Below are positions 1-64,000 of a stretch of DNA of 64,000 nucleotides, in pieces. Both the position numbers and the translations under genes were made by a program. The DNA comes from Arcuatula senhousia (Eukaryota > Mollusca > Bivalvia > Mytilida > Mytilidae): assembly GCA_963971305.1 (NCBI GenBank), contig OZ020306.1, forward strand, positions 38,337,512-38,401,511, given 5' to 3'. Position 1 is the first letter of the stretch, and every line of letters starts with the position of its first letter. The notes beneath the pieces were generated by a model that was not told the DNA's origin, ran no database searches, and saw nothing but the letters and a program-made list of their open reading frames with translations.

Positions 1-1061
1 AAAGCAAAATAAAAACCCAGCTGTGATATTTGTTAACCATATATTGCTTAAATCTAAATCATTTTGGTGTCTGCAATATAAATAGGGAAAGGAACAAGAA
101 AGAAGTGATAAAATGAACATGAAATGATGAGCTGTTGACAAACTAACTATTAGATAAAAAGAATATGTTTTATGCCCCCCTAAAACTGTATATATATTGT
201 TTTTTGCACAAAACTCACGTAAAAAAACACCTAAAAAAATTCGAAAACCAATCCTAACACTGCCAAATACATCTTTGCTTCCATTTAGTATTAAGCCAGT
301 TAAGCCACTGACTGCTACTAGCCATAGCTCAACAAGTATTGTACCTCCCATTTCCAAGTCTTTCTGTCATCTATTTCACATTTTCTTTCAATATTTTAAT
401 GGTCAAAAGTGAAAGTGAAAACTAAACCCTCTGTACTATGCTCTAAATGCAAATTAAAAATAATTCTTAGCTGCAAAATGAATGCAATTTTGTCCGAAAG
501 AATTAATAGATTGCAATAAATTAGATGCTGATCATGACCTGCAAGTTTTCTACTGTAAATTCATTCCATAAATGCTTATGGCCAATCAAATGTTCCATTC
601 CCCCAAGCTGAACAGGAGTTCATCAAGGTACTTTGGAGTACTGGTGCTTAATCTATCTATAGAATGTTGTAATAATAGAAGTTAATCTTTTTGATCAGTT
701 AAACTCACACATTCATTGAAAATGAAAACTACTCATAGGTTGATGATTTTTACCTAAAGAAAAAAAAACTCCTGTCTCTGAGGGAAAATTGCTTATATCT
801 ACCATTGTTGCAACAAAATAATATTTTTTATGAATTTAATGCTTTAACCAACTCTTTGACATTTATCTTTCTCATTTTCTTTTATATAAATATCCTTTTT
901 GAGCTATTTTTTTCAATGTGAAATTTTCAACAGGTACCCGGTAAGTCTTTTATACTAGGAAAATTTTTCCTTCATACAACAAGATAATCTCCTCTCTAAA
1001 GATGCGAGTTTAAACTGATCAGAGAGATTAACTTCCATTGTAACACATTCAATAGGAGGAT
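1..1061. other. AT-rich intergenic DNA, no gene seen
   Basis: No open frame with recognisable protein content and no structured repeat was found here. The short open frame at 197-412 is low-complexity and has no codon or family signal. Confidence 0.5.
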
Positions 1062-1439
1062 TAAGTATGGGAAGTATGAGAGCCGGTGGTGTAGTGGTTA
1101 ATGCGTCGGGCCACTAACACCAAGGTTCCTGGTTCGATCCTCGTCCGGGGTGAAAATTTCATGAACCAATTTTCCGACTCTCTCTTGACACCATTTGCGA
1201 GGATGGTCTCAAGGAATGATGCTAGTCCTTCGGAAGGGACGTAAAAAGGTCCCGTGTATATGGAGAGCAATACCCCATGCACGTTAAAGACCCCTTTGTA
1301 GATTTCAATAAGAGTAGGCTCAATGGGGGCCGCTGCAAAGGCCACACTCGCAACCTGCTAGCTGGAGAGGGATTTACATAAGCATTAAGCTTGTTTCCCA
1401 ATCCAGGATAAATAAATATGTTTAAACTAAGTATGGGAA
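1062..1439 (+). mobile_element. tRNA-derived SINE with 12-bp target site duplication
   Basis: The body (about 1074-1427) starts with a tRNA-like RNA polymerase III head: an A-box-like stretch TGGTGTAGTGGTTAATGCG and, about 40 bases later, a B box GGTTCGATCC. An unrelated body of about 250 bases follows, ending in an AATAAATAAATATG tail. The 12-base sequence TAAGTATGGGAA flanks it directly at 1062-1073 and 1428-1439, the mark of LINE-driven insertion. The near-perfect duplication suggests a fairly recent event. It is not a tRNA gene: the 3' half of the cloverleaf does not close and the transcript clearly runs on. Confidence 0.85.
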
Positions 1440-2399
1440 CTCAAAAGCACCTTGATGAGTCCCTGTTCAGCTTGGGGTAATTAATCATTTTATTGACTAT
1501 AAAACACTATTAACCCACTAGCAGAGAGCATATAATAAGACTGAATGAGGAATTTTTGTGGAAACCCTATCCATCTCCAGGATTGAGGACTAAGAATACA
1601 TCAGCCATGATCAGGTTGAGAAATATGTGATGTCATCAGGCTCATTGTTAAACTTTTTGTAAAGGGATGGAGCTTTGATTAAGTTTAGATAATTGTTTGA
1701 ATTTTACACACATTGTCACTAAACTGGAAAAGGAAAGATAAATGATGATGATGCAGATGTTATAACTTATTCATAAATCGGTATATCAAGCTGTTGCAAA
1801 ATATTAATTTCATGTTAAATGAAAGGGGTGCAAATGTTGTAAACTAAAGTCACTAATACATATTCCAAGTTTCATTCACTTTGGACTGCCTTAACATTTT
1901 TTCCCTTGCTTTTGTTTGCATCCAAACTTTCAATCCATATCAAGTAGCATCACATGGCATGGCTTTTAAGATGTCTTCATGATAAGATATTTCAGGCATT
2001 TCTTCAATCTATGAGAAATCCAAACTAAACATTCAAACGCTTAATAAGGCATAGCAGCGTCTAGATAAATAATGTTTACATAAGATCTGAGAATTTTTTT
2101 TTACGTGTACACTTGATCCCTTCTACCAGTGCATTTTCTTTGTTTTTTTTCAGATAAAGCCAAATATCAACTGTTACAATGCCCTGTCATTTGGCCTCCA
2201 TGTGCAAGTTAATTTCATTATTGTTGTTATTAAATCTGCTCACATATGTTTAAAAGGTTATTAAGGGGTTATTTATACTTTATTCAATGAACAATTTTAA
2301 TGAAAAGAAAAGGAATAGAGAAAACAACCCAAGTAATCTTATAGCTTGAAAAGAAATAATCTGCGAATTTTATATCTAGATCTGCTATACTTTATTTTC
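1440..2399. other. Intergenic DNA, nothing recognised
   Basis: AT-rich sequence without a supported gene or repeat structure. Confidence 0.4.
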
Positions 2400-4170
2400 A
2401 GTTACTAAGATCATAAGATGTTTATAGAACTTAAACATGGCAAATATATGCAATAAAAATAATCAATCACTCAACCGGAAAATCATGGTCAAGGTCAAAA
2501 GATGAGGATGAAACTGTTAAGCTACTACTGTGGCATATGCATACCAAGTTTCATCAACCTAGGACCTATAGTGGTGCTCGCAAAACTTTTCCATTGCTAT
2601 TATATGAATTGAAAATTGTCAAAGTCACTCAACCGAAAAATCAAGGTCAAGTTCAAACGATGGGGATTCAACTGTGCTAAGCTACTACTGAGACATATGC
2701 CTACCAAGTTTCATCAACCTAGGACCTAGTTCTTGAAAGGTCAAAAGATGGGGATGCAAATGTGCTAAGCTACACTTGGGGCATATGCATACCAAGTTTC
2801 ATCAACCTAGGACTTATAGTTCTTGAGATATAGAGGTGCTCATAAAACTTTTCCAAAACGTTAACGCCGCCGTCCCTTCCAGTAAAGTAACACCTATGTC
2901 CCGCTCTGCTTTGCAGGCGAGACAAAAATCAACCATTTTATTTGATGTGGAACTGTCCATACTCCTAAAACTGATTTAACAATTTTGCTGCAATTTTATA
3001 CGATTGTTTGATGTTTAAATTTGCATATGTTGTTGATCATATCCCACCACAGCATGTAAAGGACCAACTACAATACAAGAGTTAACACTAAAGTATGTCT
3101 CGCCTGCCATCACCATCAGAAACAATTATTCTTTCTTACTTTCACTATATTTTGAATTTACATGGATTTTCAGTTTATGAGATCAAAAAATGTTTATAGA
3201 ACTTAAACATGGCAAATATATGCAATAAAAAATAATCAAAGTCACTCAACTGGAAAATCAAGGTCAAGGTCAAAAGATGAGGATGTAACTGTGCTAAGCT
3301 ACTACTGGGGCATATGCATACCAAGTTTCATCAACCTAGGACCTACAGTTCTTGAGATATGGAGGTGCTCGCAAAACTTTTCCATTGCTATTATACAGGT
3401 CGAGTCTTCTAGATTTCATTTGACCTATCAATCAATCAAAATTTTATAAAATTTACCTTTCAAATGGGAGAAAGTAGTTAAAACTTTTTCGACGTTTTTA
3501 TAGAAAAGTTCTGATCTTTAACTTCCTCGCTCACATTTCGTCAATACCAAATAGTTTTGGTTTTCAACGTAGTTTTAGTTGGCATGGGTAAATTCTCCTT
3601 AAAAAGTAATGATATGTTCCACATTTTGACTTCTTTTTCATTCGGTGCATTGGTCAATGGACAATAACAAAGGTAAACATAACACTAAAATCTCCCTACT
3701 GGACAATGCTCTCCGGGGGAAAATTGGTGTCATTTAAAACTTAACTTTTTATCTTATATTGATGCAAATAGACTAACAATTTTTCACCGCTCATTTTTAA
3801 CATTTGTTCAGCAAGTCAGTTTTTGTTCAATTATTTCTTAAAAAGCATGTGTTTGTGGTCGTAGTTATTTATATACTCTCAAAAACCAGTGGTCAAAAGT
3901 TTGATGTAAACATTATCCTTAAAAGGTAAATTCCTCGACCTGTTATATGTATTGACAATTGTCAAAGTCACTCAACTAAAAAATCAAGGTCAAGGTCAAA
4001 AGATGGGGATGCAACTGTGCTAAGCTACTACTGGGGCATATGCATACCAAGTTTCATCAACCTAGGACCTATAGTTCTTGAGATATGGAGGTGCTCATAA
4101 AACTTTTCCAAAAAGTTAACGCGGCCGTTGCCGCCAGTAAAGTAACACCTATATCCCGCGAGACAAAAAC
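2400..4170 (+). repeat. Dispersed repeat with reiterated ~130-bp core, two copies
   Basis: Two related blocks (about 2400-2930 and 3170-4170) start with the same sequence (ATAGAACTTAAACATGGC). They carry five full or partial copies of a core containing CAAGGTCAAGGTCAAAAGAT, then CATATGCATACCAAGTTTC and ATCAACCTAGGACCTA, and end near a CGCGAGACAAA / GGCGAGACAAA segment. No coding capacity is seen. The layout resembles the small bivalve repeats that carry tandem cores. The second block is interrupted by the element at 3395-3943. Confidence 0.6.
3395..3943. mobile_element. 549-bp non-autonomous DNA transposon
   Basis: The terminal inverted repeats are ACAGGTCGAG and CTCGACCTGT. The flanks are TAT (3392-3394) and TAT (3944-3946), and the neighbouring copy of the host repeat near 2600 shows the empty site (GCTATTATATG) with a single TAT. 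There is no open frame inside, so it depends on a transposase from elsewhere. The superfamily is not certain from a 3-bp duplication alone. Confidence 0.75.
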
Positions 4171-6070
4171 CAGCAGCCTTCAACAAGGCCAGTAGGCGCT
4201 GGACGCAGTTTTGCAATTGGCCCATGGTCTAAATAAAATACAAATAATTCAAATCCAGTCCTGAAAGTTGATACCATTGAACTGACAGAAATCTAGAGAG
4301 GATATCACAAATACAGATTAATTTTTGTTTTTGCCTTCAAAAAAATTCCTGGTAATAGGTACACCTACATACTCTGTACTAGCTACATACCAAGATTCCC
4401 TGAACTCTATTGAGTAGTTTCATTGACCATGAGCCTAGTTTTTTCCTGTTTGACAGATGCAAAGGTAGCCAGGACAAGAAATCCATATATCTTCCCAACA
4501 AAATGGGAGATGGCTTCATAAATACATGGATATGGTAGGACCTGCATATAATTCCAAGTAATGAAATCAATGGTATTAAGTTTTACAAAAGATGCAGAAT
4601 AAATTTATAGCACTTTTATTCCAAATTTTCTCAATTTTTCAATCTTATTATTTTATTCACAATTCTCAACACCCTTTTTATTTATCCCCATCTAGTTCCT
4701 TTACTAGAAGCATAATATTTTCTTGATAATCTCTACATGTACTTCAGATCTTTAATGATATTTCTTTAATAGATCCACAACTGACAATGCTGTTTGACTA
4801 GATTAAGATATAACATTTTTTTTTTCAAATTCATTAAGAAAATCAGATATAAATTTCTTGATCAAGTTGTAAAGTCTCTGTATAGTCTTACACACTATTT
4901 AAGATAATGGAATAAATTCAATACAACAAAATGGGCAAATATGAAATCAGCAAAATTATGGATATTTGTATCTTCAGGTTAATTTTGATTTTAAAAACAG
5001 GCAGTTATGATCTATTTCAATTTAATTAACTTATAACTGCAACATTTTACATTGTAAATAATGTTTTTTTAAAACATGTGTAACATTTATCATTTTTTTC
5101 CAATATGAGCTTCAGGGCAAATTTTGCTTATTTGAAAATACAAATTCATTAAAAAAATCACATCAATAGTTCTACAAATCTTAGTACTGTGGATCAACCC
5201 ACACTAAATACACCAAAAATGATTTCTGTAAAGTAACTGGCCTAATATTAAAATTTTGAACATTTTTTTTCACAACCATGTAATTCCTTAATTCATGTCA
5301 ATGTAAAACAATATTGACAAAAAGTTATTAATTATTATATATAAAAATCATAAAACCAAGAAGGCAACAAAAGTAAAGTTTGGTATAAAGTTTTCAATAT
5401 TCCTCTTTTTTGATGAGCCAATTTTTAAGTAATGCAACATCTTCAGAACTAACAAGAACTAATTCCAACTTGCTGTTTTCTCTTACAAAATAGCTCTTTT
5501 TACATGTTTTATAGAGATCATTTTGATATCTATGTATTCTATTGCACACTGATTAAATATATCCCATCACTGATAGATCAAATGTAAATCAGTACTATAA
5601 ATAGAAAATTAAAAGTATTGAAATATTAAAGATGTTCTGACAGCAATTGCTAGCTTTTTCTCTTTTTTTAAATAAAATGTATTAAGTCATTAAAATAGTA
5701 ATAGCACTAGTGACTATAAAGATTATCACTTTCATAGGGGTATCAAGAATTCACTTAAGGTCATATAAAGCAATTTCAATTACATTGAGTGAAAACTAAA
5801 TTCATTAATATAAAACATAAAATAAATATTTGGTGTTTGTTCGACATACATCTATACAGCCAAAAATAACACGGATCTAAATGGTGGCTGACATTTTCAT
5901 TACAATAAATAAAACCGTAAACAAATAAAAAGTCCTCGACATAGTTCATATCACTCTTACTAAAGTAACTTCTTCAGAGTGTATGAAATGTTTATGGGTG
6001 ATGGTGCATGCACTTATAGGATCATTTTTCTAAGCTGCCAGGCTCCCTTTGCATACAAATATCACAGGTA
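4171..6070. other. Downstream flank of LSM14, no gene seen
   Basis: AT-rich. It probably holds the 3' untranslated region of the minus-strand LSM14 gene next to 6071. I could not single out one poly(A) signal with confidence; several TTTATT strings (AATAAA on the minus strand) occur. Confidence 0.35.
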
Positions 6071-9000
6071 CTACGATTCTGCTGTTGCTGTCTGTTTTTG
6101 CTGAAAAATATAATAGTTTTTAAAACAAAATGTTCACAAGAAAAGAAAGTTTTGTTTACAATTTTTCAACTCACAATCTAAATTAGGTTAAGGAACATGT
6201 AAAATGAAAATTGGATATATTTCTATTACAATGGTTCCAACATATGACTATATTGTGTAATGAAGAATATTGAAGACATTGCATTTAAGGGATGTATTGT
6301 AATTTTACTCACAAAGGTAAACAATGTGCCTAGTTTATTGGGAAGCATTAAATCATTCAACTTCTACAATTCCCCTTACTCTATTTGCTGAGCCCTGGCG
6401 TCTGTCTAAACCTGCTGCTTCATAGTCGTAATTATAATCTACCCAACCTTGGCTTCGGTTTCTATTGCCAAATCCTCCTCCACCGCCAGCACTACTTCCT
6501 CGTGGGCGACCTGAAACACAGCAAGTTTCGTTACTTTCTGTTCAGTAGTTTTAGATCAGAAAAAAAAAAAATCAGACAAAGGTTAACAGAAAAGTAATGG
6601 CAATAGTTCAAAGAACATTCTGCCCATTTGAATAAAAAAGATTGTTAAATGATAGGAAGTCCTGTCTCTTTATTTTTAGATATGGTGTACTTGTACATGA
6701 GATAACATCTCATGTGCATGATGTGTACACTTTGTTTTTTACCATTATTTAAATTTATGTTAATTCTAAAACCTAAGGTTTAACTCCCTCCATGGTTGTT
6801 TTGTCCTTAGCTATATTCATTTGGATTTCGTTTGGTTTTATACATGTACATTTTGAACTTAATTTTTTTTTAAATTGTGGGTTTCCAAGGTTTGAGTTTC
6901 AGTGCTGCTGATGAGGAATAATTTTCTGAAATGGCCTTTCAGCTCATAATAATTAATTGCAGTTGGAGTTAGCATATGTGTTATGGTCCCATGTTCATTT
7001 ACTCAATATCCTTTCATAAATAATTTAGTGACAATTTCAGTCTGATTACGTTCTATCCCAATTTTCATATGCTTAATAACTTTGTTGAGGGTCAAAAATA
7101 AGGAGTAAATAGAAATGTTAACAATGACTTATATCTGCTTTCATTGTTTCAAAAATAAGTATATAACATTGCAAACTCAAGAATAGTATCAGAATAAAAT
7201 TCTTGACAAGTGTAATGTACAAATAAATCTTATCACAAATATAAATGTACATCTTGATATGTCAATCGAAAACACATTCCCTCATGTCCTAAAAATATCC
7301 ATTTATATACTTCTCCCAAAAGACATTATTGAAACTAAGAATAAAAAGACTAACTGCTGGAAAAAATTTCTATTTTACCTCTGTAGCCACCTCGTGAGTA
7401 ACCTCGTGACCCTCGATCATTGTAATAACCTCTGTTATTATAACCTCTACTGTAACCACGGTAGCCTCCAAAACCTCGGTTTCCAAAATTTCGTCTATCT
7501 GACATGCCAAAGGTTTCTACATTCAACTTTCGCTCTTCTTTCCAACTTGTTCTTGTTGATTTTCTACAATACAAAATCAAACATACAGCACACTTTAAGC
7601 AGTCATAATAGGTTTTAATAAACACAGGCTTCCCTCCTCAACATTAATGGACGACTTGGTACATACATTCAATAGTCAAGCCAAAAATCTCTTGAAATGT
7701 CATAATTTACATGACAAGTCTCGTTAACACTTAATTCTTCAGTAGTGTTAAGAGTTCAAGTTCAATATCAGTAGGTTATCTTCAAGGTCGAACCCAAGTG
7801 TCCAGTGTATAAACTCTTAAAATCTACTGGACCTGATCTTGATTTTACTTGAGACTAAACTTAAATAAAAAGAAAACATACTTCTACATTTTAATCAATT
7901 CTTTTGAATTAAATGTTTAAAACATGTTAATTTGTGTTGGTTCCAGCCATAGAAAGAAACATGCAGTGTTTTTTTTTGCATTATAAATTACCCCTTCGCC
8001 CTTTCTGTTGCCTCACAACTGATATTATCAAAGAAGGATTTATTTTTGTCATATGGAGTTTCTTGCTCTTCTTCAATCTCATCACCACCATTTTCTATGC
8101 TGTCTTTATCACCATTGACAGATTTATCACCTAAAAATAAAGGGATATAAATTAAGTGTACATAGAATGACCTTCACTGATGTCAATGTTAATTGTCTAT
8201 TCCATATGGTTAGTTTTGCTTATATATGGCTGCACATATGAATGATTTATAAAGAATTAAACACAGAAAGGTTGTGAACTTAAGATGTGTCCGGGTTTTC
8301 GCTTTCATATGACTCTCATTGAATTAACTGATGATTAAATAGGCCACTTTTACATTAACTCTCTACAGAATTGACTTTCTTCTTTTGCTCAAATACATAA
8401 AATTAAACATACAGGAACTCATTTATATGTGAATCTATAGGTAGCAATAAGATGAGAACTATTTAAAAACACATGTTCCTATATAAGAGATATGAATAAT
8501 CAATGTGTTAACAATCTCAAACAAGAGAATCAATTTACACAATCAAAAATGACCACAATAGGCAGTGGAAAAATATTTAACAATGATAATTTTTTTATAC
8601 ACCCAGATGCTTAATCAGCTAAACATTTAAAATATCAAGTTCTCATGAAGAACTTGTCTACTTTTTAGAATACTCTACATGTTGCTAAATTTTTACCAAT
8701 GACAAGCTTTTCTTTTAATTCTCTTTCAATCTCATCTTTGTCAAACTGTGCATTAGCAGTTTCAAAGTCAAACTCTTCCTCAAATTTGAGTGTTTCCCCT
8801 TGTCTGCCGCCTCGTCCCCTGGGAGCACTGCCCCTTACATTGCCACCTCCTCTAGGTCCACCTCTAGGCATACCCCTTGTATTTTGGCCACCTTAATACA
8901 ATATAAAATTCATACATTTAACACGATATTTTTATCTAAATTGATAACCAAATTCCATTTAACATTACAAAAACAGGAAGGGTAATGAAGGAAAGCTTTT

Positions 9001-12000
9001 AAAATTTAACTTTATACTCAATGATTTTTTTTTATCATACCCTTAAATTTTGTTTTCGAACTGGTAAAGGTATATGATATACAATGTTTTATTAAAGTAA
9101 ATGTAAAATTCCAATATCTCTTGTTTACTTTAGACTATGATGAACATACATTACATGTAAATAAAATTTATGATAATCTTAATTAACCTCCTCTTTCAAA
9201 ACCACCACGTCCTCGACTGTTGCCTCTACCTCTAGAATATGATGATGTTGATGGAGGTCTTTGATGATGTTGAGGAGGAGGACGTCTGAAGTCAGGTTTT
9301 TGTGATTGTTGGCCGGAAAGGGGCTTTTCTGGACTTCCACTTGGCATTTGTGTACTTTGGTCTAGGGTTGGGGACTTCCTGTTTGGTTGTGCAGGAGGTG
9401 TGGCTCCTCTAGAACCTAATAACAATTCAATTACACATTTTAAGAATAAACTCATAATCTACCCAAAAACCATTTGAACTTTTTTAAAAAGTAAAATAAA
9501 CAGAACCAACATGTTATGGAGTGTGTCCTCAAATTTATTCACATATGTATTCTTATATAGATGAAAATTAGAGTTGCTATATTCTAAGATACTTTATTTC
9601 ATTATTATTCAAAAATTTAAGGAAGGGCATAGATGAATGATAAATTCAAATTTATATATAACATAAGTGGTAATATAATGTTCAGCCCTGTTAAATATAA
9701 AATATTACAAGCATGTATAAATAAATCTAGCAAGATAACAGCATGTTTCTGTGCAAGCAAAGAAAGCATGATATGAGTGAGACTTGGATGCTTTCATCTT
9801 TTTACATCAGTCACATTCACACATCCCCTATTTAACATGCATAAAGCAAGACAAGTGAAGTTAAGGGGGAATAAAAATACATGCTGATTATTCATGATCA
9901 ATTAATTTTTGCAGTGTTGTCATCCTCGAGTCTCACAAATTCTTGAGATTTTTTAACATAAATAATTATGCAAATTTTTAATATTTATAAAACATATTCA
10001 ATTTCAACATGTTCAATTGGATAAAATTTGAACATGCATTAAAACAAAGAGAAATGACTTTTTAAGAATTTTGACAAATTGCTCACTTGAATATATGTAT
10101 GTAGACGCATATATAGTAAACTACACAATTAATTCCAACTTAACATTTAAATCAGGCAACAAAACAAGTAGTTTTAATTATGGATGACAAGACTGTTTTA
10201 AGCACGATTTCATAAATCTTCTTAGTTACTTTTGCATCTACATGATCTATATAAAACTTTTTCATCAAAATTCTGCAACAGAAAATTTATGAAATAGCCC
10301 CTGATTAGTGTAACAAATGGGTAATAGGTTGGATGATCTGTACCCACCACTGGGCCTCCTAATAGGAGGAGCTCCTCGGGCGCCCACTTGTATACCTTGA
10401 TCCATAGTGGGTGAAACACGATTAAATGATGGGGAGGGCCCACGAGAACCTAACAAAATAAACATTAAGTTGGGTTAGAATTTTGACATACATGGGCTCT
10501 TGTTGGTGCATAAAATTTTATCACATGCATGATTTATTTATTGTGTACTGTACATACTACATAGTTTGATTTTGTGTGTTAAACTACATCATTTGATTTG
10601 TTATTCACAAGAGGGTGTACATATATGGGGTATTGAATAATAATCTAAAATTCCATTCTGATTCATTTCCAAAGGCAAATATTTTAAGACTTAAAAGTAT
10701 CTGTTTCAATTTCAGAATTCAAATTACCTATAATTTTCATTTACAGCTGTATAGGGTGTAAGGTCTATACATGTCCATGTTCTTCTACATACAACAAGAA
10801 AATAAAAGAATTGAGCTATGAACATCTGTCCTGTAAATGTTCACAAATAAAATAAACACCCCTTTCACCAATGACCTCATCTTCGCTAGACAAGGGTTAT
10901 GATCCGCTACCTCTCATCTTCAGATCTTCTTGAAGATGAGAGGTAGCGGATCGTAACCCTTGGCTAGCGAAGATGCAATGACCTAGATGACAACTGGTAT
11001 TATTCATCTACCTGATTGTTGCTGTTGTGGAGGCATACCACCACCGTAAGGTTGAGCTGGACCACCTTGTCCATATTGACTGTAGATACTAGGACCACCA
11101 AATGGCTGGTACGATGAGTTTCCACCACCGCCATGTCCACCAAAGTTACCACCGGATTGCTGTTGAAACGATGTCTGAGATGACTAAAACACACAAAAAA
11201 TAATTAACATAGCTTTATAGAAAATGTCAAACACAGTTTCCCTTTTTTTAAACAGTATTAACTTTTCTAGCTTTAAATACAGTGAACCCACCCACACAAG
11301 AAAAAATACATATCATGCTATTATTTCAATTTTAATGTTAATTATAGGATAATTAATTGGGTCGAGTGAATAACCAAAATATGATCACGAGTCGGTAAAC
11401 GCACACAGATTTAATCAAGTGCGCGGAACTTGTTCCGCGCACGAGTTAAATCTCAGTGCGTTCCTGCACGAGTGATCATATTTTGGTTATTCATGAGATC
11501 TAATTGATTATCGTATTTATTACATAGATAAAATGCCACTATTTAATGGTTTTTAATAAATATATTTGAATGGCGTATGAATGTAGACCGCAGGAGTCAT
11601 GCCGACAACGCAATACAATTCACGACGTCATAATTGAGTTTGACCAGAAAGGACGCAAGAGTGAAAATATTTTTGATAATTTACCAGATTTTATTTCACT
11701 GGGAAAAATCGGTATTTCATATGCATCTATGTAATAAATGATTTAAATACACCAGTTTAATTCAATTTCTTTCATAAAAATGAAGACCCAATTACAATCT
11801 CATTTTTTTATACTTTGATTGAATACAATAATTAATGTAATGTGTGTTTTTTTGTCAACTTAGCACATCAAATTGCAAGCTATATTCTTTCAAATGAACC
11901 ATGCACACTTTATTTTAATTTTTTGTTCTGCAAAAATTTGCTTTGTTTAAAAAACTGCATATCAGGAATAATTCATGATGCATTACATGTACATACAAAG

Positions 12001-13873
12001 GTGATAAAGGAATTTATAAATGAACATGATGCAAGATAAAAAAAAATATAAATATGTCAAAACTTTAAATCTCATTATTATGTGATGAATTATGGGAATG
12101 CTAACTTTAACTATGGCTGGATCTTGCGGCAGTGATGTCTGAAGAGGTTGAGCTTTAGGAGGCTCACAAACATGTAAATCCTTTATGTCACTACCACGAA
12201 AAATTATGTACTCGAAAATTTCATCTCTTGGTGCAACTGGTCTATCTGTAGGTCTATCTTCTGTTCCAAATGAGCGAACTAAAACATAAAAATATAGTTT
12301 AAAAGAAAACATTCATGATTAATAAGATTAGTAAGATTAATATTGCCTCCATTTCATAATAATGAAAACATTGAGTATATTGGAAGAAGTCAAATCAAAT
12401 ACATAAAAATGCTTTATACCATGCGGTATCCAATTATTTCCTGGTCAACTGAGATTCCTCATTTACATGTTTAGGGCTAACCACCTTTTTTGGGACAAGT
12501 TTATATTTCAGTTATTTTACCTTAACATGCCCATCAAAATTTAGATTGTCAAATTAAAACTCTCACTGCAAGCAAGTCAGAAAGAAAAAATACTCCAACA
12601 ACAGTGGAGGTTGGATCTCAAGCTATTTTTTTTATTGGACTTGCTGCCATCCTACATTGTACATGTACATGTACCTCCAACAGCCTAAAAATGATCTAAA
12701 CAAAAAATGAAATGGCTTACATTCTTATATTTCAGCATAGTTGTATATGTACATAAATCCATTTGTAATTGATTTAAACAGACAAGTAGGTCAAATTTTG
12801 ACCCTTCTATGCTCCGATAAGACTTTTAAGTCCTTAAAAGTCAATTTATTCAGGTCAACAAATACAAATTACAAGAATACTGTGGTTTCATTATAATTCG
12901 TTGGTTATCAATTTTCATGGTTTTCGTGGTTGGCATTGACCCACAAAGTTTGATTATTCATGAAAAAGAAATTTAACAGTGATCTGTATGCTTCAGATCA
13001 GAACCACTAATTTAAGAACCCTTACTCCAGAGCATGCGGGACTTACATCGATTTCCTTAGCAGAGCGTCACGTATGGCAAATTTTTTGAAAGCAGGAGAG
13101 AATATTATACAAAATTAGGAAAATATATGTGTGTCGCTAAGCAATAGATCTGTTTTTATGACATTTTCCCAAATTTTTGCCCCCTATCCAATATGGCTGC
13201 AATAACCGTGAAAGGGTCTATTTAGCCACTTTCCTTTTTGAGAAAAGTTTTAAAATGCAGGCTTCCCAAACCTCAAGATAGGACCTTTGTACAAATATTG
13301 CAGGATTGATTAAACATGTCTATTGCACATTTAACTTGATTTTTGAAAGTAAGTTGTATTAGGAAATATGCATATGCATGGTACAATGTTAAGTGTTATT
13401 TGTGCATAGAATGATGAAACTTTTGAAAATGATATGGTTATATTTTATCAAAGTAGGACATGTGTCAGATAGTTCAATATTTACTATGTATAGACATCAT
13501 ACATGCCCTCTTTTACGCAAATTACAACAAAATTATGGATAATTGGAGGTAGGTCTTTCACTTCGTCTTCAGTAACTTATGAAAGAGAAACGCATAGAAC
13601 ATTTTGAATAACTTTTGTATTTTCATTATTAGCTTATTCAAATAACAGATTAAAGTGGGATTTATGCACGGGATGTATATGCTTATGTCTAGCACATTGA
13701 AAAGAATGAATTTGGTTTAAGAGACATTGCTTTGCTTCACCCAAATTACCTTTGGCCAAAGCTACAGTTGATTCATTGGGGTCTATAGTGTACAAAATTC
13801 CCTCATATCGGATTCCAGCCTTCGAAATAAGGCTGATTTTGCTACCGAGGTATGGTATACCCCCTCCACTCAT
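6071..13873 (-). CDS. LSM14: LSM14 / RAP55 / Scd6-family mRNP protein, 10 coding exons
   Basis: Coding exons, in order: 13750-13873, 12106-12278, 11012-11183, 10348-10449, 9188-9415, 8697-8891, 7992-8130, 7379-7563, 6380-6510, 6071-6100, all with GT-AG borders and matching phase, giving about 492 residues. Exons 1-2 encode the N-terminal LSm domain ([17 protein letters not shown], then [14 protein letters not shown] and [13 protein letters not shown]). The middle is Gly/Gln/Pro/Ser-rich. Exon 6 carries the FDF box ([15 protein letters not shown]), exons 7-8 the FFD-like (SFFDNIS) and TFG-like ([11 protein letters not shown]) boxes, and exons 8-9 RGG-type repeats. This order is that of LSM14 proteins, which bind DDX6-type helicases in P-bodies and repress mRNA translation. 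The last short exon assumes the GTAAGG donor at 6374-6379; reading through instead would add VRGIVEVE and stop. No lesion is seen. Confidence 0.95.
10878..10975. mobile_element. 98-bp foldback element with 9-bp target duplication
   Basis: It sits in an LSM14 intron. Two arms of about 45 bases are nearly perfect reverse complements (CATCTTCGCTAG at the left end, CTAGCGAAGATG at the right). CAATGACCT flanks it directly at 10869-10877 and 10976-10984. A 9-bp duplication is typical of the Mutator-like superfamily. No coding capacity. Confidence 0.85.
11349..11511. repeat. Long imperfect palindrome in LSM14 intron
   Basis: Left arm GAATAACCAAAATATGATCA and right arm TGATCATATTTTGGTTATTC pair, as do inner segments GCGCGGAAC / GTTCCGCGC and further interrupted stretches, so nearly the whole 160 bases can fold back. 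It is probably a foldback MITE. A clear target duplication was not identified. Confidence 0.7.
12279..13749 (-). other. LSM14 intron 1
   Basis: A 1.5-kb intron between the two LSm-domain exons. No repeat structure or second gene was recognised in it. The other longer introns of this gene (6511-7378, 8131-8696, 9416-10347, 11184-12105) likewise show only AT-rich DNA apart from the two palindromes listed. Confidence 0.6.
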
Positions 13874-13986
13874 GGCTTACTTAGATGCAAAACTCAAACT
13901 TTAAGAAGGATGCCGCCCGATTGCATTTGCTTCTCAGACTGCAGAAAGAAGAGAAGTAAAATGGCGGATGTTTTGATTCGGTCACA

Positions 13987-14325
13987 AATCAAATCAAATC
14001 AAATCAAATATACTTTATTGCCAAAATAAAGGCGCCAATTACTGGCTGACATAATACATGTAACAGACAAAGACAATGAATATAGACAGTTATAAGACAA
14101 ATACACAAAACTGACTGATGGGTATTTATAGTCGCGACTAGGGGAAAGCCCCTCTGCGTCGACTTATACCTCTACAGGTATAGACTCGCTATGTGCCATG
14201 GGTCGTCCAGCCCATGACACACCACCGCCAGTGTTAGCTGCTCCAGAGTATCCTTTGTTATCGCTGGAGCAGGGCCCGTCTTCCACCACGGGGAGGTACT
14301 GGTCGGAATTCTGGAAGACAAAATA
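13987..14325 (-). mobile_element. Retroelement-like 3' end with (TTTGA)n tail; identity uncertain
   Basis: Read on the minus strand, an AG acceptor near 14312 opens a 50-residue reading frame (NSDQYLPVVEDG... ending in SESIPVEV and a stop at 14164). An apparent 3' untranslated region follows, ending ...GGCAATAAAGTATA and (TTTGATTTGA)n at 13987-14010. The ending is that of a non-LTR retrotransposon or a retroposed 3' exon. The peptide is not recognised. It could be a captured last exon of a host gene. Confidence 0.4.
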
Positions 14326-14487
14326 CACAAAATATGACATCTGTTCTTTTATAACCCTCACACACACAAGGGACCAGAAGAAAAATATATGTATATATGA
14401 ATATCTACAAATGAAGAATATGTCATCTAGTTTCAAAATCATTATGATTAATGAATATGAATTTCAATTTATTAATCCTGGTTTAAG

Positions 14488-16600
14488 AGGGACAGTTTAC
14501 TGGCGTTAAGTGACGCAAGAAGCTTATAAAGATTATCAAAAACAAAATGGTCCTCGGAAGACATTAACCGAGGCTGCATAAATTGGAAAAATTTTGTTCA
14601 GATTGGTGTTTAAGAGTAAATATTAAAAAAACCAAAGTTATTATCTTTAACAAGGCTGGCAGAAAAATCAATATAAAGTTGACATACCAACAAAAGGTAT
14701 TAGATTGTGTTTCTTCCTACAAGTACTTAGGTACTCATTTCACGGCATCAGGAAGTTTCTATGTCTCAAAAAACGATCTATATCAAAAAGCTTTAAAAGC
14801 CTTTTTTAAGTTAAAAAAAGATTTTATATGTATGAATCCATCTGTTAAGACAAGTATAAATGCATATCTTTGATCATACTTTAAAACCTATTATTTTATT
14901 TAATGCAGAAATTTGGGGTAGTTATAATGTTTCATTTAAAAAACTAAATAATAATGATTTTGACCCTGATAATTTTTTTAAATCCCTACAGTGTGAGAAG
15001 CTTCATCTTAAATTTTCAAAAAGCATTTTGGGTGTGCATAAAAGAAGTGTTAATTTTGCAGTTTTATCAGAACTTGGTAGATACCCACTGCATTATGATA
15101 TTTTAAAATGTTTGATTAGATATTGGTTCAGGTTGGAGAATCTTGATTCTTTCCCATTACTTAAAGATGCATATGCCTGCTGTAAAACTATACATGATAA
15201 CAACAAATTGTCTTGGTACTCTCTTGTTAAAAAAGCATTAGACTATTTAAATATAAATTTAGAAAGTAAAAATTATGGACCATATACCAGTCAGGGGCGT
15301 AACTTAAATAAGTTATTACAGAAATATAACAGTCATGTGTTATTAGAGGTGGTTTTTTGAGTTGTCTTTTCTTGATTATGTATACTTTTCTTAATCTCTA
15401 ATAACATGTGGCTGTTATTTTTTAAGCAACCTTTCATTTTCTGTTTGAATGAAGACTCTGTAGATCTCTAAATCTCTTTGCGCAGTGAATTAATTGATAG
15501 AATTTACTAATGGCTTATCAATGAGGTAAACACATTCATAATGAACCATACCAAATCAATGATACACGACTTTAGTGATGCCTCTTGTCTGTAATAACAA
15601 TTGTTTGTTATTATGTGTTTTTTAATAACTATGTTCTGTTATTACAGATAACAGTGAACACTTCAAACCCCATGTCATTGATTTGGTATGATTCATTGTA
15701 AATATGGTTATTAAATTGAGAAACAATTGGTAACTTCTATCAATTAAGTCACTGCGCAAAGATGTAGAGAGATCCTAAGAGGCTAATTGAAGCATAAAAT
15801 GGAATGATTGCTTCAAAAATTAACAACCATATGTTATTACAGATTCAGAAAATTATACGTAATCAAGAGAAGACAACTCAAAAAACCACCTCTAATAACA
15901 CATGACTGTTATTTTTCTGTAATAACTTATTTAAGTTACGCCCCTGACTGTATACATTTAAGAACTTTTTAAAAAAGAAAATTCAGATAAAATATTCAGC
16001 TGAATGGTATAAATCACAGAATAAATTAAAAGATGGTAAACTACAAACTTTTTTAAAAATTAAAAACAATTTTGGTTTTGAAAATTATTTACAAGAAACA
16101 AAGAAATTTGAAATAAGAAAAGCTATTTGTAAACTTAGAATATCTTCACATAAATTAATGATTGAAGTTGGTAGACATAACAATATTCCTAGAACAGAAT
16201 GTTATTGCAAAAAATGCAATACGGGTGAAATTGAAGATGAAACTCATTTTTTAATTGATTGTAACCATTTTCAGCAGGAAAGAGAAATTTTATTTTCATT
16301 TATTGATAAAGAAAATAAAAATTTTGAAAATCTAAACTCTGAACAAAAACTTATTTTTTTACTTACTTCTGAAGATCCAATAGTGTTAAATGCAGTGGGT
16401 GAATTTATTTTTAAATACTTATAAATTTATATAGAATCATCATGAATATTATGAAATCTGTCTTGCTACTCTGATATGTGATTGTAACTCTTTAATTATT
16501 GTTCTTTTCTCTTTAAATGTTATATATGTATACTCATGCTGCCCCTTGTTGGGCCCTTGATTGGAAAATAAAATATGTTCTATGTTCTATGTTCTATGTT
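14488..16600 (+). pseudogene. Decayed LINE (non-LTR retrotransposon) 3' part, split by a DNA element
   Basis: The open frame from 14583 matches the C-terminal part of non-LTR reverse transcriptases (FCSDWCLRVNIKKTKVIIFN, then YKYLGTHFTASGSF), followed by FNAEIWG in the frame from 14860. One frameshift lies near 14863. The coding region is interrupted by the element at 15288-15950. Past that it resumes in frame (YTFKNFLKKK) and continues through a Cys/His segment (CYCKKCNTGEIEDETHFLIDC) to a stop at 16422. The 3' end is marked by a short (TTCTATG)n tail at about 16577-16600. The 5' boundary was not found. Confidence 0.8.
15288..15950. mobile_element. 663-bp foldback element ending CAGTCAGGGG with 5-bp duplication
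   Basis: Its ends CAGTCAGGGGCGTAACTTAA and the reverse complement are flanked by TATAC at 15283-15287 and 15951-15955. The left ~300 bases are repeated as an inverted copy on the right, so almost the whole element is palindromic. TAATAACA / TGTTATTA half-sites recur inside. Removing it with one TATAC restores the LINE reading frame (GPYTFKNF). No coding capacity. Its first 10 bases are identical to those of the 27.5-kb element at 35379-62870 and the duplication length is the same, so the two probably use the same transposase type. Confidence 0.9.
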
Positions 16601-18052
16601 AACCATAACAAGAAAGGATATGGGTAAACCCATATCCAAGGATACTCGGCTAAATTTCTTTCCCAATACATGTATATTAGCATGATTAGTTCAATGAATA
16701 ATTTGCTGTTTGTTCATTTTTGTTTGTTTGTTAATTGTTATTAAAAGCAACAGGATGAAGAGAGCGATGTGCTTGTTGTCGTGGCGATGTTAAGCAATTT
16801 TCTCAAAAAGTATTAAAACCATGTGAAAGTATTTTTTTCACAGTGATTTTTTCAAACATAATACATTATTGCATATTCATGATATTGCTTGAACTGACAT
16901 TGATATTTCACTATTTCATTTATCGATTGTGTTCCGTTTACTGAATACAATTAAGTCTTAAAATCCCCAGAAAGGGGGGAATACTACTTAAGATTTAGGT
17001 TAATAACTAATGTACCTGTTGGTGACAATTTACATTTCAGCCCGAAAAAACTACCATATTTTGTGGCACACCCAAATGTTTATATTTATTTACAAGAAGT
17101 TTTTCATGAGATTTTCTAGTGTGTAAGGTTAATTCAAATTTCATGTTTCTGTATTCTTTTAGTAATATCTTTTAAAATAAAGTTCAGTGCAAAGTATTTG
17201 TTTCCTTTCAAATATGAATAAACATGAAGAAATACGGATTGTGAATTGATATATTTTACGTTTCTTTTTGATTTTGAAGTCCTAGTTTACTTCGGAGTCA
17301 GTGATTCCTCTTGATTTTAGATTGATATACAAGTCTATGCCATACCACATATCATACATGCATAACATGGTAGATAATATAAGCCGTCACTCACACCATC
17401 TTCAAGACTAAATATAGATATTTAATCAATACAAGGTGAATGCACAGTGTGTAAATGCATGTTGATGACAATACACTATTATTGTTGTTTGAAAATCCAT
17501 ACATCTATCATACTTTATATTCATTGAATTAAATTTCATGATTTTTTTTTAAATAAACAGTGTCTATGAGCTAAAAATGATATACACGTTGACAGTATCA
17601 ACAATATTGAGTGTAGAAGCTTAGACGACGGGAAGCGTATGAATTTTTTTTCTATCACCTAACTTTCAAATAACTGATTTAGCTAAAATAAATAAATCAA
17701 GCATGTCTTAATTTTACATATCGTACCATAAGTCCAAATAATTTACCATGATGTCAATTAAAAATTACTTTTTTCTTACTCTTTCATCTGAACTATTTTG
17801 CGCATTTATAAGTTGTGCTTCGGTACCCAGAACAATAGTATTACTCTTCTATGAATTGATTATGGTTCCTTGATCCGAGTAATACGAAAACTTCTGATCA
17901 ATGTCTAAAGTATTAAAAATTTTGTAATTTACAGAATGGTCTACGTGTAGTACCTAAACTTGGACACAAGAGGGCGCTCTTCGAAAAAAGAGTTTCGACA
18001 AATCAAAGCCGAACGCATGCGCACTTCAGTCTAAAAATTTACTGCTAGGGAA
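16601..18052. other. TAF4 upstream region
   Basis: About 1.45 kb between the LINE tail and the TAF4 start codon. It presumably contains the TAF4 promoter and 5' untranslated region. No TATA box or other element could be assigned with confidence. The sequence near 17960-18050 is the least AT-rich part (GAGGGCGCTC, GCCGAACGCATGCGCAC), consistent with a TATA-less promoter. Confidence 0.4.
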
Positions 18053-21000
18053 ATGGCGGCTGCCAACCCTTTAGATGAAATTTTGAATACTACAGTAGAT
18101 GACTCCACACTTAATGCTCTAGTTGGCAATTTAGAAGCTCGCCTTGCATCCCTATCCAATGAGGATTCATCAAATTCTTTGGTAGATGCATCTGTGAATA
18201 ATAATCACATTGAAACAACAAGTATTTCATCAACGTCTTCTCACTCACAGACTTCAGTTTCAGTATTTAACACAGGAACACCAGTAGGTGCTAATGGACA
18301 AGCTATATCATCCCACAAAAACTTCAGTTCGAATCCTCATCTCTTAAACGTTGGGTCACCATCTCATAAGTCAGATATTCAGCTGATTGGGATAAATTCA
18401 GTGACACAAAACAGAAGCTCACCTGTGCCAGAATCAAATCGCATCCAGTCCCCTCATTTAATCAGAACAGTTACAAACTCTCCTGGTATTCAAAATGCTA
18501 GAAACTCACCGGTCCCATCACCCATTCCAAATGCAAATTCACCTCATCAAATCAAAACATCGACAGTGCAAAAAGTCGACAATAGTGCTATTCAAAGTAT
18601 TGTGTCTTCTCATGGAAATAATGTCGTAGTTTGTAGTCATCTTAATTCAGCTGGACAAAATGTGTGTATTGTTACAATTAAACAAGAACCAACAACTAGT
18701 GCTCATTTTGTTGTGAAAAATGAAAACATTTCTGTGTCAAGTGTTAAAAATGAACCTAGAACAGCAGCTATTCAGGCAGTGACTGTAGCTCAAAATAGTG
18801 TTTCGGGGAATCATATAACCCATGCAACCAATGTTCATATTGTAAATGCACCTTTAAAAGGACAACCAGCTGGTGTAATAAGTGTGAAAGCACATGAAAC
18901 TCAACAAGTAGTAATGAGACCACAATTAGTTCAAAATGTTTCAAATTCAGGACAAATACAAGTAGTTAATGTTAGTGCTAATTCTCCTCGGCCACCTGGT
19001 ATTGTTCAGGTTCCTCATCATCAAGGAAAACCACAAGCCATGAGGTTTGCTACTACACCGACAAGACATTCTCAAGTCAATATAGCACCACGTCTAGGTG
19101 GTGCAACTGTAAGTTTATTAGTAAATGTAAACATATTAAGTACATATTATCATGTACAAAACAATCTTACTTGTTAAACAATGTTAAAAAGCTTAAGCAT
19201 TTTGTTCTTGTGAACATATATGTTTATTGCTATGTACATTGTGTATGCATAGTACTGTACATATTATCATGATTATGTTAGCTGTTACATGTACATATAA
19301 ACATGATAAATGAAAATTCAAACTTTCTAGAAAAAAAATGTTGTATACATGTACATGTAGTCTCAGGTTTAAAACTCTATACTGTGTCAAACTGCAGAGA
19401 AGACAAAATAATGAAAAACAGAATTGTGCATTTAACAGGAGAGATAATCAAAGGGAGTTAACCTAATTTTTATTTTTTATTTTTACTTTTTTTAATAGTA
19501 CTAGTTTTTAATTGTTATCTGAACAAACATGATATACATGTATGCATACACATACTTTATTACATGTACATGCAAAAAGTATAAATGCAGTTTTACAGGT
19601 GATTGTAATTACATGTAATTAGAACAAAGATGATTTAATTCATTTATACATCTGATGATAAAGATAGACAAGAATATCATGTACTAACTCTGATTTTGAA
19701 AAAAAATAATGATTGAAAAAAGCAATATTACAATTCTTACATCATTAAAATGTTAACAAATTAATCATACATTGATGTTAACCAATGTTTTTATGCATTA
19801 TTAGAATACCATTACCCTCCCTCCTGGAGTACAAATTCCTCCAGGGACAGTGTTGATGAGAAATGAACAAGGTCAACTTATGTTTGTCCCAGCCTTACAT
19901 CAATCTGCTTCTCAACCCACTTCAACACCAGGCCAAAGAATCCAGTATGTCAGGGTAAGTGTGTTTATGTACATGATTTGATCTTTTTTCTCCTTCAAAT
20001 GTATATTCTCAGACATGGCATAATTTGTCTGACCAAGCCAAATGTCAGACAAGATTTGATTCGGTCAGTTGGAAAATTTGGAAAATTTTTGTTGAACACA
20101 AAGACATGAAAGAGAGAAAAGCGAGAAAAAAAAATGACATTTGGTCAGATAGACCGTAAATCAATTATGACATGTCTGAATACTTTAAAATCTAGATGAA
20201 AAGGTTAGCATATGCAGCAAAGAGCGAACTAATTTTATTAATCCAAGCATAATTAACATGATAATGAACATAGTCATTTTTGACTAGTCACTCACTCTTA
20301 CCTTTTACATGTCTTCTAGTTGCAATTTTTATTGTATGAAAGGTCCATTAATTTTAACAGTTTAGAAAATGCTACAAGACATGCAAGATATACTTACATT
20401 TCAACATGTACAATTTACATGTGAAATCTGAATAAATATGCCATGCATTTGTCATAAAACAAAATGGACATGATGGGTTTACTTAGGTTAAAATGACAAA
20501 TGTACCATATAAAAAAAATAACTAAGATGTACCCTTTACTATCATTACTATCTTATAAAAAGAAAATTAAGAAAATTCTTAGAGTATTTGTATGATTGAA
20601 GTCAGGAGAATGCCTTAACATACAACATCAGATGCAAAAATAAGCTTTGACAAATGTTCATAATAATCTTGCATGATTATTAACTCAATATTTTAGCCTT
20701 TAGATAATGTAAAGAAATGTAAGAATTTTTTGTCAACATTGATCAAGTTAGCAGCGAGTCAACCAGAACAGACAGTAAAAAATGTTCGTGACTTGATCCA
20801 AGGCTTGATAGTAAGTACACATGTATATATCTGTGAGTGTCTAAGAAAAAATGTATAAAAAAAGAAATAATAAGAAATTTATTATTCAGTGGAATAGTTG
20901 GTTTAAGGTAATATATTTTCAGTATGAAAACATTCAGTCAGACGTACTTGGATTAGAAACAAAGCTCAAATATAAGAAGTTGGAAAAAATCAACACATAA

Positions 21001-24000
21001 AACCACTTAAACTCGATCAGCACACAAACCTCTGGTCGGAACATGATTGTAGGGTTAACTGCAATCAGTAACACTTTTGCACTGCCAGCAATCAGTCTGG
21101 TGTATGTTAAATACTCTCTTTATAGCTCTCTATTAAAAACTTGTATACTAAATGTAATTTTAAGACCCGACCACGTATGTGGAACGGCCATATAGTTTTA
21201 CCCTTGTCCGTCCGTCCGTACGTACGTCCGTAACACTGGTTAAGTTCTTGGTTAAGGTCCATTACTCTGATACTAGATGTTGGGGGTCAATGATATTTCA
21301 CCACTAGATGGGTCTTGGGTAGGGCTACACCACCCACTAGAAATTAGTCCACCGTGACCTATATTTTATGCATGAACGACTTTGGTTAAGTTCTTGGTTA
21401 AAGTCCATTACTTGGATACTAGATGTTGGGGTTCAATGATATTTCACCACTAGATGTGTCTTGGGTGAGATGGCACCACCCACTAGAAATTAGGTCACTA
21501 TGACCTATATTTTACGCATGAATGACTTTGGTTAAGTTCTTGGTAAAGGTCCATTTCTCGGATACTAGATGTTGGGGGTCAATGATATTTCACCACTAGA
21601 TGTGTCTTGGGTAGGATGACACCATCCACTAAAAATTAGGTCACTATGACCTACATTTTACGCATGAACGACTTTAGTTAAGTTCTTGGTTAAGGTCCAT
21701 AACTTGGATACTAGATGTTGGGGTTCAATGATATTTTACCACTAGATGTGTCTTGGGTAAGGTGGCACCACCCACTAAAAATTAGGTCACTGTGACCTAT
21801 ATTTTACGCATGAATGACTTTGGTTAAGTTCTTGGTTAAGGTCCATTACTTGGATACTAGATGAGCGGGGTCAATGATATTTTACCACTAGATGTGTCTT
21901 GGGTAAGATGACACCACCCACTAGAAATTAGGTCACTATGACCTATACTTTTTGCATGAAGGACTTGGTTAAGATCCATAACCTAAGGGGGTCAATGATA
22001 TTTCAAGAATGGGAGGACCATCCTGTGGCTCATAGGCACATTTTCTAGTTAGCTACATGGTTTAATATTATTTCTGATATTCTTCAGGACAATAAAGTAG
22101 AACCTGAACAGTTTACAGAGAGATTAGCGAAGGAGCTCAAATCATCACCTCAACCATATCTAGTGCCATTTCTAAAGGTTCATAACACATGCCTACACAT
22201 ATTTAGAAATTTAACCAGATAATAAAAAGGCTAATAAATATAAAGTGTTTGGGCTATACCAATTATACCTTCAGTTTCAAATAACAATATAAAGATTTTT
22301 CATGTGCAAAAAGTATGGAACAAAGTAAGGGCTGTTCCAGCAAAACATACATGGGACGGGGGGAAGGCACTTCTTTGAAAGGGGAGTCACCCATAGAATT
22401 TCATTTTTAAACTAACATTATTTTTATTGAGTTTACACAAGCTTTTTTAGCCCACCCATAGTGGCAATTAATTTTGCCTTCCCCCTGTCCCATGTATGTT
22501 TTTCTGGAACAGCCCTAATGAAGTACCGATAGCCCACAAATCACAAACAATGAAAGCTTCAAAATAAATTCTAGCACCAATGTCAGATATATAATCAGGC
22601 TTCAACAATTATATGTAATGTTTTTAATTTATGAGGTACACAAAAGTTCATGTCTTATAAGAAGCAAAGAGGCATCAATGCATTCAAGTGTCATAAGTTG
22701 GAAAGGACCCGGACAAAAGCAGTAAACAGGAACAAGAACAGCACAATGACACACTAAACACAAAAAAACCCCCAAAAAATCAACTGAGCAGAAATCAACA
22801 ATCCAAACTCTAGTGGTATTGAGAGTGAGCTCAGGTATTTGGGAAGAGTAAGCAGTTCCTGTTTCCTATAGCACACCCGTTGCGCTGCCAATTTTCAATT
22901 CAGTGTGTCAAATCTGATAAAGGAAATATTTATATAAACATAATTTCCTATTTCATTTATCAATGTATTCGATTAAAATGGTTTTAATTGTCATTTCAGA
23001 AAAGTTTGCCTTTATTGCGGCAGTCTTTATTAGAGAATAAAATGCACATAGAAGGTGTTAAGCCACCACCTCTTGAAGTAATGAAAGGTACACCATTCAT
23101 GCCACAGCTTCAAGGAGGGCCACAACATATTAGATTACCCCAGGTAGGTACTGTCATATAAAACTAAATTACAAAACTGTCATTATCATCTTTGTCGTAC
23201 TTTATTTTGACCTCTAAACAATTCTTTTAAGCTAAACGGAGCTAGGTAGGAGGAAAATAGATAAATTATTTTCCCTGAGGTGAAACTATTGCCTGAGGCT
23301 TAGCTGAAGCCAATAGTTGTGCCTGAGGGAAAATAATCAATTCATTTTCTGAATACCCAGTCCGTAAGGGTTTAATTATACCTAATGGCCCTGTCACACT
23401 ATAACGTTTTAGCCAATGTGTGCCGAACGTTCGAATAATTTTCTAAAACGTTGGAACACGTTGGCAGTCGCTGTAAAAAGTTTCAAAAAATATCTCGGTG
23501 AACGACCACGAAGCGTCAGCCTAACTACCTGCAACGCACGACAAACTTATACAAAACTTATCTATAGCGTTCGTCCGGCGTACTTGACGTTTGCCAAGCG
23601 CATGTGTGACGACTGCAGAACGCATTCATAGCGTTAGTCTAACTTGTATTTTTTCTCTCGGTGGGGAGACCTAGGATTTCTGTTAATTTCTTTAGTATCA
23701 TTTCTTAAAAGCCCAAATAGATCTATTATCTGGCTTAAATGTATTGCTCGATTAATTAATAATTATAGAAATTTAGTTTCGTTATAAAAATATTGGTTTT
23801 CAGCGTTCTGGTAATATGAATGTATAATTATTCTAAAGCCGTTTTTTAACCAAAAGTGATGATTTTTGCACCCAGTCTAAAAGAATAAAATATAGTGTAG
23901 ATTTTATATTTTGATATGTCAAAAATATACAGAGAGGAATGCATGCGCTTGTTAACAAACTCTCAAAATCTCAAATGAGTATATACATGTAAGAAATACT

Positions 24001-27000
24001 GGTCTGTAGATGACTAATCCTAGATGATCGCAGATAGCATGACGGACGTCCTTAATAGAGAAAAACGCGTGTGCTTATTGAATATTTAAAATACACATTA
24101 TTTCAAATGAGTATTAAAGTTAGACTGTCGTTACTCGTTGTATTTGAGTATTTTTCTACCAAAAAAAAAAAATCATCGAAAACACGACAGGTGTATTAAA
24201 ATTTGTAAGAATTACTTTCAATTCCAGACCATCCAAGTTATCTTTGTTATATTCAAGATTTTTTTGGCTTTGTTCATTGTTTTTTTTTAAGATTTTTTTT
24301 CAGGTTTGAATAAGTATTTGAAGCTTTTGAAATTGACTTTCCCCTTGTAATTCAATCTAACTTATAAAATTCTGGGGTTGATACGCTACTCGTTCGTTAC
24401 AATGACGCTCTGTGCGCTCTGTACACGTTTGAAACACGTTGAATAAGTTTCTTCGTCGTTAGATTGACGCTAGACGTGCGCTGCATTATCGCTAGACACG
24501 TAAGTTTCCATTCAGATTAGCGTTCGTCAAACCCATTTCAACGTGCACACAACGACCACATAGCGTACATCAGCGTGTGTATAACGTCCTTCTAACTTAT
24601 GCCTAGCGTTCGAATAATTTATTTCTAACACGTTGGCGAACGTCGGAAATTTTAAGCATGTTGAAAAATTTGCGACGCACTCAGCGATCACCAATGCACG
24701 CTGACGTTCGCTAACGTGTTTGTAGCATGTTCATAACGTGTACAAAACTTACGCAACACACACCAGCGTGTTGAAAATATATTCTAAAATGTCGGCACAC
24801 GTTGGCTAAAACATTATAGTGTGACAGTGCCATTAAGAAACAGCACACAAAACATTAAGAATTTTAGCTATATAAACAAATGCGAAAACATACAAAGTAA
24901 AAAACTGTTAGATATAGAATACTACTAGTTTCAGACGCACTGATTGGTTGCATGAACAAATATTAGTTTTGCACAGAAAACTCATGCAAGTACACTTTCT
25001 TTACGAATAATTGTGTGATGTAACATGAGTAAATATATCAATCAAAATCAAACAAGGAAATTGATTGGCTGAAGGCAAGTCTTAATAATGTCCGGGGGGG
25101 GGGGGGGGGGGGGGTAATTTTATTACTTCACAATAAAAACAAAATAAATGTTACATGTATGCTCCTTGATTTTTTTTTTTTTTTTTCTGCAATTAATAGT
25201 ATCATCATGATCATAGGCATATTTACCTTTAGTTTGAGTGTCCCTGTTGAATCTTCAATAGATGAAATATGTTATTCAGTATTATTCAACTGAAACTTTG
25301 TTGTAATTAACATCTAGTTTTCTATTCACTTCACAAATATTCATGAACTGTTTAAAAAAAAAAAAACGATACATTATAAGGGCTATTCCAGCAAAAAATG
25401 TATGGGGGGGTTGGACGGCACTCGATATTTTTTCTTGTGGGTGGTGGTTGTTCTAGTAAATACATTTCTATGGGTGGCTGTGGTCTTAGGAAATAAAATT
25501 GTATGGGTGGTTGTAAATTGACTTTTAAAAATTTACTATGATCACTTTTTTACAGCTGGAATGCAATATTTTAATTCAAATCTGAAACCGGCAATTTTGT
25601 TTATTATCTGCATATCTGTTGAAGTTATGTAGAGGCCCGAGAAGTTCGCATGGTTCCGCTCTATGAAACGTTAGCGCGAACCTAAATTCCCGAGCGTTTC
25701 TGAATGGAAACTGGTTGCCTATTTTTTCGGTGACCAGTTAAAGAATGATGGCCACGGAGTAGACAATCCTGGGGCCTGGAGTGTTGATTGTGTTTGCCTA
25801 TGGCTGAAAACAATCGGGCTTGACTATGCCCAAGACTTTTTTAGAGATAAAACTTGTTGATCATGGATAAGGCATACATACAACCCCCCCAAAAACAAGG
25901 AACTAAATAAAACAAATACGTGACAAATGTAAACAAACTATTTGGTATTTGACATTCATTTTATAGAACAAAAAAAAAACTATTAGCCAGTGTAAGCGTG
26001 GTACTTGACTTGTGCAGGAAAGGGTAGTTACGAAAATAACAATACAGGTAATGATAATATGGTGCAGGTTATACCTGTGACGCTCCCGAAGTTTTAACGT
26101 ATCCTTGAATATTTTACAAGCTAAAATAAGTTTTCAAATGTTTATTGGGCAATTAATTGATACAAATTATTATTCGAAAATAAAAACAAAGTAGCTTTTC
26201 TTGTGGGTCCTGTGTGCGCTTAATGACGTCAGGAATTTTCAAAGAAAAAAGCGTTATAAAGACGCAGAAAGTTCGGGAAACTGCGTGTGGTTTACCGGAC
26301 GTTGAAGGAAAATTGAGCCCATAGTACAACTAGAATATTGACATTTCTACCATTATCGCTCCCTTCGGGAGCGTATTAAAATAAAACACATACATGGTCT
26401 CCTGTTCTGTTGGTGTTGGGTATTCCCAAAAAATACTTCAGAGGAAATTGATTTTATGGCAACTTATTCATTAAGAAAAGGATTCTATTAAAATGTCGGA
26501 ACTATATGTGTTCAAACTTAAGGTGGCAGCTTCAAGGAAAAGGGACAGAAAAATTGTCCCCTGAAAAACATCAAGGTTACTATCCAACTGAGTGGTGTAT
26601 GGATTCATGGCATGTATAAATGAATTCTGGCCAGCACCTCTCAAATAAATTTTCTAATTTCAGAGATGTTAACCCTCCTGTTCTCGCCGATTCATGCTTA
26701 AAATTTCACGGTGGCCACATTTTCAACCAGTCCACCTGTCCCCAAGCAAATTAATTAAGCCATACCAAGCTGTCAGTGATAAATGTCAAATGCATAGATG
26801 TTAATTCCTTTAATTAGACACCCCAAGGGCAGAATAAATTAGACATTAATTTTGACAAATTTATAAACAAAATCTCAGACTTGAAATGAGGAATTCAGTT
26901 ATTTCCCCTTAAAATATAAAATTTATAAAAATGGGAGTTTTTCAAATAAATTATTTTCTCCTTTTTTTTATTTAATTACTCCAGTAACATATCAAAGCTA

Positions 27001-29262
27001 TATAAAAGAAATTATTTGGGGAAAAAAATATATAAAATATTATTATTTGTATTTAATGGTTTCATTATTCACCTTGATATTATAAAACCAAGAATATAAA
27101 TTAGTACTACTTGACGTCGCAGCAGACCTATATGTAGGTATAGTCACGACATTAAACTCCCCAGTCAGTTAGTACTACTTGTTGTTAAAAATTTTGTTAT
27201 ATCCTGCAAGAAGCAAAGGTACCAATGGCCAATGGGTTTTCAAATATATGTTAATGCTCCAGGTATAGAGAAATAAAGACAACTATAGATAACCTAAGCA
27301 GTCTGGGTGAAGTAATTGAGCAATGATTGTGTAGGTCAATAATGACAATAATATTATAGTGAATTATCAGACAGTATTAATCACAAATCAGGAATTGTAT
27401 GACCAATACAAAATATGTCCATTTTAACTTGTGGACATATTGTTTGGTTTCTGCGAATGTGAATTTTGCATTTCAAGATGTCAACTTCGAGCAGCATTGT
27501 GTGGCCAAAATGGAAATGTTCGTTTCTCCTTTTCTGACAGACTGATTAGATGAACTTTATTTATAGAATGTATAATTAACATGAAAGTCAAACTCAAATA
27601 TAAAAAAAATACATCAAGAAAATCTCTGCTGCATTTGGACACCACCAGGCAATCTACCTGTCTTGCAACAGCATATCACATTCTAATCGGCCTGAAGAAG
27701 GAATTGGACCCTTGTGTACATATGACAGTAGCTAATGTATTATTGTCATTTTTAAAATTCAAACAGTCGGCTGAAATTAGTATTAAAATGATAGCTGTAT
27801 GACTAAAGTCCACATCTCATTGAAAATTAAGGGTTGTTGGCATTTAAGTAAAATAAAGTCAAGAAATGAACATGAACTAAATTTTATTATTAAAATGTTG
27901 CTTTGACAATATACATGATATAGGTAAATGTTCTTTTTGCTTTGGTCATTTTTCTTCAAATATGTTTTCTCTGGTGATAAAAGTGATACCTTTCTGTAAA
28001 TTTATACATAGAAACAGCACACACATGTATAATACAACATATTAAATAAGCTGGACAGAATCGTCAAATTTTTTATCAATTTTGATGGGTGGTGGTATCA
28101 AGGTAAAATTCAATTGTATGGGTGATTGGTCCAGAAAGAAATTTAATTGAATGGATGATGGGGTAAAAAAAAAAGTGCCTTCCAACCCCCCCATACATTT
28201 TTTGCTGGAATAGCCCTAATGCCTTTGAATTGATAATTTTATGGTTCTATTATTTTAGCCAGTAGACGGATTACAGATGAGACCAAATGCTTCAGGAATT
28301 ATACATCGTCCAGTTATCCCCAAAACAGTGAATTTGTCAGCTGGGGGACCTATTCCAGGTCATGCCGTGGCCTCTACTAGTAAACCCCATAGTAAACCAA
28401 AATATGAGTCAATAAGGTAAGTCCCATCAATGTTCTGAAAATATTAATATAAGTAAAAAACGTTTCTGTATAAGGATAGTCACTCCTGAATTTTTTTATA
28501 TCAAACATTTTATGATTTGTAATGGAAATGATAGATAATTGTCTACTTTATCAAATAACAAAAAGAAAATGATAGGTCCGTGTGCCTGTTTCTATGATAT
28601 ATGACGTCAAAAATTTGGCGGGAAATCAGACTCCTCTAGATTTTTCGTAAATTTAACATTGTGACGTTTTTTGCCTTAAAAATCATGAATTTGTATCAGT
28701 TGGGTTTTAAGGTCCATATAATCAGAAAATGTCATAAAAAGTAGGGGTCAGTGTGCAAAAAATTTCTTCAGTAACTAATGGTAAAATCTTGAGGAGTTCG
28801 GAAATAAGACTGAAATTCTGAAACATGAAGAGTGACCATCCTTAACAAAATAAGACAATTAGACCCAACAGAAACATTCTTTTTTTTTCAGTATAGAGGT
28901 CAGCTGAAATTTTAAGTGTACATGTACTTGCAAAGAAAACATTATGACTTGACTAATTGTGAATAACTATCTATAGTGTGACTTAACATGAGTAAAATAT
29001 ATCAATCACAATTAAACAATGAAAACGATTGGCTTAAGGAGGGGCTTAATGACGGCAGAGGGCAAATAGTTGTGGCGAAGGCAATAGTTCAGAAACTATT
29101 GACCGGTCATTAGTTCAAATTTAGCAAACGAAAAAAATAGTGAAACTAATGTATATGCATTTATTAAAGAAAAACATTACAGATGTATGATAATTCATAC
29201 TATTTTATACTCCTTTAACAGAGATGATGACGATATCAACGATGTGGCAACTATGGGTGGTG
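18053..29262 (+). CDS. TAF4: TAF4, TFIID subunit 4, 5' part, interrupted by a retroelement
   Basis: Exons: 18053-19108, 19805-19954, 20697-20810, 22088-22177, 23000-23143, 28259-28416 and 29222-~29262, with GT-AG borders and matching phase. ATG in GGGAAATGGCGG begins MAAANPLDEILNTTVDD. Exon 1 (352 residues) is Ser/Asn/Gln/Val-rich, as expected for TAF4 activation regions. Exons 3-5 encode the TAFH/NHR1 domain (KKCKNFLSTLIKLAASQPEQ, then FTERLAKELKSSPQPYLVPF and KKSLPLLRQSLLE), a docking site for activators. The last exon begins DDDDINDVATMGGV, the conserved segment just before the TAF4 histone-fold region that pairs with TAF12. After GGV the frame passes into retroelement gag, so the histone fold is missing from this copy in the window. 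The remaining exons may lie beyond the insertion, past the right edge. Confidence 0.93.
19955..22087 (+). other. TAF4 introns 2 and 3
   Basis: Intron 2 (19955-20696) shows nothing beyond AT-rich sequence. Intron 3 (20811-22087) holds the tandem repeat described separately. Intron 1 (19109-19804) is also featureless. Confidence 0.5.
21160..22052 (+). repeat. Tandem-core repeat element in TAF4 intron 3
   Basis: A (GTCC)n/(GTAC)n microsatellite at about 21208-21232 is followed by about five copies of a ~155-bp unit (GGTTAAGTTCTTGGTTAAGG, GATACTAGATGTTGGGG, ATTTCACCACTAGATG, GGTCACTATGACCTATA). The element appears to end ...ACATTTTCTAG before T at about 22050. This layout (microsatellite, tandem core, CTAG end) is that of the non-autonomous Helitron-like elements known from bivalves. 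The 3' hairpin is imperfect here. Confidence 0.6.
22329..22515. mobile_element. 187-bp foldback element, TAA duplication
   Basis: Ends GGGCTGTTCCAGCAAAACAT and its near-complement GTTTTTCTGGAACAGCCC form arms of about 40 bases. TAA flanks it at 22326-22328 and 22516-22518. A TAA (TWA) duplication fits the PIF/Harbinger group. No coding capacity. Same terminal family as 25380-28216. Confidence 0.75.
23386..24833. mobile_element. 1.45-kb non-autonomous Harbinger-like element
   Basis: Long inverted ends (TGGCCCTGTCACACTATAAC at the left; ATTATAGTGTGACAGTGCCA at the right) are flanked by TAA at 23383-23385 and 24834-24836. AACGTT/ACGTTCG-type short motifs recur in both subterminal parts. The 71-residue open frame at 23416 lies inside the inverted repeat and is not a credible protein. 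It lies in TAF4 intron 5. Confidence 0.8.
25095..25114 (+). repeat. Run of 20 G
   Basis: A homopolymer of 20 consecutive G in the TAF4 intron. True length is uncertain, since such runs are often mis-sized in assemblies. Confidence 0.9.
25380..28216. mobile_element. 2.84-kb non-autonomous DNA element, TAA duplication
   Basis: Left end GGGCTATTCCAGCAAAAAAT and right end ATTTTTTGCTGGAATAGCCC are inverted copies extending about 45 bases into matching CATACA/GGGGGGTTGG segments. TAA flanks it at 25377-25379 and 28217-28219. No transposase frame was found inside; the 73-residue open frame at 27581 is unsupported. The element occupies most of TAF4 intron 5. Confidence 0.75.
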
Positions 29263-30026
29263 TTATAAATGAAAACTCTGAAGAACGTAATCCTAAACCC
29301 AGAAGAGTGAAGGAATCTTCAAATACCGAATTAACCACGGACGCCGCAATAGCTTTATTTTCGACAGTATTAAAAACGTCCTTAGAACAACAGAAGAAAG
29401 AAATAGTTGATCATTTCGAGGAGCGTTTAAGCAAGGCAGAAAAACCGTCCTCAGCTGGAATAGAGTCTTCATTCGTTTTCAAGCACGAGGGAAATAAAAT
29501 TCAACATCAGTTCAATTCAGAAAGGTTAGATAAGCTGGTTAAATTCGAGGATCTTTTGAAGCAGAAATCTTATAGTGCTATTTCGGATTTAATTGTTCAG
29601 GAAAAAGAATCTCTAAGAAAAAGGAATAAAATCTTGAAAATCGCAGATAAGCATGGATGGGATACGGTTCAGGAATATTTGGATAGTCCGCTCGCTGACG
29701 ACAAAGATGACGCTGTTACTTTGCGTTCTGCTATCGCTAGAGCCTCAAGGAAGAGAAGTTACGCTGAAAAACCGTATAGTCGACCCGTGGATAAATCAAA
29801 GGAATCATCTTATGGAAAATCAACGTCTACATCTAGATTCAACGCAAAAGAATTTTTTCGTGGCTTTAACCAAGGAAACAGCAGTAACGACGGAAACGAT
29901 GGAAGGTGCTACTACTGTAACCAGCCCGGTCATATCGCAAGAATGTGTTATTTCAGGAGAGGAAATCAACCATCAGCCACAGCCTCCAGACCAGTTGACA
30001 CCGAACCAACAACAAAGTCACAGTAA
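29262..30026 (+). CDS. Gag-like protein of DIRS-like element, fused in frame to TAF4 exon
   Basis: The open frame (255 residues past the TAF4 boundary) has a charged N-terminal half with helical segments (ALFSTVLKTSLEQQKKEIVD), the segment FVFKHEGNKIQHQFN typical of gag proteins in invertebrate DIRS-like elements, and a C-terminal zinc knuckle (CYYCNQPGHIARMC, CX2CX4HX4C) near 29908-29949. The only in-frame upstream methionine lies in the TAF4 part (MGGV), so gag has no start of its own here. It would be translated only as a TAF4 fusion or is missing its 5' end. It stops at 30024-30026, with the polymerase in another frame. Confidence 0.8.
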   Translation, partial: VINENSEERNPKPRRVKESSNTELTTDAAIALFSTVLKTSLEQQKKEIVDHFEERLSKAEKPSSAGIESSFVFKHEGNKIQHQFNSERLDKLVKFEDLLKQKSYSAISDLIVQEKESLRKRNKILKIADKHGWDTVQEYLDSPLADDKDDAVTLRSAIARASRKRSYAEKPYSRPVDKSKESSYGKSTSTSRFNAKEFFRGFNQGNSSNDGNDGRCYYCNQPGHIARMCYFRRGNQPSATASRPVDTEPTTKSQ

Positions 30027-31152
30027 AGACACAGAACAGATTGAAAATGAAGTTGAGTATATTTTACTTTCTAACAATTTTGAGGTCGAATCAAATTGTC
30101 AAATTTTAAACGTAAAAGGTAGACTAAAAGAACATTTTGCTTTCTGGAAAAATAATTTAAGGGTCAATGATTTTATTTCTAATGTAATTCAGTTTGGTTA
30201 CAGAATTCCATTTACATGTTTACTTTATTCTACTTTTATACGGAACAATGCATCCGCTTATAAACACAGTAGTTTTGTAGTAGAATCTATCAATGAACTG
30301 TTAAATAACAATTGTATCAAAGAGGTCACGTTTCAACCTTATGTAGTTAATCCTTTAACTATCGCATTTCAAAGATCCGGCAAAAAGCGACTTGTATTAG
30401 ATTTAAGGAATGTGAATAAGTTTGTAGACAAGGTTAACATGGTTAAGGTCAAATTTGAAGGAGTGAATGTAGCCATGTATTTCGCTAGTAATAATAGTTT
30501 TGCGTTTAAATTTGATCTTAAATCAGGGTATCATCACATTGATATTCACCAGGATCATCAAAAATATTTAGGTTTTTCATGGAAATTTGGTAATAAGATA
30601 AGATTTTTTACTTTTACAGTTTTACCTTTTGGTCTCAGTTCAGCAGGCCACATTTTTACAAAAACTGTTAGGGTTTTAGTTCAACACTGGAGATCAACAG
30701 GCATTCCTATTGTTGTATACTTGGATGACGGATTAGGTTTTGGTAAATCTATTGCAGATTGCGATTCTATAGCTAAACAAGTTAAGTCAGATATTTTTAA
30801 TTCAGGCTTTGTTGCTAACATTGATAAAAGCATTTGGAGTCCTGTACAAACTATTGAGTGGCTAGGATTTATTTGGAATTTGCAACTTAATACTTTACAG
30901 GTACCAGCCAATAAATTTGACTACTTAATTCTTAAAATGTATTATTTCAGATTTATTAGAATGTAACATTGTTTTTTCTGCAAGAAATATCGCCAAAATA
31001 TGTGGGAAAATTATTTCTATGAAACCAGCCTTAGGTAACATTTGTCAAATACTTACCAGACATTTATATATGAAAATTGTGTTTAGCTCTGATTGGGATC
31101 ATTCGTTAGAATTTGATGATCAAGTTTTAGATGAACTGAGGTTTTGGTTTTT
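30027..31152 (+). pseudogene. Reverse transcriptase of DIRS-like element
   Basis: The polymerase frame overlaps the end of gag in another phase. RT motifs are clear: KKRLVLDLRNVNKFV, FDLKSGYHHIDIHQDH, VLPFGLSSAGHIF and the catalytic YLDDG at about 30718. A frameshift near 30945-30965 ends the long frame early. The thumb region continues in the next phase (NIVFSARNIAKICGKIISM, ALGNICQILTRHLY) until the Helitron-like insertion after DDQVLDELRFW. Inactive as it stands. Confidence 0.85.
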
Positions 31153-34100
31153 AGCTCACCTGACCCGAAGAGTCATGTGAGCTATTGTCATCGTTAAGCG
31201 TCCGTCGTCCGTCCGTCCGTCGTCCGTCCGTCCGTCGTCCGTCCGTTAACTTTTCTTCAAAGATCTTCTTCTCTGAAACCACTGAAGGGATTGCATTGAT
31301 ACTTGGTATACATGATCTTTAGGATGTCCTCTACCAAGTTTGTGAATTATATACATGTCGACCAACCAACATGGCTGCCGTTGCTAAAAATAGAACAGGG
31401 GGGTCAGACCATTGTTTTTGGCTTATAACTCAAAAAGTATAAGAGATAGAGAAAATCCGAAGCAACCTTCCTTGTTCAGCATCAAAAGCTCTACGAATCT
31501 CTCCATTGAGTCGAAGTTGTGAAACGACTCCTTATAGGAGTTATTGCCCTTTAATCATCAAATTTGACCATTTTTGCAGTTTTTATACGACCGCAAAAAA
31601 TTTGCGGACGTATTATGGTATGATGCTGTCGTCGTCGTCGTCGTCGTCGTCGTCGTCTGTTAACTTTTTAGTGTTTCCACAATAACTTTAGTTCCAGCTA
31701 TCCGATTGCTATGAAACTTTACAATGATGTTCCTTACCATAAAAGGATGCATGGGATTGATTTTGGGGGTCCCCCCATTTTTCGTTTAGAAATTAGGGGC
31801 CAAAAAAGGGCCAAAAATACTACTTTTTTGTTTGTTTCCACAATAACTTTAGTTCTAGTTATCCAATTGCTATGAAATTTGACAGTGATGTTCCTTACCA
31901 TACAAGGATGAATGGGATTGATTTTGGGGGTCCCCCCTTTTTTTGTTTCGAAATAAGGGGCCCAAAAGGGGAAAAAAATTCAAATATTTTACTTGTTTCC
32001 ACCATAACTTTGGTCCTAGTTGGCCTATTGCTGTGAAATTTGTCAAGAATGTTTCTTACAAGAAAAGAATGAACCTGATGAATTTTTGCGCCCCCCTTTT
32101 TCTCCGTTGTGTAATTAGGGGCCAAAATAAAAACTTTTTTATTTGTGGTCCGATTTTGAAATTTTTTTTTACATGTTTGTTCTTGTCAAATAGCGGATAC
32201 AAAATTAAGAATTAATTTTTGCGACCCCCCCTTTTTCCCCCTATTACGTAATTAGGGGCCAAATGGGGCCAAAATCGAAACTTTTTTATTTGTGGTCCGA
32301 TTTTGAAATTTTTTTTTGCAACTTTATTTTTGTCAAGTAGCGAATCCAAATTTGAGAATTTATTTTTGCGACCCCCACCCCTTTTTCACCTGTTACGTAA
32401 TAAGGGGCCAAAAGGGGCCGAAATTGAAACTTTTTTATTTCTGGTCTGATTTTGAAAATTTTTTTTGCATGTTTGTTCTTGTCAAATAGCGGATACAAAA
32501 TTAAGAATAAATTTTTGCGACCCCCCCCCTTTTTCCCCTTATTACGTAATTAAGGGCCAAATGGGGCCGAAATTGAAACTTTTTTATTTCTGGTCCGATT
32601 TTGAAAATTTTTTTTGCATGTTTGTTCTTGTCAAATAGCGAATACAAAATTAAGAATTAATTTTTGCGACCCCCCCTTTTTCCCCCTATTACGTAATTAG
32701 GGGCCAAATGGGGCTTTTTTATTTGTGGTCCGATTTTGAAAAATTTTTTTGCAAATTTATTCTTGTCAGGTAGCGATTCTAAATTTAAGAATAAATTTTT
32801 GGGGCTGTAATCATAATTTTAAAAAAATTCTGGTTCGATTTTTAATTTTTTCCCCAAACATTATTCTTTTAAAGAATAGAATACAACATTCAAAAATTAT
32901 ATTTTTAGCCCCTGGGTTGAAAGTCCATCAGAGAAGCATGTGTCAAAAACCTTTGTCAGTCCACCATGGGCTGCATGTGTCCAGAACAATAGACTATCCA
33001 TATTAGGCTTAAAACGTACAGGGTTCAACATGTTGCGGTCGTATCATGCTGCGCTCGGCGAAGCTTTTTATTGGACAATATCTTGAAAACCGTTAGAGCT
33101 AGAGGAAAAGTTAGCATTGCAGAATTGTTTAGCTCATTGAGATCTACAAAAATGATTTCAGGGTCTAAATTGTCAGATCAGCCGTTTAAGAGTTATTCCC
33201 CTTTAACTGTTTTTTTCCATTAATTTACACTGATTTTCAAAAATCTTCTTCTCTAAAACTACTGAAGGGATTGCATTGATACTTGTTATACATGATCTTT
33301 AGGATGTCCTCTACCAAGTTTGTGAATTATATACATGTTGACCAACCAACATGGCTGCCGTTGCTAAAAATACAACAGGGGGGGTCAGACCATTGTTTTT
33401 GGCTTATAACTCAAAAAGTATGAAGAATAGAGAAAATCCGAAGCAACCTTCCTTGTTCAGCATCAAAAGCTCTAAGAATCTCTCCATTGAGTCAAAGTTG
33501 TGAAACGACTCCCTATAGGAGTTATTGCCCTTTAATCATCAAATTTGACCATTTTTGCAGTTTTTGGACAATATCTTGAAAACCGTTAGAGCTAGAGGAA
33601 AAGTTAGCATTGCAGAATTGTTTAGCTCATTTAGATCTACAAAAATGATTTCAGGGTCTAAATTGTCAGATCAGCCGTTTAAGAGTTATTCCCCTTTAAC
33701 TGTTTTTTCCATTAATTTACACTGATTTTCAAAAATCTTTTTCTCTAAAACAACTGAAGGGAATGCATTGATACTTGGTTTACTTGATCTTTAGGATGTC
33801 CTCTACAAAGTTTGTGAATTATATACATGTCGACCAACCAACATGGCGGCCGTTGCTAAAAATAGAACAGGGGGGTCAGACCATTGTTTTTGGCTTATAA
33901 CTCAAAAAGTATAAGAGATAGAGAAAATCCGAAGCAACCTTCCTTGTTCAGCATCAAAAGCTCTACGAATCTCTCCATTGAGTCGAAGTTGTGAAACGAC
34001 TCCTTATAGGAGTTATTGCCCTTTAATCATCAAAATTGACCATTTTTGCAGTTTTTGCGCAATATCTTGAAAAACGTTAGAGCTAGAGGAAAAGTTAGCA

Positions 34101-34635
34101 TTGCAGAATTGTTTAGCTCATTGAGATCTACAAAAGCGATTTTCAGGGTCTAAATTGTCAGATCAGCCGTTTAAAAGTTATTCCCCTTTAACTGTTTTTT
34201 TTCCATTAATTTACACTGATTTTCAAAAATCTTCTCCTCTAAAACCACTGAAGGGATTGCATTGATACTTGGTATACATGATCTTTAGGATGTCCTCTAC
34301 CAAGTTTGTGAATTATATACATGTCCACCAACCAACATGGCGGCCGTTGCTAAAAATAGAACAGGGGGGTCAAACCATTTTTTTTGGCTTATAACTCAAA
34401 AAGTAAAAGAGATAAAGAAAATCAGAAGCAAATTTTCTTGTTCAGCATCAAAAGGTCCTTACAGTAGTTATTGCCCCCTTTTTTTTTCTATTAATTTAAA
34501 CTGATTTCCAAAAATCTTCTCTGAAACCACTGAAAGAATTGTTTTGCAACTTTGTATACTTGAAAGTTTGTGAAATTTATTCAAACTTTGGCATAAGAGA
34601 TCAGGTGAGCGATTCAGGCTCCTGGGAGCCTCTAG
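31153..34635 (+). mobile_element. Helitron-like non-autonomous element with ~490-bp tandem core
   Basis: It interrupts the RT/RNase H frame. The left part has AGCTCACCTGACCCGAAGAG and a (GTCC)n microsatellite (31200-31247). Inside are about 3.5 copies of a ~490-bp unit (33071-34460, first copy interrupted by 31586-33070) containing CTTGAAAACCGTTAGAGC and CCAACCAACATGGCTGCC. The right end has TCAGGTGAGC, a hairpin GGCTCCTGGGAGCC and CTAG before T, which matches a Helitron 3' end. The host frame resumes exactly after it (FNCDILQNKC). No Rep/helicase gene. The exact left border is uncertain by a few bases because of a T run. Confidence 0.65.
31586..33070 (+). repeat. Nested repeat with (GTC)n and ~140-bp subrepeats
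   Basis: It begins ATACGACCGCAAAAAATTTG with (GTC)n at about 31627-31657, contains many degenerate copies of a ~140-bp unit (TTGTGGTCCGATTTTGAAA, GCGACCCCCCCTTTTT, ACGTAATTAGGGGCC), and ends GTTGCGGTCGTATCATG to AGCTTTTTA. A second copy in inverse orientation lies at 57349-58970. Open frames across it are by-products of the repeats. Confidence 0.7.
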
Positions 34636-35378
34636 TTTAATTGTGACATTTTACAAAATAAATGTATAGTGCATATTGACAAAAAACCTGAACGATTAAT
34701 TTTTTCAGATGCAAGCAATTTTGCAGGAGCAGGTTATACAGTAAATGATAACAAAATTGTTCATTTTATGTGGAATAAAGAGGATAAAAATAAAAGTTCC
34801 ACATGGAGAGAGTTAAAATCAGTTAGCAATATTTTAAACACGTTACAGAGTTATTTATCTGGAAAGTTTGTGAAATTATATACTGATAATCAGAATGTTG
34901 AGATTATTGTTCAGAAAGGTAGCATGAAGAAGGAATTGCAAGATATTGCTCTTGAAATTTTTCATATTTGTATAAGAAACAATATTTTAAATATTAGAAG
35001 TTTCTTGGGTTAGTAGACAACAGAATGTTGAAGCAGATACGTTGAGCAAAATGTTTGATTTTGATGATTGGGGTATAAATGATAGAATTTTTGAGTATTT
35101 TCAAAAATTATGGGGACCATATACTTGCGATCTGTTTGCAGACAACAGCAATCACAAAGTAGATTTTTTCCACCAGGTACCTCTGGCGTAGATGCTTTTG
35201 CTTATGATTGGTCCCGATATAATTGTTGGATTGTTCCACCTATTTATTTAGTTAACAGAGCTATTAATCACATGAAAATTTGTAGAGCTAAAGGTACTTT
35301 GATAGTGCCTAAGTGGACATCTTCTTTATTTTGGCCTACTTTAGTTAATCATTACGATAATTCTTTTAATAGTTTTAT
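34636..35378 (+). pseudogene. RNase H and downstream domain of DIRS-like element
   Basis: The RNase H-like part has LIFSDASNFAGAGYTV (first Asp), STWRELKSV (Glu) and LYTDNQNVEII (second Asp), then NVEADTLSKM with the last Asp. Next come the region WGPYTCDLFADNSN and PPIYLVNRAINHM with AKGTLIVPKWTSSLFWPTL, conserved in DIRS-like polyproteins. Phase changes near 35005 and 35175 show single-base lesions. The frame is cut at SFNSFI by the 27.5-kb element and resumes at 62876 (KKFVEYKNPSNFF), ending at the TAG at 62998-63000. Confidence 0.85.
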
Positions 35379-35412
35379 CAGTCAGGGGAGTTACTTAAAC
35401 AAGTGACTTAAA
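35379..35412. repeat. Left terminal inverted repeat of giant element
   Basis: CAGTCAGGGGAGTTACTTAA continues into ACAAGTGACTTAA. It pairs with the right end with one mismatch in the first 20 bases and contains the first ACTT...AAGT palindrome. Confidence 0.9.
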
Positions 35413-35545
35413 TTTTTCACTTGAAGCAGTGATTTTAATCCAAGAATGAGGAGTTGTAATAGTTATCTCCCTTCAACCAGTTTTGTGAAATCACTTTGTT
35501 AAGTGATAGTAATATGTTTCCTTAAATCACTGTTGTAAGTGTTTT
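35390..35545. promoter_or_regulatory. Left subterminal palindromic sites (ATCACTT/AAGTGAT)
   Basis: Half-sites occur in AAGTGACTT...TTCACTT (about 35401-35422), GCAGTGATTTT, AAATCACTTTGTTAAGTGATAG (about 35489-35510) and AAATCACTGTTGTAAGTG. The same motif recurs at the right end. By analogy with other transposons these may be transposase-binding sites. That role is inference. Confidence 0.55.
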
Positions 35546-36716
35546 TTTTATTTGTTTGAATGGCATTTCATTCCTGAAAAATGTCAATAATTGAAATTGA
35601 ATTATCTCCCTCAACTAAACATAGCAATACCTTGCACTTCTTCCAGATGAGAAATATGTACTAGAGACAACAGATCAGCATGTACTAGAGACAACAGATC
35701 AGCATTGGATTAATGTTTGCAATTAATTTTGGATGCAGAGGATCTAACAACCATTTTCTTTAAAGATACTACTTGATCAAAATTTTGATTCTAGTTTATG
35801 GGACACTTTTCACTTTTTGTAATGGGATTCTGACACTTAAATCATTCCAAGCAGTTTAGTTCAACCTTGCACATAAAATATAATTTTTAAGACATTTTCC
35901 AAATGTTACTTGCTAAAATGTTCAAGATGTATGTTCACACTACTTTTAGTTTAGGTTGTACAAGTTTTGTGATTTCACAGAGATACCATATTTGTGATTT
36001 CACATAGATACCATATATCTAAACAGATTTATCAACACTTTAGCCTTAACAAATTTTAACAAGTCACCTTTAAATAGTCATCTATGCTTTCATTCAAATT
36101 GCTTACAACTAAGAGTAATCCTATGTTATATCCACATATCTTTGATTTTAATAGCATATGACACAGATGAGGGAGATTATGTGTTAAGGTAAATATTGTG
36201 AGTTTTAAAAATAAACATGATAAAATGAAAAAAAAAAAAATGCATAAGATAACAAATGATTGAAATGGACAGTCTTTTTCTATTCATTTTATTCACTGAA
36301 AATTTTTCAGATTTGCATACAATGACATTACAAACTAATACAGGTGTTAAAAGTAAACTTAACTAGAATGGTACAGCCATACAATAAAAAAAAGCTAAAA
36401 TTAACTTCAACTTATTTCCTCTCTGGAATTTTAATACATGTAAGTCAGCTTTGAAATAAAAGTAAGTCTACCCATACATGGGATAGTTCAATAATTTTTT
36501 ACGAAATATTATAAACATGTTAAGATCTATTTAATACAGGTTTGGTCCATATGAATAAACCCCCTAAGACAGGGTTTTTGATACTGGCATTTTTAGCATA
36601 TATCCTATCATAGCAGGATCTTTTGGTTTTACAAATTCAATTAAAACATTACAAGATGTGTAAAAATTACAAATTCAATACTACTATTAGCCTTCAACTT
36701 CAACTTGACAAAACAA

Positions 36717-39700
36717 CTACATGTAGAATAGATTTTTGAAAAGAAGACCAAATGAACGCCCCATTTTTACTGGGGTTGGAGCCTCCAACTTTTTCACAAT
36801 CATTGTATCATCAATAAGGGATGTGTCAGCCTTATCTGGCCAAGTTTTTATTTCCTTTTGCTCTGTGTCTTTCATGAACGTAACATATTTTTCACCATCA
36901 ATTAAGTCCAGAACCTGAAAATATAAAAAAAATGAGTATGTTACACAGGAATATACATGATAATAGTATGAGTATTGTTAAATAAGATGTTCAACTATTT
37001 AATAACACTATTATACTAATGTTACTAATTTTATATTTTGTTTGACCTAATGTATAAATGTAGCATATTATAAGCTTTTTCATGGTTTTGTTTGTAAAAA
37101 AAGTCCTAGTTTTGTTTTAATTGATAAAATAATTTACATTTCATGAACAATGAAAATGACATCAACAACAAATGGTCATATTAGTTGTATAACTGATATA
37201 TATACATGTATGAGACGATATTACCTGTACAAAAACTTATTTGACAAGTTTTTCATACTTGAATCCACTAGTGATATGGTCTCATGTTACCCGACTCTCC
37301 TGTGATGTTTTTCTTTCATTCATTCATATGACCAGCTCAAAAGAGTAGTATTGATTTATGGTCAATAGAGAAAGTCAAATTTTTCTTGCAGTATGAAAAT
37401 GACCAAATAGATTGTACTTTGAAATCTTCACAAGCACAATGAAACCATGAAAAAATCAAGGCAAATCTGGAATGCTGAGGCCGTACAAAAATATATCAAA
37501 TACATATCTCTGGTCTTCAATAAGACTTGAACTAACCTGTGCAACAAAAAATCTTTCCTCATTTTTTCCCTTTTTAAAATTTTCTTTATGGTGAACTTTA
37601 TTAAAACAAAGTCATTGATGTCGATGTTTTGTTTTTCTTCTTCTGGTTCCTTTCTGGACTACAACATGTAATAGACAATAATAATATAATAAGATGTGGA
37701 ATAAGTGTACAGGACACAACCTATCTGTAATTTAAGGAAATATTATAAGATTCAATAACAATCCTAAAAGTGGTACTCAGATGTAGTTATTTCAACTGTA
37801 AACACTGATTTTTCACTAAGCACATTTTAACACCTTTACAAGTGATTTTAAAAATCTATGGCACTGTCAAATACTTTTTTAAATTGTGATTCTTTCCTCA
37901 TTTTTTAAACAAATATCTTACAAAACTAACACCTTTTTCATTACACCTACCTCTGTAGCTTTCAAATTGTCGCTGCTTTTAACCTGTTGTCCAGTGCTAT
38001 TGCTGGCTGGGGGCTGTTGTCCAGTGCTATTGCCATGATTGCTGGCTGGGGACTCTTCTGATGTCTCACTGGGCTACAAAATATAAGCCATACTGTATCA
38101 TGTGTATACAGATGGTTCAATACTTTGACCATTTCTATGCATTATGAAATCTAGTACAATCATGCATTATGAAATTTAGTACAATTATGTCAATGTATTT
38201 AAATTTGTAATGAAGTCACTAGGAACACTACAAAAAGTGATTTCCTTTGTATACAGTGATTTTTCACCAAGCACATTTTAACACCTTTACAAGTGATTTT
38301 TAAAAGCTACGGCACTGTCATATACTTTTTAAATTGTGATTCTTTCCTCATTTTTTAAAACACATATCTTACAAAACTTACGCTTTTTTCATTACACCTA
38401 CCTCTGTAGCTTTCAAATTGTCGCTGCTTTTAACCTGTTGTCCAGTGCTATTGCTGGCTGGGGGCTGTTGTCCAGTGCTATTGCTGGCTGGGGGCTCTTC
38501 TGATGTCTCACTGGGCTACAAAATATAAGCCATACTGTATACAGATGGTTCAATACTTTGACCATTTCTATGCATTATGAAATCTAGTACAATCAATCAT
38601 GCATTATGAAATCTAGTACAATCATGCATTATGAAATGTAGTACAATCATGTTTATCATGTTTATGTATTTAAATTTATAATTTAGTCACTAGGATCACT
38701 GCAAAGAGTGATTTCCACTGTAAACAGTGATTTTTTTTTACTAAGCACATTTTTACACCTTTACAAGTGATTTTAAAAAGCTATGGCACTGTCATATACT
38801 TTTTAAATTGTGATTCTTTCCTAATTTTTAAAACACATATCTTACAAAACTAACATTTTTTTCATTACACCTACCTCGGTAGCTTTCAAATTGTCGCTGC
38901 TTTTAACCTGTTGTCCAGTGCTATTGCTGGCTGAGAGCTGTTGTCCGGTGCTATTGCTGGCTGGGGGCTGTTGTCCAGTGCTATTGTTGGCTGGGGGCTC
39001 TTCTGATGTCTCACTGGGCTACAAAATATAAGCCATACTGTATACAGATGGTTCAATACTTTGACCATTTCTATGCATTATGAAATCTAGTACAATCATG
39101 CATTATGAAATCTAGTACAATCATGCATTATGAAATGTAGTACAATCATGTCAATGTATTCAAATTTGTAATGAAGTCACTAGGAACACTACAAAAAGTG
39201 ATTTCCTTTGTATACAGTGATTTTTCACCAAGCACATTTTAACACCTTTACAAGTGATTTTAAAAAGCTATGGCACTGTCATATACTTTTTAAATTGTGA
39301 TTCTTTCCTCATTTTTAAAACACATATCTTACAAAACTAACATTTTTTTTCATTACACCTACCTCGGTAGCTTTCAAATTGTCACTGCTTTTAACCTTTT
39401 GTCCAGTGCTATTGCTGGCTAAGAGCTGTTGTCCAGTGCTATTGCTGGCTGGGGGCTGTTGTCTGGTGCTATTGCTGGCTGGGGGCTGTTGTCTGGTGCT
39501 ATTGCTGGCTGAGGGCTGTTGTCCAGTGCTACTGCTGGCTGGGGGCTCTTCTTCTGATGTCTCACTGGGCTACAAAATATAAGCCATACTGTATACAGAT
39601 GGTTCAATACTTTGACCATTTCTATGCATTATGAAATCTAGTACAATCATGCATTATGAAATGTAGTTCAACCATGTCAATGTATTTAAATTTGTAATGA

Positions 39701-42700
39701 AGTCACTAGGAACACTACAAAAAGTGATTTCCACTGTATACAGGGATGTTTCACCAAGCACATTTTAAGACCTTTACAGGTGATTTTTAAAAGCTTTGGC
39801 ACTGTCATTTATCTAGGTGAGGAGGGAGGGTTAAAAATGCACATTGAAATTTGGAGGTATAAAAAGATAAATAAAATACATTGAAATACATATAGAAAAT
39901 TGTAGGTGGGGATTTAAAATTTAAATTAAAATCTATTGGTGGTACCACTAAATTTTAAGGGCATTCTGCCCCCAGGGGTCTTTTTTTCTTGAATAGCCCT
40001 TAGATTTAAAGAATTTTTTTCAGAATTTGTCTGAAAATATGTAACAATTATCATTAATACCTACTTCCAAGTCATCATCTTCCAGTTCTGAAAACATCTG
40101 CAAAAAGAATGTTTTCTTGATCATGTTAATGCTAAAAACATTCTTTATAATCTAAAAATTGCTATTTTTTTATTAAAAAACTTACTAACTTTTAATTAAA
40201 AATTTATAATCATTTTCAAATTGTATATCTTTTGGAACGTCAAAGCTATCTAACATAACATAACTTTTATTACATCTTTTGACACCTTACAATAAGAAGT
40301 TCTATTGAATAGTAATATTATTTCTCATAAATTTCAGCAAAAAAGACAAAGCTACAAAATTTTCAGGATATTACCTTGAGAAGCATGCTTAACATTTCAA
40401 TGTACATATTATCATCTTAGGACTGTTCAATAAATAAATAGATGGGAGGTTTGGAAGGCACTTTTATATCTAAAAGATGGGTGATGGGGCTTAAGATACT
40501 GTGACATTGACAATTTTATCAAAATTGTGTGGGTGGTAGAGTTTGGAAAAAAAGTGCCTTCCAACCCTCTCATGCAGTTATTTATGGAATAGCCCATATA
40601 CATAAAATAAATTTTTATCATGTTTATCACAATGAGTCATTTTTACATGTTAATAGAACATCGTGGTAGTAAGATGAGTTGCCTCAGTGAATATCATATA
40701 GCAGGGAATTTTTCAGAGGTTTTAGTTTTAGCTATATTCGAGACTATTTTTCTAACCTGCATAATATAGATTTACAATGATTTACACAGAGATATTATTT
40801 AACCACGGAAATAAATGTTCACCTAAATAACAACTTGATTATTTGGTATGAAATTGTGAAGTTTGCAATTTGCAAAAATACCCACTATACGTCAAATGAT
40901 GTGTATGATGGCACCTGTAATTATCAAAACCAAAGTTCCACAAATACTGGTTTGACAAATTCACTGTTTTACGTCTGATCAAAGGATACAATGTCCAAAT
41001 CAGATGCAACTTTGAATAACCAATTGGTTATCAACAAAGGAGTAGAGCCACGAAGGCCCCAAATCGGCCCAATAATTCAACTTTGATATACTTCCTTGTA
41101 ATTGCTCTCTTGATGTTCATTAGACTTCAAATTTTATAAATTGCAATATCTTTTGGTCTAATTGTTTATCAACAAGTAGGACAGTGAGCTAAAAATCAGT
41201 CTATTTTGTACAAAATTTCGTTTTTTGACATTTTTCATTGATTTTCATGTATAAATCGGTGAAAACGAAAATGGTCACACCCGTCGACCAAAATTATTTT
41301 GTGATAGAAATGTGTACTTTTATATTATAAAATGATTATCAAAAAATTACGATGGTCGACGAATGTGGCCAATACTATTTTTGACAAAATACGACGAGAA
41401 AACAGTGAAAATAGGCGAAAAATTAGGAATTGTATAATTTATGTTATGTTTGAATTGCCAAGGCTAGACCTGTGATGTAGATATTTTGTTAAATCTTACA
41501 TATATGAAAAGTTCACTTATGCCTTAAATGATTTTGGATAAATTTACGAAAAGTTGAAGTAGTTTAAAAATTAGTAAAAATACCGGGCCGATTTGAGGCA
41601 TTCGTGGCTCTACTCCTTTGTTGTAATTTACACTTCCTGGTTTTCTGGTTGGAAGATTAAAAAAACGAAAACAAATTTGATCTAGTAATGTTTTTCCCAA
41701 CTTAAATCATTTGAAACAACTTATTAAACAAATCTGTCAATGTTAACATCATCATGAACATGTTAATTACTGTCAATAAATCTAAATGACTATATCATGC
41801 TGAAGAGAACTTTTTATGTACTGAACAAATGAATCATGCTATGAAAAAGTCGAATCTCATTTACTTCAGTGAAGTTTGACAGTAAAAAAATAAAGCTTGA
41901 ACAAAAACCAAATAGTTCCCCAAAATTTTAATTGTAAATAAATTCGACTGTCTATGTCTACATGTTCAACATGCAACATGTGCAATAAAAGGACTTTAAA
42001 TGTACTTCTTCACATTGGAGGTCATCAGCATTGATGCTTATCACACCTAATACTCCATCATCACCTACTGCATCAACCAATATACTACCCTTTTCTTTTA
42101 TCTCATTTATGACCCGTCTTACTGCATCATCGTCACTGTGTAATTTAATTAATAATCATGATAATGTTAGCTTACATATGAAATGAAAAGATGAATGGCA
42201 AGCAAATGCTTAAAAAATGTGTGTATATTGTCACACTACTGACTGACTGAAAACAAAAAGGGCATTTATTTTTAAAAGGCATGAGCTTCCCCAAGCGTAA
42301 TCAGTGTAGCTTCAGCAATTATTAGAGTTTAGAGTTAAACATAAACATGATAAATCATTCTTAGCTACAATGATTGAAGCAATTGAAAATCTTTTTTTCT
42401 ATCATCTAAGTTTTGAACAAGTGAAAATGCATAATGAGATCTAGGTAGTAAGCTGTCTTATTTTCCATGTTTACAGTCTTTTAAATTAAAATGTAAAGGG
42501 TAAGCAGCCTAATAATTAAATAAGTCTTGTGACAATAAGCACATACATTTTTTCACACACACATAAACAAAAACTGCAAAAGCTTTGATGTACTTTGCTA
42601 AGAAGAAATAACTTAAGATCCGTGTATATAAAGTTGGATTATACTAGTACTCAACATGCTGAAGAAGACATGTAGATATGTGAATGAATGGAAAAATGAT

Positions 42701-45700
42701 ATGAAGTTATGGATTCAGTGTAATAAGTGCTATAAATTGACAATCATTGGTATATGAGATAGTTTCAACAGAATCTTATTAATCTATTTAAATTATTAGT
42801 CCTTACTCTTTCTTTCTGACCAGATGACTTGCCCTTCCCTTTTCCTTTAATAGGCTTCTTTGACATACTTTTATTCGTCCTACAGAAAACAAATTGTGAT
42901 CAATCAATTTTTACCAATATGCATGATATAGGCACATATCAAAATGTATTTCTAACTTTTATCATGTTTTTATGCGTATGTAAATTATTTTCATAATATA
43001 TATTATATTGCAATAGAAAATTCAATACATTGATGTTTGTATGTTTTTGTGTGTTTTCTGTTTGTTCTTGTTTGTATCATTTATGTTGACCGATATTGTC
43101 TTCGTTTTTATTTTTACTTTTGGCTTTGGAATGCCTCACTGGAACACCTTCTAAAAATAGACAAAAATTCTCTGTACCATTGGTTTAAACAAGATCAATC
43201 TTTCTTATTTACACTGACAAAAAAGCTTGATCTTTTAGCTTTAGCAATTATTAGAGTTTAGAGTTAAGCATTAACATGATAAATCATTCTTAGCTACAAT
43301 GATTGAAGCAATTGAAAATCTTTTTTTCTTATCATCTAATTTTTGAACAAGTGAAAATGCATAATGAGATCTAGGTAGTAAGCTGTCTTATTTTCCATGT
43401 TTACAGTCTTTTAAATTAAAATGTAAAGGGTAAGCAGCCTAATAATAAAATAAGTCTTGTGACAATAAACACATACATTTTTTTCACACACACATAAACA
43501 AAAACTGCAAAAGCTTTGACAAAAACTGCAAAAGCTTTGATGTACTTTGCTAAGAAGAAATAACTTAAGATCCGTGTATATAAAGTTGGATTATACTAGT
43601 ACTCAACATGCTGAAGAAGACATGTAGATATGTGAATGAATGGAAAAATGAAAATGATATGAAGTTATGGATTCAGTGTAATAAGTGCTATAAATTAACA
43701 ATCATTGGTATATGAGATAGTTTCAACAGAATCTTATTAATCTATTTAAATTATTAGTCCTTACTCTTTCTTTCTGACCAGATGACTTGCCCTTCCCTTT
43801 TCCTTTAATAGGCTTCTTTGACATACTTTTATTCGTCCTACAGAAAACAAATTGTGATCAATCAATTTTTACCAATATGCATGATATAGGCACATATCAA
43901 AATGTATTTCTAACTTTTATCATGTTTTTATGCGTATGTAAATTATTTTCATAATATATATTATATTGCAATAGAAAATTCAATACATTGATGTTTGTAT
44001 GTTTTTGTGTGTTTTCTGTTTGTTCTTGTTTGTATCATTTATGTTGACCGATATTGTCTTCGTTTTTTTTTTTACTTTTGGCTTTGGAATGCCTCACTGG
44101 AACATCTTTCTAAAAAAAGACAAAAATTCTCTGTACCATTGGTTTAAACAAGATCAATCTTTCTTATTTACACTGACGAAAAAGCTTGATCTTTTTAGCC
44201 TCGATTCAAAAAAGATTGGTATTTGAATGTAGTGTGAAAGGGATCAATGACACATTTAATCTTCTATAAACTATTATCTGGTATCATAATGAATAAAATT
44301 TGAAAATCTTATTTTAGAAACTATGTTTATAACCTACTTTTCTCTCACTGGTTGTTTCCCCTTTCCAGTTCTAGAAAACAGCTGTCTTTTCCTGAAGTAG
44401 AATGCAAAATTTGATGAATATCAAGTAAACTAAATGGATATCAAACAGAACCACACTATATCAAATCAACCCTGATCATGTTGATATTAATCCTTAATAA
44501 CATTAATATTATTACAAACTACACGTAGAACAGCAAAAAGTCATCGATTAATTAATGGTTCAAATTAAATTCTGTGTTTAAACATCCTGTATGCTCTAGC
44601 ACAACTTGGAACAAAGTGATAATTTTGTCACTGTTATAACATGTACAAATGAAATCCTAACAGCAAGGTACGTGCAAGGTTTATTATTTTTAGTCATGTT
44701 AGTTAGATGGTTAACTATCTCCATAACTGACAAAATTTTATATTTTCTCTGAACATACAGATATCAAAATGTTTATGTTTTGTGAATACAATGTATATTG
44801 TAAGTTATACTGAAAAAATCAACTATACTAGTAATTGCTTTATTTACTCATGAATCAATACATACCTTATTACTTGATTTGTGTCAGCATAATGTATTTG
44901 CATTCTTGCCAATTTGTCTTTTTGCTGTTGGGCCAATGTGGTCCCTCTGCCTGGATTGAAGTTGTAGTCATACTTGTTAGGTGTCAGTTTTTGAACCTTT
45001 TGACATGTGCCTTTCTGGGGAAATCCCTGTTCAGTTTTCTGCATCTTAAGTCTTTTTATACTACTGGGTTCTGCCAACCTCTCACCCTTTTCAAACTTTT
45101 CCATTAGGCTCCCAGATCCCAGATATTTTACCTTTTGGGTACGTTTGTTTCTTATCAAGAATAAGCCATCAACAGGCTCTAGCTCATGGTCAAGTAACTT
45201 GCTTAAAAATTTTTTCAGTGATTTTATGATCCTTGATTTTCTCATTCTCTCAGTCTTTAATTTTCTGTCATGAGACTGGTTTTGCCTTTTTATCCCTGGT
45301 CTTAATTTTTTATGAGTTTCGGAGTACACAATTTTATATCATGTATGTCACAAGTTTCACTCTCTTCTGAACTGTGACTATTGTTCACCTCTTCGACATC
45401 ATGTTCATATTCTTCACTTTTTTCAATATCATCTGCATTTTGTAGTGCCACTACTTGACCAAGATACTTTACATCATTCATATTTAGGTCTGTCAACAGG
45501 TTATCATCTAAATTAACAGAAAATAATTATCCATAACTAAAATGCTTTTTTTCAATATTTTGATGTTTATACATTGTACAATTTAAACCAAATGGGGTGT
45601 TTTCCATACTCAATATTAAAATTGAAGTTAAAATCCAAGAAAAATACTTATCAAATAATTAATTTAGATAGGAATTTAAAACTTGAACAACAGAAATAAT

Positions 45701-46264
45701 CATTTACCGTTGCTGGTTTCATCCTCTATCATGTCTAAAGGTTCTGTAAAATAAAATTATCAAATATTCAGGAATAGAGTAATTAGTAAAAATATTTAAA
45801 AAAAGCTTCATCATGTTCATGTTGTTATCTAATGTTCATTATTTTTCCTTATCATATTTCTAATGATAAATAGCTGTAAGCAAAGTCATTTTTCCTTATC
45901 ATATTTGTAATGACAATTAGCTGTAAGCAAAGTTAAAAGATATGATGTGAAGATACTTTATTTCAAGTTCATGTTGCTTATTGTCAATGATTTTGTTTTG
46001 TATTTTGTGTTGTATATATACATACATATATGTTGTTATGTGCTGTTGTTCTTACATACTCTTTGATGTTTTAGTCATTTAGAACATTTATGTAGATCTG
46101 TAATTAAAATGATGCAACAAAATGTGCCGAAATGCCATGCATAATAGAATTACAAGTTTGGCTCTCATATTAAAAAAATAATGTGTATTTACCAGCAGTG
46201 TATGCAAATTCTTCTTCCTTGCTTTGCTCATTCATTTCAGAATCTATGTTGTTGCCTGCGGGTC
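36717..46264 (-). CDS. Giant-element accessory gene, multi-exon, function unknown
   Basis: Supported exons: 46193-46264, 45708-45743, 44866-45507, 44338-44391, 43765-43837 (second copy 42807-42879), 42006-42135, 40065-40097, 39363-39569, 38875-39018, 38402-38515, 37951-38073, 37537-37658 and 36717-36914. Most have GT-AG borders and fitting phase; the start is probably at 62707. The protein has an acidic N-terminus (NNIDSEMNEQSKEEEF), a basic Lys/Arg-rich middle (HDRKLKTERMRKSRIIKSLK), acidic exons, four copies of a Ser/Asn/Thr/Gln exon, and a conserved-looking C-terminal domain: DINDFVLIK, then FFVAQVLDLIDGEKYVTFM, TWPDKADTSLIDDTMIV. This last could be a small beta-barrel reader-type fold (inference). 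Lesions: a frameshift near 45330, another near 37600, and an unresolved junction before 42135. Family not recognised. Confidence 0.6.
37951..39569 (-). repeat. Exon-intron unit tandemly repeated four times
   Basis: The unit is about 0.5 kb. Each copy contains one phase 0-0 exon starting PSETSEE, a variable number of the nonapeptide PASNSTGQQ (two to five), and ending VKSSDNLKATE, plus a conserved intron with AAGTGATTT motifs. Exon lengths are 207, 144, 114 and 123 bases, all multiples of three, so every copy could be spliced in without breaking the frame. Confidence 0.85.
40098..42005 (-). other. Long intron of the accessory gene
   Basis: No coding sequence recognised. A degenerate foldback copy lies at about 40430-40595 (GGAAGGCAC / GTGCCTTCC arms and a GGAATAGCCC end), related to the elements at 22329 and 25380. 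Confidence 0.45.
42310..44190. repeat. ~0.95-kb tandem duplication including an exon
   Basis: Copy 1 (about 42310-43238) and copy 2 (about 43239-44190) are nearly identical over their length. Each contains the 73-base exon TSMSKKPIKGKGKGK-type (42807-42879 and 43765-43837). Because 73 is not a multiple of three, splicing in both would shift the frame, so only one can be used. A 21-base segment (GACAAAAACTGCAAAAGCTTT) is itself doubled in copy 2. Confidence 0.85.
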
Positions 46265-46697
46265 CTAGACAAGGAAAAAGAACTAAATTGTAATACAACT
46301 TACGACAATTTTAGAATTACTTGCATGACTTATTTCAGTGAGAGTGTCAGTAAACAACAGAAAAATAACTGATAAACATTTTCACATGTTGATCTGAAAC
46401 TGATTTAAAAATAAATTTAATTTTGAAAATAAAAAGTTCAATCACATCCAACATGTTCAATGAAATTAAGATTTGTGACTCACTTGCCTGAATTATGCAT
46501 TTTTAGTTTTTCTCTATGGCGGGAGGTTTGGCGCCATAAAACCTGGTTCAACCCACCATTTTGTTTGAAATGCCTGTACCAAGTCAGGACCATTGCGATC
46601 CTCCACTTCTCCGGTATGACTGCTTGGTTTTGTCTTCTTCTTTGAACATTTGAGATTGACCTTTCAAGTTCGGTAGTTTTGTTATTACCTTTATATC

Positions 46698-46728
<31 letters not shown>

Positions 46729-47907
46729 GCAAATTTTAACCATGTTAACTGCTGAAAGAATTTTCACAGGCAAAGGAACAGCAGGTAAGTGCTAATTTCG
46801 AAGCCTAAATAAATGAAATTGAACAGTAAATTCTAAAACCAGTTTAAGATTTAGATGGAGTTATGTGCATGACACGTTTTATACCAATTCAGTACTGTTT
46901 ATCTCATGGAAATACCTAATTCAGTAGTGTTTATCTTATGGAAATACCTAATGTAAATTTCAAAAGGTTGCAATCTCACTGATGTGATATCGATGGGTCT
47001 TCTTGTGACAATGATAAATACGATCACAATGTACATTAAAACATGCAACAGTACAACTAGGAAACACAGCACTGTTAAGATTTCACAAATCATCATGGCA
47101 TTACAAACATTCAACTACAAGAATAATAAAAACAATGTTAAAAACAATTTAACATGCAATATAACATGGCTTTTTTCATGTTTCCTGTGTACTTATTTGT
47201 TGAGACCCAAATATGACACATAAACCTTCCCTTGATCATTGTATGGGACATGGAGGATTGAAGTCATACATATGTTAAATTTGTTATATAAGTCATGGGG
47301 TATCAATAGGGCATTCTGAAGTCAAAAGTACAAAAGGGCAAAGGCAAAATCATCAAACACAAAAGAAACAGAACAAACAAAAACACTAGCCGAAATGAGA
47401 TTGAACTCAGGTGCTTGGGAAGAGTAAGGAATTCCTGACTTTTGCAACAAATTTGGACATGTTGCCAATGACGAATGAAGCATAACACTAAGACAATCCA
47501 ACATCTGCACTCTTTTGATGGATAAAAATCATGTATTTTAGCTCATGATGTCTTCCATAAATTTTCTTCTCAAGCATGTTACGTAAAGACAACAACCGAG
47601 GAGCAACATACCTCTGAGTGAGCAATTTTTGTGTCTGGCATGAGATGCCTGTACTACATGTATGCACCATATAGTAAAACCATTGCTAAACCAGTGTTCT
47701 TGTTAATTTCTCCTTTTTGACAACTTCCCAATGATTTTAATTGTCATTTCAGTATTTTTGTTTATTTTTTTTAATGTTCAGTCAATCATGCTCATGCTTA
47801 TAAAGATTACATCTTTATTTGCAAAATTACATGCCAAGGGACCAAGCAACCACAAACATGCATCGTGCATAACACAAAGAAATTATATTGATATAGGTAC
47901 ACATAAA
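46265..47907. other. Intron or spacer of giant element with degenerate repeats
   Basis: It contains a degenerate copy (about 46560-46690) of the CAAGTCAGGRCCATT block found at 56410 and 57140, a run of about 35 A near 46690, and at 47310-47480 a dispersed repeat related to 22740-22890 (GGGAAGAGTAAG core). No gene seen. Confidence 0.45.
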
Positions 47908-48489
47908 TTAAAGACCGGACTTGGGGTATAAATAGAAGCCAATGAGAAAAATCATTGTTCTTTCAAAAATTTTGGCAGCTTTCAAGTTCAAGCAATATTT
48001 TTTCAAATTACTTATTTGATAAATTTTTGTTTGTACACAAATTTAGCTTGGGAATAGAATGGGATATAAGGGACCCTTTCACCAAGTTGTATTTTATATT
48101 CTACTAAAATAAAAGATATATTGGTCTCTAAAAATCTGAGGTGAGCAGATTTTCAAAATTTGAATTTCCCAGACTGACAGATGGAGGTGGAGCTTACATC
48201 AGCTGTTTCTGTTATTGTTTACATTGAACACGTGCACATGCTGATAAATCAAAACTGGCCTACCTTATGTCTTTATAGATAAGGATTGCAATTATATGTC
48301 CATCATTATAATGTCCATGGTGAGTAAGTAAGTGTCCAGTACTATTCAATAAATCTGATCTTTGTGTGAATGTAAATAGTTTATGTATAAAAATCATATG
48401 GTAATTGCCTAACTAACTACATTGCACCACTTGTACAAAACTGTTTAGTGTACTTCAAAAGCAGAGGAAAATATTTTGTTTTATTCTAT

Positions 48490-49026
48490 TTAATCCCACT
48501 TGTGACCCATGTAAGGTTTTTCTGAAGGATTAGGAAACCACTGCCTAACTAAGCCAAGAACACATTTAGGAATTATGTCCCTTCGATGGTAGACATATTT
48601 TTTTCGTGGTCTGTCTCTTTTCAAAGCATCCTTTTTTCGAGTCAAATATCTTGGATCACTCCATACACCTCTGTGGAAAAGATTAGTCCAGAATCTTTTA
48701 AATTTGTCCTTCCTTAAAAAAGAATTCCCTTCACTTGGTTCATGATTTGCCTCTTCCCACCAGAGCTGTCTGTTCTGTTCATTTGTTATACAAGGGCGAC
48801 ATAAACAATGAGGACACTCAGGTAATTCCTGGTCTTGCTGGATGGAATATTCCTCATATCTGCAGTCACTGTTTTCCTCTATAGATTCATTGTTTTTGTC
48901 ATGATGTACTTCATGGAAATCCCAGTCATTATGAGCAAAAAAATGATAAATAGCATCCCTTTGTTCTTGTGTAACCTCAAGTGATAGAACTGAAGTAAAA
49001 TTTTCATTTTCACTATTTCCCTCCAT
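48490..49026 (-). CDS. Kolobok accessory protein, unknown function
   Basis: Intact 178-residue frame. The N-terminal third is acidic and ends in EEYSIQQDQELPECP. A compact Cys cluster follows (CPHCLCRPCIT), then NRQLWWEEANHEP, LRKDKFKRFWTNLFHRGVW and RYLTRKKDALKRD. The end is basic (PNPSEKPYMGHKWD). The Cys cluster suggests metal binding. It lies inside the Kolobok ends on the strand opposite the transposase, so it is probably the element's second protein. Kolobok elements are known to carry extra frames, but I cannot name this family. Confidence 0.7.
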   Translation of the reverse strand: MEGNSENENFTSVLSLEVTQEQRDAIYHFFAHNDWDFHEVHHDKNNESIEENSDCRYEEYSIQQDQELPECPHCLCRPCITNEQNRQLWWEEANHEPSEGNSFLRKDKFKRFWTNLFHRGVWSDPRYLTRKKDALKRDRPRKKYVYHRRDIIPKCVLGLVRQWFPNPSEKPYMGHKWD

Positions 49027-49668
49027 TTTATGAGTCGACTGTTTTCTGACAAGGTCAGGAATAGAATTTTTTTCTCCAAAATATTCTAGGGCAAAGGGTT
49101 CAGCAGGGAAAAGATTTAATATTTATATATTTATATATTTATTAGAACTGTCTTTGGATTAACAATGAAAGGAACAATTCATTTTCACATCATAGCAGCA
49201 TTAATTGTTATTTTTATAAGCAGAAACATTAGATAAAACAAAGTTCTGAAAATTTATCACCCAGTGAAGTCCTCTTGTGTATTTCCAGAATGATAAAATC
49301 TGGCATTTTGTTTATGTTTATGTTAGATTTGGCGGCAATGGACCACATAATTGCATTCTGTTGATGTAGTTTGTGGGGGTGAAAGACAGAATTAAATCAT
49401 GAAATTTTTTCTTTAATTTTCAGATATTTTATGATTTTTTTTCAAAGCAATTTTGTATTCCAAATAAAAAATACTTATACATATTATATGTAATTTTATG
49501 GATTTAAACAATCTTAGACTTTTTTAATGTGAATATTGGTTTACCCATTGAGTGAACCATGATAGACTAGTCCAGTGCAAGTTGCACCAAAGTTCATTCA
49601 CATTCATAATTCCAATTGTGTTTATTTACTAGAACCACGTGTAGCTAAAGAAATTAAGTATAAAAAAA

Positions 49669-51300
49669 ATGTCAGAAAGTGAAAAGAAACAAAGAAAAAG
49701 AACTCCAAGTTTTCGAATAGAATTGTCAGGAAATGATGAGACCAAACATGAAATATTTAGTAAATTTTCGGATATTAGGCAACATTTATCACAGCAACAT
49801 AACAAGCCCATGGGAAACTTACAAGTTATACAAGCTCTTATTCACAAATGGAACTTAGACAATGCAAATGAAACCATTACTGAAAGTATTGATGATGAAG
49901 TGTGTCCCTCCTCCTTTGTGCGGTCAAAAAAGACAGAGACCAAGCAAAAGATATTTTTGACAGCAGAGGAATCTTTTAAAAGAATTATTGCAATAGTAGA
50001 GTGGCATTCAAGACATTGCAAAGCAAAACTTCGAACCACCAAAATATTACAGAAGGGACATGTATGCAAAACCTCTTTGAAATGTGATAGCAAAGAAAGA
50101 CCACATATCTTTTCTTGGTCATCCTCCCCGTATCTACCTAACAAGGAATATCTTGTGAACAGTAGAGTCAACCATGGGATAATCTGCAGTGGAATTCTTC
50201 CTGCAGATTATAAGAGATTTGTAAAAGGTGCAGGAATTGGAGTTATTGCGGATGAAAGTCGCTCATCATTTTTCAATGTGCATGCTGAACATATTCAAGC
50301 AGAATATGAAGACTCAATTGAAATAGCCCTACTGCAGGAAATCGCATCATATGATGAACTTACAAGTGAAATCGACATTATGTCTGATGCAAGACATGGT
50401 TGGAGGAAAAATGCAAAGGATTCTAGTGTTGTATGTATAGGGGATAAAACTCACAAAGTCCTCAGGTGTGAACATATAACTAAAGGGATGGATCCTGTAT
50501 CACAAAGACATGAAAGACTTGGGACAGAAAGAATTTATGACTATTTAAACGAAAAAGATGTAAAAGTAAACGTGCATTGTCATGACAGGAATTTGTCAAT
50601 TAACAAATTTGTTCGTGAACAAACCGAGGCCCAAAATCAGAATGATACGTGGCATTGTGTGAAAGCTGTAAAAACTGCTATGAAAAATGTTTCATCTGGA
50701 TCAAAATCTTCGGAAGGAAAGACCTGGTCATTTCAATTATCAGATAAAGTTGAACCTGTGTCTACACACATTTATTGGGCCATTCAAAATTGTGACAAAG
50801 ATGAAAGAAAACTTCAAAAACTACTATTAAATATTGTAGATCATTATAAGAATATTCACCATGACTGTCATGAAAATTCAAGGTGTAAAAAAGATCCAAA
50901 ATATGAACCTTCACGAATTGTGATAACCTCTCCAGTAGCTGAAAAACTCCTAGTTAATGTGATACTGAACTCCACTATTTATAAACATGCTAAGGATTAT
51001 ATTTTAGGGCGAGACACTTTCTACGTTGAGAGTTTCAACAATGTGACCAACATATATCAAAACAAGCGTATAGCATTTGGTGACAAACAGTACAATGCAA
51101 GGGCAAATCTAAGTGTTCTCCATTGGAATGAGAATGTTGATAGGGGATACACCTCCATCTCAACACAACAGAGCCATAGGGCCCCAAGGAGCAGAAAAGG
51201 AAAAAAGAACTATAAAAAGGCTACATATACTTTCAGAGACAATATTTGGTCTAGATATGTGAAAAATGTATTCAGGAAGAAAAGACAAAACCAGAAATAG
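49669..51300 (+). CDS. Kolobok-like DDE transposase
   Basis: Intact 543-residue frame starting MSESEKKQRKRTP, with a basic N-terminus. Candidate catalytic residues: Asp240 in IMSDARHGWRKN, Asp306 in CHDRNLSINKF and Glu454 in FYVESFNNV. The segment NDTWHCVKAVKTAMKN after the second Asp matches the conserved (D)(V/T)WH..K pattern of this transposase group, and Cys pairs at about 400-420 (HHDCHENSRCKK) may bind metal. It would cut and rejoin the element ends at TTAA. No lesion is seen, so it may still be active. Superfamily assignment rests on motif pattern and TTAA duplication together. Confidence 0.8.
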   Translation: MSESEKKQRKRTPSFRIELSGNDETKHEIFSKFSDIRQHLSQQHNKPMGNLQVIQALIHKWNLDNANETITESIDDEVCPSSFVRSKKTETKQKIFLTAEESFKRIIAIVEWHSRHCKAKLRTTKILQKGHVCKTSLKCDSKERPHIFSWSSSPYLPNKEYLVNSRVNHGIICSGILPADYKRFVKGAGIGVIADESRSSFFNVHAEHIQAEYEDSIEIALLQEIASYDELTSEIDIMSDARHGWRKNAKDSSVVCIGDKTHKVLRCEHITKGMDPVSQRHERLGTERIYDYLNEKDVKVNVHCHDRNLSINKFVREQTEAQNQNDTWHCVKAVKTAMKNVSSGSKSSEGKTWSFQLSDKVEPVSTHIYWAIQNCDKDERKLQKLLLNIVDHYKNIHHDCHENSRCKKDPKYEPSRIVITSPVAEKLLVNVILNSTIYKHAKDYILGRDTFYVESFNNVTNIYQNKRIAFGDKQYNARANLSVLHWNENVDRGYTSISTQQSHRAPRSRKGKKNYKKATYTFRDNIWSRYVKNVFRKKRQNQK

Positions 51301-51830
51301 GATCATTTAGTAGTTCTATTTAAATATTGTAATAAAAACTAATGAACAATGAAACTCATAAACTCATGTGCATTTTAATAATTATTTTGAAATCAACTGT
51401 TTGACTTAATTGATTGGATATTGTCAGTATAATTAGTGATGAAATTCCAATACATCTACTTAAAGATAAGGGTAAGATTTTTCACTTTATCAGCATGTGC
51501 ATGCTATGTAAACAGATCAATGCTGTGTATTTATTTTAAGAATGATGATATCAGTAAGCTCCACCCCATTTCCTTATAGGTTTAATTGGTTACCACTTGG
51601 TAAATTTTGTAGGTCAAGTCCGGCCTTTAACAATGCAAGCATTACCACTGACTGACTAAAGACACCCACTATTTTCCAAACAGTCTGTTCTATTATAAGA
51701 TTGGGGCTCAACGAGACCCTTATCACAACTCCTTTACCATGCAAAATAATACCTTGTCTACATATAATGTGTTCACATCCTCTAATTCATCAAACAAATC
51801 CAAGGGCTCGTGATTCTGAACAATCTCCTT

Positions 51831-54800
51831 TTACTCTGTGTATAGTGATATGTAGTCAGCTTTCTTTCCTCCCTTTACTTTCCTATAGCAAGTCAAAAAG
51901 TAGTCTTGAATTTCTTTCTCAGGGATTATATCTAACAAATTTGTAATTTGCTTTTTATGCCCCGCAAACTTTGTTGGGGGGCATATAGTTTTTCGGTCTG
52001 TTCGTCCGTCCTTCCGTCCATCCGTCCGTCCGTCACACTTTAGTTTTCCGCACTTTTTTTCGACATCCTTGCATATATTCAAAAGATTTTTGGTATGTGA
52101 GTCTACCATGATGAGTTACAGGTCAAGTTCGAGTTTCGTTCCGGTCCACTGATTTTGACCTAAATTACGGCCCTTGAACTTAGCAAATTTTGTAAAAATA
52201 AGTTTTCCGCACTTTTTTTCCACATCCTTGCATATATTCAAAAGATTTTTGGTATGTGGGTCTACCATGATGAGTTACAGGTCAAGTTCGAGTTTCGTTC
52301 CGGTCCACTGATTTTGACCTAAATTACGGCCCTTGAACTTAGCAAATTTTGTAAAAAAAAAAAGTTTTCCGCACTTTTTTTTCACATCCTTGCATATATT
52401 CAAAAGATTTTTGGTATGTGAGTCTACCATGATGAGTTACAGGTCAAGTTCGAGTTTCGTTCTGGTCCACTGATTGTGACCCAAATTAGGGCCCTTGGAC
52501 TTAGCAAATTTGGTAAAAATAACAGTTTTATTTTATTTGCCAGCGGGGCATCAGTGTCATCTTGACACATTTCCTTGTCTATCTCTGTTTTAGTTTTGCT
52601 GTTTATATCCTCAAATTTTTCTCTTTCTTCTGGGGTAATAGGAACAGCAGTTGTCATGTTAGGTAAATCTTCTACCTCTTCTTCAAGGAAAAAATTTCTC
52701 AAGTAATATATTCGCTTCATTGAAACTCTTTCAGCAAGATTGACAAGGTCAAAATCTAGGATTTTTCCAGTTATAGATGTATGGTCAGTACTCTTATCTA
52801 AGTAGTTATGTTCGCGGATGATAGATCGAAATGAATTGATTGCAGCTTCTAAATCTAAGTCTTTTAATGCTGTGTCACCAGGTGTCAGCCCAAGTATTGC
52901 ATACAAGTTGGTCTTCATTTGTTGCAGTACAGAATTGTTTCTACATATCTTTTGCCAAACAAAATCTGTCGGTACTCCTTTACTTATCCACTGTTTTAAT
53001 TGTCTGTTTTTTTCTTCTAATATAAAATCAAGGTCTTCACCAGTGGCTTTGTTTCCTGATGTAGTAATTGATGCATATGCGTCAACCTGGTTTCTTACCT
53101 CTATAGGCATCAGTAAATATTGTAAATGGTCATAAAGTTCAATTTGATGATATTTCGGATGAGCTCTTGCGTGAAATAATTCCTTTGTTATATATTTAGC
53201 ACTATTTATCAGCATGGCATTATTTCTTCTTATTCCAACACGAAAATTGATTATTCCTTGAGAAAAACGACAGACTTGGTCCATCATATACTTCATATTT
53301 GGCCTTTCTATGTAATATTCATGTTGGAACTTTAAAAATCCCTTGGCATTGTAATCCTGACCTAACAGTAAACAATGACGGACATATGGCAAGACTAATT
53401 CACGCATAGCTCCGAAATGGAATACTAGCAAAAGTTGCCAGCTTTTGTGATGATCTTTACAATTTTTGGCATAAAGTTTGGCAGCATCGGATGTAAAGCT
53501 CATTTCCTCACATAATTTCTCCATGAATGGTGTCCAATTCATTTCAAAAAATGATTTTACCAAGTTCATTTCATAGTGTCCACCACCTATTCTTAAATAG
53601 AACCAATCAAACTCGTGACAAAATTTGTATTCTTTGCTGTCTGGATGGTCCTTATCCACATGGTTTTCAAATGCTTTTTTTGATAGAAAAGTTTTTCCAC
53701 ATTTGTCTAGGGAATCTGTTACATATGTGCATACCACTCCTTCCTCTTTAAGTTTTTTACATATTAAATAAGGGACCCCATCACAACATATATGAGTCCA
53801 ATGTCGAGACTTTCCTCCATATTGACAAATATCATTTTCAGAGCCAATCTGTCGTAGAACATCAGCCACCGTCTCAAAACTGTTGGGGTTGCAAAATACT
53901 GGGTTGGATAGGATGACTTCCATTTTACCTTGATGATTTGACACAACATGATCATATCTCTCATGATCTTCAACATTGTTTGTGGTTGTAACCAGCACCT
54001 CTCCCTCTTCTTTCATTAAGAACTCTATTTTGGAAAATGATTCTTCAAGAGGGGGGTGAATATTTTGACCATCTGTTTGCTTTTCTTCAGACCTACTTCT
54101 TTTTAGCCCATCCCTTTCCTTACAGCCAACACAAATTAATTTTCTTTTTGAGTTTAACATACCACAATTCTCACACTTTCTGTATGTCTCTTTCAATTGT
54201 TTTGAGTATATACCATTATCAATGTGGTCATCATAGTTTTCAGCAACTTGATTTTGTTCTTCTGCAACTATTTTCATGGCAGTTTCCAGGAAAAGGCACA
54301 GTTGTTCATAATGTATATTTTCATATGAATGATACAATTCTGACTGTTGGTCAATGACTGATTCCACAACGGTTTTCAATACTGCAGGATCAATCATATT
54401 CTCGGCTACATCTTCCCTATTTGTTCTCATAATGAGGGCAGGTTTAAGTTCTTTCTTGCATTGCAAGTCTCCCTCTACCTTAAGATATCCCTTATTCGTA
54501 ATTATCGAAACTTTTGCTTTATTTTTGGGCTTTATTCCACTTTTGTTTCCAATTACCTGTTCATTGTCAAAGACATTGAATAAATCACCACTCGGAAGAA
54601 CTGGTTCCTTAGTGCTTTGTTCTATCAACCATGTGACAACTGTTTTATACCCCCCTGATGGTCTAGTCTTCCCTATTATATCAACGGCCTGTTTACTCCC
54701 TGTCAGGGAGTAAACACATAAATTTTGTAAAAAAGCAAATGGTGATACTAGTTTTGGGTCACACAATTTATATGTTTGTTCTACAGTTGAGGCTATAGCA

Positions 54801-55604
54801 ATAGTTTTGTCGGTAACCGTTGTTTCATTGTTTTGTTTTAATCCTGCGATACCAGAAAAAAAAATTTTTAACAACAATGTTTCTGTCCTTTAGCCAGTCA
54901 GTTGTATCAAAAGTTGACACTGCATCCAAATCTTTATACATTAATGCAAATGAATTTGCATCCTGTTTTATTAACCCACTTTCTTGTAACCCAATAAAGT
55001 ATGCAAATAAACTTAAATCTGCTGAATCAAACTCTTGTAGAAAGCATTTTATTAGGTCTGATTTCTCAGTGCTGGTCCTTGTTTTTAAAAGGTAACAAAA
55101 TTGGTTCTTCAAAGAATATATGCAAGATAAACAGTCTGACTGTATACTTGAATGTTGACATAAAATAAAGCTTGTGGCCTCATTCGAAACACCTGAGGCA
55201 GTGGAATGAACATCCCCATGATCCCATTGTTTATGTATTTTCTCAGGAATTGGAAATTTTCTCTTTTTAGGTCTTCCAAGTGAACGTTTCGTATCAGTTT
55301 CAGCTTTACATATCTTGCAATCTTCTGAATGTTTCTCAAAAAATACAGGCACCAGGTCAGTGGTAAACGTGCATTTTCCTGTTTTATTTCTTGAATTTCT
55401 AACTCTATACAGAATATTTGAACACTTCATACAAACAAAATTAGGATGGATATGTGGCTGATCAAACTTGAGTTCTAATCCATACATTTCACCCAACTCC
55501 TCATAAAAATTGTTCTTGTCAATTTTTTTCCTCGATGTAAACTCTTGCCCACATAAGCGGCAAAGTTTACCTAAAGTAACGCAATGATTTTCAAACTTTT
55601 CCAT
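51831..55604 (-). CDS. RAG1-N-like zinc region fused to large transposase-like domain (with lesions)
   Basis: Start at 55604 (MEKFENHC). Residues 15-99 carry CRLCG, HIHPNFVCMKC and H-X3-CKIC, followed by a basic GRPKKRK patch at 110-116. This order and spacing resemble the N-terminal zinc-binding region of RAG1 (a ZAD-type zinc domain is the alternative). The frame then breaks: at 54856-54864 a run of nine T (minus strand) shifts it, and eight would keep it open into the frame 54877-52424. That part has FNVFDNEQVIG (Asp codon near 54568), a CENCGMLN/CVGC knuckle, HICCDGVPYLI (Asp, 53780), a CX..H finger-like stretch and DWFYLRIGGGHYEMN (Glu, 53570), a spacing like RNase H-fold transposase-like proteins of the DUF6589 type. 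The C-terminus is split by 51957-52551 and resumes KKQITNLLDIIPEKE to the stop. About 1,090 residues in all. Probable transposase of the giant element. Confidence 0.7.
51957..52551. mobile_element. Tandem-repeat element inserted in the RAG1-N-like gene
   Basis: The ends ATGCCCCGC and GCGGGGCAT are inverted. Inside are a (GTCC)n-like microsatellite (52005-52033) and three ~170-bp units (GTTTTCCGCACTTTTTT, GGTCAAGTTCGAGTTTCGTT, GACCTAAATTACGGCCCTTG). Open frames on both sides belong to the same gene, which shows it is an insertion, although no direct duplication was seen. Confidence 0.75.
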
Positions 55605-57348
55605 AGCTTACAGTTGTATCTAAAGTTTTGATTTGATATTCAAGTTATCTTGTCACAGACCAACATGTTCCTTGACATCCACCATTGACTGCACGCAATT
55701 TACATAATGTTATATGGCTCCCAAGATCATGTGGATTATCTGATAAAATAATGAAACAATTTTGGTCCTCAATTAAATGTACTGATGTAAGTAATATAGA
55801 AAAATATACATGACAAAATCCGGAAGGCGCGGCCTGTTTTTTTTTTTATTCATACCCTGATGTATATAAATATGTGTATTACATGTATTAAGTTTCATGA
55901 TGATACCATCTAAAAATACCCCCCCCCCCCCCAAGTAAATCAAATTGTCTGTGCCTAAGTCTTTTATATGGACAGTTAAGATTGACCCATTAACATGTTT
56001 AAGACCGGTAGTTTTGTTGTGACCTTTATTGCAGGAGTGCTTTGGGATTTTTTTTTTATTCAGTTTCATTGTTGATAAAACCATTGATACTTTTAAATAT
56101 GTCACTTAAAAAAGTGATCTGGAAGCAACGTTTTCAAAATTGTTAAATATTATGTCACTAGTTCTGGAAACTCAAAATGTTATATCACTTTATACAGTGA
56201 TATGGAAGTTCTAGGCCTAGTCAGAATCAAATTTTAAATCACTTGAAAAAGTGATCTGGAAACGTTATACTGTCAGAATTAAATTCTGAACATGTTAAAC
56301 TTATCAAATTTAAAAATCACTTGTAAAAGTGATCTGGAAACTATTGTCATAGAGTCAAAATTTTAAACACTTCATTCAGGGCATTACTTCCATTTCTTTC
56401 CTTCCTACAAAGTCAGGGCCATTATGATCTTCCTGTGTGTCTGCCTTGTTAATGCACGGAACATTTCGATTTTAGCTTGAGCAGGAAAATTGTTTCTGTG
56501 AGCCAGATTTTTTTTTTTCACATGCATCGATGCAAGAAATTTTGTTGCCATTCATTATTCACTTGTCAAGATTGAAGCCAGATTATTTTTTCAACCTTTG
56601 TGGTGGCCAGATTTTTTTCTACAAAAACTGGGGCCAGGTTATGTTTTCTAAAAAATACTCTCCCCCCCTAGTAAATCAAATTGTCTGTGCCTAAGTCTTT
56701 TATATGGACAGTTAAGATTGACCCATTAACATGTTTAAGACCAGTAGTTTTGTTGTGACCTTTATGGCAGGAGTGCTTTTGTTTTTTTTTTATTCAGTTT
56801 CATTGTTGATATAACCGTTGATACTTTTAAATATGTCACTTAAAAAAGTGATCTGGAAGCAACGTTTTCAAAATTGTTAAATATTATATCACTAGTTCTG
56901 GAAACTCAAAATGTTATATCACTTTATACAGTGATATGGAAGTTCTATGCTTAGTCAGAATCAAATTTTAAATCACTTGAAAAAGTGATCTGGAAACATT
57001 ATACTGTCAGAATTAAATTCTGAACATGTTAAACTTATCAAATTTAAAAATCACTTGTAAAAGTGATCTGGAAACTATTGTCATAGAGTCAAAATTTTAA
57101 ACACTTCATTCAGGGCATTACTTCCATTTCTTTCCTTCCTACCAAGTCAGGGCCATTATGATCTTCCTGTGTGTCTGCCTTGTTAATGCACGGAACATTT
57201 CCATTTTAGCTTGAGCAGGAAAATTGTTTCTGTGAGACAGATTTTTTTTTCACATGCATTGATGCAAGAAATTTTGTTTCCATTTGTTTTTCATTTGTCA
57301 AGATTGAATTTTTTCAACGTATGTGGTGGCCAGATTTATTTCTACAAT
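55605..57348. repeat. Two ~0.74-kb direct repeats with palindromic sites, upstream of RAG1-N-like gene
   Basis: Blocks at about 55920-56640 and 56660-57348 are nearly identical (AAATCAAATTGTCTGTGCCT, AACATGTTTAAGACC, CAGGGCCATTATGATCTTCC). Each holds four ATCACTT-N-AAGTGAT palindromes (for example AATCACTTGTAAAAGTGATC). A third copy is split: 58990-59291 and 61379-61520. They lie just upstream of the transposase-like gene and could take part in its regulation (inference). Confidence 0.75.
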
Positions 57349-58970
57349 AAAAAGCTTCGTTGAACACAGCATGATACGACCGCAACATGTTGAACCCTGT
57401 ACGTTTTAGGCCCAATATGGATAGTCAATTGCTCTGGACACATGCAGCCCATGGAGGACTGACAAAGGTTTTTGACACATGCAGCTTTTGGTGGACTTTC
57501 TGTTCACATTTCAAACAGAATTTTTTTTTCAAAAGGAGATGAAATAGCAATTGGCTCAACTAGGGACAAAGTTACTGTGAGGACAAATAAATATTTGAAT
57601 TTTTTGCCAATGTTGGGCCTCTAATTATGTTACGGGTCGCAAAATTTGATCAGGTCGCAAAAATTTAATCTAAATTTTGGATTCACTACTTCACAAGAAC
57701 AAACTTGCTAACAAAATTTCAAAACCTCATAAAATTCAATTTTGACTCCTTTTGGCTCCTAATTTTTTAACGAGTGAAAAGGGGGGGTCACAACAATTTA
57801 ATTTTTTTTTTGGAAAGGCTACTTGACAAGAACAAACTTGCAAAAAAATTTTCCAAATCGGACCAAAATTTAAAAATTTCGATTTTAGCCCCTTAATTAT
57901 GTAACGGGTGAAAAAGGGGAGGTCACAAATAATTAATCTAAATTTCGGATTCACTACTTCACAAGAACAAACTTGCTAACAAAATTTCAAAATCAGACCA
58001 AAAATAAAAAAAATTTCAATTTTGACCCCTTTTGGCCCCTAATTTTCTAACGGGTAAAAAGGGGGGTCACAACAATTTAATTTTTTTTTTGGAAAGGCTT
58101 CTTGACAAGAACAAACTTGCAAAAAAAAATTTCAAAATAGGACCAAAAATAAAAAATTTCGATTTTAGCCCCTTTTGGCCCCTTATTATGTAACGGGTGA
58201 AAAAGGGGAGGTCGCAAAAATTTAATCTAAATTTCGGATTCACTACTTCACAAGAACAAACTTGCTAACAAAATTTCAAAATCAGACCAAAAATAAAAAA
58301 ATTTCAATTTCGACCCCTTTTGGCCCCTAATTTTCTAACGGGTAAAAAGGGGGGGTCACAGCAATTAAATTTTTTTTTTTTTGGAAAGGCTTCTTGACAA
58401 GAACAAACTTGCAAAAAAAATTTTCAAAATAGGACCAAAAATAAAAAATTTCGATTTCAGCCCTTTTGGCCCCTAATTTTGTAACGGTTGAAAAGGGGGT
58501 CGCAAAATTTGATCAGGCCTGCTCTGTTATGGTAAGGACAATCCTTGACAAATTTCATAGCAATTGGCTAACTAGCTAACTAAAGTTATTGTAGAAACAA
58601 ATAAAATTTTTGAATTCTTTGCCCCTTTTTGGGCCCCTAATTTCTAAACGAAAAAAGGGGGGACTCCCAAAATCAATACCATCCATCCTTTTATTGTAAG
58701 GAACATTACTGCCAAATTACAAAGCAATTGGATAATTAAAACTTAAGTTATTGTGGAAACAAACAAAAAAATAGCATTTTTGGCCCCTAATTTCTAAACG
58801 AAAAAAAGGGGGAACCCCAAAATCAATCTCATTCATCCTTTTATAGTAAGGAACAAAATTGCCAAGTTTGAAGTCAATCGCATAACTAGAACTTAAGTTA
58901 TCGTGGAAACACTAAAAAGTTAACAGACAACGACAACGCAGACGACGACAGCATTATACCATAGTACGAC
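57349..58970 (-). repeat. Inverse copy of the 31586-33070 repeat
   Basis: It begins AAAGCTTCGTTGAACACAGC with ATGATACGACCGCAACATG and ends GACGACGACAGCATTATACC with ATAGTACGACC. The body is many degenerate ~150-bp units (AGAACAAACTTGC, AAAAGGGG). It separates the second and third copies of the 0.74-kb block. Confidence 0.75.
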
Positions 58971-59291
58971 CTCAAATTTAAATATCCCAGCCGCCAACCC
59001 CCCCCCCTTTCCCCAGTAAATCAAATTGTCTGTGCCTAAGTCTTTTGTTTATATGGATGAATGTACATGTATCGTAAAAAAATTTTCTGAAGTCATGATT
59101 CGTTTAGAAGGCACATTTATGTTATTGATGGCATTTTCAGTCTCATTGTTGACATACATGTAACCATTGATACTTCAGTTTCTTAAATATGTCACTTAAA
59201 CAAGTGATCTGGAAACAATATTTTCAAAATCGTTAAATACAGTATACATGGTATATAATCACTAGTTCTGGAAACTCAAAATTTTATATCA

Positions 59292-61378
59292 CAAGGCTCA
59301 CCAAACCAGGCGAAGTGGGCGAAAAAGTCGCCCTGAAAAGTTAAATTTCGCCTTTGTAATGTCACAGGGAGAAGTTAAAGTCGCCTTCTAAAATCGCGGT
59401 AATCGCCGACATTTCCCGTTTCTTTAAAAGATTAAACAAAGCTGCCTGTTTATTTGATCATTTTACCTAACCCAGACCTAATTAACAACCTGTCACTCAT
59501 TCATTCATTCATTCATTCATATCTTTATTTCCTCTTTTACAGAGATAATATAAATGCATATTATATAACAATATAAATCAAACGAACATATTTACAGAGA
59601 TAGGGATTACATAAAAATAATCTATAATTGCAATAATTAGAAACTAATATTAATATCAAGCAATTGAAATATTCTCCAAAAAATCAGACATGGAGGGGTC
59701 TTAAGCGGGACAACGTGAAACATCAAATATTAAATAATAGTAGATCTCTCAGCACAACACCCATTGGTATACGGGTTAGCGAATTAGTCGGTTGTACTCT
59801 GCCAGAGTTTTGACGACATGAAGGTGACAAATAGTCGTAAAGTTCGTACGGTCATCAATATCAGTCAACGTTTGACGACCTAACAACACCTCATATAAAT
59901 TCTCTTCATCATATGAATTAAGCTCCACAAAAAGTTCTACATCAAAATTTTCCATTATGATATCCCACCAAATATTTTGTAAGGATAAAGTTCCAGTACA
60001 GTTACATAAGGCATGAACGTAAATATCCGAAAAGTCTCTGTTGCATAGCACACATAATCCAGGAGTTGAATTTGGGCGTTCGGTCAATAACTTCAAAACA
60101 AAGTAATAGTTTTTAATTTCGTTACACGATATGTTCTGTCGTAGAATTGGGTTGATTTTAACCGAACTATGAATGTTCTTAAAACGTGAAAAGTCAAAGT
60201 CACTGTTCATTCTTGTTCTCCATTCAGATTCTTGAGTAGTATCAATTGCGTCATTTACTATTCCTTTCCATACAGATTTGTTAGGAAATGTTCCATTCGA
60301 CATGTATTCAATTAAAAAATCGTGAAGTTCATATTTGAGTAGAATGTTGAAAATGTCCGGTATGAAGCCATAGTGAGCGTGTTGGTTAGAGTCCATCATA
60401 AATGAAAATAGTCTGGTTGTGAAGATCCTTTTCACTAAAAATTTATCATCAATATTGCAGAGCTTTTGGAGTAGAAAAAGTTTATGTTTGTCAATATATG
60501 AAGTGATCGGGTGTAACAACCTGTCACGATGTCCTGTCACTGTTAATTACCAAATTCAAAAGTTTATTATCTTGTTAATAAACCAATTAGCGCCCAAGCC
60601 CGACGGCAATAGTCGGCTTGTACACCAAACTTGTTAGATGGATCCAACTCCCAGTCATTAATTGGCTTCCAGGATTGATAAAAACTTAATATTAATGTGA
60701 TTTGTTGACAAATAATTGACCAATTAACTGTAATTAATCCTTATTATTCATTTTGAAAGTTAAATTTCTGATGTTAAAGAAAAAATATTGAACAGAGTTA
60801 TGCCCCTTTAAAATTAATAAATTTCTAAACTCTTAATCTTTCTATACATACTTTTGTGTTCTTTTACCATAAGTTTAGAGAATGATATAATCAAACAAAG
60901 ATAAACACTAACAAAGAATTTGAGCATAATTAAGTATTGCAAATTATTTTTTTCATTTAGAAAATCACCTTTTTGATTATTTTCAGAACCTCAGCTGGGT
61001 ATATATACCTTTTCCCAATTTTGAAATTCTCTCTTAAAAATAATGGAGAAATAAAGATAAAATTAGTAATAAATCTGTAATAATAAGACTTAAAAATAAA
61101 TACAAGTAGCATCAGCAATCTCTATAGTTGTTATGCCATACGGAATAACCTTACCATAGAATACCACTTTTAATTTACTTATAATAAAACTTATAGAGAT
61201 TTCATATGTAGGAAATATAAAGCACTTTACAAAGTAGTATTGTAAATTATTAAGTTTTTTTGTTTCAACGGTAGTGTCGCGCGCCTCTCACTTCTCCCTT
61301 ATTTGTTGTCACTTCTCCCTACTTGGCTCAGAGGGAGAAGTCACTTCTCCCTGTCATCCTGAAGTGTGGTGACCCCTG
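59292..61378. mobile_element. 2.1-kb hAT-like element with ATATCA duplication
   Basis: It starts CAAGGCTCACCA and ends GGTGACCCCTG (inverse CAGGGGTCACCA), inserted in an ATATCACTT palindrome of the third block copy and flanked by ATATCA on both sides. The CARGG start suggests hAT, but hAT duplications are usually 8 bp, so the class is tentative. No transposase is present. A truncated LINE is nested inside. Confidence 0.6.
59498..60532 (-). mobile_element. 5'-truncated LINE with (TGAA)n tail and 9-bp duplication
   Basis: On the minus strand an open frame (60540 to 59776) encodes the C-terminal part of a LINE polyprotein, including a Cys/His segment CVLCNRDFSDIYVHALCNC. A short 3' region then ends in a (TGAA)n tail at 59498-59520. 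CCTGTCACT flanks it at 59489-59497 and 60533-60541. The frame is intact within the fragment, so insertion is fairly recent. Confidence 0.8.
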
Positions 61379-61520
61379 ATATCACTTAATACAGTGATAT
61401 GAAAGTTCTGGGCTTAGTCAGAATCAAATTTTAAATCACTTGAAAAAGTGATATGGAAACAATACTGTCAGAATCAAAATCTAAATCACTTCAAAAAGTG
61501 ATTTGGTACTAAAACGTCAA

Positions 61521-62688
61521 AATAGTGTTCATCACTCCTTGTACTAGGGGTGCCACACACACAAAAATGCCATATCAGAATCTAAAACTTTCATGTCTGC
61601 CCATGGTTTACAGTCGATTTAAATATAGGTATCCACTCTACACTCGATATAAACATTAACGAAAACAATGGCTATCCATATTAAAATACCCCCCTTATGT
61701 AGGAAAAATTTTGGTTGCTTATACCGGCCCCCCTTAGGCCAGTCAGTGGGCCCTCCCCTTAGCAAAACATCTGGATCCGCCACTGAGACCCCTTTTGTTG
61801 ATTAACTTTGTGATATTTTGGAAAATGTTGTCAAAATTATGGCTATGGTCTTCCTTTAAAAAAATCCTTGATTTGTCCCTACTTTAGATATTTACAAAAA
61901 AAATTATTAATATTTACATTTTATTTTACTTTTACTTCTACCACTAAGTGACCATTGTCATCTTGTCGACTATACTGTTGCTGTGCGCAACAAAATTTAA
62001 GAAAGAGACAAATAAAAACATTTTAATAATGTAAAGTTATATTTGTTTCCAATATATATAGTAGAGTATCTACACATATTTACATGTATGTCGTTAAAAT
62101 AGATGTCAATATATTGGCATTATGTACATTTCGAAGAATTCTTGACATACGAAAAAAATAGTTGTCAATATATTGACATTATGTACATTTCGAAGAATTC
62201 TTGACATACGAAAAAAATAGTTGTCAATATATTGACCTTATGTACATTTCGAAGAATTCTTGACATACGAAAAAAATAATAATAAAACCTTAACGATTTT
62301 TATTATGTGACAAGTTTTTCTTGTTTCATACTGGTGCATCATTTGAAGTTGCAGCAAGACGACATGAGTTACCTCTCTTCTTTATTCGACTGTAGAGGGA
62401 AAATCACATCCCTTAGTGATATTTTGTTTTTTAAATTCAATTATCACTTTGTTAAGTGATTAAATTTCCATCAATGTGTTGACTTTCAAGGCCCGCGAAG
62501 ACAGGGTTTTACACACCGAAGACACATTTTTTCTTGCTGAATTCGGAAGTTTAAATGTTCAAGTTGCTTATAAAAATTAGCTCATGCTTGGGAAAAATCA
62601 ATTTTACAGCTAAAGATTGGGTTAATAATGGGGAAAATTATATCGATACCTGAAAAAAAATAAAAAATATGATCCATGTGATACTCAC
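61521..62688. other. Right subterminal region of giant element
   Basis: No gene except the short exon next to it. It contains a 59-bp unit repeated three times (62099-62275, GTCAATATATTG, CATTTCGAAGAATTCTTGAC) and further palindromic sites (ATTATCACTTTGTTAAGTGATT near 62440). Confidence 0.5.
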
Positions 62689-62707
62689 CGGCTTCGTTGT
62701 CTGCCAT
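62689..62707 (-). CDS. Putative first exon of the accessory gene (MADNEAG)
   Basis: The ATG at 62705-62707 has a good context (GAAAATGGC). It is followed by six codons and a strong donor (GCCG/GTGAGT). The one-base overhang fits the phase of the exon at 46193-46264 exactly, giving MADNEAGPAGNNIDSEMNEQ, acidic throughout. If correct, the intron is 16.4 kb and contains the whole RAG1-N-like gene on the same strand, plus the Kolobok. The start is 163 bp from the element's right end, so the promoter must overlap the terminal repeat. Confidence 0.55.
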
Positions 62708-62824
62708 TTTCTTCACGCATGCGGATCGATTCAAATCATCACGTGATTTCACGATAGTCTGATTAGCGGTAAATTCAAAATCTCGTTTTTTTAGCAGAAC
62801 CGTAAAAAACACCAAATATCGCGC

Positions 62825-62870
62825 AAATAAGTGATTTAAAAATCACTTTTTTAAGTACCTCCCCTGACTG
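62825..62870. repeat. Right terminal inverted repeat of giant element
   Basis: AAATAAGTGATTTAAAAATC, then ACTTTTTTAAGTACCTCCCCTGACTG, ending at 62870. It contains an AAGTGATTT/AAATCACTT palindrome immediately inside the terminus. Confidence 0.9.
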
Positions 62871-63023
62871 TTTATCAAAAAATTTGTTGAATATAAAAAT
62901 CCATCTAATTTCTTCAAAGCTGGATCAGATCATAATAGTATTTTTGCTCAACAAAAATTTTACAGTAATGTATTAGTATTGTTACTAGATTTTACAGATT
63001 AGATATATACTGAGATTATGTGA

Positions 63024-63191
63024 GATCGCGCAGTGCGATCATTACGGACATTGTTTTGATAGAAAATCGCGCAGTGCGATGTTGGTTACACAGTGTAACA
63101 AGGTCATGCAGGGTGACGTATTTGTATATGAACTTTGATCTTGAGGTCACGCAGGGTGACTAAGTTGTATATTGAGGTAACGCAGTGTTAC
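63024..63191 (+). repeat. Array of six short hairpins with CAG loops
   Basis: Six units have inverted arms around a 5-base loop: 63024-63040 (GATCGC/GCGATC), 63066-63080 (ATCGC/GCGAT), 63085-63099 (GTTAC/GTAAC), 63103-63117 (GTCAT/GTGAC, one G-T pair), 63146-63160 (GTCAC/GTGAC) and 63177-63191 (GTAAC/GTTAC). The loops are GCAGT, GCAGT, ACAGT, GCAGG, GCAGG and GCAGT. The arms change together while the CAG core stays. They lie between the polymerase stop and the recombinase frame of the DIRS-like element. Function unknown. Confidence 0.9.
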
Positions 63192-63256
63192 TGTGTGTTT
63201 ATATTTTTATGAATACTAGAATGATTTTAATTATATTTTTTCTTTTGTATTACAGT

Positions 63257-64000
63257 TTCAATGGAAACAATTTGAGAGTTTTGCCAAAGATTCAAGATTT
63301 GCCAGTTTGGTGGAGAAATTACCATTGTTTGCTGAAGCTTCTCGTTCTGACTCTACCGTAAAGAAATATAAATTTTACTTTGAAAAATTTAAACAGTGGT
63401 GTATTCGTTTTAATTTAAAGCATTATCCTACAGACTCTACGACTATTTGTTTATATATAGGTAGTCTTATTCAACAAGGTGTTAGCGTTGCTATATTAGA
63501 ATCTCATTTTTACGCTATTAAATGGTTTCACAATTTAAATTTTAAAGTTAATCCATGTGATGATGAGCTGTTGTCTCGTATACTAGAAGGAGGACGTAGG
63601 TTGTTGAGTAAACCAGTAAACAAAAAAGAACCTATTACGCCAGAGATTATTAATAAGATAGTTGATAAATTTGGTGTGCTTGATAATTTGTTATCTTTAA
63701 GAGTTTGCGTCTTAATTTTACTAGGATTTTCAGGTTTTCTAAGATTCAGTGAATTGGTTAATATCAAAGCCAATAATTTTACTTTCTTTGATTCTCATGT
63801 AGTTATCAGAATAGAGAGTAGTAAAACTGATGTTTATAGAAGAGGCAATTCAATTGTTATTTCTAGAACTGGTAACAACAGTTGTCCTATTTTTTGGTTA
63901 GAAACTTATTTAAAATTAGCAAGAATAAATCTTAATTCTGAAGAATTTATTTTTAGATCAGTTACTTTTTTGAGTTCTTCTAAATTGTATATCTTAGCTA
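63257..64000 (+). CDS. Tyrosine recombinase of DIRS-like element (5' part)
   Basis: The frame is open from an apparent acceptor (TTTTGTATTACAG) through the window end. FQWKQFESFAKD and STVKKYKFYFEKFKQWCIRF resemble a core-binding SAM-like domain. The catalytic domain start is recognisable: LILLGFSGFLRFSELVNIK contains the box I Arg (GFLRFSEL), followed by VVIRIESSKTDVYRRG. The box II H-X-X-R and the nucleophilic Tyr would lie beyond 64000. It would integrate the circular DNA form of the retrotransposon. No lesion in the visible 248 codons, unlike the polymerase. Confidence 0.85.

Follow-up and report, generated by a model that had tools for sequence, protein, structure and literature searches.

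The enzyme RAG1 cuts our antibody genes, and the source of its N-terminal half is a standing question. Passages in reviews of 2021 and 2026 trace the origin of this half to one Aplysia transposon, N-RAG-TP (PMC8355894, PMC13337447), which partial accounts describe as a transposon of a mollusc that codes for a protein similar to the N-terminal part of RAG1 (PMC8355894, PMC2996935, PMC13337447). N-RAG-TP of Aplysia californica (Panchin and Moroz, 2008) is the closest known system to the element reported here, the two being compared by description alone. A RAG1 N-terminal domain is likewise found in RAGL elements, for which the cited excerpt gives the protostome terminus consensus CACTWMCAAACKTYKBB (PMC7204232), while in some groups of Chapaev/Chapaev3 the transposase is reported, in the section cited, to carry an N-terminal (Chapa) domain resembling that of RAG1 (PMC4411706). 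The Chapaev hallmarks, as given in part of a further source, are CAC..GTG ends and a 3-4-bp duplication (PMC4079192), and PF06918 (DUF1280) is equated with the Chapaev family in an excerpt of another (PMC3985635).

The window, that is the whole stretch of 64,000 nucleotides of Arcuatula senhousia that was analysed, contains a DNA transposon of 27.5 kb, one unit with exact borders at 35379-62870. It is very probably one copy of a giant transposon that carries two genes and moves by cut-and-paste, with a RAG1-type N-terminal domain and a DUF6589-related core. The terminal inverted repeat begins with CAGTCAGGGG; its arms, the left one (CAGTCAGGGGAGTTACTTAAACAAGTGACTT; 35379-35409, plus strand) pairing with the right one (62840-62870, minus strand), are 31 nt long and 90% complementary, and the 5-bp target site duplication TTTAT flanks them at 35374-35378 and 62871-62875. 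Thus the unit, inverted ends and duplication proposed in the preliminary description are exact in their coordinates. Its claim that excision restores a reading frame is equally borne out, as a frame opens across the junction once the segment and one TTTAT are removed, and the joined 66-aa peptide is found whole at three places elsewhere in the genome at 100% and at a fourth at 98% identity, while a search of the window locus with this peptide gives just two partial matches, both with stops. These four uninterrupted paralogous sites are empty sites of the window element. The insertion target is a retroelement on the plus strand (29103-35373, left border approximate, resuming at 62876) with reverse transcriptase and RNase H matches and uninterrupted paralogues, which we take to be DIRS-like.

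The motif ATCACTT/AAGTGAT occurs 34 times inside the element versus 7.3 expected under a dinucleotide model, and five times in the remaining 36.5 kb of the window. A subterminal cluster of palindromic ATCACTT..AAGTGAT sites, delimited by the repeat families D13 and D18 and the motif count, lies at 56112-57067, and a second cluster of the same sites, delimited by the motif count, at 61381-62848 toward the right end. Three later insertions sit within the 27.5 kb. The first (47912-51626, about 3.7 kb) has a TTAA duplication and codes for a Mutator-like (PF20700) transposase and a 210-aa ORF, the second (59293-61378, about 2.1 kb) has an ATATCAC duplication and a 256-aa ORF, and both are missing from the second full-length copy described below; the third is a tandem-repeat insertion of about 0.6 kb (51959-52568, borders approximate) which splits the 3'-terminal part of the transposase gene. 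The Mutator-like ORF at 49645-51297 was rejected as the element's own transposase, as it sits in the TTAA-flanked insertion that the second copy lacks.

That second full-length copy (C12:24162300-24190402, 28,103 bp) matches both terminal queries at 99% identity and possesses its own duplication, ATATA; another copy with the same two ends, for which the preliminary description had proposed to search, is therefore present in the genome, and together with the paralogous empty sites and the short relatives it upholds the view of one large cellular-type DNA transposon. Two more families in the same genome are built alike, with transposases 37-40% identical and ends that read CAGTCC. Family 2 (C5:40422787-40447648 and C12:2452133-2477925) has CAGTCCAGG ends and the duplication AATAA at two different sites, and family 3 (C5:65896668-65919372, C6:7014519-7043550 and C7:51974855-51999073) has CAGTCCAAG ends and the duplications ATCCT, TGTAA and TGGAA, respectively. 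Across the three families, all seven full-length copies, of 22.7-29.0 kb, show CAGTC...GACTG ends and an exact 5-bp duplication. In the stretches first examined, CAGTCAGGGG ends were not found on relatives of 49% and 39% identity. A fourth family is present at C3:61452190 and C6:49225435, and on C1517 two incomplete left ends whose flanks are identical, probably a local duplication, were left out of the copy count.

Hundreds of short elements have nearly the same end as the window element. A near-identical terminus pattern gives 401 matches in the genome versus none for the reversed control, and because each of the two ends of the window element is one base off this exact pattern, the 401 matches represent related short elements. 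One short non-autonomous element of 663 bp with similar ends and the duplication TATAC lies in the window itself at 15288-15950. Six short elements with both ends were inspected, in three of which an exact 5-bp duplication is missing.

The first gene belongs to a family of proteins of about 1000-1140 aa with a RAG1 N-terminal domain (PF12560) and a DUF6589-related region. In the window it is read on the minus strand from a 5' ORF of 260 aa (54828-55607), which aligns with single-ORF relatives and carries the RAG1 N-terminal (importin-binding) domain (a PF12560 match at E = 9.5e-8, which exceeds the gathering threshold), and a main ORF of 821 aa (52427-54889) with zinc-ribbon-like and C2H2-like Cys/His residues and the conserved residues D108, D370 and E625. 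The main ORF is homologous to its relatives up to about residue 774 (about 52568), and a probable last transposase piece, severed by the 0.6-kb insertion, lies at 51834-51953 on the minus strand (C-terminal likeness by eye, borders approximate). The RAG1-type domain and the encoded content had escaped the preliminary description. The two ORFs are out of frame at a T-run near 54840 through a one-base length change; an intron between them was discarded, as the relatives have the gene in one ORF and the T-run of the C12 copy is different in length by one base. The introns that the preliminary description had attributed to the element do not hold for the transposase gene, which is intronless in the relatives examined, and would be confined to gene 2. 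The transposase gene is broken in both full-length copies of the window family, which could therefore now move only with transposase made elsewhere, and the other families have kept open transposase frames of more than 1000 aa.

Among the 28 aligned members, PF12560 is recognised in 15 at a threshold of E<=0.1, with 2.3e-12 as the strongest value; it is missed in three of the five relatives scanned in full, and the family profile searched against the PDB matches RAG1 residues 101-258 with an E value of 2.2e-11. DUF6589 (PF20231) matches the C-terminal region of several members; it is above the cut-off in one of the five relatives (L022), and at the threshold of E<=0.1 it is recognised in 10 of the 28 members. 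The Pfam scan gave no DUF6589 match in the window ORF, the tie of which to this domain comes via its relatives, and the NCBIfam scan gave nothing above the cut-offs. Where aligned, D108 is conserved in 24 of 25 members and D370 and E625 in 28 of 28 each, and all three are invariant across the 19 sequences of alignment A5, which includes relatives of 23-27% identity. Judged by this conservation, D108, D370 and E625 (window numbering) are likely the metal-binding triad. Pfam assigns DUF6589 no function, and no paper of the literature searched names it. Proteins labelled RAG1 in database entries of Mytilus coruscus (P0014) match the gene 1 family; RAG1 labels on database proteins thus need care, as such entries match a transposon family.

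A second gene accompanies the transposase. In the window its conserved exon A (44847-45338, minus strand) has a homologue in the family 2 exon A (E 1.4e-10 at 31% identity), possible repeated coding exons with SNSTGQQPPA-type repeats lie at 37921-39569 (minus strand; repeat families D1-D3 and ORFs, from which the structure is deduced), and a possible last exon (YVTFMK...WPDKAD) lies at 36720-36977 (minus strand), with a weak match to family 2 exon C (E 0.075) and an order that fits families 2 and 3. Gene 2 lies downstream of the transposase on the same strand in all five copies of families 2 and 3 and in 11 of 21 genomic matches, the orientation being shared in 11/11 cases where the two are neighbours; the other ten matches have no transposase match within 30 kb. 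For the C12 copy of the window family no gene 2 match is listed, yet the DNA aligns there at 98%. The scanned pieces of gene 2 gave no Pfam match above the cut-off and no RAG2.

A cut-and-paste cycle can be proposed on this basis. Gene 1 would encode a putative transposase of about 1100 aa, which combines a zinc-binding domain of the RAG1 N-terminal type with a zinc ribbon and the DUF6589-related core. Its zinc modules would bind the CAGTC ends and the clustered subterminal palindromes, whereupon the enzyme, presumably by DDE catalysis, would excise the element and join it to the target with a 5-bp stagger, which would account for duplications of this length. Gene 2, which follows gene 1 on the same strand, may provide a conserved accessory protein.

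Each of the described systems, RAGL, Chapaev, Academ and Polinton, fails some tested feature, Academ being set apart by description. As in N-RAG-TP, the transposon encodes a RAG1 N-terminal-like protein; however, N-RAG-TP is described, in the portions available, as wholly RAG1 N-terminal-like sequence, whereas in the present elements the domain is fused to a core related to DUF6589, and these elements are 23-29 kb long, end in CAGTC, carry a further gene and make 5-bp duplications. The two, compared by description, may belong to the same group; among the named protein matches of gene 1 there is no Aplysia protein. With RAGL, ProtoRAG and Transib the elements share the 5-bp duplication, and the remark of the preliminary description on RAG/Transib-type elements was apt, the transposase gene having a RAG1-type N-terminal domain. 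Unlike in these systems, the second gene is on the same strand and not a convergent RAG2-like gene, and the ends are CAGTC in three families and not RSS-like CAC.... From Chapaev the elements differ in both the ends and the length of the duplication; PF06918 had no match at E<=1 among the five relatives for which all matches were listed and none in a search of the own genome, in which the control genomes gave none either. Neither PolB nor a retroviral-type integrase was detected in the Pfam scan of the six large ORFs within the borders, three of them in nested insertions, consistent with the absence of Polinton genes noted before.

Alternatively, the core could belong to the CMCT clade (EnSpm, Mirage, Chapaev, Transib, RAG1) and have diverged strongly, the N-terminal domain and core then sharing the history of RAG1, a reading we regard as possible but somewhat doubtful. 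The distance of 255 between D370 and E625 is close to the 254 of RAG1 D708-E962, and most members shown have C(2-4)C and H(3-4)H pairs between the two residues; these pairs are nevertheless closely spaced like those of an ordinary C2H2 finger, with C(4)C in several members. The 5'-CA..TG-3' ends and 5-bp duplication agree with the clade description, in the extract cited, of CA..TG ends and a 2-5-bp duplication (PMC12730594), and the Chapa domain of Chapaev (PMC4411706, in part) points the same way. On the other hand, RAG1-core similarity of the transposase was looked for and not found by Pfam, with no PF12940 in the scanned proteins, by PDB profile searches, which match RAG1 at the N-terminus alone, and by hhalign, where the 29-sequence alignment A2 reached a probability of 0.2% against a single 387-aa RAG1 core sequence and left the core unaligned, a weak single-sequence test.

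Academ transposases are long, as is the gene 1 product. Academ is well represented in bivalves, with 100 elements in a curated library according to the passage cited (PMC10294476), but assignment to it is improbable, as AcademX and AcademH are described in the source excerpt with 3-4-bp and 9-10-bp duplications (PMC10045372), compared with 5 bp in 7/7 copies here. Moreover, no XPG nuclease or helicase was found in 10 scanned ORFs of the 240 ORFs of at least 40 aa in the element. It is just as unlikely that the RAG1-like N-terminus is simply one of the common zinc domains of zf-AD type and not specifically related to RAG1: zf-AD has a weak match to the 260-aa ORF, short of its cut-off (E = 0.002), but that of PF12560 is far better, the family profile finds RAG1 well ahead of chain 7po9_A (E 0.91), which we take to be a zf-AD protein, and the domain is N-terminal in transposase and RAG1 alike. 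A composite pile of repeats ending by chance in inverted repeats, for all the three nested insertions and several tandem arrays, is hardly conceivable given the second copy, which shares the ends and has a duplication of its own, five more elements of the same plan and the exact empty site, as the preliminary description had argued.

With the two-gene transposon as the preferred reading, cellular DNA transposons as large as 23-29 kb can transpose as a whole, and DUF6589 gains a likely role as a transposase. We see an even chance that these elements constitute a superfamily of their own, in which giant transposons carry two genes and a catalytic core related to DUF6589, and represent the lineage, or a sister lineage, that supplied the N-terminal half of RAG1, Academ and N-RAG-TP having been compared by description. 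A single genome holds complete elements whose ends, duplications and empty sites can be seen, together with a partner gene that recurs and relatives with open frames, which opens end binding, excision and integration to testing. If the superfamily reading is true, the RAG1 N-terminal domain sits on a non-Transib-type transposase that makes the same 5-bp duplication, and the 'two transposons' origin of RAG1 would become testable with intact relatives.

The borders of the giant DNA transposon, placed at 35379-62870 in the preliminary description, are exact and delimit an element of 27,492 bp with terminal inverted repeats of 31 nt (90% complementary), and the duplication TTTAT is present on both flanks. 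Excision of the element together with one TTTAT yields a single open frame across the junction, as had been claimed. The element inserted into a retroelement that encodes reverse transcriptase and RNase H and that we take to be DIRS-like. The junction-spanning peptide of 66 aa is found whole elsewhere in the genome, at 100% at three loci and 98% at a fourth (55 genome matches listed in total, mostly more distant relatives); the window locus itself gives two partial matches with stops. The loci with an uninterrupted peptide are paralogous empty sites.

Another copy with the same two ends, the search for which had been proposed initially, was found on contig C12 of the same genome (C12:24162300-24190402; 28,103 bp), with ends 98-99% identical to those of the window element, its own duplication ATATA and different flanks. 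The left-end query (122 bases) has four matches in the genome and the right-end query (171 bases) at least two full-length matches among the best 40 of 204 candidates scored; two partial left ends on C1517, which share an identical flank, were excluded from the copy count. The near-identical end pattern, from which each end of the window element deviates by one base, matches the genome 206 times in forward and 195 times in reverse orientation, and its reversed control matches nowhere. On C3, 22 of the 28 sites listed form 11 plus/minus pairs of 755-765 bp end to end, and such paired sites are read as putative short non-autonomous relatives. Where both ends of a short element lie in available sequence, an exact 5-bp duplication is present in three of six (CTTAT, ATAAT, TATAC), the other three being without one. 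A short CAGTCAGGGG element with the duplication TATAC lies inside the window at 15288-15950, and the surrounding ORFs (14860-16424) look LINE-like by eye.

Two further families of the same genome follow the same plan. The transposase of family 2 is 37-40% identical to that of family 1, represented by the window element, and its element C5:40422787-40447648 (24,862 bp) has perfect 35-bp ends (CAGTCCAGGCAAATACTG...) and the duplication AATAA. The first 29 bases of this end occur with ≤2 mismatches at exactly four genome sites (control 0), namely the two ends of the C5 element and those of C12:2452133-2477925 (25,793 bp), which is flanked by AATAA at another site; judging by eye from its right flank (locus L048), this family 2 copy appears to have inserted next to a CAGTCAGGGG-type subterminal sequence (tacttaaacaagtgatttaaaaatcac). 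Family 3 comprises C5:65896668-65919372 (22,705 bp; ends CAGTCCAAGATTTTATTG..., duplication ATCCT), the end pairing of which scores 39 versus at most 27 when its right-hand part is shuffled by mononucleotides (50 shuffles), and C6:7014519-7043550 (29,032 bp; TGTAA) and C7:51974855-51999073 (24,219 bp; TGGAA), both with an exact end pair by pattern search at ≤2 mismatches. As six of the 12 sites found by the family 3 end pattern lie outside the three elements and the reversed control gives eight, this pattern is unspecific by itself, and the assignment is carried by the duplications and internal genes, not by the end pattern alone. Each of the five family 2 and 3 elements contains a transposase match and a gene 2 match, and CAGTC...GACTG ends with an exact 5-bp duplication are present in all seven full-length copies of the three families.

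In gene 1, the 260-aa ORF at 54828-55607 (minus strand) matches the RAG1 N-terminal importin-binding domain PF12560 above cut-off (E=9.5e-8), and no Pfam family exceeds its cut-off in the 821-aa ORF that follows. At a T-run near 54840, a length change of one base shifts the first 260 transposase codons out of frame relative to the remainder; aligned relatives have a single ORF covering both parts. With the 821-aa ORF as query, at least 61 matches were obtained in the genome (best 55 of 2,287 candidates scored), including 15 loci with an uninterrupted frame of 1007-1143 aa. Among five scanned relatives, PF12560 is above cut-off in two and absent at E≤1 in three, and DUF6589 (PF20231) is above cut-off in one (E=4.1e-7) and below it in another; among 28 aligned members, which count both window ORFs as separate rows, PF12560 is found at E≤0.1 in 15 and DUF6589 in 10. 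The family profile matched residues 101-258 of a 1040-residue RAG1 chain, presumably mouse RAG1, at E 2.2e-11 and gave no match to the RAG1 core; hhalign against a single 387-aa core sequence, a weak comparison, gave a probability of 0.2%. The genome holds 15 matches to PF12560 and one above cut-off, of 42 residues, to the RAG1 core PF12940. Named protein relatives come from Mytilus species and Ruditapes, which makes a mussel-like bivalve the likely host; two Mytilus proteins (P0014, P0017) are labelled RAG1 or RAG1 importin-binding domain-containing and match this transposon family.

With respect to catalysis, we infer from conserved residues that the gene 1 product is a putative DDE transposase. 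In an alignment of 29 sequences (A2), D108 (FDNEQ) is conserved in 24 of 25 rows with a letter at that position, and D370 (CCDG) and E625 (LEEKN) in 28 of 28 each; all three are invariant among 19 sequences (A5) that include three relatives of 23-27% identity (L044, L045, L046). Around the triad lie zinc-type residues C239, C242, C253 and C256 as well as C387, C397, H410 and H415. DUF6589 is found below cut-off in two of the three divergent relatives and PF12560 at E≤0.1 in none, the ORFs of L045 and L046 starting at the edge of the available sequence with their N-termini outside. L044 has a Cys-rich N-terminus of a different kind and retains D, D and E.

Gene 2 includes the ORF 44847-45338 (minus strand); in another family, a relative of this ORF follows directly after the transposase. 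The 208-aa counterpart from that family has 21 genome matches, of which 11 follow a transposase match at a distance of 0.6-7.2 kb, always on the same strand, and the other 10 have none within 30 kb; the C12 copy of family 1 gave no match in this search, though its DNA aligns over the exon. A second conserved exon (YYAVAFDNTWYPG..FKWP) is located downstream in families 2 and 3, with a possible, weakly matching window counterpart at 36720-36977 (minus strand; E 0.075). The gene 2 pieces scanned match no Pfam family above cut-off, and a chromatin- or protein-binding helper would be our guess. At 37800-39850, four tandem copies of a unit of approximately 450-490 bp each contain a 30-bp coding-like and a 25-bp repeat; these are possibly repeated gene 2 exons.

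The motif ATCACTT/AAGTGAT occurs 34 times in the window element (7.3 expected), chiefly at 61-63 kb, 56-57 kb and 38-40 kb, five times in the remaining window and 42 times in the C12 copy of family 1, and in family 2 a similar palindrome (ATTACTG..CAGTAAT) adjoins the ends. These subterminal palindromes are the likely binding sites.

Among known systems, N-RAG-TP of Aplysia, as described in later accounts (PMC8355894, PMC2996935, PMC13337447), comes closest. The broad CMCT clade is matched in ends and duplication length (PMC12730594), with no similarity to the RAG1 core detected by profile search or hhalign. RAGL, described in an excerpt with CACTWMCAAACKTYKBB ends, a RAG1 core and RAG2L (PMC7204232), differs in at least one of these features, while the 5-bp duplication departs from the 3-4 or 9-10 bp given for Academ (excerpt of PMC10045372) and, together with the CAGTC ends, from the CAC..GTG ends and 3-4 bp given for Chapaev (excerpt of PMC4079192). 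Among the titles and abstract openings listed from the RAG1, N-RAG-TP, Chapaev and Academ literature searched, giant elements with a RAG1-N-terminus/DUF6589 fusion are undescribed; DUF6589 is not named in the literature searched, and PF20231 has an unrelated mention only. Such elements may already be known from subscription journals or Repbase Reports, which the search covered thinly.

Compared with the C12 copy of family 1, the window copy carries three extra insertions. That at 47912-51626 (3.7 kb; TTAA duplication, Mutator-like transposase PF20700, two divergent ORFs) is judged by its duplication and PF20700 to be a Kolobok-like DNA transposon, and its 210-aa ORF presumably resembles P2X7 intracellular-domain-like proteins of invertebrates; the second, at 59293-61378 (2.1 kb), is flanked by the 7-bp duplication ATATCAC and contains an ORF of 256 aa without assigned family, and the third, at about 51959-52568, consists of tandem repeats and interrupts the transposase gene at its 3' end. 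In the C12 copy, the matched transposase part contains two separate stops, and an insertion of ~6 kb lies close to the left end. As the two copies carry separate lesions, each is broken in its own way; as they differ in the transposase region at only 14 of 3,133 aligned positions, family 1 has moved recently.
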